Shown here one piece after another: positions 1 to 64,000 of a DNA stretch of 64,000 nt. Positions within the stretch are counted from its first letter, which is position 1; each line of letters starts with the position of its first letter. The notes under the pieces are model-generated. The model saw nothing but the letters and a program-made list of their open reading frames with translations. It ran no database searches and had not been told where the DNA came from. The DNA is taken from positions 1,842 to 65,841 of the forward strand of contig RWJK01001635.1 in the NCBI GenBank assembly GCA_004335835.1, read 5' to 3'. Position numbers and translations under genes: made by a program. The DNA comes from Scenedesmus sp. ARA3 (taxonomy: Eukaryota; Chlorophyta; Chlorophyceae; Sphaeropleales; Scenedesmaceae).

Positions 1-307
1 CTGGGTGGGTGGGAGCGTTGGCTGGGTGGTGGTGTGAGCAGTGGCTGGGTGGTTGTACTGTTGACTGCCTGCTGTTCAGCGCATGCCTGCTGCATGACAT
101 GCAGGTGTGCGACGTCTGCTGAGTAACCTGAAGGTTGAGCACTGCTGGGGAACATGTTTTCAGCTTGGGTGGTTGTGCAGTGCACATGTGAGACAAAGCG
201 CCACACCTTGGCATGAGTGACATGCGTGTTAACGTCAACCCCGCGCAGGCTCTGCAGCTAAGGCTGAGCACAGGTGGCTGTCACATACATACCTGCGCTG
301 CCTGCTC

Positions 308-402
308 AATGCTCCTGACTCTGCTCTTTGTGGCCCTGCTGTTTGCTGCGTCACCTTGTGGCGCTCTTTGCTGCAGCTGGTGATGGGTGGGCACTACTAC
401 AG
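308..402 (+). repeat. 5' echo of the BI-1 exon at 478
   Basis: This stretch copies about 420-505 roughly 101 bp upstream. It contains the intron end, a CAG acceptor (374-376) and the first ~25 nt of the exon starting VMGG-YY-SI, and then diverges. No donor follows it, so it looks like a partial boundary duplication rather than a real exon. I recognise nothing in bases 1-307. Confidence 0.7.
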
Positions 403-477
403 CATCTTTTCTGCCTGTGGTGCTGACTCTGCTCTTCGTGGCCCTGCCATTTGCTGTGTTACTTTGTGCTGCTGCAG

Positions 478-778
478 CTGGTGATGGGTGGGCGCTACTA
501 CAGCATCAGCCCAGACGAGTACATATTTGCGGCACTCAACATTTACCTGGTGAGCCGGGCAGCAGTGATGCAGCACAACAGGGTGTTGCTTTCATGGCAC
601 AATCACCACATGCAGATGAGCAGGCACACTGCTGATTGGACGGTTGCAGCAACTGCAACATGTGAAGTGCATGGCCAGGTGTGCATGATGCTGCTTGTTG
701 ATGTGTTGTTGATGTGGTATGCACGGAGCCTGGCAGCAACCCGTGCTGGTGCTGGCTGCTGTATCCACAAGGGGCTGC

Positions 779-819
<41 letters not shown>

Positions 820-887
820 AGGACATCATCAACCTGTTCCTGTGGATCCTGACTCTCATCGGACTGGCTGGAGGCAGCAACAACTAA
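478..887 (+). CDS. BAX inhibitor-1 / Lifeguard (TMBIM) family protein, last two exons (partial)
   Basis: Two exons are visible: 478-549 and 822-887, with stop TAA at 885-887. The intron is 550-821, with donor GTGAGC and an acceptor at the end of a (CTG)13 run. They join in phase 0 to give the C-terminal signature of the TMBIM/BI-1 family: SISPDEYIFAALNIYL, then DIINLFLWILTLIG, then a short polar tail. In this family the segment holds the last transmembrane helices of a seven-helix ER or Golgi protein that regulates calcium leak and cell death. The N-terminal exons lie before the window or in the unresolved first 300 bases. The family call rests on the conserved SPDEY..AALN.YLD.IN.FL pattern. 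Which TMBIM subfamily it belongs to cannot be decided from the tail. Confidence 0.82.
780..821 (+). repeat. (CTG)13 tract forming a splice acceptor
   Basis: Thirteen CTG units run directly into the CAG acceptor of the last BI-1 exon. The triplet repeat takes the place of a normal polypyrimidine tract. Confidence 0.85.
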
Positions 888-2757
888 CAACTAGTTGCTT
901 AGCTAAGTATTGTAGAAGAGGCACAGGGCTGAGGGCTGCAGGCACCAGCAGTGCCCCGCACAGGCTGGGTGTCTTTGACCATTCAGCAGCAGCAGCAGCA
1001 GCAACACCAGCAGCAGCAGCAGCCTACTGGCGTAGGAATTGAACGTTGACGTGGATGCGGCTGGAAGGTGGCGGTGTAAGGGTGGCATGGTGTTCTGCGA
1101 GCAGCGGATTGGCTGCTACCAGCCAGCCTCTGATCTGTGAGCTGCATATTCGTATTCCAGTTGGCACGATCTTCTGATGCCATGACATAGCTATGGGGGG
1201 TGAGGCGGTGGTCATATGCCTTGTTTGTGAGTTTTGCTGTTTCAAACAGCACCTCCAAGTTGGAGGTTATGCCATGTTGCCGTGGTGCTGGCTGTGATTC
1301 CAAACAAACCAATCCTGGTGTGCTCTGGGCGGTCAGGCTCTGGGAACGGTAGTTGATTATTGCACAGCTCAACACGGGCGGGCCAGCAGTCAGCTTGCAT
1401 GTTGGTGCGCTAAGGGTCGTACATCCCATGTGGTCCTCCTTGGCATGCATGGGCATGCATTTGGGCAGCTGCTTGTACTGCATTGCGTGTTTCAAACAAC
1501 GTAGATGCATGCGTGTTTTACCTGTCGCATGTAACAGTGCTGAGTGCAGCATCCACAGGCGGCACAGCGCCGCGTGCATTCCATGCATGCGCTGCATACG
1601 CAGCAGCAAGAAACGGGCAGCTTATGGGCACATCTTGTGCATAATTGCGTGCAAGGCGGTGGTGACTGCTGCAGTTCGCGTAATGATCACCTGGCACAGC
1701 GCCTCATCGTGCCTCACGTTACCAGGATGCGGACCCGCCAGCCAGCAGCAGCTGCAGCTTGATGATACCAATGGGGAGCGCTTCGCNCGTTGACTGGAAA
1801 GGACAGCAACATAAACAATGCAGCCTGACATGAACCTTTTCACTGCAGCAGTAAGAGATCAATGAAAGGCAGGCATACATGCATGCCCCCCCACCTCCAC
1901 ATGTACCAAACACACTGCTGCTTCTCCTGCCTCTTTGCGAGGAAAACAACCCCTCTGCACACCTGTGCTGAAAGTGACGACCTGAGCGTGTCACTGACAA
2001 CACTGACAACACTACACCAGCCTGGCAGGGCTACCTCAGACTACAAAGGACCAGAAGACCGTCAGTGCTCGTTCCCCCTAGTCATCGTGGCTGCTGCGGG
2101 AACAGCACTGACCAGGTTTTATTTTGATTGCAGGTAATACTAGAACAAGTAATAGCAGGAGGAGCAGCGCATCAGAATATATGAAGTTGAAGACAGCAGC
2201 CATGGTGGCAGGGGACGCCTCCTAGATGCGTGAGTGAGCAACATGTTGCATTCAGCTATTGCAAACTGTGTTTACATGCCAATGCAAGCTTTTTACAGCG
2301 AAACGCCTGTGACTGGTGCACACGTGACTGACAGTGTAGTGCTGTACAGCTGGCTTGCTCACAGCTCCCCGACAGGTCGGACCGGATGTCGTGGCCAAAA
2401 CGTCCTAAAAGTTTTAAAGAAGACTTTATTGATGTTTTGGTACTGCTTGCAGGCTCTGCGCGCCTGCTGACTGGGCTTAGCACGCTTAACAAACCTACCA
2501 TGACCGGATTCGGTCGCGATTTGGTCGTGCCAGCACGTGGACTTGCTGTCTACGAGCGTTCTGATCAAGATTGTTTAGTGATAGATCAATCAAGCAACTG
2601 AATCCCGCTAGTATGCCTGCGATCTCACGCTTCAGCCTGAGACAATGAGTTCCGCTAAGTTCATGCAGGCCTCGAGTGACGTTTATAGCTGCTAATTATA
2701 CCTCGTAAAGCAATTGGGAGCGTGGCACGTCCCTGAGAGGCCCACTGCGCTCTCACC
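888..2757. other. Intergenic region, no gene recognised
   Basis: This contains the BI-1 3' UTR and the upstream region of the next gene. Open frames here are short and carry no recognisable domain. It holds one unresolved base (n at 1787), short CAG runs at 985-1020 and one copy of a dispersed repeat (2178-2297). Confidence 0.6.
2178..2297 (+). repeat. Dispersed repeat, copy A
   Basis: About 115 bases match 17166-17285 with only a few differences. I see no terminal inverted repeats, coding capacity or target duplication. The element is probably longer, but copy B begins at an assembly gap, so its left end cannot be defined. Confidence 0.8.
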
Positions 2758-4432
2758 ATGCTGCGCCTCAGGGTGCACGAAGCCGGAGCTGTGAGTGGCT
2801 GGGGGTGGTTGCAGTTTAAATCATGTGCTGGCGGGCATTCCTTAAAAATTTCATCTTGCATGCATGGACCTGGCGGCGAGTGGCGTTGCCTGACAGGTGG
2901 CCCCTTACCCCAGACGCATGGGCCACGCACACGCGCAGAGACCCCGCTTCGCACTGCTCTTGCATATTGCCTCACCTGCGTTTGTTCATTGGCCATCCAT
3001 GCAGATCTGCGTGGCTGTGACCTTGACCGCGCAGCAGTGGCACAGTCCTGCGGCCTCCTGCCTACTACAGTCAGCTGCAGAGGCTGGGTGCTTGCTGCTG
3101 CGCGTGCTGCTACTCCTTAGCAGCATCCTCAGCCTGCAGCAGTCGAGCCCTCAACATAACCATTCCAAGCCTTTGACCGTAGCCACCAAGTCAAAGCCAA
3201 GCAGCAGGCGGCCGCAGTGCAAATCCAAGATTCCCTGGCTGCCAGTGCAGTTTCCTGCAGACCTCACAACCAGCCCAGCTGTCCGCAGCTGCATCAGCAG
3301 CGGCCGGCCCATCTGCAGTAATGCATGGACACCAGTTGCCCTTGCAAGCGGCTGCAGCAACAGCAGCCACAACGGCGGCAGCACGTCCACTGGCAACAGC
3401 GGCAACAACAGCAGCAGCAGCAGCACCGCTCCCGTCAGCAGTACTGCTGCCGGCAGTACAGCCGGCAACCGCAGCAGTACCAGTCAAGGTGCAGGCCAGT
3501 TCAGCAACAGCACAGGTGGCAGCTGGGATGGATCTGATGATGGGGATGATGGGCAGCAGCCAAGGCAGCATAAGCTTGAGGCAAGCCATTCCTTGGACAT
3601 GACTGCACCAGCAGCTGTCCAGCTAGCAGCTGCAGCAGCAGCAGCAGCAGCAGCCGCAGCGGCTGCTGGTGCAGCAAGTGGCAGCCAGCCTGCGCCAGCT
3701 GCAGCAGAGAACGAGGCACAGGCAGCACCCCCACCAACCGAGCAGACACCAGACAGTGCAGCTTCAAGATCTGCTGCAGGAACTGCTGCCGCGCCTGCAA
3801 CCACAGGCCCTTGGCAACTCGCGTCGCCCTTTGCTGCTGCTGGCTCTCCTTTTGGCAGCAGCAGTAGCAGCAGTCGCAGCAGCCATAGGAGCAGCAGTCG
3901 CTGCGCCAGCATTGGCGACAGCAGCAGGAATGCCGGTGTTGCTGCAGACACGGCGGCAGCAAGTCAGGTGATCAGCACAGCTGCTGCCAGCTCTGCTGCT
4001 GCTACCGCAGCAGCAGGAGCAGCAGCCAGTTCTGTCCCTACCACTGGCCCCTGGCATCTTGCATCTCCCTTTGCTGTTGGCTCCCCTTTCAGCAGCTACA
4101 GCAGCCGCAGCAGTTGCAGCACTGTGGCTGGGGAGGATGCAACACCTGCTGCTGCTGCTTCAAAGCATGCGGCGGGTGCAGTGGCAGCAGAGGACACCTC
4201 AACACAACAGTCAACTGCAGCATGCACAGCTGCTGCATCGGCAGCTGCCCAGCCTGCAGCTGCAATCGGCCCTTGGAGGTTGCTGTCTCCTTTTGCAGGT
4301 GGCGCCTCCCCCTTCGGCAGCAGCAACAGCAGCAGCAGCAGCGCCAGCCGCAGCAGCAAAAGCAGCAGCAGCAGCAGCAGCAGTAGCAAGAGGAAGAGCA
4401 AGATGCAGGGTACTTTCAGCAGCTTCATGAAC

Positions 4433-4467
<35 letters not shown>

Positions 4468-6014
4468 GGCTGAGGGCCAGGCAGTTGAGTTGTCTGACAG
4501 CAGCACAGCAGCTACCCCTACCGTTGCAGTGGCTGCAGCCGCCACACCGCCTGCGCTGGCAGCAGTGGCAGAAGTACCAGCGGTTGACCCAGCACCACCT
4601 GCTGCTGCTGCTGCTGCTGCTGCTGCCGCGGCTGAGGCTGAGGCTGTGACCGGCCCTTGGAAGCTGCAGTCTCCCTTTGCTGCTGCACCCATGCCGGCAT
4701 TTAGCGCCCCAAAAGAGCTGCCAGAAGTTGCCTCAGGCAAGAAAAAGCAGAGGCATGCGAAGCCACACAAGGCTGCTGCTGCTGCTGCTGCTGCCAGTAG
4801 CAGCAGCGCTGACGCTTCGACCAGCAGCAGCAACAGCAGTGGCAGCAGCCCCAAGGTAGTAGCAAAGCCAGCAGCAGGCTTTGGCAGCCCACTTGTTGAG
4901 GAGCTGACTGATGGGGCAGCACTGGCAGCAGCAGCAGCAGCAGCAAGCAGCAGTGGCATGCCCGCAGTAACAGCAGCTGCTGGCACAACTGCACAGCAGC
5001 CAGCTGCTGCTGCTGCTGCTGCTGGTGAGGCTCCTCGCACAGGCCCCTGGGCTCTGTTCTCACCCTTTGCAGCTGCAGCAGCACCAGACACAGACACAGG
5101 CTCATCAGCAGCTGCCACAGCTGCTGCTGCGGATGCAAATGACCACTCTACTGCAGCAGCCCCCAAGCCAGTTGACAAAGCCACACGTCAGCGCCGCCGC
5201 TCTACTGCTGCCTACGCAGCAGCAGCAGCTCAGCAGCTGCCGCCTCGTGCTGAGACAAGCGGCAGCAGCAGCGCCGGCAGCCGCAGCGGCATGAGCAGCA
5301 ACAATGGCAGCAGCGACAGCTTGGCAGCTCACAGCAGCAAGCCTGCTTCTGGCCGCAGCAGCATTGTGGCACCAAGTGAGCCGCAGTACAGTATGCCTTT
5401 CAGCTTCCCGAGCATCACAATGACTAACACAGCACCCAGCAGCAGCTGCGCCGAGCACTCTGATGCAGCAGCGGCAGCAGCAACAGCAGGGCTGGGATAC
5501 AGTGGCACTGCGGCACTGCAGGACTTGCTTGAGCTTGAGCTGCAGGCAACAGCAGCAACAGCAGCATCACTAGTGCCAGATGGCAGCTGCTTAAGCCCTG
5601 GGGCATCAGCTGAAGATAATGCTACTGCCCAGATGCTACTGCTGGCTGGTGCCGGTGGGGAGCCCTCTCTAGGGACCCAGCTGCTGCTGCTGCCGCCTAC
5701 AGCAGAGAAAGCAGCAGCAGCAGCAGCAGCAGACAAGGTGGACCAGAAGGCGGCATTGAGCATTGCCAGTGCAGGAGAGGCGGAGGACAATGCAGCTACC
5801 AAGGCTGCGGCTGCTGCTGCTGCTGCAGCTGCAGCTGCAGCTGTGGTGATCGGTAGTGTAAAGCAGGGTGGCAGTGCTGCTGCGGATGACAGGGCAGCTG
5901 TCAGGGACAGTGCAGAGTATGGAGGGGCAGCAATGCACAAGCTGCAGCAGCAGCAGCAGCAGCAGCAGCAGGTGTTTGGCTCACCTCCTGGGCTGGGCAT
6001 GTCACCTTTTGGCA

Positions 6015-6051
<37 letters not shown>

Positions 6052-9000
6052 TTTGACCGGCATTGCTGCTGCCAGGGCACGGCACATGCATGACAGCGCA
6101 GACAGCCACATGATGAACTACAGGATGCCAGCAGCGGCTGCTGCAGCACAGCGCAGCAACCTAGCCGCGCAAGTTGCTGCTGCTGCTGCCGCTGCAGGCA
6201 ACGCTGTGCCAGCTGCAGCAGTGATTGCAACGCAGCCGCCTGCAATGATGCTTGCTGTAGCACCAGCTGTAGCAGGCGTCCCGGTTGCCGCTGCTGTTGC
6301 ACCGGCAAGTGTTGCAGCGCCGGCAGTTGTCGCAAGCAGCCCAACAGCTGTGGCACTGATGCAGCAGCAGCAGCAACAGCAGTCTATTGCTGCAAACCGC
6401 TGGCAGTCTGCAGCAGCAGCTGCACTTGGCGCTGCTCGTGGGCAGGTGGCTGTGCCTGCAGCAGCAGTGCCAGCAGCAGCAGCAGCAGCAGCAGCTATGC
6501 CTGCAGTGGCAGCAGTACCTGCTGCTGCTGCTGTGACGCCTCAGGCTGCTGTTAGCTGGCAGTCTCACCCTGCAGTGCTGCCAGCACCAGCAGCAGCAGC
6601 AGCAGGAGCTGCTGTTGCTGCTGGACAGCAGCTGATGCAGCAGCAGCAGCCGCCTGCAGGAGGATCAGGTAGCCCCTTGGCAGCAGCAACACCTGTTTCG
6701 CAGCCAGCAGCAGCAGCAGCAGCAAAGCCGGTGAACCTGAGCTGCCTGTGCTGCTACCCGCCATGCCTCACCGAGGGGGTGTCCACAGAATCACACATGT
6801 ACGTGCTGGGGCTGGAGCAGCTAGCTTCTGCTGCTGCAGCAGCAGCAGCAGCAAGCCAAGCTGGCACAGGCGGTGGTGCAGCAGCAGGTGCTGCTGTGGG
6901 TGATGCTGGTGCAGCAGCAGCAGCAGCAGCAGCGTGCAGCGCCATGTACCGTGTGGTGGCGTCATGTGGTGGCGTGGTGGTGGCTGATGTTGCAGGGCTG
7001 TGCAGGCCCCAGGAGGGACTGTTCAGGTAGGTTGAATGGAAATACATTAGATTCGGCGCATGCATTGCATGTCATGGTGGTGCGTGCCTGCTTTGTGACT
7101 GCAAGTGAGGAAGAGCTTCCAGGCAACCAGCACTTCGCCCAGTTTCATTGATATGGTTGTTGGAATATCTTTGCTGCGCACAATAGCAGGCGTGTGGTTG
7201 CCTGCTGCAGGGCTGTGCATGTAGAGAGGGCACCTTTTCCCGTGCAGCTGATTAATCATGCACTGTTCCCTTGTTCTTTACTTGTTGTTTACTAATCTTC
7301 GCATCATCTGCCTGCATTTTCTTCTGCGTACTTCTGTTTCTTCAACTCGCACAGGGTGCCGCTGCCTCCGCTGCCCAAGGGCGCGGTTCACCTCAGCGTG
7401 ACGCTCAAGTTGCGGTTTGATTCAACATGCACTGACACTGACATGCCTCTGCCGCTGCAACATGCCACATGTGCAGGGTGCCGCTGCCGCCGCTGCCCAA
7501 GGGTGCGGTCCACCTCAGCGTGATGCTCAACAGCCAGCCCAACATGTGCCTTCAGCTTGCTGTTCACAACTCATGTTGGTACCAGTACCTGCCTGCCTGC
7601 TCCCGCTCTGTTGTCTTGACACGTGCAGGGTGCCGCTGCCTCCGCTGCCCAAGGGCGCGGTCCACCTCAGCGTCATGCTCAACAGCTGTTCACTTTTCAT
7701 GTCGGTACCTGCCTGCCTGCTGCAACTGCATTGACGCTCGCAAGGTGCCGCTGCCTCTGCTGCCCAAGGGCGCCTCCTTACCGGCAGTTTTGTTGGCAAT
7801 CACAATGCGCTGACACTCGCATGCTTTTGCGTACTGGTGTTTTCCCGCACGTGCAGGGTGCCGCTGCCTCCACTACCCAAGGGCGCGGTTCACCTCAGCG
7901 TGATGCTTAACAGCCATCCAGTGAGCTTCACTCAGACGCTGCTGGTGCTGCCAGCACCCTGCGCACAAGAGATGGCTCTGCTGTGGGCCTGCCTGCTGCA
8001 AACCCGCCTGGCAGCAGCAGCACAGCTAACACAGCCTCACACGCCCAACACTCCACCCCAGCAGCAGCAGCAGCAGGTGATGCATCAAATGCAGAAGGGT
8101 GCTGCAGGCAGTGCATCGCGAGGGTCCCTTGATGTAGGGAGCTCTGTGGATGCTTCTGGATGGACGAGCCAGGACAGCAGCTGCAGCAGCGCCAGCATGG
8201 GATGCAGCAACAGCGCCGGCAGCAACATACAGGGTGCTGCTGCTGCTGCTGCTGCTGGGGTTAGCAGCAGCAGCTCAGGAGCGAGCAGGCAGGGAGTAAC
8301 CATCGGTGGTGGGGGTGGGTCTGCTGTTAGCCCTTCAGAGGTTCAGGCAGTGTGGAGCAAGCAGTACACTCCGCTGCTGACAGATATTGCATACCTGCTT
8401 GCCACACACCAGCACAAGGCAGCGATGCCCACAGCAGGCATCGCAGTACCCGGCTCACCCGCGCTTGCGGCTGTGGCTGCAGCTACTGGCCAGAACTCTG
8501 CTGCAGCGGCTGCTGCAGGTGCAGCAGCCGCAGCAGCGGGAGGCGTCAGCATTAACTCGCCACAGTTTAAGAGTATGGTGACTCAGCTGGTGCAGTTTCT
8601 GGCAGCTAACGGTATGTGGGCTGTGTTGCAGCTGATCACTGACAGCGTGTATGGAGTTGGGGCTTCCGCTAAGGCGCTGTACACAGCAAAGGCAGCAGCA
8701 GGTGCTGCGCCTGCGCCTGCTGCAGCAAGCGCTGCTGCTACAGGCAGCACTGCCGGCAGCGTTGGGGGTGCAAGCATCGGCTCGAGTGTGGCTGGCAGGG
8801 ATGGTGTGTCTGGTGGGGCAGGTGGCAGCAGCTCTCAAGAGCCCTCAAAGAGCAACAGCAGCAGCAGCAGTGTTGCAGCAGCAGCAGCAGTTGCAGAGCC
8901 TGCTGGTACAGCAAACCCAGGAGCAACGCTACAGCAGCAGCAACAGCAGCTTGCTGTAGGTGACGCAGTGGCAGCTGCGCTGACTGCTGCTGCAGCCGGG

Positions 9001-9180
9001 CAGGCACCCGGCCTGCGTGCAGTGCTGATGCTGCTGTTGGTGGTGCTTTGGGCATCGTTCAAGCGGCAGGCTGTGAAGATTGGCTCAGGCTTGCGCTGGT
9101 TAGCAAGTGAGGCCTGGCTGCTGCTGCATGGCTTGCTGTGTGTGTTCGTTGGGCGTGTGTTCAGCTGGCGCAGCAGCTGA
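2758..9180 (+). CDS. Large Ala/Ser/Gln-rich protein with repeated GPWxLxSPFA motif and C-terminal membrane segments
   Basis: The model has three exons: 2758-2790 (MLRLRVHEAGA, donor GTGAGT), 3005-7026 and 7857-9180 (stop TGA). All join in frame and give about 1,792 residues. The family is not recognised. Exon 2 is mostly poly-Ala, poly-Ser and poly-Gln, broken by five copies of a GPWxLxSPFA motif (near 3807, 4048, 4268, 4651, 5041). Its end is better conserved and Cys-containing (CLCCYPPCLTEGV near 6745). Exon 3 opens with VPLPPLPKGAVHLSVMLNS, continues through a helical stretch (YTPLLTDIAYLLA, MVTQLVQFLAANGMW) and ends with two hydrophobic helices about 50 residues from the C-terminus, suggesting a tail-anchored membrane protein. 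The first exon reads like the first strand of a C2-like domain, but that is only a guess. ATG 2758 is chosen because its short exon splices in phase into the long frame. An in-frame ATG at 2897 is the alternative. Confidence 0.65.
4437..4466 (+). repeat. CAG tract coding poly-Gln
   Basis: An uninterrupted CAG run encodes about ten Gln inside the large low-complexity protein. Similar runs occur at 5944-5970 and 6019-6049. Confidence 0.85.
7355..7775 (+). repeat. Four 5' echoes of the last exon of the large protein gene
   Basis: Copies of the exon start (coding VPLPPLPKGAVHLSV) begin at 7355, 7477, 7629 and 7745, and the true exon begins at 7857. Spacing is 112-152 bp. The first three keep a CAG acceptor and the extra G that restores the frame. 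The fourth has AAG and lacks that G. Copies 1-3 carry 55-70 nt of exon homology and then diverge into unrelated sequence. Confidence 0.85.
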
Positions 9181-12100
9181 GTGGCAGGCGGCAGGGTGGC
9201 ATTGCTGCTGCTGCTGCTGCTGCTGCTGCTCAGCCTACTGCGAATGCAGTGGATGCTGCAGGTGGCTGATGCTCACTTTGAAAAGCCAGTGAGGCTGTGC
9301 ACCGTGTTTGCTGTCACTGGAGGCTGGTTGTCACTGGCTGGTGAAAGTGAACACCAGGCTACTGCTGGACAACGGCTGGGTTTGAGCCAGTTGTGGTGGG
9401 TTGATTGTTCGGTTGTTTGGATCAAACTGACAGTGCTCTGCAGGTTGCCAGGGTTGCTTGCTGGAGCCCACTCCGGGACACTGAGATATGAGGGTTTGGC
9501 ATATGAGCATGCTATTCAGTCGTTGAGCTGTGGAGCTCGTGCCAAACCATTGATGTGCTGGTAGTTGGCTGTCGGGTTGTTGATGATCGTTTGACCAATG
9601 CTGCCTGGACTTTTGGATACATCATTGGTCGGCTTGTGGATGCTTCTGCCATGCACATGCTTGCTCTACTGATGAGGGACGCACCAAATTGTGCATAAAC
9701 GATTGAGATTTGCAGTGATATGGGCTAGTAAGTAAGATTGCTGACGGCGTGTTGCATGCGAGCTTGGCAACCTGTGTTCCCCGCAGTGTGCGCTCACTCA
9801 GGATGATAGCCGACCCGCACCTGTTGCTCAGGTATGATTTCCAGTGTGGTTTTCAGATAAACCTGCCTGGTTGTTATGTGTCTGGGATAGCTGGGGTGGA
9901 GGACTGTTCAGGTATGTTGTGGACTGGATTTGGGCAGCTATATAGCAGTTGAATGGGGCAACTGACCCTATGCTTGAGGAGGTTTGCTGGCAAGAGCAAC
10001 TTGGCTTATGCTGCATGCGTTTGACTGGTCTGATCTGTGGGGGCAGCAGCAGCAGCGGCAGCCGCAGCTGCTGCTGCTGCTGTGTTTGGCAGCTGCGCGT
10101 GCATCTGCCGGCAACTGGCAGGCGTCTGAAGGCATTGCATGCTGCGCATTGTCTGCATATGGTCGGCATGATCATGCATGTGCTGCCGGCTCTGTGGCTT
10201 AGGACATTGTGCTGTCTGTATGTATGCTGAGAGGATGTGCATGGAGGGTGTGCCTGCTTATCTGATGGCTGAGTACGTTGTCTTTGCGTTGCGTGCATGA
10301 TGTTGGCCTGCCACTGCATGCATCTGATCGAATGTCGCGTGAGAGCCTTGCCCAGGTGCCTAGCCACACATCCAGAGGGAGTTTCCAGTCCACTTTTGCA
10401 AAGTGTGGCAGGCACGCGTGCAGCACAGTGCTGCTGCATGCACAGCGAGGCAGAGCGTTCCAGCTATCGTTGCTTGGCATTGCATGGCAAAGCATGGCCA
10501 GGGTTGTCACATCTGTACTTGACTGTGCACATCGCGCGTCTCTACATCAGCCAGCACATATTGTGACGGCTATTGTGCAAGAGCGCCCTTGCAATTTGCA
10601 GTGTATGCTGCGATCGCCAGTTGGATTGCAGTGCCACCCCGGAGAGCAGTGTATCTGGCCTTCTCCGGCATGTGGTATGTCTGTGGCCCTTGCAGTGTGC
10701 TGTGCTATGTCCATGAGAGGTGGTTGTACTGGTGCTGAGCCAGTTGCTTTTCTGCGATGTCAGGCCCTTGTTCGAGCATGTATTCGCCGTAAGGCCTTTG
10801 CTACACGATTCTGGCCGTACACTTCTGGCGGTTTTTTTTAGCAATGCTCTGCGCATCATACCTCAGAGCACAAAAAAACATGGCGAGGACGTGGGGGTTA
10901 CTATATGCGTCACACTCCCCGATTGCAGATCACTCATGGTGGCATGTTGTTACTTGAGCATGTCATTGAAGGAGAGCTGGACCGTGCAGGTGCAAGTGGT
11001 GCTTACTGTTGCTGCTGGCAGCAGCTGTGTGGCACCTCTTCTACTACTAGTACTACAGGATCTGTATCGGGTATTGGATGAAGGTATGCAGGGTTACAAG
11101 AGATTTTGGTTTGCAAATTGCTGCCAGAAGATTCGAGGCGTCATCATGCGCATTGGCTGATGGGTCCTGGTTTTGGGAGCTTAGAGGTTGCACAAGCTTG
11201 CATGCTGGATGGTATCATGCCTGCACACGGCATCGCATGATGCACATGCGTTGCTACTGCGGTGGTGTTTTACTTGGCAAAGACGTGCATTGTAGTCGGT
11301 GCAGATGTCAGCTGATGCTTCTGCCTCGTGAATATCAGCATTCTTGACCTGCTGCGCAGTACTTGTGTGTGTGTGTGTGTGGCGGGCAGCTGCTCTGCAG
11401 GCCGGGCCTACAACAGCTGCAACGGCAATTTGTGCAGCCGACTGCGCTGCGTCCCTGGCTGTGGCTGTATCGAGGTGCATCAGGGAGTGTGTGCATGGGG
11501 CATTGGGCTCCCGGGATTGCTGCGAGCGAGGCAAGGAAGGGCCAAAGGAGCAAGTGACCTGCAACACCGATGCAGGGCGTGTGTGCAGCCAACATGGCCA
11601 CGGGTGCACTGCAATAGTCCTTGCTCTGGAGCTTTGTGGGGTGCATCAGGAGGATCATGCATCGGGCACTGGCTGCTGGGATTGTTGTGGAGGAGAGAGG
11701 AGGGCCAAAGGAGCAAGCTTCGAGCAGCAAACTCGACAAGCTGCTTTGTTGGCCTGCGCATGAGTGGAGTGTGAGGTACAGAGAGCTGGTACATGCTGTC
11801 ATCTGCATGCTGCATGCTACAGAGGTCGAGGAGTCCACTGTCTTATCTGATAGCTGATGTTTGCATGGGTGTCATTGACATCCTATATGTGTAGATTGGT
11901 GTGTTGGTACTAGGAATGCTAGAGGCGAGGCGTTGCGAGCTGTTGGGTTGCTGTAGTGTGGCATGGCAGTCGCTTGGCTGTTCCTGTTCCATGTGTTGTG
12001 AATGTGCCTGCATGTGTTGTGCTTCTGTGGTGTGTGCCCAGCTATCAGCACATTGCAGGTCCTGCGTATTTGGTACAGCAGTTGTTGCTGTTGTCTGCCG

Positions 12101-14243
12101 TTTGCAAGGCCCCTATTGAGGGTGGTGTTTGTGTCACTGACTCACCTCAGGTGTATGTGTGGGTGGCTGCTATAACAACAACTAGCAGTTCCAAACCACC
12201 TTTCACAAGAGGCTGCATAGGTCAGGCTGGCTGTGGCAGTGTTTGTCAGATTGGAGCCTCTCTGTTCCAGAATTGCTTGGTGTGCTGTGGACATGGCATG
12301 ATGCGCCACTCGTGTTTTGCATATCTGGATGATCACACAGCCCCTGCTGTGTGCACACTGCAGCCGGCTTGGAAGGCCGACTATCATTGTCAACTTCAAT
12401 CAGCTTGCCTGTCGGACGTGCGGGCTTGTCTGCACAGACAAGTGCATGTACATGTACTGTCCACTTAATCAGCCCGGCCTATCAGGTGTGCAGGCTTTAG
12501 TCTCGAGCTTACACTGTGGACTTTTTGCTTGTATGCTACTGCTGCTGATGCATGCATTTTGCAAATGGTGAGGTGTCAGATTGACTTGGATGGTGTGCCT
12601 CGCTGTTGCACAGTTGGCAGCGTCATCACCGACTGTGATGACTACACGTGCAGCAGCAGCCACGGCGCCATGTGTAGTTTACTGCTGCAGCATCAAGCTG
12701 TCTGCAGTTACAGCAAATCTGTAGCACCTATGCAGGCGAATCATGCCTTACAAAAGTGCTGATCACTTCGATGTCTGCAGGGGAGAAAGTTTGTTTGTAT
12801 GCTGTTTCTGTACTGTCTGCTTAGATGTTTGTGTGCTTTGCTTGCTTGGAACTTGCTTGTGCTGCATGCCATGCTGATTTCACACACGCGTCCCCAAGCA
12901 CAATGCTCTCAGCTGATTCCTGACAGCTGCTGGTGCTTCTCAGTGCTTCAGCGCAGCCCATGCCGTGCCCCTTTTTGCATTTTTTGTGTTCACTTGCTAG
13001 GTTAGTGCCATGTGAGCCCAATTGCTGAGGCTCCCAGCCCGATTGCTTAGGCATACTATGCCATCAGTAATGCCTGGTCTCTGTTTCGTGAACTGCATTG
13101 CGCAGATGCAGAAGCAGTTCTCTTGGCTGCTGCAGTGTGTGCAAAAGCAGTGTCAGCTGTAGCTGGCCTTGTTACACCAGGTTGGCTTGAGGCAGCTTCT
13201 GCTTACTGAGATGTGTTTGATATCAGAATCGATTCAGCGGGCCTGCACAATGTTTGCATGCTGCTTCAGTACTTGTTCTGCAGTACTTGGTAGGTGGATC
13301 AGTACAGCATTGCGCCCATTCGGTGTTATCAAGACTAGACTGCCGCTGGTTGCGGCTTGGCAGAACACGGTTCTCCAGGAACCCTTGCGTTGGCTCTGGT
13401 TGTGTGGACTCAAAAGCACTACAGTAAAAGCAGCAGGTGCGTCACTGTCATCAGGTGTGCCAGTCTGACAGGTATGCTCCGCATACTGCCTGATCAGCGG
13501 CAGTACTGACAGTATTTGAGGAGTGCGTCTGGTGTGTGTGTATGTACGTTGTCTGCGTCAGTGTCGTGCCCTGCTGCTGTATGCTGCGTTGCTCAGCCTC
13601 AGTGCAGCAGATGGCCGTGTTTTGTGCATGTTGGTATGGTGCCTGGCTTAAGCCTTGCTCAAGCTTGAGCACTATCCATTTGTTCGGCACTTGCTGAACT
13701 TATTGCTTTTACAAGCATTCTTGAAGTAGGCGTTCGCTGTGTGCATACCTGCCCAGTACGACCAGCTAAAGCCAAACCATCAGTCGGTTGTGGTCGTAGT
13801 TTGTCGGCTGGTACGTGGTATGCATACTCGTAGCCACAGGCCTTCGCCTCCTGGGAGGCGCAGCCAAACTGAAATTGTCGCCCCAACATGAGTCATACTG
13901 CCATTTCCTGGTTACATGACGTGGATGTACAGTGTATGGTGCTGGCAGCAATTCTACGGAATGTGGCCGTAGCTGTGTGGACACAGCAGGGTAACAATTT
14001 GCAACGAGTGGTATGGTGCAACCAAACCATTACCATACAATACATTACAATACAAACCCACTAGCAGTGCTAGTCCTGAGTCTGGCTGTCAAATCAGATG
14101 AAGACGCTTTATGGTTGCCGTCAGACCAAAACACATCAAGTTGATGTACCTTAAGTTGGTGCAAATGGTACTCAGCGATCTCAGGCCTGAATTGTGCTAA
14201 ATATCTTCAAGTGCTAATAACACCGTATTGAGGCTCAGCGAGC
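9181..14243. other. Five-kilobase stretch without a recognisable gene
   Basis: This is the 3' flank of the large protein gene and probably includes its 3' UTR. The longest frames (for example 10278-10841, + strand) are Cys/Ala/His-rich, show no domain and overlap frames on the other strand. Visible structure: a CTG run at 9204-9230, a GT microsatellite near 11363-11381, and a diverged tandem duplication (about 11470-11560 against 11630-11725, sharing a stretch ending GGGCCAAAGGAGCAAG). That duplication could be an exon echo of a gene I cannot read. Confidence 0.5.
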
Positions 14244-14678
14244 TCACGGCTTCCCTGAATCGGCTGCTGCACTGCAGTCTACATCTTTGCAGCCTGATGA
14301 GGCGCCAGCAGCAGCCCTGCCGCAACCCTGGCCCTCCGCACGCTGCAATTGCAAGCGCTCGGCAGGCGCATGCTGCACAACAGCCATGCCCACAAAGCGC
14401 TGCAGGCTCTTCCTGATGCCCCACTCCACAACACCCACCAGCTGCCACAACACAGACGCAGCATACAGCGCGTTCACCGCCAGCACAGCAACGCCAATGC
14501 ACGTGACAATTGCGAGGCTGGGGTTGTTGCTGCTCTCATGCAGCATGACCAGGGCGGCAGCTGCGCTGGCCAGGAACAGGCAGCACAGCCCCTGAAGCAA
14601 CACCCGGCCAGCTTGCGGGTGTGCATATGGCTTGCATGCAAGCCGCAGAAACACCATAGCTGCCAGCGCAATGTTCAT
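14244..14678 (-). CDS. Hypothetical membrane protein ORF, possibly a terminal exon
   Basis: A 144-residue open frame starts at ATG 14678. It has two strongly hydrophobic stretches, about residues 27-45 (QGLCCLFLASAAAALVML) and 53-78 (LAIVTCIGVAVLAVNAL onward), then a basic amphipathic segment (WGIRKSLQRF) and an Ala/Gly/Cys-rich tail. Composition and codon use look coding, unlike the surrounding triplet-derived frames. I do not recognise the family. It lies 187 bp downstream of the SPPA stop on the same strand, so it may be its own small gene or the last exon of a gene whose other exons I cannot see. No splice site was confirmed. Confidence 0.4.
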   Translation of the reverse strand: MNIALAAMVFLRLACKPYAHPQAGRVLLQGLCCLFLASAAAALVMLHESSNNPSLAIVTCIGVAVLAVNALYAASVLWQLVGVVEWGIRKSLQRFVGMAVVQHAPAERLQLQRAEGQGCGRAAAGASSGCKDVDCSAAADSGKP

Positions 14679-14864
14679 TCCAACTCACTCACAAGTGCCT
14701 GCCTGACTCAGTTCGTGACAGAGAACAAGCAACATCACGAACCACCTGTACTATGCAGCAAACTGTACAGCCGCCTGCTGCTGCAGCTTCAGCCCAGTAG
14801 AAGCTACGTGTGAATGTAACCTCCTGCAAGTACTGCTCTCATCACGCTTTCGCTGCCGCACCTG

Positions 14865-16990
14865 CTAGCACGAGTATGCCAGCAAGGGTGCCTCCAAGCT
14901 CAACATCTGCGGAGCCATCACATGCTGCTGCTGCTGCGACTGCACTGCTGCAGCCGCCAACCCAGCAAACGCTGCTGCTGCTGCTGCTGCTGCACCTGCT
15001 TCTGCTGGCGCATGCCCTGGGGCCGCAGCTGCTGCAGCTGCAGCTGCCAGTGCTGCTGGCATAGACAGCTGCTGCTGCATCTGCAGCCTGGCTACTGCTG
15101 CCTGCATGGCTTGCAGCTGCGGCAGCTGCTGCTGCTGAGCAGGGCCTGCCTGCAGTGCATTGTCCTGCCCAATGCTCCAGTAGTGGGCGGCAAACAACCC
15201 TAACATCCCAGCCGCTGCGTCTGCTGCTTCTGACAGCCGCGCTGCGGCTGCTGCTGCTGCAGCTGCTGCAGCTCCTGCTGTTGCTGACACTGCTGGCTGG
15301 TCGGTTGAGCCTGGCAGGGCTCCAGATGACTTGAGCAGAAGCAGCAGTGGAGGCACGCGCCTGCAGCAGCAGCAGCAGCAGACAGCATACATTCACACAG
15401 CCAGCAGCTTGCTGTGATCTGCTGGTTCAACTGCCATCATTTACATCGTCTGATGACTACCTGGCGCCTGTGCAATGCAACACGCCCTCGCAGATGCAGC
15501 TTCCCTGCCAACCTAGCAGCACAGCACAACCATGTGCAGCCCCTGCAGCAACACAACCCTTCATCAAGCTGCTGCCGCACCTTGGGGGCCACTCCACTGT
15601 CTGTGTCGCTGAGGGCTCCTCAGGCAGTCCTACCAGCTGCTTGGCCAGCTCCACTGCCCGGGACACCCCACCCAGCTCATCCACAAGCCCAGCCTGGCAC
15701 AGCAGCAGACACAGCGAGGCAAAGACAGCAGGTTTTAGTTGTGCTTGAAGATACGTAAGCTCCACTGCTTGCGATGTTCCACCCAGCTCATCTACCAGCC
15801 CAGCCTGGCAGCACAAGATTGATGTGGCGGCGGCAGCAGCAGCAGGGAAGTCAGCATGGCAAGTGTATGAAGGTATGTGCAGTCTCGACGGGACAGCTCC
15901 ACTGCCCGGGACACCCCACCCAGCTCATCAACAAACCCAGCCTGGCACAGCAACAACAACAAAAAGCCAAAAATGCAAAAGTACTTAGTTGTGTTTGTTG
16001 AGGGGGCACTTCAATTACTTTGCGAGTACCCACTCTGCCCAGCCTATCACAGCGCAGAAGCAAGGTGCAGCGCCGCCCACCTCCACTGCCTGTGCGCCAG
16101 ACCACACTCTGCCTTTGGCCAGCTCCCGAACGGCCTCCCTGCTCATGCCGCCCAAGGTCCAACACACCCAGTCTTGCAGTGCACAGCGGCAACCCATCAC
16201 TATCACAGCAGCAGTGCCCCCTGATAATCCCTTCCCCAAACAAACGCTCTACATGAGCAGCGAGACCAAAGCCGGCCTGGCACAGCAGTACTTCATTTCA
16301 AAACACAGCGCAGCATAATGCAGCAGCTCTCACCTCCACTGCCTGTGCTCCAGACCACACTCTGCCCTTGGCCAGCTGCCGCACCGCCTCCTTGCTCATG
16401 CCGCCCAAGGATCAACAAACCCAGCCTGAAGATGGCACAGCAGTGCCTTCTCAACAGCGAAACTGCACCCTCCACATATAAGTGCTCACATGCAAGACTG
16501 TGGCCCATGGATATTCTCCTCCCCCTCCCCCTAGAGTTGCTCTACACGAGCAGCAAGACCAAAGCCCGCCTGACACAGCAGTACTGCATTTTTTGCAGCA
16601 GCTCTCACCTCCACTGCCTGTTGCCCGGACCACACTCTGCCCTTGGCCAGCTGCCGCACTGCCTCCTTGCTCATGCCGCCCAGGGACCAACACACCCAGT
16701 CTGGCAGTGGCACAGCAGCAACCTATCACTACCACAGCAACACTGCCCCCTGATAATCCCCTCCCCAAACAAGTGCTTTACACGAGCAGCGAGACCAAAG
16801 CCGGCCTGGCACAGCAGTACTGCATTTCAAAACACAGGGCAGCAGAATGCAGCAGCGCCCACCTCAACTGCCTGTTGCCCAGACCACACTCTGCCCTTGG
16901 CCAGCTCCCGCACCGCCTCCTTGCTCATGCCGCGGCCTGCTGCCACCTCAGAAAGAAAGCTGTCATACGTGGCATCCATCATGCCCTCAA

Positions 16991-16991
<1 letters not shown>
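14865..16991 (-). CDS. SPPA: Plastid-type signal peptide peptidase A (SppA, protease IV, family S49), 3' part
   Basis: Three exons are readable on the minus strand: 16991-16863 (43 codons), 15693-15581 and 15360-14865 (stop TAG). They join in frame. The first encodes VEGMMDATYDSFLSEVA, then GRGMSKEAVRELAKGRVWSG and QQAVE. The second encodes AGLVDELGGVSRAVELAKQL and ends EWPPR. Together these match the SppA C-terminal block (YD.F...VA..RGMS...v...AqGRVWtG.qAl..GLVD.LGG...Ai..Ak). The third is an Ala/Gln-rich tail with MLGLFAAHYWSIG. In plants SppA is a thylakoid serine protease with a Ser-Lys dyad. The exons for that dyad are not in the window, because the gene runs into the gap at 17116-17165 and nothing SppA-like follows. 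All introns contain echo copies (15768-15945 and 16055-16720). Confidence 0.8.
15768..15945 (-). repeat. Two 5' echoes of the SPPA exon AGLVDELGG
   Basis: Reading the minus strand, copies of the acceptor plus GLVDELGG..(S/R)AVEL start near 15941 and 15811, ahead of the true exon at 15693. Both keep a CAG acceptor and then diverge. Confidence 0.8.
16055..16720 (-). repeat. Three 3' echoes of the SPPA exon GRVWSG
   Basis: Copies of the exon end (GGMS(K/R)EAVR(E/Q)LAKGRVWSG) lie at about 16604-16700, 16325-16420 and 16075-16170. All share a novel upstream stretch translating DWVCW(S/T)LGG that the true exon (16863-16991) lacks. They therefore probably derive from one another after a first duplication. 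A further partial copy of the exon start is at 17025-17080. Confidence 0.8.
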
Positions 16992-17026
<35 letters not shown>

Positions 17027-17076
17027 TGCCACCTCAGCCAGGAAGCTGTCAGATGTGGCATCCATCATGCCCTCCA

Positions 17077-17115
<39 letters not shown>

Positions 17116-17165
17116 NNNNNNNNNNNNNNNNNNNNNNNNNNNNNNNNNNNNNNNNNNNNNNNNNN
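17116..17165. other. Assembly gap (50 N) next to a CAG repeat
   Basis: Exactly 50 N follow a (CAG)n run inside the SPPA gene. The size is a placeholder. The right flank is dispersed repeat copy B, so this join may be wrong. Confidence 0.95.
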
Positions 17166-17285
17166 ATATGAAGTTGAAGACAGCAGCCATGGTGGCAGGG
17201 GGCGCCTCCTAGATGCGTGAGTGAGCAAGATGTTGCATCCAGCTATTGCAAACTGTGTTTACATGCCAATGCAAGCTTTTTACTA
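17166..17285 (+). repeat. Dispersed repeat, copy B
   Basis: Near-identical to 2178-2297 and begins directly at the assembly gap. Confidence 0.8.
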
Positions 17286-18055
17286 GTACCCTGTGCAGCT
17301 TCTTTGTGTGGGGGAAGGTAGGGGTTAGGGAACTAGGGTAAGAGAGGGTAGGGGGAAGGGTGGGGGAAGGGTGGGGGAAGGGTGGATGGGGTGGGGGGAA
17401 TGGTGGGGGAAGGGTGGACTGGGCTGGGGGATGGGTGGTTTCCCTCACTTGGAAATAATAGTGTAGCTGAGTGACAACCGATGGGTTACCACAGTCAACA
17501 GTGCGATGTGACTGGCGCATGACCACCCATCACATGCCAGTCCATAAACACAAGTCACAAGTTGCCAGCACAAATGCAACATAATGATTACTCTTTCGGC
17601 TGGAAGAGGTCCCCCATGCCACGTTGCGCCTCACTCAGTGACCGCAGTGACTGCAGTTTTTTTGGTGACTGCAGTTGCGCAGCACCAGCACCAGCTCGCT
17701 GCTGAGCTGCTTCTACACTGCTGCACCACCACTGTTCAGCTGTTGTTTGCGGCAAGCAGAGTGAAGCAGTGCACACCTCACATAAACACAGGACAGCTCC
17801 CAACTCAGGTCTGCGGTACAAGGCTGCAACCTAGATGCCACAAATGCCATCACTTTTGATGACACACCGCATGTGCAAGTGTTGTCGCGTCTTTGCACAG
17901 CCATAGCCCTGGTGTTTCAAGACACCGCAACAAAGCCACCAATCCAGGCACCACATGTACAGCCAGCAGTTATGCACGCTGCATGCATCAACAGTACAGC
18001 CGAGTATGGTCTACAGGCACGGCAGCCGCATCTATGTGGCAGGTGATCAGTCTGT
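17286..18055. other. Intergenic, with a G-rich tract
   Basis: Bases 17310-17435 are a G-rich tract on the + strand, built of irregular GGGGGAAGGGTG units with many runs of three or more G. The rest is the 3' flank of the minus-strand gene ending at 18056. I see no gene. Confidence 0.6.
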
Positions 18056-19528
18056 TCAACAGTCAGCACCGTCATCAACATCACTGTCAACGTCATCAGC
18101 ATCACCATTGTCGCCAACATCGTCATCATCTTCATCGGCGTCATCATCGTCAGGCACACCGCCACCGTCCAACTTTGTTTGCAGCCTGCGGAGCGCCGCA
18201 CTGCACTCATCGCTGCGCTGCTCCTGCGCTGCGGCTAGCAGCTGGGCCATCTGCTGACTGCTGATCCGCTCAAGCAGCAACCGTGGCAGGCCAGCTGACA
18301 GCGCCCTGATGATCTTGGGGAATCCACCCTCCACAGCTGCGTTTGGCAGCGCATATGCTGCCTCACTGCTGAGCTGCGCAACTGCTGGTATGGCGCACAA
18401 TGCTCCGACACTGCTGCAGCTGCCCTTGCCCACTGCTGCATGCAGCAGCTCAAGTAGTGTTGCGCTGCCGATGCCTGCTGCTGCTGGCAGGCTGCATGTC
18501 TGCAAGGGCACCAGGCCTCGTGCAAGGGCTGCCCGCATTAGCCCAAGCACTGCGCTGCTGCTGATGCCCGCTGCTGCTGGCAGCCTGACCAACTCTGCTT
18601 GCCCTGCGCCGTGCTTGAGGGCTGCGTGCAGCAGCTGCAGCACTGTCTCACTGCTGAGCTGCTGTGCTGCCGGCAGCTGACACAGCCTGTGTGCAGAAGA
18701 GAGGCGCTTGCTGCTGCAAGCTACCAGCAGCAAGTCTGCCAATGCATGTGTGCTTAGCTGCGCTGCTGCGGACAGCAGAAGTAACAAGGATCAGACAACC
18801 AGTTGCTCTTGTGCTCTTGCCAGCATGCATGTAACGGCAGTCGCAAGTAAGGTGACGACCATACCATGCATGATACATGCATTGCTGTGCACTTTCAAGT
18901 AACACTGGTCAATCTGGTGCAGGAATCCCCCTCAGGGCCTAGACTCTACAGATTTCAAAGCTCAGTGAGCTAGTGCCTCAGCCAGGTTTAAAACCACTCT
19001 TACCCTGTCGTAACTGCAGCAAACAATAACAGCTCCTGCAGGTATGTCGGTTTGCACGCCCAGCTGCTGCTGCGCCTGCACCCACACCTTCACTCCTGCC
19101 ATGTCCTGATGTCCTGATGCCACCATGCTGTCTGCTGCTTCCAGCAGCTGTGCGTATGTGATGCGCATGCCAGCTGACACCAGCTGTTCAGCAACTGCAC
19201 GGGGCACTGCTGGCAGGTTGAGCAGAAGCCTTGTCACATGCTGTGCTGTTGCAGGTGCCTTGCGCAGCAGCAGTGCTCCAAGCCACCCTACTGCCTGCAT
19301 GTGCTTCCCTACAGTGTAGATGCTCGCCCGTGATGTATCTACGGCAGATTCGAGCATAGCAAAGCTGCCGCTGCGAGCTATGATTGTCTCCACACTTTGC
19401 TGAAAGCTCTTGCTGCTTGCTGCCAGGCAAGCCAGGCCCTGCGGGCCTAGCTCTGCGATCACAGGGGGCACATCAAGAACAAAAGCTAGGCAGGCTTGAT
19501 CGGAGCACGCCTCAACATGATCTGCCAT
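18056..19528 (-). CDS. F-box-like protein with ~33-residue helical repeats, copy A
   Basis: The minus-strand model has two exons, 19528-19004 (175 codons, donor GTAAGA) and 18757-18056, joining in phase 0 to give 408 residues. The N-terminus (VLDVPPVIAELGPQGLACLA, then ASSKSFQQSV) resembles an F-box helix bundle of the type that recruits SCF ubiquitin ligase. The middle is helical and Ala/Leu-rich. Exon 2 has four repeats of 31-33 residues of the form LPAA..LSS..VL.LL.AAL, which look like alpha-solenoid units. The C-terminus is a strongly acidic Asp tail of about 30 residues. It is a paralogue of 25450-27118 but lacks the ~45 residues that open exon 2 there, so part of exon 2 has been lost or the intron boundary has moved. 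Function is not known. Substrate adaptor is the best guess. Confidence 0.65.
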
Positions 19529-21612
19529 TTCAGATACAACGGAGGTTTAGCCTTTTAAATACTGTCAACAAGGGGAGTACGGCTACAGGGCGTGCACCTC
19601 CCGCTGACTCTAATCAAGTTCTGCGACGAGTTGCTGGGACGTTGTGGCGCCGAGGTTTAACCACGTCATGGGCGATTGCATTTTCATGTCAGACACGCAA
19701 TAGTCATCTGTGACGTAATAGAGTGTTGTGGCGGTACCAGCACGCTTGTGAAAATCTTCAGCCCACGTTTGTTCAATAACCTTGGCTTCGCGCCATCAGC
19801 CACATCAAGAACTGCCACGTGAGGATAATGACTTGAAACCGCACATTTCCCCCAGATCTTCACTACCGCTTCTGTTCAGCTACTGTAGAAGTTGCACACA
19901 CTGTGCTGCATGTCACTGTCAAGCCAGTGGCACATGGCGCGCAGGTGCCATGGCGCTGGTGCCGGTCTCAGCTTCACAACAGCCCAGCTTTTGCATAGCA
20001 TGCCTTGATCTATACATACCTCACACTGGCAGTGTTCACACGATGGTAAGCCGGCAGACAAAACTTCGCCGCTGCCGTCACCCTCTACCTGCAGCTGCCG
20101 CACACTGCTGCAGCACATCGTAAACAGGCGAGCATCTGCACTGACCAGGCCAGACAAGGCGATTTGCTGCCCCGCCGCCACCAACACCGCCCTCTGCATG
20201 CACAACTGCTCATTGCAGGCACCTGCTCCACGACGGCTCTATGCAACAAGACGCGCGCAAAACCTTAAAGGCAACAAAATTTGTTTTTTGTTACCAGGGG
20301 GGACGAAATCCTGCTGGCTAGTCACACACAGCAGTCAGGCGAACCTGACTGCTAGGGACACAAAGGCAAAAACATTGCAGGCAAGCATACAGAAACGCCT
20401 CCAGGGTTGACCAGAACAGCAGCATTGCAGCTAACGCTTGATTCCACCAGATAATTCAGTGCCACATCAGCGGCGACTGCGTACCAGCTGCCTCTAAATT
20501 GACCAGTCTAGGCACTGCCAGCTGCCGCCCCGCTGCCACCGCCAGCGCCTCCTGCATGCAGAGGTCTTGACTGACTGCCCCAACCACGGCTGCATTCAAT
20601 CCTAGGCTGCCCGCATGCACATGCACAGCAAAAGCACAACATGTCTGCTTAGGTGACCCGTCACACCGATTCACTGTGCTTGTGCAGCAAAAACTTTGGC
20701 ACAAGCGCCGCGCACCTGATGACACGGCACAGGGTACATATGCAACCATGCATGCACAAACCTAAGCAAATGCAGCCAAGAAGACTGCAAGGCCACCAAT
20801 CATGCAGCTACAGCCTGCATGCAGTCTGCAGATGCATGCACCATCGCCTGCACGCAACAGCGCCAAACACAGACTGACCAGCTTCAAGCCTGCCACCATG
20901 TCGGCAACTAGTCTGCATGCTGAGCAACTGTAAAGTTTGTCAAACCTGGCAACGTCTGTCGCCGCACAAACCAGCAGCTATGCTGCCACTGCCACACACT
21001 GTCACTCCACCAAGACATCGTTCTTGCTTGCCTTTTCAAACAGCCTTGAAGCCTCCATCATGCCAGCCCAACTCAGATGCATGCACAACTGTGCTGCAGG
21101 CCTGCTGCTCTGACACCATGACCCATCCCCAAAGAAAACCACACACAGGACTGCTGCAAACACCATGCACGTGCCTGTGTTGGCCACCTGGGTGAGCTAT
21201 CTGCAGCCGCTGCATTGCTGCGCCGCTGCAGCTGGGCTGCAGCGCTGCTGGCAGCCTGAACACGTACCCTTACATAAGCGTATACGCCGCGTACAGAGGC
21301 TCTTGACTGCCATATGTGGCAAAGCTGTACAGCTTGTGCAGGTGGCAGCATCTCCTGCCATTGATGCATGCCAATGCATTGCATGCCATCTTAGATGGTG
21401 CCGAGACCCACATGTAACTGTCATCTCAAACAGAATGCATGCTCCGCACAAACGGCAACAACTGCAAGCCCTTTGAGGGGGTAGGTGGAAACTCACAAAG
21501 GAGGCATGCTGAGTGCAGGGAAACTCACACTTCATGCAGCAACTGCTACCAGAATTGCTTTTTCAGCCTTGCAACAGCTGCTTGCTGAACAGCCATCATC
21601 AAACAGCAACTG
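19529..21612. other. Intergenic with decayed copies of the PRMT last exon
   Basis: No intact gene seen. It contains PRMT tail copies at 20121-20202 and 20457-20620. The flank 19600-20200 is homologous to 27200-27880 (the AACCTTGGCTTC stretch and the CTGCAGCACATCGTAAACAG stretch are shared), so it belongs to the segmental duplication that carries the F-box-like gene. Confidence 0.55.
20121..20620 (-). repeat. Two decayed copies of the PRMT terminal exon
   Basis: The copy at 20457-20620 is nearly full length (GSLGLNAAVVGAVSQDLCMQ, then EALAVAAGRQLAV). The base triplet corresponding to its acceptor CAG now reads CAT. The copy at 20121-20202 keeps only the central part (ALSGLVSADA). Confidence 0.75.
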
Positions 21613-22926
21613 CTACCGCTGCTGCACTGCCGCCCAGAACGCGCCTAACACATCGCCAGTCACCTCCTCATCCTCTTCCACAGTCAGCTTCTCCAGGCGT
21701 GACAGCCCTGTCAGCTGCATCAGCCCCTGCTGCGTCAGCCCGCCATTGCCCTCGATATCCAACGCTGTGAGCTGCTTCAGCTGGCCAACAGCCGCCAGAA
21801 ACTCTGTGCTGCCTAAGTCAATGCTGCAACTGCGCAACTACAAGTGCTGCAGGCGCTTCAAGCTGCGTGCAAGCGCAACTGCTGCCACCTCCCCCACCCC
21901 GCAATGCAGGGTGTCCAGCTGCAGGCATGTCAAGCCAGTGAGCGCCGTCAGCGCCAGTGCATCACCAGGCACGATGCGGACAGAGTCCAGCGCCAACTCT
22001 CTGAGGCACGTCAGGCCTGTTAGCCTGCCACAGATAGCCAGGGCCTGCTCCTACAGCAGTGCATCTTCAAATGCATAGTCCCTGCCAAGCAGCATCAGGT
22101 CGGTGAGCTGGGTAGCAGCTGCTGCACCGGCTAGGATGGTTGCCCTAGACTGCCTGTTGGGTGGGCTGTTGAAGAACACTTCTAGTCCACGCAGCTGCGG
22201 CAGCAGCGCCCACATTGGTGCAGCTGCTGCTGCAGGCTGGTCGTCATTGTAGTCGAGCCGCAGCACCTGCAGTGCTGGCAGCTTGGCTAGCTCCAGCACT
22301 GCATGCTGCTCTGCAAAGTCGGGGCGTATGGTGAGGTGCTGCAGCTGCGTCAATGCCAGCAGAGGCGCTGTGTCGTTGCACTTATCCAGCTGTAAAAACT
22401 GCAGTTGTGCTGGCAGCGCCGCTCCCCCGTACTTGTTGTGTGGAATGGACAGCTTGGTCAGCTGTGTGAGGTGCAGCAGGCTCGGCAATGCTGCCTCCTT
22501 GTCATAATCGTCTACAGCACGCACCTCACGTGCAATGCCTAACCAATCCACTGACTTGGAGGGTAGCTGAATGCGGGTAAAATCCACCTCGAGCTCCTGC
22601 AGTGGCAGCGGCTGCTACAGTGCATGCCACAGCTGCCGCCTGAAGCCCTTCAGCCTGCCCTCCATCTTGAGCGACGTCAGGCGGCTGAGCTGCGCAATGC
22701 CAGCAAAGAAGCCGGCCGGCGGCTTGTGACTGTATTTGTTGCTCTCTAGGTGCAACTCCTGCAGGCTGCTGAGGCCCACAATCTGGCTGAGCTCTGGTAA
22801 GGCTGCTGCAGCAGCTGGGCCGGGCTGCAGCTCCAGGTGCAGGTGTGTCAGGCTGTGGCCGGGCAGCAGCCGCAGCAGCGCTGGTGCTGCTGGCAGATCA
22901 CTGTGGAACTTGGCCAAGCACCAGCC

Positions 22927-23017
<91 letters not shown>

Positions 23018-23366
23018 ACAGCAGCTGCTGCTCCTGCTGCGCCTGAATAATGTGCTTGTGCTGCTTCTAGCAGGGCTTGCTGCAGCAGCTGCTGCGCTGC
23101 CGCAATCTCCTCTGGCTGATCACTGCTGGATGCATCTAGGACTGTGATGCTTTCAAAAGAGCTGCATGCTTGGGCATCCACTGAGCAAAGCTGTCCAGTG
23201 GCCGTGTTGAGTCGAGCACAACAGCTGTGTTGCGCGCATTGCACTGGCGCACTGCCTGCCTCCAGCCCTTGCAGGCGCGTGCTGCTGCACACAGCACCCG
23301 AGGGCTGCTGCTGAGTATTGGGTGCTCCAGGGCAAAGAGCGCTGGTGGGAATTCAACAGCAGACTC
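21613..23366 (-). pseudogene. F-box / leucine-rich-repeat protein, pseudogene with four TAG stops and a frameshift
   Basis: From an acceptor at 23366 the minus strand reads an F-box-like start (FPPALFALEHPILSSSPRVL, then CAAARACKGWRQAV), a poly-Gln run of about 30, and then a long series of LRRs (LSSLQELHLESNKY, LTQLTKLSIPHNKYGG, LPALQVLRLDYNDD, LKQLTALDIEGNGGL). Breaks: a one-base frameshift near 23150-23160, where the frame of KHAALLK must shift to reach SITVLDASSSDQ, and in-frame TAG codons at 22615, 22051, 21838 and 21613. The first three sit where CAG (Gln) fits the protein (AL-QPLPLQ, ALL-EQA, LQHL-LRSC). Reading past the fourth gives another ~30 open codons. Intact family members would be about 600 residues and are typically SCF substrate receptors. 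No initiator exon was confirmed. Confidence 0.75.
22930..23016 (+). repeat. (CTG)29, poly-Gln on the minus strand
   Basis: Twenty-nine CTG units, the longest pure triplet run here outside a gap. On the minus strand it encodes poly-Gln in the F-box/LRR pseudogene. Confidence 0.9.
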
Positions 23367-25449
23367 CTGCAGAGAGGGACAGCAATGCAAGCAAACAGGA
23401 GACATGACTGAGTGTGATGTCATGCACAGGGACAGCAGCAGCAGCAGGAGGAGCAGGAGAAAGGGCAGAACAGAGCAAGCAGAGTGCCAAACCATACAAG
23501 CAGATCGTTGAAATAATGATCCGATCAACTGTGTAAATCGGCCAGCACACGCGCCGGTGCCTGTTGAGCAAGAACAGCACTGTCCTGCTGCTCACCTCTG
23601 TTCCTCAAAGTTCAGGCGCACGCGTTTCGCAGCCCCGCACCATTGCAGTGATTTAAGACGTTTTGATGCAGATCAATTTGCTCACCAGCTGCGAGCCCTG
23701 CCGCACGCGATCGCAGCAGTCCAAGGTAATGCTCGTTTCCGGCTAATGCCACTCGTGATTATAAGAACTCGCTGCAAGCATAATATAAGCTGACAGTATT
23801 AGTTTTCTGCTCTAGAATGTGTGATGGCAAGATGACAACTGTTACATGCTATGACAGCCCTGCACGGAAAAGTGCACCTGGGTGGCGCTCAACATGCGTG
23901 CCTGCAACCTTGGAAACACAATATAAATTAGGGAGTCGGTGACTCCGTATCCCGGACGATCGTTTCCTTGCTTGTGTGCGAGGCGCATGGCTTGACATGG
24001 CTACAGTTACCTTGTGCCTGGGATGGCAGATGAAGCCCTCCGGCCACCACCCACCCCTCCCACCATCTTCGAAGCACATTATGTCTTTTGCTCACAGTTA
24101 AATTTGCTCTGACTTCCTAAAGTCCAACACCAGCGCGCAACCTCTGGCAAAGTCAAAACCCACGCACACAAACACCAGAGGCCATTGAACGTGACGACAA
24201 AGCAGAATCAGGGGTCATAATTAAGGAGAATTGATTTAACTCACCAATGTGATAATTTCAAGGCAGATTTGCTGGCCTGCTTCGACGTATCCAGCGACTG
24301 TTACTGCCCTTCGACGCTCTGCAATGCCAGCGCCTCGCGCAACAGCAGTTCCGCTATAATAAAGGTTTTTCGTCCTAATGAATTTGCGCATACGAAGTCC
24401 GTCTCAGGCTTAGACATGCGAGCGCAATTGGCGATGACACGTCAGCTGTAACACAAAAAAGTAACCCTGCCGGCAGGCCACAGTCTCCGCCCTCATTCTC
24501 ATTCGTCCGGGTATATCTGGCGTGCTACATAGTGATAGAGATGCCAGCAGGCACACGGAGCCGCAAGCCCACATCAATCAAAACCTTAGCGGCACCTGGC
24601 AGCCTGCCGCCACTGCAGCTACCAGGTCGGGCACTGCTAGTTGCTATTCCGCCGCAAGTGCCAGCGCCTCCTGCATGGCCAGCTGCTGCCTCTGTAGTGA
24701 CCATGCAGATACCCTCTGTGTGCAACTGAAACTGCCGCGTAAAATAACAGAGGGTGCTTACGTGCGGGTAAAAGGCTACACGTGTGCATACACACAGACA
24801 GACATGCTCGTACATTAGCCACAGCAGTGGCATTTGCTGCTCTCGCTTGAATCTAACCGGTTGATTCACCGCTACACCAGTGGCAGCTGGGTTCCAGCTG
24901 CCTCCACACCGACTAGGCCCGACACTTCCAGCTGCCGCCCCGCTGCCACTGCCAATGCCTCCTGCATGACCACACTGTCAACTGTGCAGCAAACGACTGA
25001 TCCTCTCCTAACACTGTGCACAAAGACTCTCCACACAATCTGCATTGCCACAACCTACGGCTCAGCCAAACCAGTCCTCTAAACTGCAGGAGCACGGCAT
25101 GCCATGGACACAATACACAACATGCTCCGTGAAACACTAAACAGGAGGGAAGAATGGCCAATGACAGGCTGTCGGGGGAGGCAAGGCTCCTGCGACACAC
25201 ATCAGTTCTGAGTTGTTGTAGCAGAGAACGAAAAAGAGACCCAAAGATGACTGACTCAGCTCGGACTCAGCTCGGAGCTGCTGCACACGCACGCATCCGC
25301 CGTGATCGCAATTTGAGTACCTCTGCTGTTGCTAGCAGTGCTACAGCAGCAGCTAGCACCTGTTCCACCTGCAGATTGTTGAGTCAGAACCGTAACCCAA
25401 CCAAGCACTCAGCCAGGCTGGCGACAGAGCTATTCGGCAGCGCGCCTAG
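23367..25449. other. Intergenic with two decayed PRMT tail copies
   Basis: No gene recognised. Degenerate copies of the PRMT last exon lie at 24587-24680 and 24874-24967. Both retain the motif corresponding to MQEAL.(L/V)AA but carry stops or shifts. Bases 23600-24500 show nothing I can name. Confidence 0.5.
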
Positions 25450-26300
25450 TCAGATAGGGATATACCCATAGCCATGCGTTGCCAAGTAAACGTTACGCTC
25501 CAAAGCCGCATTTAAAAGCACTGCCACTGCATCGCTGCCGAGCTGCGCTGCTGCTGGCAGAGCACACATTGTTTGTATGCTGCGTGGGTCGCCCTTGAGC
25601 ACCGCCGCATGCATCAGCCGAAGCACTTCCTCTTTGCTGCTGCCTGCTGCTGCTGGCAGCTTGCACAGCCCTTTTGGCACCCAGCGTCCCTCAACAGCTG
25701 CCTGCAGCAGCTGCAGCACTGCCTCGCTGCTGAGCTGCTGCGCTGCCCGCAGCTTGCACAGCTTCCGTGCACACGTGCTGCCTGCTCTGCTGCTCAGGGC
25801 TGCCTGCAGCAGGTGCAGCACCGTTGCACAGCTGAACTGCTTTGCTGCTGGCAGATGCCACAGCTCCCGTGCACAGTTGGAAAATGCTCCGCTGCTCAGG
25901 GCTGCCTGCACCAGCTCAGCCAGTGCTGAGCTACTGAGCTGCTGTGCCGCTGGCAGCTCACGCAGCAGCAGCTTGCAGTAGCCTTGTACAGTGTCATCAT
26001 TCACCATTAGCTGCGCAAGCATTCCTGCAAGCATCGCTGCATCAATACGCTGCTTCATAGTTGGAAGCTTCACCAGGTAGTGCACTGCTGCTGTATGCTG
26101 CCGCGTTGCTGCTGTCAGCAGCAGCTTGCCAGCCACGTCAGGCTCAAGCAGCGCTGCTGGTACGACTGTCCCTGGCAGGTAATCAAGAGCTGCGTTGGCT
26201 GTGCGTGAATTGCAGCAGTTCAGGACCAGCTGCAGGATCTCAGCACCAACGCCACTTCGGAAGGCCAGCTTGACGTGGCACTGCAGGAAAGAAGGACCAA

Positions 26301-26345
<45 letters not shown>

Positions 26346-27118
26346 TGAAGGAGGCCGTGTTGACATTCTAGTGCTACTGCCAAACATTCACATGCAGATC
26401 CTGCAATTAGCCTTGTTGCTGCTGTTGGCTGCACAACCTCTGCACAGGCATGTCAGAGTTTTACATGTATAAATGCAGCGTGCACACTCACATTCTTGTT
26501 GTCACCGCAGCAGGCAGCCACAGCTGCTGCAGGAATGTCGCTTTCCACGCCCAGCTGCTGCTGCGCCTGCACCCACACCTCCACTCCTGCCACCATGCTG
26601 TCAGCTGCAGCCAGCAGCTGCGCATAGCTGATGCGCACGCCAGCTGCTACCAGCTGTTCAGCCACTGCATGGGGCACTGCTGCAAGGTTGAGTACAAGAC
26701 TTGCCACATCCTCTACAGTGGCAGGTGCCTTGCACAGCAGCAGCGACCCAAGCCACCCTACTGCCTGCATGTCCCTCCCCGCCCTGCTGCTGTTCCGCAT
26801 CTCTGTGGCCCTGATTTGGTAGGGGGTAAGTGGTAATGAGTTTACGGGCGCCCTGTGCAGCGGCATTGCTAACAGCAACCCTGCTTCCCAAGTGTCCTTC
26901 CCCACTCTGCTGCTGTTCCGTGCTGTAGCTACAGCAGACTCCAGCAGGACAAGGCTGCCGCTGCAAGCCACACTCGCCTCCACTCTTTGCTGCATGCTCT
27001 TGCTGCTTGCTGCTAGGCAAACCAGGCCCTGCGGGCCTAGCACTGCGAGCAAAGTGGGCACGTCTAGCATAGCGGCAAGGCATGTCTGATCTGGGACCTC
27101 TTCGACGTCGTCTGCCAT
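25450..27118 (-). CDS. F-box-like protein with ~33-residue helical repeats, copy B
   Basis: Two exons join in phase 0: 27118-26492 (209 codons, donor GTGAGT) and 26280-25450 (stop TGA), giving 485 residues. The N-terminus (MLDVPTLLAVLGPQGLVCLA, then ASSKSMQQRV) is F-box-like and parallels copy A. Exon 1 contains an internal in-frame duplication of about 42 codons (NSSRVGKDTWEAG.L and NSSRAGRDMQAVGWLG), present once in copy A. Exon 2 opens with CHVKLAFRSGVGAEILQLVL, passes an ankyrin-like turn (AGKLLLTAATRQHTAAVHYL) and then has five repeats of 31-34 residues, LPAA.QLSS..VL.LLQAAL. There is no acidic tail, unlike copy A. The intron ends in a long (CTG)n run before its acceptor. The probable role is an SCF adaptor with a solenoid substrate domain. 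This is an inference. Confidence 0.75.
26308..26344 (+). repeat. CAG run (CTG on the sense strand) in the intron of F-box-like copy B
   Basis: Pure triplet run in the intron, about 25 bases before the acceptor on the minus strand. Confidence 0.85.
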
Positions 27119-28401
27119 TTCAAACAACGCCATACTGTGACGCGTTTGCAAATGAGACTGATACGGCTGCCAAACCTGCGCCCTGCGCCTTGCGATCACC
27201 ACTCTCTGCAAGGAGCTGCTCGTAACCTTGTGGCGCCGGATTTTAACCAGATCACTCGTGAGTGCACCCTTAGCTTTCATCAACAAGGCTCAAAATTCAT
27301 GAACTGATCATTGATGTGCTGACGCATGATAGTGGTGGCAACAGGCGTCAAAGCACGCGAACTCAATAAACCACACAAGCCCCAGAACCTTGGCTTCTCG
27401 CCAGCAGTCACCCCAACGCGATGAAGTGAATTCCTACAAACGTTCCAGGTGTTTTGCAAAAGCCTCCGTTTGCTTTTGCTACAATTTTGCATCCTGCAGT
27501 TGCCTTGCACTATTTCAAGGCCTTGCCATGTGCCCTGCAGGTCTGGTGCGCACCATCATGCCGCTGGTGTCAGCCTGGCGACAGCACAGCTTGCACAGCA
27601 TGCAATGACTTACAGGTATCGCACACCGGCAGTGTGTGCACATCATGTACAACACTAAGAGAGTGCGCAGACATCGTGGCGGCTGATTCAGCACTGCTCC
27701 TGCTGGCGCCTTCTCCCTGCAGCTAACACGCACTGCTGCAGCACGCTGTAAACAGGCAAACCCCATATGTATGTCTTCCTGCCACTTCAGTGGTGGCTGC
27801 ATGTCAGCTGCCTCTGCACTGACCAGGCCTGACACTGCCAGCTGCCGCCCTGCCGCATGGCCAGCTGCTCCAGCAGATTGCATGTGACATCTCTCACGCG
27901 AAGCCGCATGGCCAGCTGCTGCAGCACACACAGACGCACTGGTGTTCGCACTGGCCACAACAGTTGCGGCGATGCACTGGCTGTTCATTAAGTCCAAAGA
28001 TTTAGCGCCACACCAGTGGCGGCTGCGTACCAGCTGCCTCAGCAGCAACCAGGCCTGACACCGCCAGCTGCCGCCCCGCTGCCACTGCCAGCAGCAGCAG
28101 CAGCTGGCCACGCTAGTGCCACGTCAGCACCACACCAACGCCACATCAGCGCCACACCAGTGGCGGCTGCGTGCTAGCCGCCTCTGCGCTGACCAGGCCT
28201 GACACCGCCAGCTGCCACCCCACTGCCACCGCCAGCGCCTCCTGCATGGACAGCTGCTGGCCGCAGCTGCTTCCTACGAAAGTGGACACGAAACCCACAA
28301 CAGCGAACTACTGCGGGCCAACAGACAGACACGCTGTCAAACTTGCCACAACAATGGTGTTGCAGCATTTGCTGCGCCCCAAAAAACGCCAACCAGATTG
28401 T
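27119..28401. other. Gap between F-box-like copy B and the PRMT stop, filled with PRMT tail copies
   Basis: No separate gene. It contains the 5' flank of the F-box-like gene (homologous to 19550-20200) and three copies of the PRMT terminal exon (27785-27875, 28000-28110, 28141-28255). Confidence 0.6.
27785..28255 (-). repeat. Three 3' echoes of the PRMT terminal exon
   Basis: Successive copies of the MQEALAVA.G.QLAVSGLVSA region lie at about 28141-28255, 28000-28110 and 27785-27875, following the true exon (28402-28566) on the minus strand. Confidence 0.8.
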
Positions 28402-31278
28402 TCAGCGCCAAATCAGTGGTGGCTGCGTGCCAGCTGCCTCTGCACTGACTAGGCCAGACACTGCCAGCTGCCGCCCCGCTGCCACTGCCAGCGCCTCCTG
28501 CATGCAGAGGTCTTGACTGACTGCCCCAACCACGGCTGCATCCATCCCTAGGCTGCCCGCATGCACCTGCACAGCAAAACAACACAACAGAAACAAGCAA
28601 ATTTCGGCCACAGATAGGCTAACACAGTCAATGTTGTCAGCACCTTGAAGACTGACTGAAGTGGCTCGGGGCACATGCTGAAACAATGGTTGTTTGCTGC
28701 CGCACAAAGCACACCTGCATAAGCGCCAGGTCGTTCCATATTGCTGGGAACTTGCCCCCAGGCGCCCGCTGCAGCATCTGGCCTAGCAGCTGCCTGACGT
28801 TCCCACAAATGACACAGCATCACAAACACATACATGCACAACAACTGCCGCAACTGCAACGCACCTGCATCAGCCTGAGGTCGTTCCATATGGGCGGGGA
28901 CTTCCCGCAAGGTGCACGCTGCAGCATCTGCCCCAGCAGCTGCCTGAATTTCCCACACGCCACCTTGCATAACAAACAACACGACACAACAACTGCCACA
29001 ACTGCAACGCACCTGCATCAGCGCGAGATCATTCCGGATCGGCCGGAACTTCCCGCCAGGCGGCCGCTGCAGCATCTGCCCCAGCAGCTGCCTGCTCTTG
29101 GTGACTCACCGCACCACATCACAAACAAGCAAACAACACAACAACTGCCACACCTGCAACGCACCTGCATCAGCGCGAGGTCGTTGGCGGGAACTTCCCT
29201 CCAGGTGCCCGCAGCAGCCATCTGGCCTAGCAGCTGCCTGCACTTGGTGACTCGCCACACCGCATCACAAAGAATGAAAACACCACAAACACACAAACCT
29301 GCAGCACGGTGCGCACCTGCGTCAGCGCCAGATCGTTCCATATGGGTGGGAACTTCCCTTCAGGCGCGCGCTGCAGCATCTGCGCCAGCAGCTGCCTGCA
29401 CTTGGTGACTCGTCACACCGCACAACAAACAAGCAAACAAGACCACGACTGCCGCAACTGCGACGCACCTGCATCAGCGCCAGGTCATTCCATATCGGCG
29501 GGAACTTCCCGCCAGGTGCGCGCTGCAGCATCTGCCCCAGCAGCTGCCTGCACTTGGTGAGTCTCCAGACTGCAGGGTCCTCAATGCCTGCACCAGGCCG
29601 CAGCCAGGGAGGCCTGGCAGCAGGCTGCAGCAGCAGCGGCATAACATTCCTGCTGCTGCTGCTGCTGCTTGTGGTAGTGCCAGGACCAAAGGTGGATGTG
29701 GTGTCTGCAGCAGGAGAAACCTTGCTAGCTGGTGGAGTGGTGGTCTGGGGAGCAGGAGCAGTTGTACTGCCTCCCAGCAGTTGTACTGCCAGTTTGGGTC
29801 CCTGGCGCTGTACTGCCAGCAGCAGCGAGTCACCGGGTGACACGGTGGCTGTCTGGTCCAGGTAGTAGAGTGCCTGACCCCAATGGTGGTGCTGCTGCTG
29901 CTGCTGATGTGTCTGCATCTGCTTCTGCTCTGTGCTGGTTTGCTGTGCTTTGTCCTTCAGCTCTATTGCTGCTGCTGCTGCATCTGGGTGCAAAACAATA
30001 GCCATGCAGTCAGCCTGGCAGTCCCCGTTAGCATGTGCTGCTGCACTGCCTGTACAAGCTGCATTGCTGCTACTGCTGCCGCTGCTGCTGCCCCTGCTGC
30101 TGCCGCTGCTGCTGCTGCTGCTGCCGCTGCTGCTGCTGCTACTGCTGCTGCTGCTGCTGGTGGTGGTAGTGGTGGTAGGGCTGCGTAGCTCATTGTCGCT
30201 GCAGGGGCGTCCTCCAGTGGTGAAACCAGCAGGTGCTGCAATGCAGTGTGGTAGAAATGGGCAGAACAGGGGGCAGGCCATCAGATACGTGCAAGTTGGC
30301 TTGAGTGCTTGCCGAACTGTTGTGCGCATGAGTAGGCGGCACCAGCTGTAGCTCCAGCTGCCAGCATGTGGCAACAACCAGCTGACCCTGGCAGGCTCTT
30401 ACTGTTATGGTGTGCTGAAGTACAGCTGTTGCTGGTGTGAAAAGACCTGTCTCGAGAGGGCAGTGCGCATGTTGTCTGTGCGGTGCCGCAGCTGTTGCCG
30501 CCTGATCATGCGCACAACAGCTTGGCTTGCACTCAAGCAAACTTAGCTTTGCCAAAGGTGCACTGCTGCGCTTACCTGATGTCAGTGCCACGCCTTCTGC
30601 CAGGTGCAGGTCAAACCACATGACCACTGCGTTGACTTTGCCGGCTGCTGTCACCTCCAGCTGCACAGATGCATCTGTCGGGTAAGGAGTGCCAGCTGGC
30701 GAGCAAAAGTCAAAGTCAAAGATTTTGACCGGGCGCGTGAGGCGCCTGTGGGGCAGATGGTCCAGCAGCACTGCCTCTGCCTCGCCACTCCACCTGCAGC
30801 AGCAGCAGAAGCAACAGCAATGCGAAAGTCAAAGCAACGGTCACGTTTCACCAAGCGCGTGTGGGGCAGCTGGTCAAGCACCACTGCCTCTGCCTCGCCA
30901 CTCCACCTGCAGCAGCAGCAGCAGCAGCACAGCAACACAAAAGTTGCGGCCAAAGAGTTTGGCTGGGCAGGGTAGGCGCCTGCAGGGCAGCTGGTCAAGT
31001 AGCACTGCCTCTGCCTCGCCACTCCACCTGCAGCAGCAGCAACTGCAGCAGCAGCAGCGACCACAGCGGATGCAGCTCTTGTGACATGTGAATGCAATGA
31101 CCAGGCATGAGTAGGCAACTGTAGGGCAAGCTGTGCAGCTGCCGCGGCAGACACAGAAACTCATGCTGCTTTTTGCAGGGGCACAACAACATACACTATC
31201 AACCTCAAGTTGGAGTTGCAGCAGTCTCACCTGAAGGCCTCCAAAGCAGACAGATCCAGCTCCTCTCCTGCCACTCCC

Positions 31279-31323
<45 letters not shown>

Positions 31324-31602
31324 ATGCTTGGTATCGCACTTGGCGTGACAACTCCTACCCCCATTGCGTACAGCGTTGCACAGGCCGGCACCAGCTGCCC
31401 TCCTTCAGCCAGCAATTTGGCCTTTACAACCTCAAGCACGCCTAGCACTTGGTGGCCCACAAGGCCTGCAGGTCACGGTTTTCAGTTGGGCAGCAGCAGC
31501 AGCAGCAGCAGCAGCAGGTCCACAGGAGCAGCAGCCAGCAGCTTGGCCTTTATGCACTCCAGCGCACCCAAGACCTGGTGGCCTACCAGGCCTGCAATGT
31601 TG

Positions 31603-31637
<35 letters not shown>

Positions 31638-33888
31638 TGGTCAGCAGCACCAGCAGCTTGGCCTTTATGCACCCCAGCACGCCCAACACCTGGTGGCCCA
31701 CAAGGCCTGCAGTTTTCGCAGCAGGAGCAGCAGCAGCAGCAGGAGCAGCAGGAGGTCAACAGAAGCAGCATGCAGCAGGAGCAGTAGCAGGGAGTGGCAG
31801 GGCAATGCAGCGGGCAGAGAAGCTGTGCAGGCGAACAGCAGCACAGCCAATCTGTACAGCAGTACACATTCCAGCACGTCAGCTCACTTGCAGGTTTCCT
31901 TTCATACTTCTTTGTGCATCTTGGTACACATGGATGTGCTCAATCGCAGGATTTGCCGTCATTTTTTTTCTTTCAGGCACAACTGCATTAAAATGAGTAA
32001 AAAACACCACATCCATGCCTCACTGCGGAACCTGGATACAACAAGTTGACCACCACCACTTTCCCACCACATCAGTGGGCTCACCTGCATTGAAAAAGTC
32101 AAACACCACCACAGCAGCACCCGACAGCGGCACCTGTTCAACACCACCACATTTCACATTTCAAGCACACATCGTTTTTAGGCTCACCTGCATCAAAAAG
32201 GTCCAACATCAACACATCCACGCCTGACAGGGCGTCTGAGAGCCCCGCTCCAGCATGGCAGCATCACCATGCACAGCACCAACAGCTGCAGCATAATACA
32301 GGCTGCATGCATGCCAGCACCACCGTTCAAACCTATAAACTCACAGCCTGAGTTATGTGCACTTGAGCTTCACATCACCATCCCTGTCAGCCTCACCTGC
32401 GTCGAAAAAGTCAAACACCACCACATCCACGCCTGTCAGCGGCACCTGGGAGCCCCGCCAAACACAACACCAACAGCTGCAGCAACATACAGGCTGCACG
32501 CATGCCGGCACCACCGTTTAGGGAATCATGCTGATTCCCCAAAAGCGGATTGTAAGCATCTACAAACCCCGCACACTAGCCGCCGCCGTATCCGTTTCCA
32601 TCTCACCAGCATCGTAAACGTCAAACACCACCACATCCACTCCCGATAGCGGCACCTGCGCACCCCGCTCCAACATGGCTGCATCACCGTGCACGATGCT
32701 GATGCTGTCGCTGCAGCCATTGAGTGCCATGTTGCGCAGCGCTGCTGCTGCCAGCGGTGCGACAAGCTCCACACCAACCACGTTAGCTGTCGCTGGTGTG
32801 GACAGGGTTGCTGCTGCTACTGCCGTTGGGTTTGCGGTCGCTGGCGTCTGCAGCAACTGCTGAGAGGGGCCCGCTGGCACTGTACAAGCTTCAGCCGCAT
32901 CTGCTGCTGCTGTTACATTTCGAGTGCCAGCAACTGCATCTGCTGGGCCAGTTGATGGAAGCACCACAGACTTGGCTGCTGCAGCCGCCAGCAGAGACAG
33001 CACGCCACTGCCGCAGCCCACATCAAGCACAGACACCTCAACCGCTGCTGCTGCTGCTGCAGCAGCTGCTGCGGCAGGCTTGTGCAGCTCCACTGGCATG
33101 CCAATCGTGTTGTTCTCTTGCTGTTGCTGTTGTTTTGCCGCTACTGCTCTTGCTATGGCTGCTTTCAGGGCAGCTGAGTAAGCTGTTAGCCGCCCGTGGT
33201 CTGCTGCCATGGCAAAGTGCGAGTGAGGAAAGGCTGGCTGCTGCTGCAGCAGCTGCTGGTACTCTGCTTGTGCCAGTGTGAAGGACAGCCTGCAGAGGTG
33301 TGGAGGCGCGGAGAGAGTTAGTATTACAAGGTGTAAAAGCGGATTGGTCAATATTCAACAACGGGGAACTATTTGGTTAGTAGTACTCTGCCTGGGCCAG
33401 TTTGAAGAATAGCCTAGAAGGAAGAATTGCGGGCAGATACGAATGTGCATAGTCAACAAGTGGTAGGTGTTACGCTGCCGCGGCGCAGCTATGCGCCCTG
33501 CTGCAACTTCAACCGGCTGAGCAGCCGTGCAGATGCCACTTTATTGCCGACAGTACCTTTAAGCTGCACACTGCCCTCCTGCCTATAGCGCAAGCCGGAC
33601 GTTTGCGCCCCGCACTTGCTTACCTCCCGGTGTTGTGGCAAGCTAGCAGAGGGTACACCTCTGCTTGAAGGTACGCAGTTATGCTTTCACCATGCTTAGA
33701 ATCGGTTTGATTACACCTCGCCGGCTGCATTGTGCATGGCAAGCAACAGCAACCAATGCAAACTGGTGCTGCTCACCTCACAGTGTTGTGGCAAGCCGTC
33801 AGTGGGTATACCTTGCCAGCTGCCACAGCCAAGCTGCCCTCTAGCCAACAAATCGCTGGCTGCTGGGACGGCGGCGGGCAGCCAGCAA

Positions 33889-33928
<40 letters not shown>

Positions 33929-36381
33929 TGCTATAGGCAAGTGACCAGCAGGCAGCGTTGGGTCGCTGCAGCTGTCAGCTGCAGTGTGGTTGGTCTGCCA
34001 GGGGCCTGCAAACCACACCATGCAGTCACCAGACATGCAGGGGTAAGCCATCTAGCAGTTGACAAGCCCCTACTTGCGCTGCACATCTCGGATCATCCTG
34101 GGCGCGCGTGAACACAGCTGAAGTCCTACCGCTGTTTGACGTCGCACATACGTCCTGCCGCTGTTTGCTACCATATATAACACTACCGAGCATCGCCTTT
34201 CTGCTGTGGCCGTTGGTAGGTGCGGTCACCTGCTGTGCTGAACTTGACGTGCCCAAACAGCTGCAGCTCCGCCCATACAGCCACAGCAGCCCAGCTGCCT
34301 TTCTGCTGCATCTCCGCATCCAGCTGGGCCACCGCACTGGTGTCATTTAAATCTACAACAAACCTTGGCTGTCGCTGCATTGAGTGAGTACCAGCTACAT
34401 CACACGAAGCAGGCATAGCAAGCAAGCATGAGCAGAAACTCAGCCATCTCCCACTCAGCTGAATCATTGGTAGGCGGGCTCACCTGCCGTGCTAAAAGTG
34501 ATGTCCCCAAACAGCTGCAGCTCCGCCCATACAGCCACAGCAGCCCAGCTGCCGTTCTGCTGCATCTCCGCATCCAGCTGCGCCACGGCACTCGTGTCAG
34601 CAGCCACTGCCAGTGACGGCATGTGCCACACATGCACTGGAGCTGACAGGGGGATGAAAGTAGAAGGGTCCAGAGGGCTAGGCAAGCACTGGCTGGGTGT
34701 CCACCTGCCAGCAGCAGCAGCAGCAGCAGCATGATTGGGTTATGTCATCTGGTCATCAGCCTGGCTCACAAGCAGCAACGGTGACTGTAAGCTGCGTGTG
34801 CTAGGAGTGAATGCGCTGGATGGGAACCAGATGAAAAGCCCTATATTGACAGAGTTGTAAACAGCACCGCAGCTCACCTGTGCTTGTCGAGTGCAGAGAG
34901 GTCCAGCCAGCTGCTGCTGCCACCATCTTCACATCCGTCTTCACAGCCAGCCGCCAGCCTGCCACTGTGAACTTCACACCCGGACGGCCGCACCCCCACT
35001 GCCTGCGCCATCACTGTCACTGCTGCAGGAACAATCACAGGCTCCTCCCTGACTAGCAGCTCATCCAATGCATGAGCAACTGCTTGTATAAAACAAAGTA
35101 GCTCAGCTCACCTGTGCTTGTCGAGTGCAGAGAGGTCCAGCCAGCTGCTGCTGCTGCTGCCGCCATCTTCACACCCATCTTCACAGTCAGCCGCCAGCCT
35201 CCCCCCGTGAACTTCACACCCGGACGGCTGCACCCCCACTGCCTGCGCCATCACTGTCACTGCTGCGGGAACAATCACTGGCTCCTCCCTGACTAGCAGC
35301 TCATCTAATGCATGTGCAACAGCTGGTATAAACCCTCCAGACAGAACCCCATCATCGATGATGTCAGCAACCAGGCAGTTGCAGACGCAGGGGAGGTCAC
35401 TGCCGATCTTTAGGGTTGTTGGGTGGCTGCTGGTGACACTGAAAGAGGTTGCTGGTACACCGTTGGACAGCAGAACTTGGCGGCAGGCTGCAGCGAGGTA
35501 AGGGCACCTGTTGCCCAAAGGTGGCATACAGAGGAGCAAGGCAGCAGCCAGGATCTGCGGTCAGCAGGCGCTTGGGCAACGCTGTGGGTGTGGTATGCTG
35601 GGGTGTTGACAGAGGTATTGCAGTCAAATGCATGCAGACATGCTGGTAGTGCGGACCAATGAGTTGGTTTCAACGCGTCATTTTCGTCACGTTTCAATGT
35701 GTCACACAGGGCTGCCATGACATTGCAATCATTGATGCACAGCCCACTGCCGGTCTCACCACAAAATTCAGAAGCATTGCATGTTGTAGCAGCACATCCC
35801 ATCACAGCCTCATTACTCACTGCTCCACGCAGGTGACGTGCACTGCCCCAGCACGCACAGCAGCAACACACGTATGATACGCCATGCATGCTTTCATGTG
35901 ATAGCACCTGCTTTACAGCCACATTACTCACTGCTCCACGCAGGTGACGTGCACTGCCCCAGCACGCACAGCAGCAACACACGTATGATACGCCATGCAT
36001 GCTTTCATGTGATAGCACCTGCTTTACAGCCACATTACTCACTGCTCCACGCAGGTGACATGTACTGCCCCAGCACGCACAGCAGCAAGCGCCAGTAGCC
36101 CTGCTTTAGCTCCCAGCAGCAGCACGCGAGGCTGCCGTCCACTGGCAGCCACTGCTGCCACTGCTGATGCTGTTGCTGACCACAAAGCAGAGAGGCGGGC
36201 AGTGTCGGGCAGCTGGCGGTGCAGGTAGCGCTTTGGAGCTGCTATGTCGCACTGCAGTTGACAGCAGCAGCAGCAGCAGCAGCAGCAGCACGGCCTTTTT
36301 GGCAACGGCAGTGAGGCAAGGGGTGTCGGGCAGCTGGCAGTGCAGGTAGCGCTTCGCCGCGGCAATGTCACACTGCAGTTG

Positions 36382-36426
<45 letters not shown>

Positions 36427-36528
36427 GCGGCAGCACGGTGTGTTTATGGGAACAGATGCAAGGCGAGAGGTGTCGGGCAGCTGGCGGTGCAGGTAGTGCT
36501 TCGGCGGCGCGATGTCGCACTGCAGTTG

Positions 36529-36587
<59 letters not shown>

Positions 36588-36637
36588 NNNNNNNNNNNNN
36601 NNNNNNNNNNNNNNNNNNNNNNNNNNNNNNNNNNNNN

Positions 36638-36688
<51 letters not shown>

Positions 36689-39600
36689 TGCAGCAGCAGC
36701 GCTGTGCAGTTCCGCACAGCAGCAGGCCGCCATGCATGTGCTGCTGATGTGTGACACGCAGATGCTAAATGTGAAAGCAGCACCGCCTGGTGACGCATGC
36801 ACTCAACGACCAGCAGTGCGTGAAGCAGTACCAATACCAGCACATCATGATGACAAGAAAAGGACCTGCACATACACAAAGGCAGGCACATTTGAGGTTA
36901 TTATTATTTATTACTGAAGTACTGAGTACCGGTATCCCACTAAGTCACATAGCAAGTGCGTGTGTTAGCTTCTGCAGCAGCAACCCACCTGTGTGATGAC
37001 ATACTCATACACATCTGAGGCTTGATGCAGTGCACCGACACAAAGACAGTGAGCGGTTTCAAGTGCATGCAGCAGCCACTGCATCACAAAACCCACCTGT
37101 GTGCGGACATACTCATACACATCCCTCAGGGCAGGATCAGCAGCAGCAGCTGAAGGAGTCAGCAGCACCCTAGGCAGCTGCCAGCTGTCCACCCCAATGC
37201 CAGTTCCACATCCCGCAGCACCAAACCCTTGTTGCTGCTGTTGCAGCTCATCATCATCATCATCTGCTGCCCCCAAGTGCCCGCAGTGACAGCAGCTGAG
37301 GGTGCACCAGTCATTGGCAGCAGCTGCAGCAACCCACCTGTGTGCGGATATACTCATACACATCCCTCAGGGCAGGGTCAGCAGCAGCAGCTGAAGGAGT
37401 CAGCAGCACCCTCGGCAGCTGCCAACTGTCCACCCCGCTGCCTGTTCCACATCCCGTAGCACCAAACCCTTGCTGCTGCTGTTGCAGCTCATCATCATCA
37501 TCATCATCATCATCTGCTGATCCCAGCTGCCCAGCAGCAGCAGCACACAGCAGCGCAGCCGCCGGCTGCTGCCAGCCCACAGCATACTGCTGCCCCGGGG
37601 CCAGCAGCTGCTGCTGCGCAGCGCTTGCTGCTGCTGCAGCAGCAGCACGATTACGCTGCAGGGACGAGCCAGATGCGTTGTGTGGCGCTAGGGTTAAGCA
37701 CTCTGGGGTTTGGGGAGCCGGCAGGGCTTTGCAGCTGAGGGTTTTGCCGTGTAACAGGTCTTGGAGTAAACCCTGCTGTGCTTGCTGCAGGCCTGACTTG
37801 AGAGTGGGGCTGAAAGGGTCTGCCTCTAGGCCTGCCTCAAATGCAGCAGCAGCCTGCACGAGCATCAGACAGCACAAGAGCGCAATCGTGACGGACAGCT
37901 TTTACAAAGTGGTAGCTGCAGCCACTTGCAAGCCGCTTCTCTTAGAGTGCTGCACCTCACATGCAAGCAGCAGTTAACCCACTGCCTCTCATGACCGTTT
38001 GGTGGTAAGGGTGCACATATAGAAGTCACACCACCCACCTGCCTGTGCTGCCCCAGCCCCAACAAAGCATCCCCCAGCCGCAGGCATGCTTTGGGTCAGG
38101 GCGGTGGTGGCGGCTGGTATGACATCACCAGTATGCTTGCACATGACTTGACAAGAATGCTGTGCAGTTGCGCCCACCTGCCTGTGCTGCCCCAGCCCTA
38201 ACAAACCGCTCCCCAGCTGCAGGCATGCCTTGGGCCAATGAGGGTGGCCGCTGAGGGACAGCAGCCACCACCCAGTTTGCTGCTTTGGTCTTTTCGCAAG
38301 CGCTACCAGTAACCCAACCCACCCACCTGCCTGGGCTGCCCCAGCTTTAACAGAGCATCTCCTACCCGCAGGCATGCTTTGGGCCAGTGCGGGTGGCGGC
38401 TGTTATGACATCACCAACATGCTTCCACATGACATTACAAGATTGCTGTGCAGTTGCGCCCACCTGCCTGTGCTGCCCCAGCCCCAATAAAGCATCTCCC
38501 AGCCGCCGTCAGGCCTTGGGCCAGTGCGGGTGGCGGCTGGGGGACAGCAGCCCAGCCCAAGCTGCGGCTTCCTATTGTACACACTTGACTGCAGAACACC
38601 ACAGAATGCTTTCGACGCGCTTCTCGATCGAACGTGCTGAGGATACTTCCATGCGTTCATGCTATATGCAAACTCTGTGTGAACACCTCACATGCAGCCA
38701 CCAGCCGGATTGCTCAGCGCAATGCGAGTCGGACCCTGCTAGCATGCACTCACAAAGCACGCGCAGCCAAACGTAGAAGTTACGCATCATTTCCCACCTG
38801 CCTGTGCTGCCCCAGCCCTATTAGAGCATCTCCCAGCCGCTGGCAGGCCTTGGGCCAGTGCGGGTGGCGGCTGGGGGACAGCAGCCCAGCCCGTGCTGCC
38901 TCTGCCCGCAGCAGCTCCAGGCACTGCTGCGCATCCTGCAGAGACATGTAAAAGCAATAACACAGGTTTATGAGGATGCATTGGCTAGCATCCAACAGCA
39001 CATAACATGTAGTACAGTGAGGGCTGATGCTGCACGCAGCAGCTCCAGGCACTGCTGAGCATCCTGCAGGCAACATATGTACAGTGGAATGTGGGCTAGG
39101 GGAGTACAGAGCATGCAGAGCAGGGTGGCGGCTGGGGGACAGCAAGCCAGCCCTGCCCGCTGCTGCCCGCAGCAGCTGCAGGCACTGCTGCGCATCCTGC
39201 AGGAACATGGACAGACAGTCAGGGCAAGAGACGAGCAGCACATGCAGCGGACCATATGCAAGCATGGCTGCTTGCAACAGCTCCAGGCACTGCTGCGCAT
39301 CCTGCAGGAACAACCAACGTGGGTCAGAAATGTGCGTCTCAAGCAGAGGAGCGTGCCCAAGTGGCTGTTAGTCATTGTCTAGCAGCTGTCCAGCAGCATC
39401 ACCTGCAAAAACCACTTGTGTAGGCCCGTTTGCAGCAAACCAAAGACGGGCAAATCCGTCAGGCTTGCTGGTCAGCTGTTCAGTAGACATCCATCACAAG
39501 CACCAGCACCAGCACTTCTGGGCACCCATGTCAGCAGCTATAGCCGCACCTGCAGTGCCTCTCTGTGCTGGCCCAGTGCCAAGTGGCAGGCTGCCTTGTT

Positions 39601-40335
39601 GGAGTGCGCTATGGAAGAGCTACAGTAAAGTCACAGAACGATTGTAGTCGCTACAACTGCAAGGTTTACAGCAGCAGCCAGAGAGATCCACCTGCAGCGC
39701 CGCTCTGTGCTGGCCCAGTGCTAGGTGGCAGGCTGCCTTGTTGGAGTGAATGCCCACATCCGCACGCTTGCGGCCAATTACCACAAACAGCTACAGCTGC
39801 CCCTTGATGTTTATTTCATCATCACAAGCACTAGTATAGTTCAGCAGCTGCTGCTGCTTCAGCAGCTATAGCCGCACCTGCAACGCCTCGCTGTGCTGGC
39901 CCAGTGCCAAGTGGCATGCTGCCCTGCTGAAGTGAGTGCCAAGGTGTGCAAGCTTGATGCCAGTTACCACAAACAGCTACAGCTGCCCCTTTACTTTGTA
40001 AGTTTTCATCACAGGCACCAGTATGCTTCAGCAGCAGCAGCAGCTAGATCCGCACCTGCAATGCTTCTCTGCACTGGCCCAGTGCCAGGTGGCAGGCTGC
40101 CTTGTTGGAGTGCGCTTTGAATAGCTCAGGGTGCGTTGTGTGCTGCGCTGCAGCTGTCTCAAACAGCTGGCTCAGCAGGGTGATGGCTTGCTGGTGATCG
40201 CCTGCCGTGACGGCAGCAACCGCGGCCTGCAATTTGCAGCGGCAGGATGATACACAAAAAAGCGGTGTAGGTGTGCTGCGGGTGGTCAGCTGTGTGGTGT
40301 GCAAGGTTATGTTGGGTATTCGACAAGCAGTTTAT

Positions 40336-40381
<46 letters not shown>

Positions 40382-40523
40382 GGCAGCAGCAGCAGCAGCA
40401 AGCGACCGTTCCTTCCTCACTGCTGCAGCACGTTTCTTCTGAAGCGTGTCACTAAACCCTATGTAGACCGTATTGGAACATTCTTACCTTGTTCAGGCCA
40501 GCAATGGTGCTACTCAACACCAT
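28402..40523 (-). CDS. TPR-containing tandem protein arginine methyltransferase (PRMT9/PRMT7 type)
   Basis: Thirteen exons on the minus strand: 40523-40488, 40226-40056, 38935-38798, 37853-37338, 36251-36043, 35507-35112, 34704-34484, 34005-33777, 33289-32607, 31465-31231, 30793-30576, 30235-29469 and 28566-28402. All have GT-AG borders and agreeing phases, and the total of 3,984 nt codes for 1,327 residues. Residues 13-115 are TPRs (AHSNKAACHLALGQCREAL, KACQRLGDALIGLGQHRQ). The first methyltransferase domain (about 288-640) has PRVLLLGAKAGLLALAAVRA, then LVADIIDDGVLSGGFIPAV. The second (about 640-1030) has a canonical SAM motif, VLDVGCGSGVLSLLAA, then VVVFDVYDAGLVGHQVL. The barrel follows with AVVMWFDLHLAEGVAL and HWGQALYYLD. 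TPR plus two domains is the PRMT9 layout, and the linkers are inflated by Gln/Ser/Ala runs. PRMTs methylate arginine on RNA-binding and splicing proteins. Domain 1 lacks GxGxG, and neither domain shows the usual acidic pair of the double-E loop, so activity is uncertain. It shares a divergent upstream region with the RRM gene. Confidence 0.87.
28715..29412 (-). repeat. Array of five ~150-bp 3' echoes of PRMT exon 12
   Basis: The end of exon 12 (TKCRQLLGQMLQRAPGGKFP, PIWNDLALMQ) is at 29469-29560. Copies ending at 29317, 29165, 29013, 28865 and 28715 follow at steps of 148-152 bp. Each has about 95 bp of exon homology and a donor-like GTGCGT/GTGCGC, GTGTGC or similar after the CAG. Confidence 0.9.
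30840..31028 (-). repeat. Two 5' echoes of PRMT exon 11
   Basis: Copies of WSGEAEAV.LD.LP start at 31028 and 30908, ahead of the true exon at 30793 (steps 120 and 115 bp). Each has a CAG acceptor behind a CTG run. Confidence 0.88.
31530..31710 (-). repeat. Two 5' echoes of PRMT exon 10
   Basis: Copies of GLVGHQVLG.L..(I/V)KAKLL begin near 31707 and 31592, before the true exon at 31465. CAG runs separate them. Confidence 0.88.
32080..32455 (-). repeat. Three 3' echoes of PRMT exon 9
   Basis: Copies of the exon end (LSGVDVVVFDVYDAG in the true exon) read GVDVVVFDFFDAG, GVDVLMLDLFDAG and GAAVVVFDFFNAG. Each is followed by a GTGAGG or GTGAGC donor. Confidence 0.88.
33380..33668 (-). repeat. Echoes of PRMT exon 8 (3') and exon 9 (5') in one intron
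   Basis: Bases 33610-33668 repeat the end of exon 8 (VYPL.ACHNT, with donor). Bases 33383-33416 repeat the start of exon 9 (FF KLAQAEYY against SFTLAQAEYQ, with acceptor). Both kinds of echo occur in the same intron. Confidence 0.78.
34225..34350 (-). repeat. 3' echo of PRMT exon 7
   Basis: This repeats DTSAVAQLDAEMQQ(K)GSWA, then VAVWAELQLFG and FSTAG, with its donor, about 256 bp after the true exon end. Confidence 0.88.
34878..35080 (-). repeat. 3' echo of PRMT exon 6
   Basis: A roughly 200-bp copy of the exon end (DELLVREEPVIVPAAVTVMA through LDLSALDKHR) ends at 34878 with donor GTGAGC. It lies 234 bp from the true end at 35112 and is about 95% identical by eye. Confidence 0.9.
35811..36042 (-). 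repeat. 110-bp tandem repeat built from the end of PRMT exon 5
   Basis: Two almost perfect 110-bp units follow the exon end (RAGAVHVTCVEQ). Each contains the exon end, donor GTGAGT and intron start. Identity looks close to 100%, so this is a young duplication. Confidence 0.9.
36265..36535 (-). repeat. Two 5' echoes of PRMT exon 5
   Basis: Copies of CDIA(A/P)(P/A)K.YLH.QLPDT begin near 36523 and 36373, ahead of the true exon at 36251. Each follows a long CTG run and a TCAACTGCAG acceptor. Confidence 0.88.
36524..36697 (+). repeat. Long CAG tract interrupted by an assembly gap
   Basis: CAG runs on both sides of the 50-N gap (36588-36637) in a PRMT intron. The true repeat length is unknown. 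Confidence 0.9.
36588..36637. other. Assembly gap (50 N)
   Basis: Placeholder gap inside the CAG tract of the PRMT gene. Confidence 0.95.
36984..37275 (-). repeat. Two 3' echoes of PRMT exon 4
   Basis: Bases 37094-37275 repeat QQQGFG.(A/T)GCGTG through RDVYEYVRTQ. Bases 36984-37020 repeat only DVYEYVITQ. The true exon ends at 37338. All have GTGGGT donors. Confidence 0.88.
38035..38560 (-). repeat. Four 3' echoes of PRMT exon 3 (TPR)
   Basis: Copies of SRHPHWPKA...LGDALLGLGQHRQ end at about 38461, 38325, 38178 and 38037, each with a GTGGG donor. The true exon ends at 38798. Confidence 0.88.
38975..39306 (-). repeat. Three 5' echoes of PRMT exon 3 (TPR)
   Basis: Copies of DAQQCLELL(R/Q)A begin near 39304, 39200 and 39066, ahead of the true exon at 38935. 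The 39200 copy extends through GLLSPSRHP. Confidence 0.88.
39545..39935 (-). repeat. Three 3' echoes of PRMT exon 2 (TPR)
   Basis: Copies of the exon end (NKAACHLALGQ..EALQ) lie at about 39869-39935, 39692-39752 and 39548-39605. The true exon ends at 40056. Confidence 0.85.
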
Positions 40524-41358
40524 ACGGTCGTTTGAGTCACTGCTGCCGATGTGCTGCCTAGGTTTTTAGCTACCTAAGTAAGCTGCACTAGCGTTGTACG
40601 AGTGAGTCCAGGTATATATTCAATTGTCACGTTGTGTCTGCCTTGACTCTGGCTCAGCATCGGCAGCGTTTGTTCCGAACGAGGTTCGCCATGTCAAAGG
40701 GGTTACCTCGTGCCCAAGACTGCTCGACAGCAGCTTCTTGGATCTTGCGCATGTGAGCCCGCAGCAATAGTTGTTCTCAGCTCCCGTTTGGAGAGCTGCT
40801 AGTGCTGCACAATATAAAAAGAAACTCTAGAGATCTGGCACAAGTGGTAGACTGGTCCAGCTGCGGGCCACCCTGCACACAGCTGGCTGGCCTAAAACCA
40901 GGCGATTATACACACCGTTGTTTTGTACATATTCTACCGCCTGCAGCTGCATGCCTGCACTCCCCTGGCGCTGCTGAACAGCAGCAATGGCAACCGTCCA
41001 ACTGTCATGAACTGCCACTGCTGCAGTGGTTTATATGCAAGGCCGCCAGTTGGTGCAAAATCATCTTCAATAAACATTAAGCCTTATTATGGCTGCTATT
41101 TCTTACGCACTGATGTGTGTGCCGAAGCCTGAATGTTTCGGAACGCCTTGCATCACGGTGTGCTAGCACACCAAGTCATTCAGACCGCATAGATAGCGCC
41201 AGTCATTGAAAATCAAGTTAAATCAGCATCCGACCGTCGGTGCCTGCACACTCCTCACATCCCTTGTCATGACAGCCAAACGAATGTGGCGCCATTTCTA
41301 AGCTCCACCCAGCCACAGCGGACTATCAAAGACGCTGATCTAGAATTAAGCATATTGT
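40524..41358. promoter_or_regulatory. Divergent intergenic region between the PRMT and RRM genes
   Basis: These 835 bp separate two genes transcribed away from each other, so both promoters and 5' UTRs must lie here. A TATAAAA-like stretch near 40812 is the only core-promoter resemblance I see. No factor site is recognised. Confidence 0.45.
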
Positions 41359-42487
41359 TTGATGACGGACGACGATTGTCTAACCATCATCGCGCCCCAA
41401 GAACTGTTTCAACATCATCTGCCTGCAAGCTTGACTGTGCTCGTCTCCCCCATGGCTTCAGCTCACGGCGTCATATATGTATCGAATCTGCCTTATGAGG
41501 CACATGAGGAACTGGTGCAGCAGGCCTTCGACGATGAGCAGTTTGCTGTGGTGAGCAGGCTGCTGTGAGTCCGCTGTTGCACTGCGCAGCAGTACTGCAG
41601 TGAGGCGCGTGCATGCCCATAACCTGCATGCCGGGCAAGCCCAGACGCTGCTGCAATCATGGCATGTCGTTGAACGATCTGTTCTGCAGCATGCCACCAG
41701 CAGCCGCCACCTTCAGCAGAAGCGCATGTCCACAGTCCGCGCTGCACAGCACACTGTTGCACTAATCGCTGCAGCCCTGCAGCAGCTGCAACAGCAATAC
41801 AAACACCCTCCCACACAACTATTGCTTGCGCATTGATCTGGAGAAATACATGCATGTGTGTGCTCGCTTGCATCCTGCAGGACAGTGAGCAGCTCCTAAA
41901 GAAGGGATCCCTCAACCGCTGCCGCAACTCTGCAGCGGCAACACTAGTTCACGAACTGTGACAATTTCCTTGCTAGTGTGCCAATCTGATCGTTTGTACG
42001 CATGCATGTGCTTACTTGTGTCCTGCAGGGTAGTGTGCAGCTGCTGAAGAAGGGTTCCTTCAACCGCTGCCGCAACTCAGGCCTGGCATGCGTCACTTTA
42101 GCAAAGCGCAGCGACACTGAGCGCTGCTGCAGCGTGATGGATGGCAAGCCACTTTATGGCCGCCCCATGATTGTGCGCAAGGACAAATTTGTTGCAGATG
42201 ACCCAGCATATGACAGCTCCACAGCACGTGATGACACAACAGCAGCAGCAGCAGCAGAAGCAACAGCAGCAGGAGGAGGACAAGCAGGAGACATGGAAAC
42301 AGCAGCAGCAGCAGCCGCTGCTGGCTCTGCGTTAACAGCAGTACAGCATGTCAAGGGCGCTGCAGCAAAGGCAAAGCAGCAGGGTGCGCCTGCTAATTGT
42401 GCAGCGGCAGCAGCAGCAGCAGCAACAGGAGGCAGCAGACCAACAAGCAGCAGTCCTGGTGGGGGTGCTGTGCGTTTTGTGGACTAA
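41359..42487 (+). CDS. RRM-domain RNA-binding protein
   Basis: Two exons, 41359-41550 (donor GTGAGC) and 42029-42487 (stop TAA), join in phase 0 to give 216 residues. A single RRM is split by the intron. It has RNP2-like VIYVSNLPYEAHEELVQQAF, then GLACVTLAKRSDTERC in the RNP1 position, then MDGKPLYGRPMIVRKDK. RNP1 is degenerate, with only one of the usual aromatic or glycine positions visible. The tail is Ala/Gly/Ser-rich and disordered. Related small RRM proteins act in mRNA splicing, export or stability. The start may instead be ATG 41452 (MASAHGVIYV), which leaves a tighter N-terminus before the domain. The gene is divergent from the PRMT, an enzyme class that often acts on RNA-binding proteins, but no functional link can be read from sequence. 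One clean 5' echo lies in the intron. Confidence 0.8.
41851..41945 (+). repeat. 5' echo of RRM exon 2
   Basis: An acceptor (CAG ending 41880) plus QLLKKGS(L)NRCRNS is copied 148 bp upstream of the true exon. It is about 85% identical over about 80 bp, and the preceding TGCATGTG stretch of the intron end is copied too. Confidence 0.88.
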
Positions 42488-42839
42488 GTGAATTTCCTGT
42501 GCATGGTGGTAGCAGTGCCGATTGCTGCAGTAAAGGGTGGCAAAGGGCAGGTTTGGCCTTTCCTTCTCATGTTGTGTGCTGCATGTCCCTCGTTGTGCGC
42601 AGTGTCCGCCAGGCAGCAGGCGCAGCATTTATCATGCGATGTTGGAAGAGCCTTCAAGCGCTAGAGCACAGACCTGTGCTGCGTGCTATGTTACCGCATG
42701 TCGTGGGCATAGCACACACACCCATCTTTTGAGGATTTGCGAAACCTGGGTTTCACAGCCGTGCTTTTGAGACCCTCACAGGTTGCAGTTCTAAGGTTCA
42801 CAGGCCTCTTGTGGTGGCACTCCTTGATGTCAAAAAGGG

Positions 42840-42844
42840 TGTAA
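42840..42844 (+). other. Candidate poly(A) signal TGTAA for the RRM gene
   Basis: TGTAA lies 353 nt after the stop codon. In chlorophycean algae this pentamer is the usual poly(A) signal. It is a short motif, so chance is possible. Confidence 0.35.
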
Positions 42845-44151
42845 GCATGATAATGCTTGTTACATCGGGTTGGATTCAACAGTGTTATGTGTCATTTTCT
42901 CATCTCAGTTTCGAAAAGCTTGAAATGTTGGAGCCTTGCGCAACTTCATCCTAGGCGATGTGTTTGTTGCAAGATTGCAGCCATTGAAATTGCAATGCTA
43001 CATGGTAAACACCCTAATGTCTCGCTGTTTCCAAAATCTGGCTGACGGTAATGCAGGCGGGGCTCCTCGCCATTGTCGTGGTACCATGTGGATGCGTTAC
43101 AGAAGCAGCAGAGAACCCTGATGCAGCTGACACAGCACACATGTGTGGCCCGCGCTTTTTGAAATTGCTCTGAGAAACTCAAGCTGCGAACTGGCAGCTA
43201 CTTGCAACATGCATGCATACCACACAACCATGAACATTCAATTGCAATCAAGCCATAGCAACATCATGATGTTGCTGGTGATCACCAGCGGGCCCCGCGG
43301 AAGACTGTGGGATGCATGCCATCTGATGGCAGTTGCAGATCGTATGCAACTCATCTGCAGGGCGTAGGCCATGCTTCAAGGGTGTTCTAGCAGCAGCAGC
43401 ATGCTAACTCCCGCTGCTGTCATAAGTGCTACAGGACTGCTACAGCATGCTAGCACTGGTGCCGATCAACAGCCACAGTGGTCAACCAAATACCCAATCA
43501 AACAGGGTCATGGTGGGCATCTGTTGGTTCAAAACCCGGGCAGTGCTGCTTGCTACTGCATTAGCTGTCAGCTGCACATGCAGCATCTCGTGCTGCGGCA
43601 GCAGCAGGCTCAGCAACTACACTAGACACTAGACTTAACCATTGAACATGCTCAAAACGCATAGTATCACACACGCGCCAAAAAACAATGGCAAACACCA
43701 GCGCGGCAGCCCAAGCCTGCTGCAGCATCTGTGGCGCCGACATAAAAATTGCGTGCGCTGTGGATCAAGGCAGCTTACAACCTGGCACTGCATGTGCCGA
43801 GCCTCTGCCTGTAAAGTCACCTGCCTGTGAAGTATTGGCACTGTCAACAGCCACTGAAGCCGTCTCACTACTTCACCCAACCATGCGCATGCACCTTGTC
43901 TGCACACCTGCCGTGCCACATCCCAAAGCATTGACACCTACACACTGTTGAATACGATCATGACTCGACAAGAACATTCCTCTGTTACTCATTCCAAAAC
44001 CCTGGAGGTCTTCAAACTCCAGGAAGCCTGGCCTCGCCGACCGCCTGCTAAAGGAGCAATGCCCACATACAAACAGCCTACTCCAGGAACGTTGACCTTT
44101 TGGTCATGCCCTTTCAACCAGTCAGTAGCCAAAGTCCAAAGCTGGTCGCCT

Positions 44152-44301
44152 ATTTGGGAAAGCTGATGGCGTGCAAAATGTATCGCTTCTTAGGGTTCCA
44201 CAGAACCTGACCTTTTGGTCATGCTCTTAGAACAAGGTTCAAAGAAGAAGCTGATCGCCTACTTGGGGAAGCTGATGGCTTGCAGGATGTAGGGCTTGAC
44301 A
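44152..44301 (-). repeat. Two 3' echoes of the last cyclotransferase-like exon
   Basis: The last exon end and stop (YILQAISFPK, then TAG) plus about 60 bp of 3' flank are repeated downstream, at about 44262-44301 and 44152-44186. A GACCTTT(T/C)(G/T)GTC(A/C)TG flank recurs with each. Confidence 0.8.
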
Positions 44302-44372
44302 CGGCTTCACAGGCGCCGACCTTTCTGTCCTGCTCTGAAAACCTTAATCAAGCGCATCTTGAAACCACAACC

Positions 44373-45705
44373 CTACTTGGGGAAGCTGATGGCTTGCAGG
44401 ATGTAGGGCTTGACATTGTTCAGCAGCGCGTCATCAATGCTGGCGGCATCTGGCACTGCAATGAAGGGCCTGCAGCGGCAGGGCAGGCACACACACACAC
44501 ACACACACACACAGTGCAGGATCAGGTTGCTGCTAGAAATGAGGTGCATTGCGGCATCTGGCACTGCGGTGAAGGGCCTGCAGCAGCAGGGCAGTTACAC
44601 ATGCACACATAGCGTAGAGTCAGGTGCTGCTAGATCACAGAAAAGGCGAGGTGCATTGCGGCGTCGGATCGCGCTCAACCGTTCAGCAGCTTGCCAAGTG
44701 CCACGCTAGCAGCGCTCCTATCTGGTGTTTATACTGGGGTTCCCTCTCCTCGTTTGCGTGGAGCATGTAATGTGATGTGATGTAATGTTATACAGTGTTG
44801 GCAGGCATATAGTTGGTGGCACTGAGGCAGGTACCGCCTGCCGACACTGTGTATAACATGCAGCACACCAGTGCACTCACCTGAAGGGGTAGACCCTGTC
44901 GTTAATCCAGAACTCGCTCCAGTCGTATGTGTTGGAGGCGGTGTCATTGACAAAAGAGTAGTGCCCAGTCAGCTTGCGGTACTCCTCGCCCTCCAGCTTG
45001 AACTTGCGCTGCAGCTGCAGCGCGCCAGCCAGCCTGTAGCACGAGCAAAGTGGCGAAGGCAGCACACATGATTAGCAAGCGAGGTGGGATGAGGCAGTAC
45101 AGTGTGGAGATGGCACACAGCAGGGCTTCCTGTTTCGGCAAGCAAAGGTGGGATGAGTGCAGTGTGCAGGTGGCACGCAGCAGTACAGCTGTGTTGTTTG
45201 TTGAGCAAGATGGTCAGTTTGCGGTACTCCTCGCCCTCCAGCTTGAACTTGCGCTGCAGCTGCAGCGCGCCAGCCAGCCTGTAGCACGAGCAAAGTGGCA
45301 AAGGCAGCACACATGATTCAGCAAGCGAGGTGGGATGAGGCAGTACGTCTGGTAGTAATCAAGCAACCCAAGCATAGCTTGGACCGGCAGTACTGTATGG
45401 AGATAGCACACAGCAGGGCTTCCTGTTTCGGCAAGCAAAGGTGGGACGAGTGCAGTGTGCAGGTGGCACGCAGCAGTGCAGCTGGGATTGGTTGGTGAGC
45501 AAGTGGGTCAGCTTGCGGTGTTTTTCGCCCTCCAGCTTGAACTTGCGCTGCAGCTGCAGCGCGCCGGCAAGCCTGCAACACAACGTCCGCAGCAGCGCTG
45601 CTTGGGTGGCAGTTGTGCGTCCAACGCAAGTTGCTGTCCTACTTGCAGTAAAGCGCAGCTTGCAAGGCAACCAGCCTGCGCTGAGCACGAGCTTCTCTGG
45701 CAGCC

Positions 45706-45757
<52 letters not shown>

Positions 45758-48543
45758 CCTGCAAGCCGCCACTCACCAGATGTCAACGTAGCTCTGCACG
45801 ATGGGGAACTCCGACGTGGCAGTTGTCAGGAGCTATTGCTGCTGCTGCTGCTGCCACCGCCGCTGCTGCTTTGCTGTACCACTCACCAGATGTCAACATA
45901 GCTCTGCACGATGGGGAACTCCGGCGTTGCAATTGCGAGGGTGCTGGGGTTGGAGGCAAAGAAGATTATCTGTGCATTGCTTGGCGCAGGCTTGCCGTCC
46001 AGGAAGGATATCTTGGAGGTATCCAGATTCTTCACGTCATATCCAGCCATCTGCTCCCGCTTCACCTGCCGGCACAAACACGACAGAGCTCTGCATGAGG
46101 TCAGGCGCACTTTGTCTTAACCGCTTCCAGGCATGATGTTATGAGCACCTGCTGCCTCAGTCACAAGGAGAACTGCTGTGCAAGCAGGCGCAAGTGCATC
46201 TGCTTATGCAGCTGCGGCGAGCTGCCTGCGAGCTTTGCCATGCACGCTGTAACGCCCCTCTATCCGCCCAACAGCAATCCCTGCCTTGGACTGGCAATAG
46301 CATATGACCACTATCTACTGCAAACATGCACACTTAGCGCACTGGCGGCATGATCCACCAAGAATCAACACGCAGTGCTCCCACCCGCTTGTTGCACTGC
46401 TCCTCTGTCCTCCTGTGACCACTTTCTGCTGCAAAAATGGATATCTAGTGAACTAGCGGCATGCCCTACCAAGTAAAAGAAAGTCAAACACGCAGTGCTC
46501 CCACCTGCTTGTTGTACTGCTCCTCTGTCACTTTGTAGACAACGCCGGTGGCAATGAACTCGTTTCCTGCAACTGTAGCGCCGAGGAATGTTGGCTTGCG
46601 CGAGAACGCAGAGGTGCTGAAAGAGCCGCCCTGCAAAAAAGCAACAGCAGCACTAGGCACTTGATTACTACAGCTAGTTAGCTGTGGAAGGTTAGCACCG
46701 GCTGCTATGCATACGTCATGAACTTGCCAGCACAAAAATGGCGGCATAGCCGGGCGGTGCTGAAGGAGCCGCCCTGCGAACCAACAGCAACAGCAGCAGT
46801 GTTGCTGCGGCATAGCTCCTGCAGCCCTGGTCGGGTGAACAAGAGCACAGCCATGCTTTCCTGCAAGCCACGCATGCAGCTGTGCTGTCTTGCAAAGGCA
46901 GAGGGCTCCCACCTGCAGTGCCTTGGCCTGCACACCAAGAACATCTGGCAACCTATGCTGTCCTGCAAGCTGTGTTTTGGTGCTAGCAAAGGCTGCTGCC
47001 CATTTGCAGTGCCCTGGCCCTGGCCTGCGCACCAAGATGTGTGGCCAGCGGTGCTGTCTTGCAAGCTGTGCATGCAGCTGCTGTCCTGCATAGTACCCTA
47101 ACAATAGCAGCTGCTGCCCCTCGAAGACAGTGGGCTCCCACTTGCAGTGCCTTGGCCCGCACACCAACATGTGTGGCCAGCTGTGCTGTCCTGCAAGCTG
47201 CGCATGCAGCTGCTGTCCTGCAAAGCTTCTATGCTAGCAGCAGCTGCCCACCTGCAGTGCCCTGGCCCTGGCCTGCGCACCAACATGTGTGGCCAGCGGT
47301 GCTGTCTTGCAAGCTGTGCATGCAGCTGCTGTCCTGCATAGTACCCTAACAATAGCAGCTGCTGCCCCTCGAAGACAGTGGGCTCCCACTTGCAGTGCCT
47401 TGGCCCTCATGCCAACATGTGTGGTCAGCTGTGCTGTCCTGCAAGCTGCTCATGCAGCTGCTGTCCTGCAAAACTTTTATGCTAGCAGCAGCTGCCCACC
47501 TGCAGTGCCTGGGCCCTCACACCAACACATGTGTGGCCAGCTATGCTGTACTGCAAGCTGTACATGCAGCTGCTGTCCTGCAAAGGCAATGAGATCCCAC
47601 CTGCAGTGCCTTGGCCCTTACGCCAGGTGCATTCCAAGCGCGCCTGATGCCGGTGACTCTCACTGGCCTGATGTCTGCGTTGTCACATGCCGCCACGCGC
47701 TTTGCCATTGCGTTTGCATCTTCACCGTTGAATTTAAGGAAGCTGTTGCCAATGATGGTTTGAACTTCGAACTCGGGCAGAGTGATGTCGCAGTTGGTCT
47801 GCAGTACAGGTGGGGAAGGGGAACATGACTCAAGTGAAAACAAGTTGGCCAGTCTCCAAGTTAGCACAGGCAGGATCTTGAACAGCAAAAGCAGCAGCAC
47901 TTGTTGTAGCACTGTGCGGCTGGGGTGCTGGTTGATGTTGAGGCAGTGCAGGTGAGCCTGGCATGCGCACTGTGCAGCAGCAGTGCAGGGCGTCACTAGC
48001 AGTGTAGGACACTTGTGCTGCAGAACAGAGGCAGCTGGATCAGCACTACTGCCACTGCACTTCAAACAAAACCAATTACAAATGCGGTGTAAGCTTGTCG
48101 CTAGGCAGGAATGCTGTATGGTGCAGCACTACCGTCAGGTGTGACTCGACTGGGAACTATTTGATAATCTGGTGGCTGACGAAAGAAAACAAGTATCTCC
48201 GCCACCTCATGAATCACGCAATTGTGCATTCATGAANNNNNNNNNNNNNNNNNNNNNNNNNNNNNNNNNNNNNNNNNNNNNNNNNNTAACACTCTCGCTA
48301 GCAAGCATGGCTGTTCTGCACCAACTGTTCGCTGCTACCACATTGACAGCAATACACCAGTGCATTTCACGCCATGGCATAGATGCTCACCCGGATGCGT
48401 GAGCCTTCGTGCAACAAGCTGCCATAACCGAAGATGTAAAAGGCCTTGTTGCCGGGCGCAGCTTCAGCTTTGGGCTCAGGCCGAGATGCCTCGGCACACG
48501 CCAGCACCGCAAGGGCACCCAGGAAGATACGCAGGAGGCTCAT
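44373..48543 (-). CDS. Secreted gamma-glutamylcyclotransferase-like protein (GGCT/AIG2 fold)
   Basis: Six exons on the minus strand: 48543-48391, 47798-47622, 46630-46505, 46065-45887, 45033-44881 and 44469-44373 (stop TAG). All phases agree and give 294 residues. Residues 1-20 are a signal peptide (MSLLRIFLGALAVLACAEAS). FGYGSLLHEGSR at about 38 is the glycine-rich loop that starts the cyclotransferase fold. IRPVRVTGIRRAWN and EFIATGVVYKVTEEQ follow. REQMAGY at about 155 places a Glu where the family has its catalytic acid. YDWSEFWINDRVYPFRP occurs near the end. Known members remove gamma-glutamyl groups as 5-oxoproline in glutathione or gamma-glutamyl-peptide breakdown. The signal peptide implies entry to the secretory route, which is unusual for cytosolic GGCT. 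The exact substrate cannot be inferred. Intron 1 contains the 48237 gap and intron 2 a long repeat array. Confidence 0.82.
44487..44514 (+). repeat. CA microsatellite
   Basis: About 13 CA units lie in the last intron of the cyclotransferase-like gene. Confidence 0.85.
44530..44582 (-). repeat. 5' echo of the last cyclotransferase-like exon
   Basis: Acceptor plus RPF.AVPDAA is copied about 110 bp upstream of the true exon at 44469. Confidence 0.85.
45215..45590 (-). repeat. Two 5' echoes of cyclotransferase-like exon 5
   Basis: Copies of LAGALQLQRKFKLEGE..RKLT begin near 45573 and 45276, ahead of the true exon at 45033. The 45276 copy is nearly identical for about 75 bp and shares upstream intron sequence. 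The acceptor is kept. Confidence 0.9.
45771..45832 (-). repeat. 3' echo of cyclotransferase-like exon 4
   Basis: Repeats EFPIVQSYVDIW and the GTGAGT donor, about 110 bp after the true exon end at 45887. Confidence 0.88.
46368..46425 (-). repeat. 3' echo of cyclotransferase-like exon 3
   Basis: Repeats the end of exon 3 (TEEQ.NK and donor). A matching 5' echo of the same exon start lies near 46745-46785. Confidence 0.8.
46870..47615 (-). repeat. Repeat array in intron 2 of the cyclotransferase-like gene
   Basis: Five or six units each carry the intron-2 start (minus-strand GGGCCAAGGCACTGCA(A/G)G) followed by AGCTTGCAGGACAGC. Two 119-bp blocks, 47037-47155 and 47285-47403, are practically identical at a 248-bp step. 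The array looks like repeated 3' echoes of exon 2 that have lost most of the exon part. Confidence 0.85.
48237..48286. other. Assembly gap (50 N)
   Basis: Placeholder gap in intron 1 of the cyclotransferase-like gene. Unlike the other two it is not next to a CAG run. Confidence 0.95.
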
Positions 48544-51500
48544 TGTGCTTAAAAGGTTGCCTTGTAACACACAAAGCCACGATGCCGATGCTGCGGGCGC
48601 CTTAGAGCGGTAGCACTGCAGGTGAAGGGAAAAGGCACCTGGCAAACCACGGCCGCGTGCATCAGCGAAGAGAATCTACGGACAAACCAGTGGCAAAACT
48701 ATATTTAAATGAATACCATCGACAGTAACTGTTACTCCACGTGTCACGAAACATAACACTCAGTCAAGGCCCATGTTGACTTCTCGCCTTCTCACCCAAA
48801 GCTGAATTTCGCGATGATCCACACAGAAATGGATGACAGAAAACGCATTTACGTTCCACATGCTGCATCTCTTGATCTGCATCACATCTCGGGGGACATT
48901 CGAATGCAATATGCTCAAAACTGTGCAGCATTGTCAGGCTGACTTGACTGCATCATAATAATAATGATAGTCCTCTTGTAAGCCATACCTTGTCATCGGC
49001 ATCGGCAACCGCGCCCCGTACGGAGCGGAAACTACGACTATTATTGCCTCTCTATTGGTGAGGGGTAGACCACCCAGACCCCCTCACCGCCTGCACCAGG
49101 CAGCAGGTGGGGGTTACCCATACGGTTGGCTGCGTGCCTGGCAGGGCTGGTATGTATGACTGCATCATGTAGTCAGCGGGATCGCGGTGACACCACATTT
49201 ACAACCATCTGATCCAATAGAATGTCCAAGTCACATCTGCAACACTTGAATGCGCCAGCACATTGCAAACAGCCAGCAGCAGGCTGGGTGTGCTACCACC
49301 ACAATGCAGCATAGATCTGCACCAGAACACGCCAGACGCAGTGCGCAGCTTATCCAGAAACATGTCCCCAGGAGCCGTATTGACTCGTCCTTTCAATTGT
49401 AGAATAAAGACAAAGATCGCAGGCAAACCGAATCCCTTACTGAGAACCTCATCCGCATAAGAAACACAAGCTCCTCAAACCATCATTCCCACACCAAGAA
49501 TTGTGCACGCTGTGATCACAGCAGTGTCAGCTGGAGATGAATACTACACCTGTGCGGCTCACCAGTCAGCTCATACCAACCTGCTGCTAGGGCAGCAGCA
49601 GCTGCAGCAGTTCCACTTCATACGCAATGACTACGCAAGCTAAGCGCTCGCACAGCAGACATGGCTCCCCTACTAGAAAGAGCTACCTGAGATTCCTGCA
49701 AGCGTGGCTGGTCCAACAGCACCCTTTGATGCTGCGACAATCCATACGCTGCAGACGGTGGCTAATGACCAAGCCAACCAAGTGCTTGCACAGCAGACAT
49801 GGCTCCCCTATTTGAAAGAGCCACCGGCGCTGCCTGCAAGCCTGGCTGTTCAAGAAGCACCCTGAGATGCTGCGACAATCCATACATTGCAGACGCTGCA
49901 GCAAATCACACGTTGTAGGAGCTGGTATGGAGCCGATCCTTACACACAGCACTCGGGCCCTTTGCACTAGCCTGTAGCAGTGTCAAAATTTTGGACCACT
50001 GCTGTAGCAGCGCAGCCCAACATGCCACGACTAAATGTTGCAACTATTCAAACAATGCAGACGATGCGATAGATCACACACCTGGCAACACTGCTGTAGC
50101 AGTTCTGCCTCATCATGCCATGGCTCAGCCACAGGTGCTGCCTGCAAGCCTGGCTGTTCAAGAAGGACCCCTCCAGCCACAATCCACACATTGCAGACAT
50201 TGTAACGCATCACACAATGCAGTAGCTGGTGCAGAGCAACCCTTCCCTACACAACTTTGGGTGCCCTGCACAAGCCTGTAGCGTTGTTTTTTTTGCAAAT
50301 TCAACAAGCACTGCTGTAGCAGCATTGCCTCATCATGCCATGGTCCAGCCACCCGCTGCGACAATGCAAAATCTACACAATGCACCCAGGTGCCGCACCA
50401 GCCTGTGGCAGTGTCTGAAATATAAAAGGCACTGCTGTAGAAGTGTTTCCTTCCATGCTATGGCTCAGCCACCCGCTGCTGCCATGGCAATCATGCCTCT
50501 GTGCTTCATGCACAGCCATCCTCTCAGTGCTGGACATGCAAGGACATGCGATCTAGGCACAAGCAAACAGTGCGTTAGTATCACAGGGGGAAAAATGCGT
50601 GCTGAGCAGTGCGGGTGCTGAGCAGTGCGAAAGCTGGCAGCTGCTCTGTGAGCCAACCGCCAACTAACTATGCAAAAAAGCCAATGGTGCATGCATGCAT
50701 TCGTGCGAAGAAGCCAGAGCCGCTATGAACGAAAGCCACAGTGATGTTGCTGCCCCCCTGCTCAGCAGACCAGCAGGCCAAACATGGTATGTGCTGTACA
50801 GCATGCAGGAGGAGGTACATCAGGATCACACACATGCGTCGACTGCCCGCGTAACTAAAAGCAGCACCAAGACCCGGTTCCATGCTGCAGACGCCATCAG
50901 AAAGCACGTTGCGTGCAGCACGCTGTGCAACGATGATTCTGAGATGACAGCTGTTGGTGTTTGCACTGAACCCCTGGCAACCACAAGTGACCAGGGGAGG
51001 TCTGCCTGCAGCATACTGTTGTTTTTTTCCACCTGGCTGCATGCATATGCCAAGGCGCATACAAGGTGCCTGATGCTCCGGCTTCAAACACTCTGAAGGC
51101 CAGCAAGCATCTGCACTGCATGCACCTAGCTTAATGCATCGAATGCTGAGGAGCACGAGGTCGCAAGTTGGCTCACTATGCAGCAGGCTCACGAGGAGGT
51201 GGTATGCTTATGCCCATCCATACCAGCGCCTCCGGGTAGCGTACATCAGATCGTGACTAACCAGTTAGCCACACCTGTTAGCCACACCATGTGCACAGGA
51301 GTCAGCTGCTGCTCTGCTGACACGCAACACCCGCGCGGCCGAATCAACACATGCAAGCAACTGCCCGGCGCATGGTATGCAAGGCAGCGGCCGACCAAAG
51401 TGGCCGATGTTTCTGCTGCCGTGCAATGCTGCATCCACTGCCCCGGTGGTGCAGTGACAGCACTCAGCACTAGCCATGACACAATCATCAGCAAATGCAC

Positions 51501-52324
51501 AGTTCAATAGATCCTGAGGCATCCTGCGGCCTGGCACCACATGCAGGCTACCATTTGGACCATGCACATCGGCGCAATCCAAAGCCGTCACACAGCAATG
51601 GAACGTCATCAAGTTCATAGTCAAGAGCAAGGCAATAAGCACACAGCAATGCAACATAATCTAGTTCAAAATCATGAGCACGGTAAAGGCAACACGAGCG
51701 TCCGAGTCCAGGTGTGCACAGAACATACAAGCTTCTGCGCTTTGAAGAAAGCAACATCGGTAGCGCACGCTCACGCCATATGATCGTGCACGCCATCTCA
51801 GGGATTACCAACAGCAGCTAGTGCGTGCAGCACACCGACTGCAGCGAGCATCCATTGTCTGTGAGCACCAACCCAAGCCTGAACAATACTAAAGTCATCA
51901 AGGTGTGCACGAGATCTGTTCGGCAGGATCAAGCACAAGCCTAGGCCTGCTTCGCCCTGCAGCAATGGATCCCGCGGACATTTCATGTGCATCTCACAAC
52001 CAAGCAGCACCAAATCAAACTACAAGCCACCTCTCTGCAGCAGCAGCAGCCTCTGCAACGGCGGCAGCAGCCGCAACAGCAGCAGCAGCCGCAGCAGCAG
52101 CAGCGGCAGTCAAAGGCTTGGTCTGCCTTGCGAACCTCATCCAAACTTTAGCAGTGATGTCAAACACTCCAATCTCGCAACCATGCTGTGACAAAACCCC
52201 GCCTCGCCATCAGATCGTACACATACCATCCATCCTCCGTGACTGCGCTGTGACAAAAACACACCTCATCATCATCAGAAAATTTTTGCAGCGCATGATC
52301 ACTGCAATCAACCAACACCAGCCG
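48544..52324. other. Intergenic, 3.8 kb, with a degenerate repeat array
   Basis: Upstream region of the cyclotransferase-like gene. Bases 49680-50480 hold diverged units sharing CTGCCTGCAAGCCTGGCTG, then TGCGACAATCC and CTGCTGTAGCAG..(T/C)TGCC, at irregular steps of 130-300 bp. A 9-bp inverted repeat with a 14-base loop is at 49057-49088. I find no convincing gene. The open frames are short and Cys/His-rich on both strands. Confidence 0.5.
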
Positions 52325-52396
52325 CCCTTCACAGCCCACCAGCAGCGCGCGCAAGCTCACTCGGCAGCAGCGCCTGTTGCCCTTGCATGACAGCAT
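52325..52396 (-). repeat. 3' echo of the last exon of the coiled-coil gene
   Basis: Copies M.GQ.ALLPSE.ARAAGGL and a stop codon (TGA instead of TAA) about 131 bp downstream of the true end. It offers an alternative last exon. Confidence 0.8.
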
Positions 52397-52459
52397 CGCC
52401 GGTTGTTGCAGCGACAGATGCAGCGGCTGCAATCACAAACAAAACACCAGCCTCGTTCC

Positions 52460-54337
52460 TTACAGCCCACCAGCAGCGCGCGCAACCTCACTCGGCAGCA
52501 GCGCGCGCTGCCCCGGCATGAAAGCATTGCCCAGAACATTCCCTGCCTCCGCTGCTGCCGCCGTCCCCGCGTGCCTGCACTGGCACGCGCCGCAGCCGCA
52601 GCGCTGGCCCGCCCAGCCCCGGAAGAGCTCAAAGATTTCATCACCAGTGAGCACAGTGGACAAGTAAGCGCTGAAGCTGCGCTGAAGCTGCCGGTATGCC
52701 GCCTGTTTGAAGCGCAGCGCGGCTTGTGCGATGCCGACTTCCTCTCGGATCTCTGCAATGACTGTGGGGTCGGCGTGCGCGGCGGCGCAGCTGGCCAGCT
52801 GCCTGCAGGTGTCGAAAAGAGCGAGCAATGAGTGTGACTATGACCTAAGAACCATTGCAAGGACAGGTTTGGTAGGTCAAATTGCAGGCAATGCAGGCAG
52901 CACGCTTCCTACATGCAGGGACAGCGCTGCAGCAGGTCACGCAACTGAACCAGCTGCCTGTGTGTGGCTGTGTATTGCGCACTTGCCGTCTTTGCTGCAT
53001 AGGATCAGCTGCTACCATTCGCATCACAGAGGCACTGCCGCAAATCCGCTCACACCAGACAGAGCGCTTTCTGAACGCGGTACCAGCCAGAACCAATCAG
53101 AGCGCTGTATTTTGAGTGATTATGTTGTCGCGAGCAGTGCTGTGTGTGCACTCACGGAATGGCGCCTTCCAGTGTCCTCATGTCGTACTCCAGCATCTCA
53201 TATCGCTGCCTGAAGCCGCTCAGGTGCAGCAGGCCTCGCCTGTCTAGCTGCGGTGGTGCTGGCGCACGCGATGTGACTTCAACATCTGCCTCAGCTGCTG
53301 CTGCTGCCGCTGCTGCTGCTGCTGCTGCTGCTGCGAATGCTGCTGCCGGTGGGCGTGCACCTGGCGGTGCTACTGCTGCGAATGCTGCTGCAAATGCTGC
53401 TGCTGGTGGGAAAACAGCGGGTGCTGGTGCAGCCGCGGGTCCTACGGAGCCATCGGCCTATATGAAAATTAAAACATAGAATGAAACCAAACGCATGGTG
53501 TCAGTGTGCGATCAGTATTGTGATTGTGCGCCGGGCAACGCAGCAGTGATGATGGTAGAGATGCACACAGAGCCACTTGCACATTAGGCCGAGACCAGTA
53601 GTTCTGTCAGGCATGCTGAAGTACACACTGAAGGGGCTGCAGGGGCGATCTTGTATTGCAGGCACCAGCACTTGCAAGCAGCAAGCAGTGCGGCAGCAAG
53701 CAGTGCGGCAGCAAGCAGTGCGGCATCAGCAGCTGGAGTCACGGAGCAGCTCTGCGCACCTCTGCATCCTCCAGCTCAGATACCGCCTGCTGCTGCTGCT
53801 GCTCCAGCCTCTGCTGCTGCTGCTGCACCTGCTGCTGCTCCAGTCTCTGCTGCATCTGCATCTGCTGCTGCACCTGCTGCTGCTCCAGCCTCTGCTGCTG
53901 CCTCTGCTCCCTGCGCTGGAACCTGCCAAGCAGGTACCGCATATAGTGCCCATCCACGCTGCAGGCCTCTGCAGAGCAGTCACAGTAGCCTGCAGCCCGC
54001 ATAGATGCAGTTGCTGCAACGCGGCTGGTTTCCAAAAACGCAGCTTCGTCGCGCCTGTTGGTTTGGATCATCGCAGCATGCAAGCGAGCAGCAGCAGAGG
54101 CAGCAGTAGTGGAGTAAGCACCAGCAGAAGCAGCAGCAAGAGCTGCAAGCACTGTGAGAAGCAGCTAGCTGTAGGACCGTGCGTTCGCCCAAATGAAACA
54201 ACGCAAACTACTTACGTCATGTTGATCATGGCTGGGATACTAACGGGGTCCTCTGACGCCTTCCTCTTGCGTCCAGCACTGCTGCGCTGAGTATCGCCCA
54301 CTGCCGCGCCCCGAATACGTCCACGGTCGCCGTCCAT
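52460..54337 (-). CDS. Gln-rich coiled-coil protein, family not recognised
   Basis: Exons on the minus strand: about 54164-53760, 53457-53156 and 52802-52460 (stop TAA), all in phase. A probable first exon starts at ATG 54337 (MDGDRGRIRG, then RKRKASEDPVS, nuclear-signal-like). Its junction to the next exon is not settled: the strong GTAAGT donor breaks the frame, and a weaker GTTAGT keeps it. Exon 2 is helical with a long Gln/Arg/Glu coiled coil (FQRREQRQQQRLEQQQ). Exon 3 is Ala/Pro-rich, then LHLSGFRQRYEMLEYDMRTL. The last exon is helical (EEVGIAQAALRFKQAAYRQL, then TGDEIFELFRGW). About 310 residues plus exon 1. The layout suggests a nuclear scaffold or complex subunit, but I cannot name a family. 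Confidence 0.6.
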
Positions 54338-55066
54338 TGTGCTGAAATTGTTTTTAGAGGATATTTTGCGCAGTTGCAGTGCGAGAGGCTAGTGCTTCAA
54401 GCACAGCCAGGGACACGCACGGGGAAGGAGAGGCGAACAGTTTCCACTGTTGACAACTTTACAAGTAACTGCCGATCATGATATTGTTCATACACTCTGA
54501 ACGGCTCTTGCAGGTACTCTGTCGGTAGGGTGTAGGGTGGATAACCGGCCTGACACTATATAATCTAAATGACAGCATGGCCTGGGTGACAGCATGGCCT
54601 GGCAGCCTCTAAGGACCAGAGGTCGCATGTCGACTGCAGCCTTGCGGAAACTGCTGTTTTATAGACCTCAAGACACCTTCCTACGTTCAATAGCGGATGT
54701 CTGCCAGGCAAGCACATGTTTCAACCTGTCAACCCCTCCAGCACTACACCTGTATGACCGCCTGGTATGACCGCCTGGTCAAACCTCATGGAGTTCATGC
54801 CATGACATCATGAAATTGGCAGAAATTATTGCAGCGGTATGAAGTGGTGCTGCAGGAAGCATACTATGCGAAATCATTCGCAACAGAGTGCTCGCTCACA
54901 TGTCTATAGATCTAGCTAGATGCGCCCCTGCCGTCGAGGCCGCCGACCAGCTGTTCAGCGCCAGTGCGCTGCCCGCCCTGCAAGTCCAGCAAGTCCAGCA
55001 ACCCATGCTGCCACCAATATTTATTTTGATAAACAGTACTATCATAGCATAAAATAACATATATAA
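54338..55066. other. Intergenic, nothing recognised
   Basis: Promoter side of the coiled-coil gene and 3' flank of the minus-strand glycosyltransferase. A short direct repeat (TGACAGCATGGCCTGG, twice near 54570-54602) is the only structure seen. Confidence 0.5.
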
Positions 55067-56019
55067 TCAATTGGCCTGGTCCAGCATGCCATTTTGCTGC
55101 CACTTCGCCAAGTACTCACGCAGCCGCCGCACCTTGCGCACAAACGCGCGCTTCTCCGACAGATACTGCCTCCTCGCCACCTTGCCTTTTCCTGCCCGCT
55201 CTTCAACAGGCATGCTCAACACCTTCTCAACAGCAGCACAAATGCTATCTGGATCTAGATATGCATTTATATCCGCATAACTGCTCAAGGCCTGCCAATC
55301 CTCATATGATCCTGTGCGCTGAGGCGTGATCAGCAGCCCAAACTCTGGACGGATCAGATCATTCATTGGAGGATGATCTGAGGTGATCACAAAAGCAGCG
55401 GCTGCACGAGCCTCATTCAGGTAATGCCCAAAGCCTTCACGCTCACTGGGGCAGAGGTGCAAGCCGATGCTGACCTGCAGTGCTCGAATATCATCAAATG
55501 ACAGGAGTGCTGCTTCCTGCAAACCAGCTGCATCTCCCTGCAGCCGCCGCTGGTTGCCCTGCACAGGCCCCTGCTGCTGCTGCTGCTGCCTGCTCTGCTG
55601 CTGCTGCCGTTGCTGCTTTGCCAGGCTCTGCGGATTGCCTACTTGCATGTGAGCATTGGAATCTGCACCCCTGCTGCCGGCACCACCACCACCAGCAGCA
55701 GCAGCAGCAGCGTATCCTCGGTTACGCATGCCAAACAACACCCTGCCTAGTGCTTGAGCACCAGGCAGAGCTGGAGCATCAACTGCTGCTGGGTGAAGCA
55801 GTGGCTGCTGCTGCAGCGTTTGCATTGCTGTCAGCTCACTTGATGATGAGTCAGCTGCCTGCCCAGTGGCAGCTGCACCTGGTGCAGCCGCAACATCCTT
55901 AATGTATTTGATGGTGTAGCGGCGGGCAGCAGCAACAGCAGCTGGCTCGGCTACCGCTGGTGCAGCTGCAGCTGCATCGTCTGCCCTGCTGCTGGCAGCA
56001 GCTGCTCCTGCTTCCGCCT

Positions 56020-56055
<36 letters not shown>

Positions 56056-56296
56056 CTCCTACCCCTGGCTTTGGCAGCAGCTGGATGTTGCTTGCCTTCA
56101 AAGCTTTCTGGGTTTGAGGCTCATCAGTGGGGCTGTTCCCAACAACTGTCAGCAGCGGAAACTCTGGGTGCTTCAACCAGCAGTCCAGCAACTCCCTGCT
56201 GTGCTTGAGGCCAGACTTGCCTCTGACATGCAAGAACTGACTGTAGTCTGCAGCCACCTTGGCAGGGCGGTGCTGCTCTTGTTGCTCCTTCTGCTG

Positions 56297-56334
<38 letters not shown>

Positions 56335-57093
56335 ACATAGTGACAACTGGCCATTTACGTCTTGCACAGCTCACTCATGCAGTCCGCCTACTGGTGGCGC
56401 AGCCACAAGCTGGTAGCCTACTGCAAGTACCAGCCTGACACAACGCCAAAGGTTAACATATTCGCCCACCTGCATGACATGTATACATGTTCACATGCTA
56501 CGCAGCGACTCATTGTAAGGGCTCAACCACTCGTGGTGCAGTGATGAACGCATGCAGCGCTGCTAGCAGTTGCAGGCTTGGTCTCCAAGCTCCCTGAGGA
56601 GCAGCAGCAGTTGCTGTGCGGAGTTGCTGCTGCCGCAGCAACGTTGCAGATCACTTGCTCACAACAACACAGCATAACTAATTATTTGAAACACTTGAAA
56701 AACAGCAAAACAAAACAAAACACAAGATTCCGCACCATATTTGCTACACACTCTTGATTGCAAACCCCTTGTAAACAGCTCACCTGCATGACATGGACTG
56801 ACTCATTCTGAGGGCTCAACCACTCATGATACATTGTCTCCAAAAACATGCGGGCGGTACGGTTGGCGCAGCGCGCATTGTACTGCGTCATCTCTTCTGC
56901 TTGCAGCAGCGGGATTATGCGCGCGCTGGCGTGGATGACGTACAATGCCACATCCGTGCAGGACCCTACGCCGCGCTCGCTGCCGCGCAAAGCTATGTCA
57001 AGTGGGGGGCATGGTGCATCATCCGGCAGGCTGGGTAGCACCTGCAGCTGCTGCTGGTGAGGCCTGAGCTGCAGCACGGTGTTTTGCCTGGTT

Positions 57094-57124
<31 letters not shown>

Positions 57125-57702
57125 TGTTTACGGAGTCGGAAAGTTAGTTGTGTAAACCACTTGCTAAAAGCTCAGGAACTGTGCCGCAAGGCATCGAGTG
57201 AAAGAAACAGCACTGGACCGCAGGGCCTGTGGATGCTGCAGCATGATCAACTGTCATGTTCAACTTTGTAACATTGTTGCAAGTGATGTTTGCAGACCAT
57301 GGTGCGCAAGCGTAACAGCATAGTTGACCGCCAACCCTGTTTGCATTCTGGCTGACGCATGATTGTGGTGTGCCGCTTCCGCCCAAACATTGGCAAAGGC
57401 TGCTTGATGCATGCTGATTGTCACAAGGACAGGTCTGAGGTAAACTTGCCAAACCTAGACTAACAGCCAAGACTAATAGCCGCAGCCAGCGCCTACCTGC
57501 GCACACATTCCTCTACAATCTGTCGCAGCAGCAGCTCGTTGCGTACATATGCTGAGCGCCTAATGCTGCTGTTGCGCACAGCTGCTGTGTGTCCTGATAG
57601 CTCTGCGGGTGTTGGCACAGGCATGGCTGATGCTGCAGCAGCGCAGTGTCTGAGGAGCAGCAGTAGCAGCACTGTCAGGCTGCCTTGGCTGGCCAACTGC
57701 AT
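55067..57702 (-). CDS. GT-B type (family 1-like) glycosyltransferase, paralogue of the + strand gene, middle block missing
   Basis: Exons on the minus strand: 57702-57497 (start ATG 57702), 57087-56784, and a large one ending at 55067 (start near 56329, in a poly-Gln run; border uncertain). The N-terminus has a hydrophobic signal or anchor (LTVLLLLLLRHCAAAASA), then RNELLLRQIVEECVRR. Exon 2 has CTDVALYVIHASARIIPLLQ. Exon 3 has FLHVRGKSGLKHSRELLDCW, then IGLHLCPSEREGFGHYLNEA and ITSDHPPMNDLI, the donor-binding half of a GT-B glycosyltransferase, with the conserved E of EGFGH. Against the + paralogue, about 60 residues including LCKTR and GHTSSDP are absent between exons 2 and 3, where only an echo of exon 2 and stop-containing sequence lie. 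The gene may be damaged or have an exon I cannot place. Probable site: Golgi or ER. Confidence 0.72.
56465..56540 (-). repeat. 3' echo of glycosyltransferase (-) exon 2
   Basis: Repeats HEW(L)SPQNES and HVMQ with the donor, about 310 bp after the true end at 56784. It is degraded and occupies the place where the missing middle block should be. Confidence 0.78.
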
Positions 57703-58470
57703 TGCATACAGCAATACAATTATCTTTTACGTTTCGGATGGTGTGCCACACTGGAACGCCCACTATATTGTCCAAAGACACAGCAAGAAGGTGTGTCAAT
57801 ACATGATGTTGATGGCCGATGGTTGGTGGTGATTGGTGCACAAGTGGTGTGTTCAAAGCAATAAGATGCAGAATAACTTGCGCATCTGGCAGCAGCAGGT
57901 CCCACACGTGTTCCTGGAGCGTTCAGCGTCGCGGGCTGTTTGACGTCCAAGGATAACCTGTCACTTATGAACTACCTACAGCTGTGCATCACGAACACGT
58001 GTCACCTTCGGCGTTTGCGTTGTTTTTGTTCTTGCTTTTTATTACTTTCTGCACAGCGTTCTCCCGTCGTAGTGACATACCTTACACCGGACGCAGACAC
58101 CGCAGCCTCATTGCCACCTTAAACTTCCATTTCCATTGCTGGTGTTTGCGCTTTCCGATCGGCTGGGATAGCACGCTGTAGCGCTCAACAAACAGCAGGA
58201 CACCTAGGTCACCAGCAACAGCAGCAGCACAGCCCGTCATCTTTGATCGGCGCAGCGTGAGATGGCATACACACGACGCCAGCTGTAGCGCGGAATTTCT
58301 TCGGACAGGCGCTATGTCGGCCCACAGGTGCAGTACCTGCCAGCAGCAGAAACTGCCAGTGCTGGTTCCGCCCGGAGAAGTGCTACTGCTTGCCTAGCTC
58401 AGTTGGACCAGGCAGTAGCATGCAGCTGGCTTGAAATTTAGCATGCTAAATGTGTAACTGGTGTTGTTCA
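57703..58470. promoter_or_regulatory. Divergent region between the two glycosyltransferase genes
   Basis: These 768 bp lie between the two head-to-head start codons and must hold both promoters. Nothing coding is seen. The sequence is less triplet-rich than elsewhere. No core elements were recognised with confidence. Confidence 0.45.
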
Positions 58471-61400
58471 ATGTGGCGCAGCTCTTCACACGGCGGTCGC
58501 CACAGCAGTCACGGCAAGCAACACACAAACCGCTTGTTCCTGTGGATACTGCTGCTGAGCGGCGCAGCAGCAGTAGCGGTGCTGTCAGCTAACAGGTGGG
58601 CCCAGAACACCTTTGAATAATCAACAATGACAGCTATCAGACAACAAGTAAAACCCAGTGAAAGCAGCTGTCATGGGTGCGAAGCAAGTGCTTGCCGAGT
58701 CCCTGCTGCAGTCCAGCTCTAGCAGGCCAAGTGACACAGTGAGGTGTTGTACAATTTGCAGCACAGATTTTCCACTATGCTGTATTGCAATGTAACATGT
58801 TGCTTTGCATAGCTTAGTGCACTACACTGCAGCCGGCATGCTTGGTGCAGTAGCAGGATCTCTGGAGTCGTGTGTGTCCTGCCTGCTGACCATGCTTGCA
58901 GCCCCTTGGCACCGTCCAAACAGACGGCACATGGCTGCACCAGTTGCTGCCGCCCTCTGTCTGCAGTTTGTTTTGCAAGCACACCTTTAACAGACACATA
59001 CTGCTCTATGTTTCACTGTATGTCACACATCCTGCAGGTACCTGCTGTCAGCGCATGTGCTTGACAGCCCCATCCTACCACACGCAGATGCAGGACCCTT
59101 AAACCTCCGATTACATGCGGCAGACGAGCGGCTGTTGCGGCAAAATTAACGCACCGTTGATGCTGTCCAGTCATATGGCTGCACCACTTGCTGCTGCTGT
59201 CTTCCCTCAGGCTGTTGTCTGCATCCTACATCTTCTCCAGCAGTGATGAATTACTATTGTACACGCTGCTACACACCCTGCAGGTACCTGCTGTCAGTGC
59301 ACGTGCTTGACAGCCCCATCCTGCCTCATGAAGATGCAGAACCCTTAAACATCCGCATACACAGGCTGTTCTCTGTATCCCAATGACCTTGAACAGCTGT
59401 AATGCAATACTGCGCATGCTGCTACACATCCTGCAGGTACCTGCTGTCAGCGCATGTGCTGGACAGCCCAATTTTGCCTCATGAAGATGCAGAACCCTTG
59501 AACATCCGCATACACGTGGCCGATGAGCGGCTGCTGCGGCTGGTGGTTGAAGAGTGTGCAAAGCGGGAGGAGAGCATTATTTGGCTAGACAAGGAAGGGC
59601 AGATGGTGGTGCAGGAGGCGCTTGATTTCAAGTGAGCAGCAGCAGCAGGTGTAGCAGCAGCATGCAGCCGGTAGTCACAGCGGCAGATGTGTGTTGTGGT
59701 TGAGGAGTATGCAAAGCGGGAGGACAGCATCATCTGGCTGGACAAGGAAGGGCAGATGGTGGTGCAGGAGGCGCTTGATTTCAAGTGAGCAGCAGCAGCA
59801 GGTGTAGCAGCAGCATGCAGCCGACAGTCACAGCAGCAGGGCGGTTTACGACATCGCACGGTTGATTGGGATGCGATTGAGACAGCGCAATGCTTGCAGC
59901 AGTGACGGCAGTGCAGCATTATCTAGCTGGACAAAGAGGGGCAGATAGTGCAGGAGGCACTTGACTTCAAGTGAGCACAGTAGCAGGTGTGGCAGCAGCG
60001 GCGGCAGCAGCATGCAGCCGGCAGCCGCAGCAGCAGGGCATATGTGTGATGGCTGGGCAATACGCCTAAAACGTGTCCGCTGGCTATTTGTGCTCGTCTG
60101 TGTTGCAGGCAGTGCCCAACAATAGACGTCCTGCTACCTGGAAGGGACCTGCTGCATACATGTTTATTGCTGCGGCTCCTTCAGCTTCATGACGTTGCTG
60201 CTGCCCCATTGATACACATCTTTGCACTGCAGGCAGTGCCCCACAATGGATGTGCTGCTACCTGGAAGGGACCGTGACCTAACAACATGCACAGACGTTG
60301 TACTCTATGTCACGCATACAGGAGCACGCATCATGCTTCTCCTGCAAGCTGTCGACCAGCCCAAACTTGCCTTTTGAAGCCCAATCTTGCCTTTTGTTTG
60401 ATGCTTGCGCGCCTTTCGACACGTCTCTGCTGGCTGTTTGTGCTCTTCTCTGTTGCAGGCAGTGCCCCACAATGGATGTGCTGCTACCTGGAAGGGACCG
60501 TGACCTAACAACTTGCACAGACATCGCACTCTACGTCATGCACACAGGCGCCCGAATCATGCCGCTCCTGCAAGCAGTCGACATGGAGCGATACAACACT
60601 GGCTGCGGCGCCGCAACTGCGCGCATGTTTTGGCACACTATGTACCCCCAGTTCATCGCCAACCGCCCAGATGTGCTGCATGTAATGCTGGTGGACCACA
60701 ATCAGCTACTGGTGGATGATGCTCGTCTGCACCGGCACATGAATGTGTTCCTGTGCAAAACAAGGGTGTGCTTGGAGCTCATGCAGCGACACGTCATTAA
60801 AATGGGATACAGAGGGCACGTGTGGCTGATGGGGCATACAAGCTCGGATCCAAGCGTGGATGTGCGGCAAGGCACTCAGGGCAAGGTGAGGCTGTTTACA
60901 GATATTCAGTTGAGCGCTGCAGCTGTGCCTATGGGTGTTTCTGAGGTGATCTTCGGCTGAGCATGCTTGGTGTGCGGTGCGTGAAACGTTTACCACTGTC
61001 CCAGCCTCACGACCCACATTTCTGCTCCTTGTGCACCACACACCAACCTCGCGTAACACCTAGCATTTGTGTGTCACTTGGTGCATAACGCCAGACGAGC
61101 ACCTGTATGTCTGCCGGATGTGCGTGGCCGCTTGCAGGACTTGTCATTCCTGCACATAAAAGGCAGGTCGCCTCTGCGGCATACGCAGCAGCTGCTGCGC
61201 TGCTGGGCCTCTCAGCCAGAGTTTCCCCGGCTCACTGTTGTCGGGGCATTCACATGGGATGAAGTGAAGGGATATGGGGACGCGATCAACATACGCTTCT
61301 TGCCGCAGGTTTGTTATAACATGTTGTAACACATTCCGAATGGTGTCGAACGAGACTGACAGCTGCTGCAGCGCGAGTGTTGTGATGACACAACTACTTA

Positions 61401-63820
61401 AAAAGGGGCAAATTTTAAGACCATTTAGCTGTAGTTTCACTCATAGCATAAGGACTCCAGCGTCTGCTATGCTACCATCAAGCCAGCATGCACCATATGC
61501 AGCACAACCCCCTGCACAGCCTTACACCAGCTACCAACCATGTGGCACCTTCTGTTCCTGCACAGGTCAACCAGGACACTCTTCCAGACCAACCGCCGCG
61601 GCTGTTAGTGCCTACAGAGCTTCGGCAGCTGCAGGCTGACTCACCGGTGCATATATGCCCCAGCCAAAGTGAGGGCTGGGGTCACACAATCAATGAGGCG
61701 CGTGCTGTTGGGGCTGTGGTGCTGACCACAGACCACCCACCAATGAACGAGTTCGTCAGCAAGTGAGTGGTTTAGTATCATGTGAAGCACTGGGTGTCTC
61801 CCACAGCATTGACTGCTGTGCCGAACTTTGCCCTGCTATGCTGTGGCTGTCAGGCAGCCTAAGCATAATAGGCGTGCAACGGTTCTCACCCGGTGCACAT
61901 ATGCCCCAGCCAAAATGAAGGCTGGGGTCACACAATCAATGAGGTGCGTGCTGTTGGCGCTGTGGTGCTGACAGCAGACCACCCGCCGATGAACGAGTTT
62001 GTCAGCAAGTGAGTGATGTGTCTTATGTGAAGCGCTGGGTTCCTGCCTGAGCATGCTGTCGGCACTGTGGTGCTGACGACAGACCACCCGCCGATGAACG
62101 AGTTTGTCAGCAAGTGAGTGGTTGGGTTTCATCTGAAGCACGGGGTGTGCGCTGTGCTGTTGCGGGGTGGCTGGGCTTGCGATCGGTCTGCTGCTGCGTG
62201 CTGTTCTGAGCTGAGCCTGGCTGCTCTCTGCTGCGCAGGGCGCGTTGGCCAGGCCTGATCACCCCTGCTGCGCTGCGCTGTTTCGAGCTTTACACCGCTG
62301 CAATTCGCTCTGACTCTGCTGGCATTAGTAATCAGCACACACTGAACTGTACCTAATTGCTGTTCTCCGCTGTGATTTCTGATCGTCTTCTGCTGTGCAG
62401 GGCAAAGGGCCCTGGCCTGGTCAACCTTGCAGAGCGGCTGCTGGCGTACAGGCACCTTGCTCTCACACAGTATGCCCTCCTGTGCTGTGCTGTTGCAATC
62501 TGCACTCTACTGCCGTCTGCCAGCCGTGTCTCTATGTGCACAGGGCGCAAGTCCCTGGCCTCGTCAGCTCTCCTGTGCTGCACTGCGATTAAAGCTGCAT
62601 GCTGCTGCTGTCTGCTGCATGTTTCATGCACAGGGCAAAAGGCCCTGGCCTGGTCATTCCTGTTGATCGGCTGCTTGCGTACAGGAAGCCGGCTCTGGCA
62701 AAGTATGCCCGGCTGTAAAGATGGACAGTCTACATGAATAATGCAAAGCTGCGCACCTTCAAGCAGGCCGGCTGTGCTGTGCTGTTCTGAGCTGCACTCT
62801 GCTGCCCTCTGCCGGCCGTGTCTCTATGTGCAGGGCGCAAGGCACTGGCTTCATCAGCGCCCCTGTGCTGCGCTGCGCCTTTTTAAGCTGCATGCTATTG
62901 CTGTCTGCTGCATGTTGTATCCACAGGGCGAAGGGCCCTGGCCTGGTCATCCCTGTTGAGCGGCTGCTGGCATACAGAGAGCTGGCTCTTGCCAAGTATG
63001 AACCATTGGATGCGCTGATTGACGAAGCGCAGCTGTGTGACGTGGTGGAATCAGTACTGCAGATGCCCGCACAGGTGAGGGGCCTAGTTGCTCATCAGCA
63101 TTGTAAGCTATTTGTTCTCTGGTTCTATGGTTATATGATCAGTGAATGTTTGAATCCACGGTTTGGTGTTTGCTGGATGTGCTGGTAGATGACGTGCAGC
63201 TGTGTATGTGGTGGAGGGATTCAGTGCTGCAGATGCGCACCAAAAGCCCGGTACAGAAAGCACAAGCATGCACGCTAAAGATGTTGTTGCTATGGCTTGA
63301 TGAACGGCTGCTGCTGCTGCTGCTGCTGCTGCTGCCGCGCCTTGTAGGAGGTGTACGAGCGGGGGCAGCAGGCACGCACCAACTTCTTGTATGAGAAGGC
63401 CGTGTTCATGGCGCGGATGCAGGTGAGGGGCTGCTGCTGCTGCTGTGTTACTTTTGTGTTACTTCCCATTCGAATTGGCTGCCAGGTCAGCGGGCACTGC
63501 TGCATGCAGTCTGGGCTACTACCATAGGCGTGCATGGCACCCTTGCCATCCGCAATGCGTAATGCTGCTGTGTCAGAATAAAGCTTTAGAGAAAAGAGCC
63601 AATATTTGCAGAACCTCTGGGCCTTCCTTGAACAGCTTAACACATCAACTGTTTTGGATCGTGCTGCTGCTGCTGCTGCTTGCAGGACCTGCGGGCTTTT
63701 CTGGAGCAGCGTGCGCAGGGCTTGCAGGGCTTTGAGCAGCGCTCGGGGCTGGGTGACGATGGAGGGCTGATGCAGCAGCGGCAGCTTTTAGAGGAGCAGC
63801 CCTCACTGCCGGCAGTGTAA
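58471..63820 (+). CDS. GT-B type (family 1-like) glycosyltransferase, type II membrane protein
   Basis: Eight exons: 58471-58595, 59437-59631, 60459-60885, 61138-61308, 61566-61762, 62927-63074, 63348-63422 and 63686-63820 (stop TAA). All borders are GT-AG, all phases agree, and the product is 490 residues. A basic N-terminus followed by LFLWILLLSGAAAVAVLSA predicts a type II signal anchor, hence a Golgi or ER lumenal enzyme. Exon 3 has CTDIALYVMHTGARIMPLLQ, LCKTRVCLELMQ and GHTSSDPS. Exon 4 has FLHIKGRSPLRHTQQLLRCW. Exon 5 has HICPSQSEGWGHTINEARA and TTDHPPMNEF, the nucleotide-sugar half of the fold. Here W replaces the usual F of EGFGH. The last exons are helical. Donor and acceptor sugars are unknown. 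Cell-wall or glycoprotein synthesis is possible. Every intron except 3 and 4 carries echoes of the flanking exons. Confidence 0.83.
59035..59365 (+). repeat. Two 5' echoes of glycosyltransferase (+) exon 2
   Basis: Acceptor plus YLLSAHVLDSPILPH.DA.PLN(L/I)R begins at 59039 and 59284; the true exon is at 59437. The first copy extends to ADERLLR and then hits a stop. Confidence 0.9.
59640..59975 (+). repeat. Two 3' echoes of glycosyltransferase (+) exon 2
   Basis: Copies of the exon end (KRE(D)SIIWLDKEGQMVVQEA, LDFK, donor GTGAGC) end at about 59785 and 59969. The first is near-identical for about 100 bp including the AGCAGCAGGTGTAGCAGCAG start of the intron. Confidence 0.9.
60109..60375 (+). 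repeat. Two 5' echoes of glycosyltransferase (+) exon 3
   Basis: Acceptor plus QCPT(M/I)DVLLPGRD begins at about 60110 and 60234, ahead of the true exon at 60459. The second runs for about 125 bp (to ARIMLLLQAVD) before diverging. Confidence 0.9.
61885..62118 (+). repeat. Two 3' echoes of glycosyltransferase (+) exon 5
   Basis: Bases 61885-62012 repeat PVHICPSQ.EGWGHTINE through NEFVSK. Bases 62049-62117 repeat only VLTTDHPPMNEFVSK. Both keep the GTGAGTG donor. Confidence 0.9.
62238..62875 (+). repeat. Five 5' echoes of glycosyltransferase (+) exon 6
   Basis: Starts of the exon (GPGLV.P.ERLLAYR in the best copies) occur near 62238, 62400, 62541, 62634 and 62839; the true exon is at 62927. 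All have a G(C)AG acceptor. The copies near 62400 and 62634 extend about 75 bp into the exon. Confidence 0.88.
63165..63245 (+). repeat. 3' echo of glycosyltransferase (+) exon 6
   Basis: Repeats LD.L.D..QLC and SVLQM. A base loss shifts the frame, and the donor GT is lost. Confidence 0.8.
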
Positions 63821-63884
63821 TCCAGCAGCTGAACTCAGGAACTTCCTTGCGGCGAGCCCACACCGCTGACTCAGCGTCGGACAG

Positions 63885-63889
63885 TGTAA
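63885..63889 (+). other. Candidate poly(A) signal TGTAA for the + strand glycosyltransferase
   Basis: TGTAA lies 65 nt after the stop codon. A second TGTAA overlaps the stop itself. Both are chance-prone short motifs. Confidence 0.3.
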
Positions 63890-63914
63890 GTCAGAAGCGT
63901 AGTTTCCTGTGCTG

Positions 63915-63978
63915 TGATGCAGCAGCGGCACGAGGGGCAGTCCCTGGAGGGGGAGGCCTCACTGCCGGCAGTGTGAAA
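63915..63978 (+). repeat. 3' echo of the last glycosyltransferase (+) exon
   Basis: Repeats MQQR(Q/H)..(L)E.E.SLPAV and a stop (TGA) about 155 bp downstream of the true stop. Confidence 0.85.
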
Positions 63979-64000
63979 ACAGGCGTGCAGCAGCAGCAGC

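What the first reader, a model, noticed from the sequence alone, without database searches (positions are those of the whole stretch)
308..63978. Genome-wide 'echo exons': partial tandem duplications anchored on exon-intron borders
In BI-1, the large Ala/Ser/Gln gene, SPPA, the PRMT, RRM, cyclotransferase-like, coiled-coil and glycosyltransferase genes, introns or flanks hold diverged partial copies of the adjoining exon edge. 5' echoes carry intron end + AG + exon start. 3' echoes carry exon end + GT + intron start. Steps are mostly 100-250 bp, with one to five copies per border and usually an intact splice dinucleotide. I count more than 55 copies. Ordinary exon duplication copies whole exons. 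Here the duplicated unit straddles one border and stops inside the exon. I know of no described system in which nearly every intron is built this way. It would inflate introns and supply competing splice sites throughout the genome.
Basis: partly seen in the sequence, partly recalled or inferred. Interest (0 to 1): 0.93.

Follow-up and report, generated by a model that had tools for sequence, protein, structure and literature searches.

The report
Exon-edge tandem duplications filling algal introns
In this green alga (close to Tetradesmus obliquus) many introns have grown by repeated short tandem copies of the neighbouring exon edge; the copies decay like junk DNA, but they sit at exon edges and rarely elsewhere in introns, which ordinary random duplication does not explain.

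Summary
The window is from a Tetradesmus obliquus-like alga (87 Mb genome). I modelled 83 introns in 3 window genes and in chaperonin genes fetched for their conservation, not for echoes. In 40 of 83, a tandem family contains a donor or acceptor border. Exon probes of 40 bp or more found start copies only upstream and end copies only downstream, all direct. Steps are 90-160 bp in 49 of 57 border families, although the search detects 40-90 bp units. Of 63 families, 57 hold a border and 3 are true intron-only; uniform placement predicts about 41% intron-only, and planted intron-only copies are detected in 98-99% at matching divergence. Copies decay neutrally. 'Nearly every intron' and 'genome-wide' are overstated: CCT-zeta has 0 of 12 introns with families, and kinesin exon spacing implies 7 of 65 introns above 400 bp. 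No sign of a mobile element. Best reading: exon-seeded short tandem duplication, probably from DNA-break repair, filtered by splicing; the cause of the exon bias is unproven. Literature check limited: most paper searches failed.

The parts
58314..63820 (+). Glycosyltransferase-like gene (P0001 orthologue), 9 exons: 58314-58327, 58482-58595, 59437-59631, 60459-60885, 61138-61308, 61566-61762, 62927-63074, 63348-63422, 63686-63817(+stop)
   Evidence: splice-aware alignment of OEZ86_009707
59025..59361 (+). 5' echoes of exon 3 (intron end+AG+exon start), copies at 59025-59141 and 59208-59361
59717..59973 (+). 3' echoes of exon 3 (exon end+GT), copies 59717-59787 and 59906-59973
60071..60356 (+). 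5' echoes of exon 4, copies 60071-60149 and 60192-60356
61885..62148 (+). 3' echoes of exon 6, copies 61885-62054 and 62051-62148
62398..62707 (+). 5' echoes of exon 7, copies 62398-62483 and 62523-62707
44379..48543 (-). Gamma-glutamylcyclotransferase gene (A0A383W620 orthologue), 6 exons: 48391-48543, 47601-47798, 46505-46630, 45887-46065, 44881-45033, 44379-44469
45212..45581 (-). two 5' echoes of exon 5 (45212-45277 and 45506-45571 at protein level)
45769..45830 (-). 3' echo of exon 4
46305..46409 (-). 3' echo of exon 3
44138..44415 (-). coding end + stop codon + 3' flank, three copies counting the real one: an echo at a border that is not a known splice site
   Evidence: TRF, 2.5 copies; sequence, read by eye
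34458..40259 (-). TPR/PRMT-like gene (OEZ86_009712 orthologue, main exons mostly 84-91% identical, model partly uncertain): exons 40056-40259, 38798-38935, 37798-37853, 37097-37124, 36043-36251, 35112-35507, 34458-34704
35791..35977 (-). two 3' echoes of the exon at 36043-36251 (111 bp step, 96% identical): exon end 46 bp + 17 bp intron start + 48 bp spacer
36308..36524 (-). 5' echoes of the exon at 36043-36251
37317..37470 (-). copy (91%) that takes in the whole of the small, uncertain 28 bp exon 37097-37124 with its flanks: an exception to the partial-copy rule
34863..35092 (-). 3' echo of the exon at 35112-35507 (240 bp step, 94%)
38020..38572 (-). array of 3' echoes of the exon at 38798-38935
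39532..39934 (-). array of 3' echoes of the exon at 40056-40259
28712..29574 (-). 5.7 copies of a 152 bp unit carrying a PRMT-like exon segment
310..507 (+). BI-1-like gene (Bax1-I match below the curated cut-off), 108 bp step duplication over the start of the predicted exon 478-549

Best explanation
Each echo family starts as a short local tandem duplication in DNA. One breakpoint lies inside a coding exon (15-124 bp from its edge) and the other lies in the intron, leaving 45 bp or more (any spacer included) between the used border and the copy, so the repeated piece spans the border; the step is typically 97-160 bp. In some cases a spacer without homology separates the copies, as expected of end-joining repair with filler. 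The exon-adjacent splice site stays in use, the outer copy becomes intron sequence and decays neutrally, and repeated rounds lengthen the intron. SHOWN: direct local copies, border inside the unit, steps mostly 90-160 bp, rarity of intron-only units, a neutral pattern of decay, longer introns where copies occur. INFERRED: that breaks are seeded in exons, that repair fill-in or end-joining makes the copies, that the exon-adjacent site is the one spliced, and that purifying selection removes duplications lying wholly in exons or too close to the used site (for acceptors, keeping branch point and pyrimidine tract). Whether the copied sites are ever spliced is not known.
For: 57 of 63 families in 83 introns hold a border. 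Of the other 6, one is an exon-internal piece of a masked border duplication, two are 15 and 23 bp minisatellites and three are intron-only (my reading of the listed coordinates). Uniform placement predicts 41% intron-only; planted intron-only copies at matching divergence are found 204 of 206 and 196 of 200 times, and 178 of 197 at higher divergence; the intron part alone of real units is detectable in 26 of 51. All 57 nearest units have 45 bp or more of intron part. The step floor persists with a Smith-Waterman search that finds planted 40-90 bp units 100 of 110 times. Codon-position differences 45/43/92 of about 583 each in 34 of the 51 units: first and second positions equal, third doubled, as for a neutral copy against a constrained exon. 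Two tested spacers have no second locus. An array at a stop codon suggests that splicing is not required. Mean intron 685 bp with and 283 bp without families; published mean intron length is 462 bp in T. obliquus against 230-302 in four relatives (PMC5966456, passages).
Against: No repair intermediate, lesion map or strain comparison was available. Counting all 6 non-border families against the reading, P is 3e-8 at 41% but only 2e-3 if just 25% intron-only were expected. The sharp lower limit of about 15 bp exon is unexplained by simple seeding; so is the intron limit on the donor side. Breakpoints show no CAG/CTG excess (21 of 49, expected 23.5), and by eye no clear microhomology. Strong gene-to-gene differences (CCT-zeta 0 of 12, delta 6 of 9) have no explanation. 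The stop-codon case is one example, without RNA evidence. Kinesin genes are nearly free. The models of zeta, delta and both cpn60 genes rest on my own predictions plus profile matches, with repeated pieces left out by hand.
Confidence: 0.5

Rival explanations
1. Ordinary random tandem duplication: units about as long as the ancestral intron must usually cross a border, exon-only ones are purged, and exon parts stay recognisable longer.
For: With echo-free intron lengths and observed steps about 59% of random placements cross a border; no exon-only duplication was found, as selection predicts; neutral decay.
Against: Three true intron-only families beside 57 border families: P about 2e-10 at the 41% expectation and 5e-5 at 25%; with all 6 non-border families counted, 3e-8 and 2e-3. 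Detection of intron-only units is 98-99% at matching divergence. None of 51 units has under 41 bp intron part, P about 2e-10 for uniform breakpoints.
Confidence: 0.22
2. RNA-linked copying of splice-site modules: spliceosome-protected pre-mRNA pieces are reverse-transcribed and joined next to their source.
For: Units behave like complete modules, at least 15 bp exon and 45 bp intron on both border types, with sharp limits; spacers in some young acceptor cases look like full intron ends with branch-point-like motifs (by eye).
Against: Copies are local and direct; the 9 inverted matches are 8 middle pieces and one within its own exon. A stop-codon border shows similar geometry without a known splice site. 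Exonic breakpoints vary freely.
Confidence: 0.13
3. Selected function: extra splice-site modules act as decoys or boosters of splicing and are kept for that.
For: AG/GT are intact in most copies; a preserved-module rule would explain the sharp size limits.
Against: Copies show a neutral pattern and the dinucleotides are kept only about as well as neighbouring copied exon bases; step modulo 3 is even, 18/18/15; co-functioning CCT subunits differ from 0 of 12 to 6 of 9 introns.
Confidence: 0.08
4. Mobile element or introner family inserted at borders.
For: Characteristic unit length.
Against: Units are copies of their own exon edge; of 78 matches between different loci the 60 listed lie mostly at the kinase or chaperonin domains that were searched for (not checked one by one); two tested units or spacers have no second locus in 87 Mb.
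Confidence: 0.03
5. Assembly artefact.
For: Short contigs and N gaps exist (151 N in the window).
Against: Exon parts of nearest copies differ from the exon by 0-20% in a neutral pattern; families occur in 7 of the 8 modelled chaperonin loci; published T. obliquus introns are long.
Confidence: 0.02

Closest known systems
Internal gene duplication (Gao & Lynch 2009; seen here only as cited in PMC4974935, otherwise recalled)
   Same: Short duplications inside genes that can include exon-intron borders.
   Different: Here units of a narrow length range recur at single borders of unrelated genes, with intron-only units rare.
[quoted passage not shown] potato RdRp case, PMC4974935, passages)
   Same: The tandem copy carries branch site, polypyrimidine tract, 3' splice site and exon sequence; the potato gene also has an 83 bp tandem duplication in an intron.
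   Different: Here no new intron arises in the models; existing introns lengthen, and the copy is left as dead exon edge. The potato intron duplication is of the intron-only kind that is rare here.
   Same: Short local direct duplications, sometimes with filler, from staggered breaks.
   Different: Those are not described, as far as I recall, as tied to exon edges.
Introner elements (recalled; named in PMC4974935)
   Same: Small repeated units linked with introns, known from algae (recalled).
   Different: Introners are dispersed families that make new introns; echoes are single-locus copies of the neighbouring exon.

Membership tests
Local tandem duplication | Direct, adjacent copies of a local segment | tested here: met
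   77 start/end matches in the adjacent intron and 13 beyond model ends, all direct; against these 2 direct and 8 inverted middle matches, 1 inverted in its own exon, 2 in other exons (11 of 13 models, exons under 40 bp not probed)
Local tandem duplication | Homology runs through the whole unit without filler | tested here: inconclusive
   Intron part alone detectable in 26 of 51 units; one young case has a 48 bp spacer
Random tandem duplication | Breakpoints placed without regard to exon borders | tested here: not met
   57 border families, 6 others of which 3 true intron-only; all 57 nearest units keep at least 45 bp intron
Intron gain by tandem duplication (Rogers model) | The copy creates a new intron from an exonic AGGT segment | tested here: not met
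   In the three models backed by outside proteins, and in CCT beta and eta checked against PDB proteins, exons are unchanged and copies lie inside existing introns
Introner or other mobile element | Dispersed family of similar units | tested here: not met
   (two units searched genome-wide)
Patch-mediated break repair product | Staggered nicks and fill-in at the locus | not testable with these tools
   needs new mutations in a strain or lines
Used alternative splice sites | Transcripts spliced at echo sites | not testable with these tools
   no RNA data held

The most novel reading that the evidence does not exclude
A border-specific duplication process works in Tetradesmus: breaks seeded in exons (or copying of splice-site modules) repeatedly make about 100-160 bp tandem copies that straddle exon edges, with fixed minimum reach into exon and intron, and this process, not random DNA gain, accounts for the long introns of this lineage compared with its relatives.
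Probability: 0.42. Interest if true: 0.86.

Novelty: new variant of a known kind. Interest (0 to 1): 0.72.

Why it matters
It would identify a concrete mutational route by which introns lengthen, measurable copy by copy, in an alga whose published introns are longer than those of its relatives. The rarity of intron-only units makes exon- or splice-linked duplication directly testable. It also warns that gene predictors may add false exons here: my own finder did so in several chaperonin genes.

Tried and rejected
1. CAG/CTG repeats as breakpoint seeds: no excess (21 of 49 against 23.5 expected). 2. A template for spacers: of 6 spacers compared with their own locus, none beat its shuffles except two with simple CTG runs and one matching its unit's own copy; two searched genome-wide have no second locus. 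3. BLAST-based length floor: BLAST hides tandem steps under 90 bp, so I repeated the search with a Smith-Waterman script; the floor stayed. 4. Selection on copied splice sites: dinucleotide retention no better than the copied exon. 5. GC or repeat content as cause of regional differences: weak, p 0.08 and 0.06. 6. First gene-finder trainings drifted and were discarded (draft unused). 7. In 20 kinase loci, 41 of 48 families overlap a predicted exon or coding island; with strong islands only, 29 of 48 hold an edge against 12.4 by rotation, maximum 24. These loci lack protein-backed models, so I did not use them for the main count. 8. Papers PMC8780407 and PMC3488318, passages only, held nothing on this.

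Rows dropped and choices made: of 10 fetched chaperonin loci, L031 and L036 were not modelled and L029, L030 only in part; a further PF00118 gene on C1192 was not fetched. Beta, eta, zeta, delta and both cpn60 genes were modelled with reference proteins that I derived from my own predictions at the same locus, leaving out repeated pieces by hand; beta and eta were then checked along their length against PDB proteins, the other four only by profile matches. One suspect 24 bp exon of CCT-eta was treated as an echo by hand; spurious exons under 15 bp and exon-exon matches were removed before counting. P0131 exons 3-4 are uncertain. The splice-aware alignment only allows GT/GC..AG introns. The probe test left out eps1, alp1 and exons under 40 bp; the 28 bp exon so left out does have a whole copy.
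Full report
WHAT IT IS FROM. The genome G000 has 87 Mb in 1567 contigs. Predicted proteins match T. obliquus: OEZ86_009707 (P0001), A0A383W620 (P0010, 99% in the aligned part) and OEZ86_009712 (P0131). The window is therefore from T. obliquus or a close relative in the Scenedesmaceae.

THE OBSERVATION. A masked self-comparison of the window gives 106 direct matches under 3 kb apart and 17 further apart. Aligning the three database proteins back shows full exons and, in the adjacent introns, second and third partial copies that start at the exon start or end at the exon end. A splice-aware alignment, which allows only GT/GC..AG introns, fixes the exon edges; all 19 introns came out GT..AG. Most tandem families in those genes touch a border.

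A SECOND SAMPLE. I fetched chaperonin genes because they are conserved, not because they have echoes (PF00118 search; loci L029-L038). PDB matches identify CCT alpha, beta, epsilon and eta; zeta, delta and the two cpn60 names are my reading of the sequences. Splice-aware models plus the three window genes give 83 introns. For six of these genes the reference protein came from my own prediction at the locus with repeated pieces left out; beta and eta were checked along their length against PDB proteins. Some copies are so intact that my gene finder had taken them as exons, for example a repeated segment in CCT beta.

COUNTS. BLAST: 58 families, of which 55 border, 2 intron-only, 1 exon-internal; 39 of 83 introns. 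Because BLAST hides steps below 90 bp (0 of 129 planted 40-50 bp units found, 53 of 126 at 80-90 bp), I repeated the work with a Smith-Waterman self-alignment that finds planted 40-90 bp units 100 of 110 times; the highest score in 16 shuffled regions was 15, against thresholds of 22 (planted test) and 20 (count). Result: 63 families, 57 border, 6 not (one exon-internal piece of a masked border duplication, two minisatellites, three intron-only); 40 of 83 introns; 25 families touch a donor and 32 an acceptor. Smallest steps of the 57 border families: 4 below 90 bp, 49 from 90 to 160 bp, 4 above.

POLARITY. Exons of 40 bp or more used as probes in 11 of the 13 models give 38 start copies just upstream, 39 end copies just downstream, 10 end copies beyond the last modelled exon, 3 start copies before the first, 2 direct middle copies, 8 inverted middle pieces, 1 inverted match in its own exon, 2 matches in other exons, and no whole-exon copy. 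One exception outside that test: the uncertain 28 bp exon of the P0131 gene has a copy that includes all of it. The polarity follows from tandem duplication across a border with the exon-adjacent site kept in use.

IS IT ONLY GEOMETRY? If units of the observed length are dropped at random on introns as long as the echo-free ones, 41% fall wholly in the intron. Three true cases beside 57 border ones is far fewer (P about 2e-10); with all six non-border families P is 3e-8, and if only 25% were expected the two values are 5e-5 and 2e-3. Decay does not hide intron-only units: planted ones with 7.5-8.5% change per copy are detected in 400 of 406 trials, and with 12% change and more indels in 178 of 197. 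Real intron parts alone are detectable in 26 of 51 units; allowing for that, P is still about 7e-6 (on the BLAST counts). In all 57 nearest units at least 45 bp of intron lies between the used border and the copy. For acceptors this fits the need to keep a branch point; for donors I have no firm reason.

AGE AND DECAY. Between copy and exon, differences at codon positions 1, 2 and 3 are 45, 43 and 92 of about 583 each in 34 of 51 units (P0131 and the partial models left out). That is what a freely drifting copy and a constrained exon give, with about 7-8% neutral change on each side. The AG and GT of the copies are intact about as often as neighbouring copied exon bases, so no selection on them is needed. 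Exon parts of nearest copies are 80-100% identical, which suggests a continuing process.

HOW COPIES ARE MADE. Many units are plain tandem duplications. In others a spacer without detectable homology separates the copies: in the window gene at 36.0-36.3 kb the pieces are exon 46 bp + intron 17 bp + 48 bp spacer, repeated twice, then exon and intron without the spacer (by eye). Two spacers searched genome-wide match only their own locus. Exonic breakpoints have no CAG/CTG excess. One array holds three copies, the real one included, of the coding end, stop codon and 3' flank of the cyclotransferase gene with similar spacing, so a splice site may not be required. I therefore favour breaks seeded in exons, repaired by fill-in or end-joining, with splicing as the filter. 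Seeding and repair are inference.

HOW WIDESPREAD. Families are very uneven: CCT-zeta 0 of 12 introns, cpn60b 1 of 10, cpn60a 2 of 7, eta 3 of 10, delta 6 of 9, beta 6 of 8, epsilon 3 of 4 and alpha 4 of 4 of the introns modelled. In 20 kinase loci I found 48 families, 41 of them over a predicted exon or coding island, while 7 loci had none. Kinesin exon spacing, inferred from profile matches without reading the sequence, implies 7 of 65 introns above 400 bp. So the effect is common but patchy. It goes with intron size: mean 472 bp over 83 introns, 283 without and 685 with families. A published comparison gives mean intron lengths of 462 bp in T. obliquus against 230, 302, 284 and 270 bp in R. 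subcapitata, M. neglectum, C. zofingiensis and C. reinhardtii (PMC5966456, passages).

NOVELTY. Single duplications that carry a splice site and exon edge are known (potato case, PMC4974935, passages), and internal gene duplication is described there as common (citing Gao & Lynch 2009, which I could not open). I found no description of a border-bound, size-limited class, but only two paper searches were answered (listings); the rest failed, so absence from print is not established.

Noticed in passing
window 18326-20641 and 25495-28589: Long-range matches (mostly 67-79%) show a local gene duplication about 7.5 kb apart.
   Followed up: no
window 19055-19171 and 26534-26641 (minus): A segment of about 38 residues (AGVRISYAQLLAAADSMVAGVEVWVQAQQQLGV and neighbours) recurs, 76-100% identical in the proteins I compared, in T. 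obliquus, Scenedesmus and metagenome proteins: a widespread domain or dispersed coding repeat.
   Followed up: partly
window 2183-2296 and 17170-17283: A 114 bp stretch 97% identical at two places 15 kb apart; the second lies next to an N gap, so it may be an assembly-edge effect.
   Followed up: no
window 56069-57041 (minus) and 58314-63820 (plus): Two related glycosyltransferase-like genes side by side on opposite strands.
   Followed up: no
window 44138-44415: Tandem array over a stop codon: copies of the protein end, stop and 3' flank, with no known splice site involved.
   Followed up: partly
L034 (CCT-zeta) compared with L029, L030, L032, L038: CCT subunit genes differ greatly in echo content (0 of 12 up to 4 of 4 modelled introns); the echo-free zeta gene has the GC-richest introns of the models.
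   Followed up: partly
L014:5494-6155: Array of about seven copies, 90-110 bp apart, each with an open coding-like segment, in a kinase locus.
   Followed up: no
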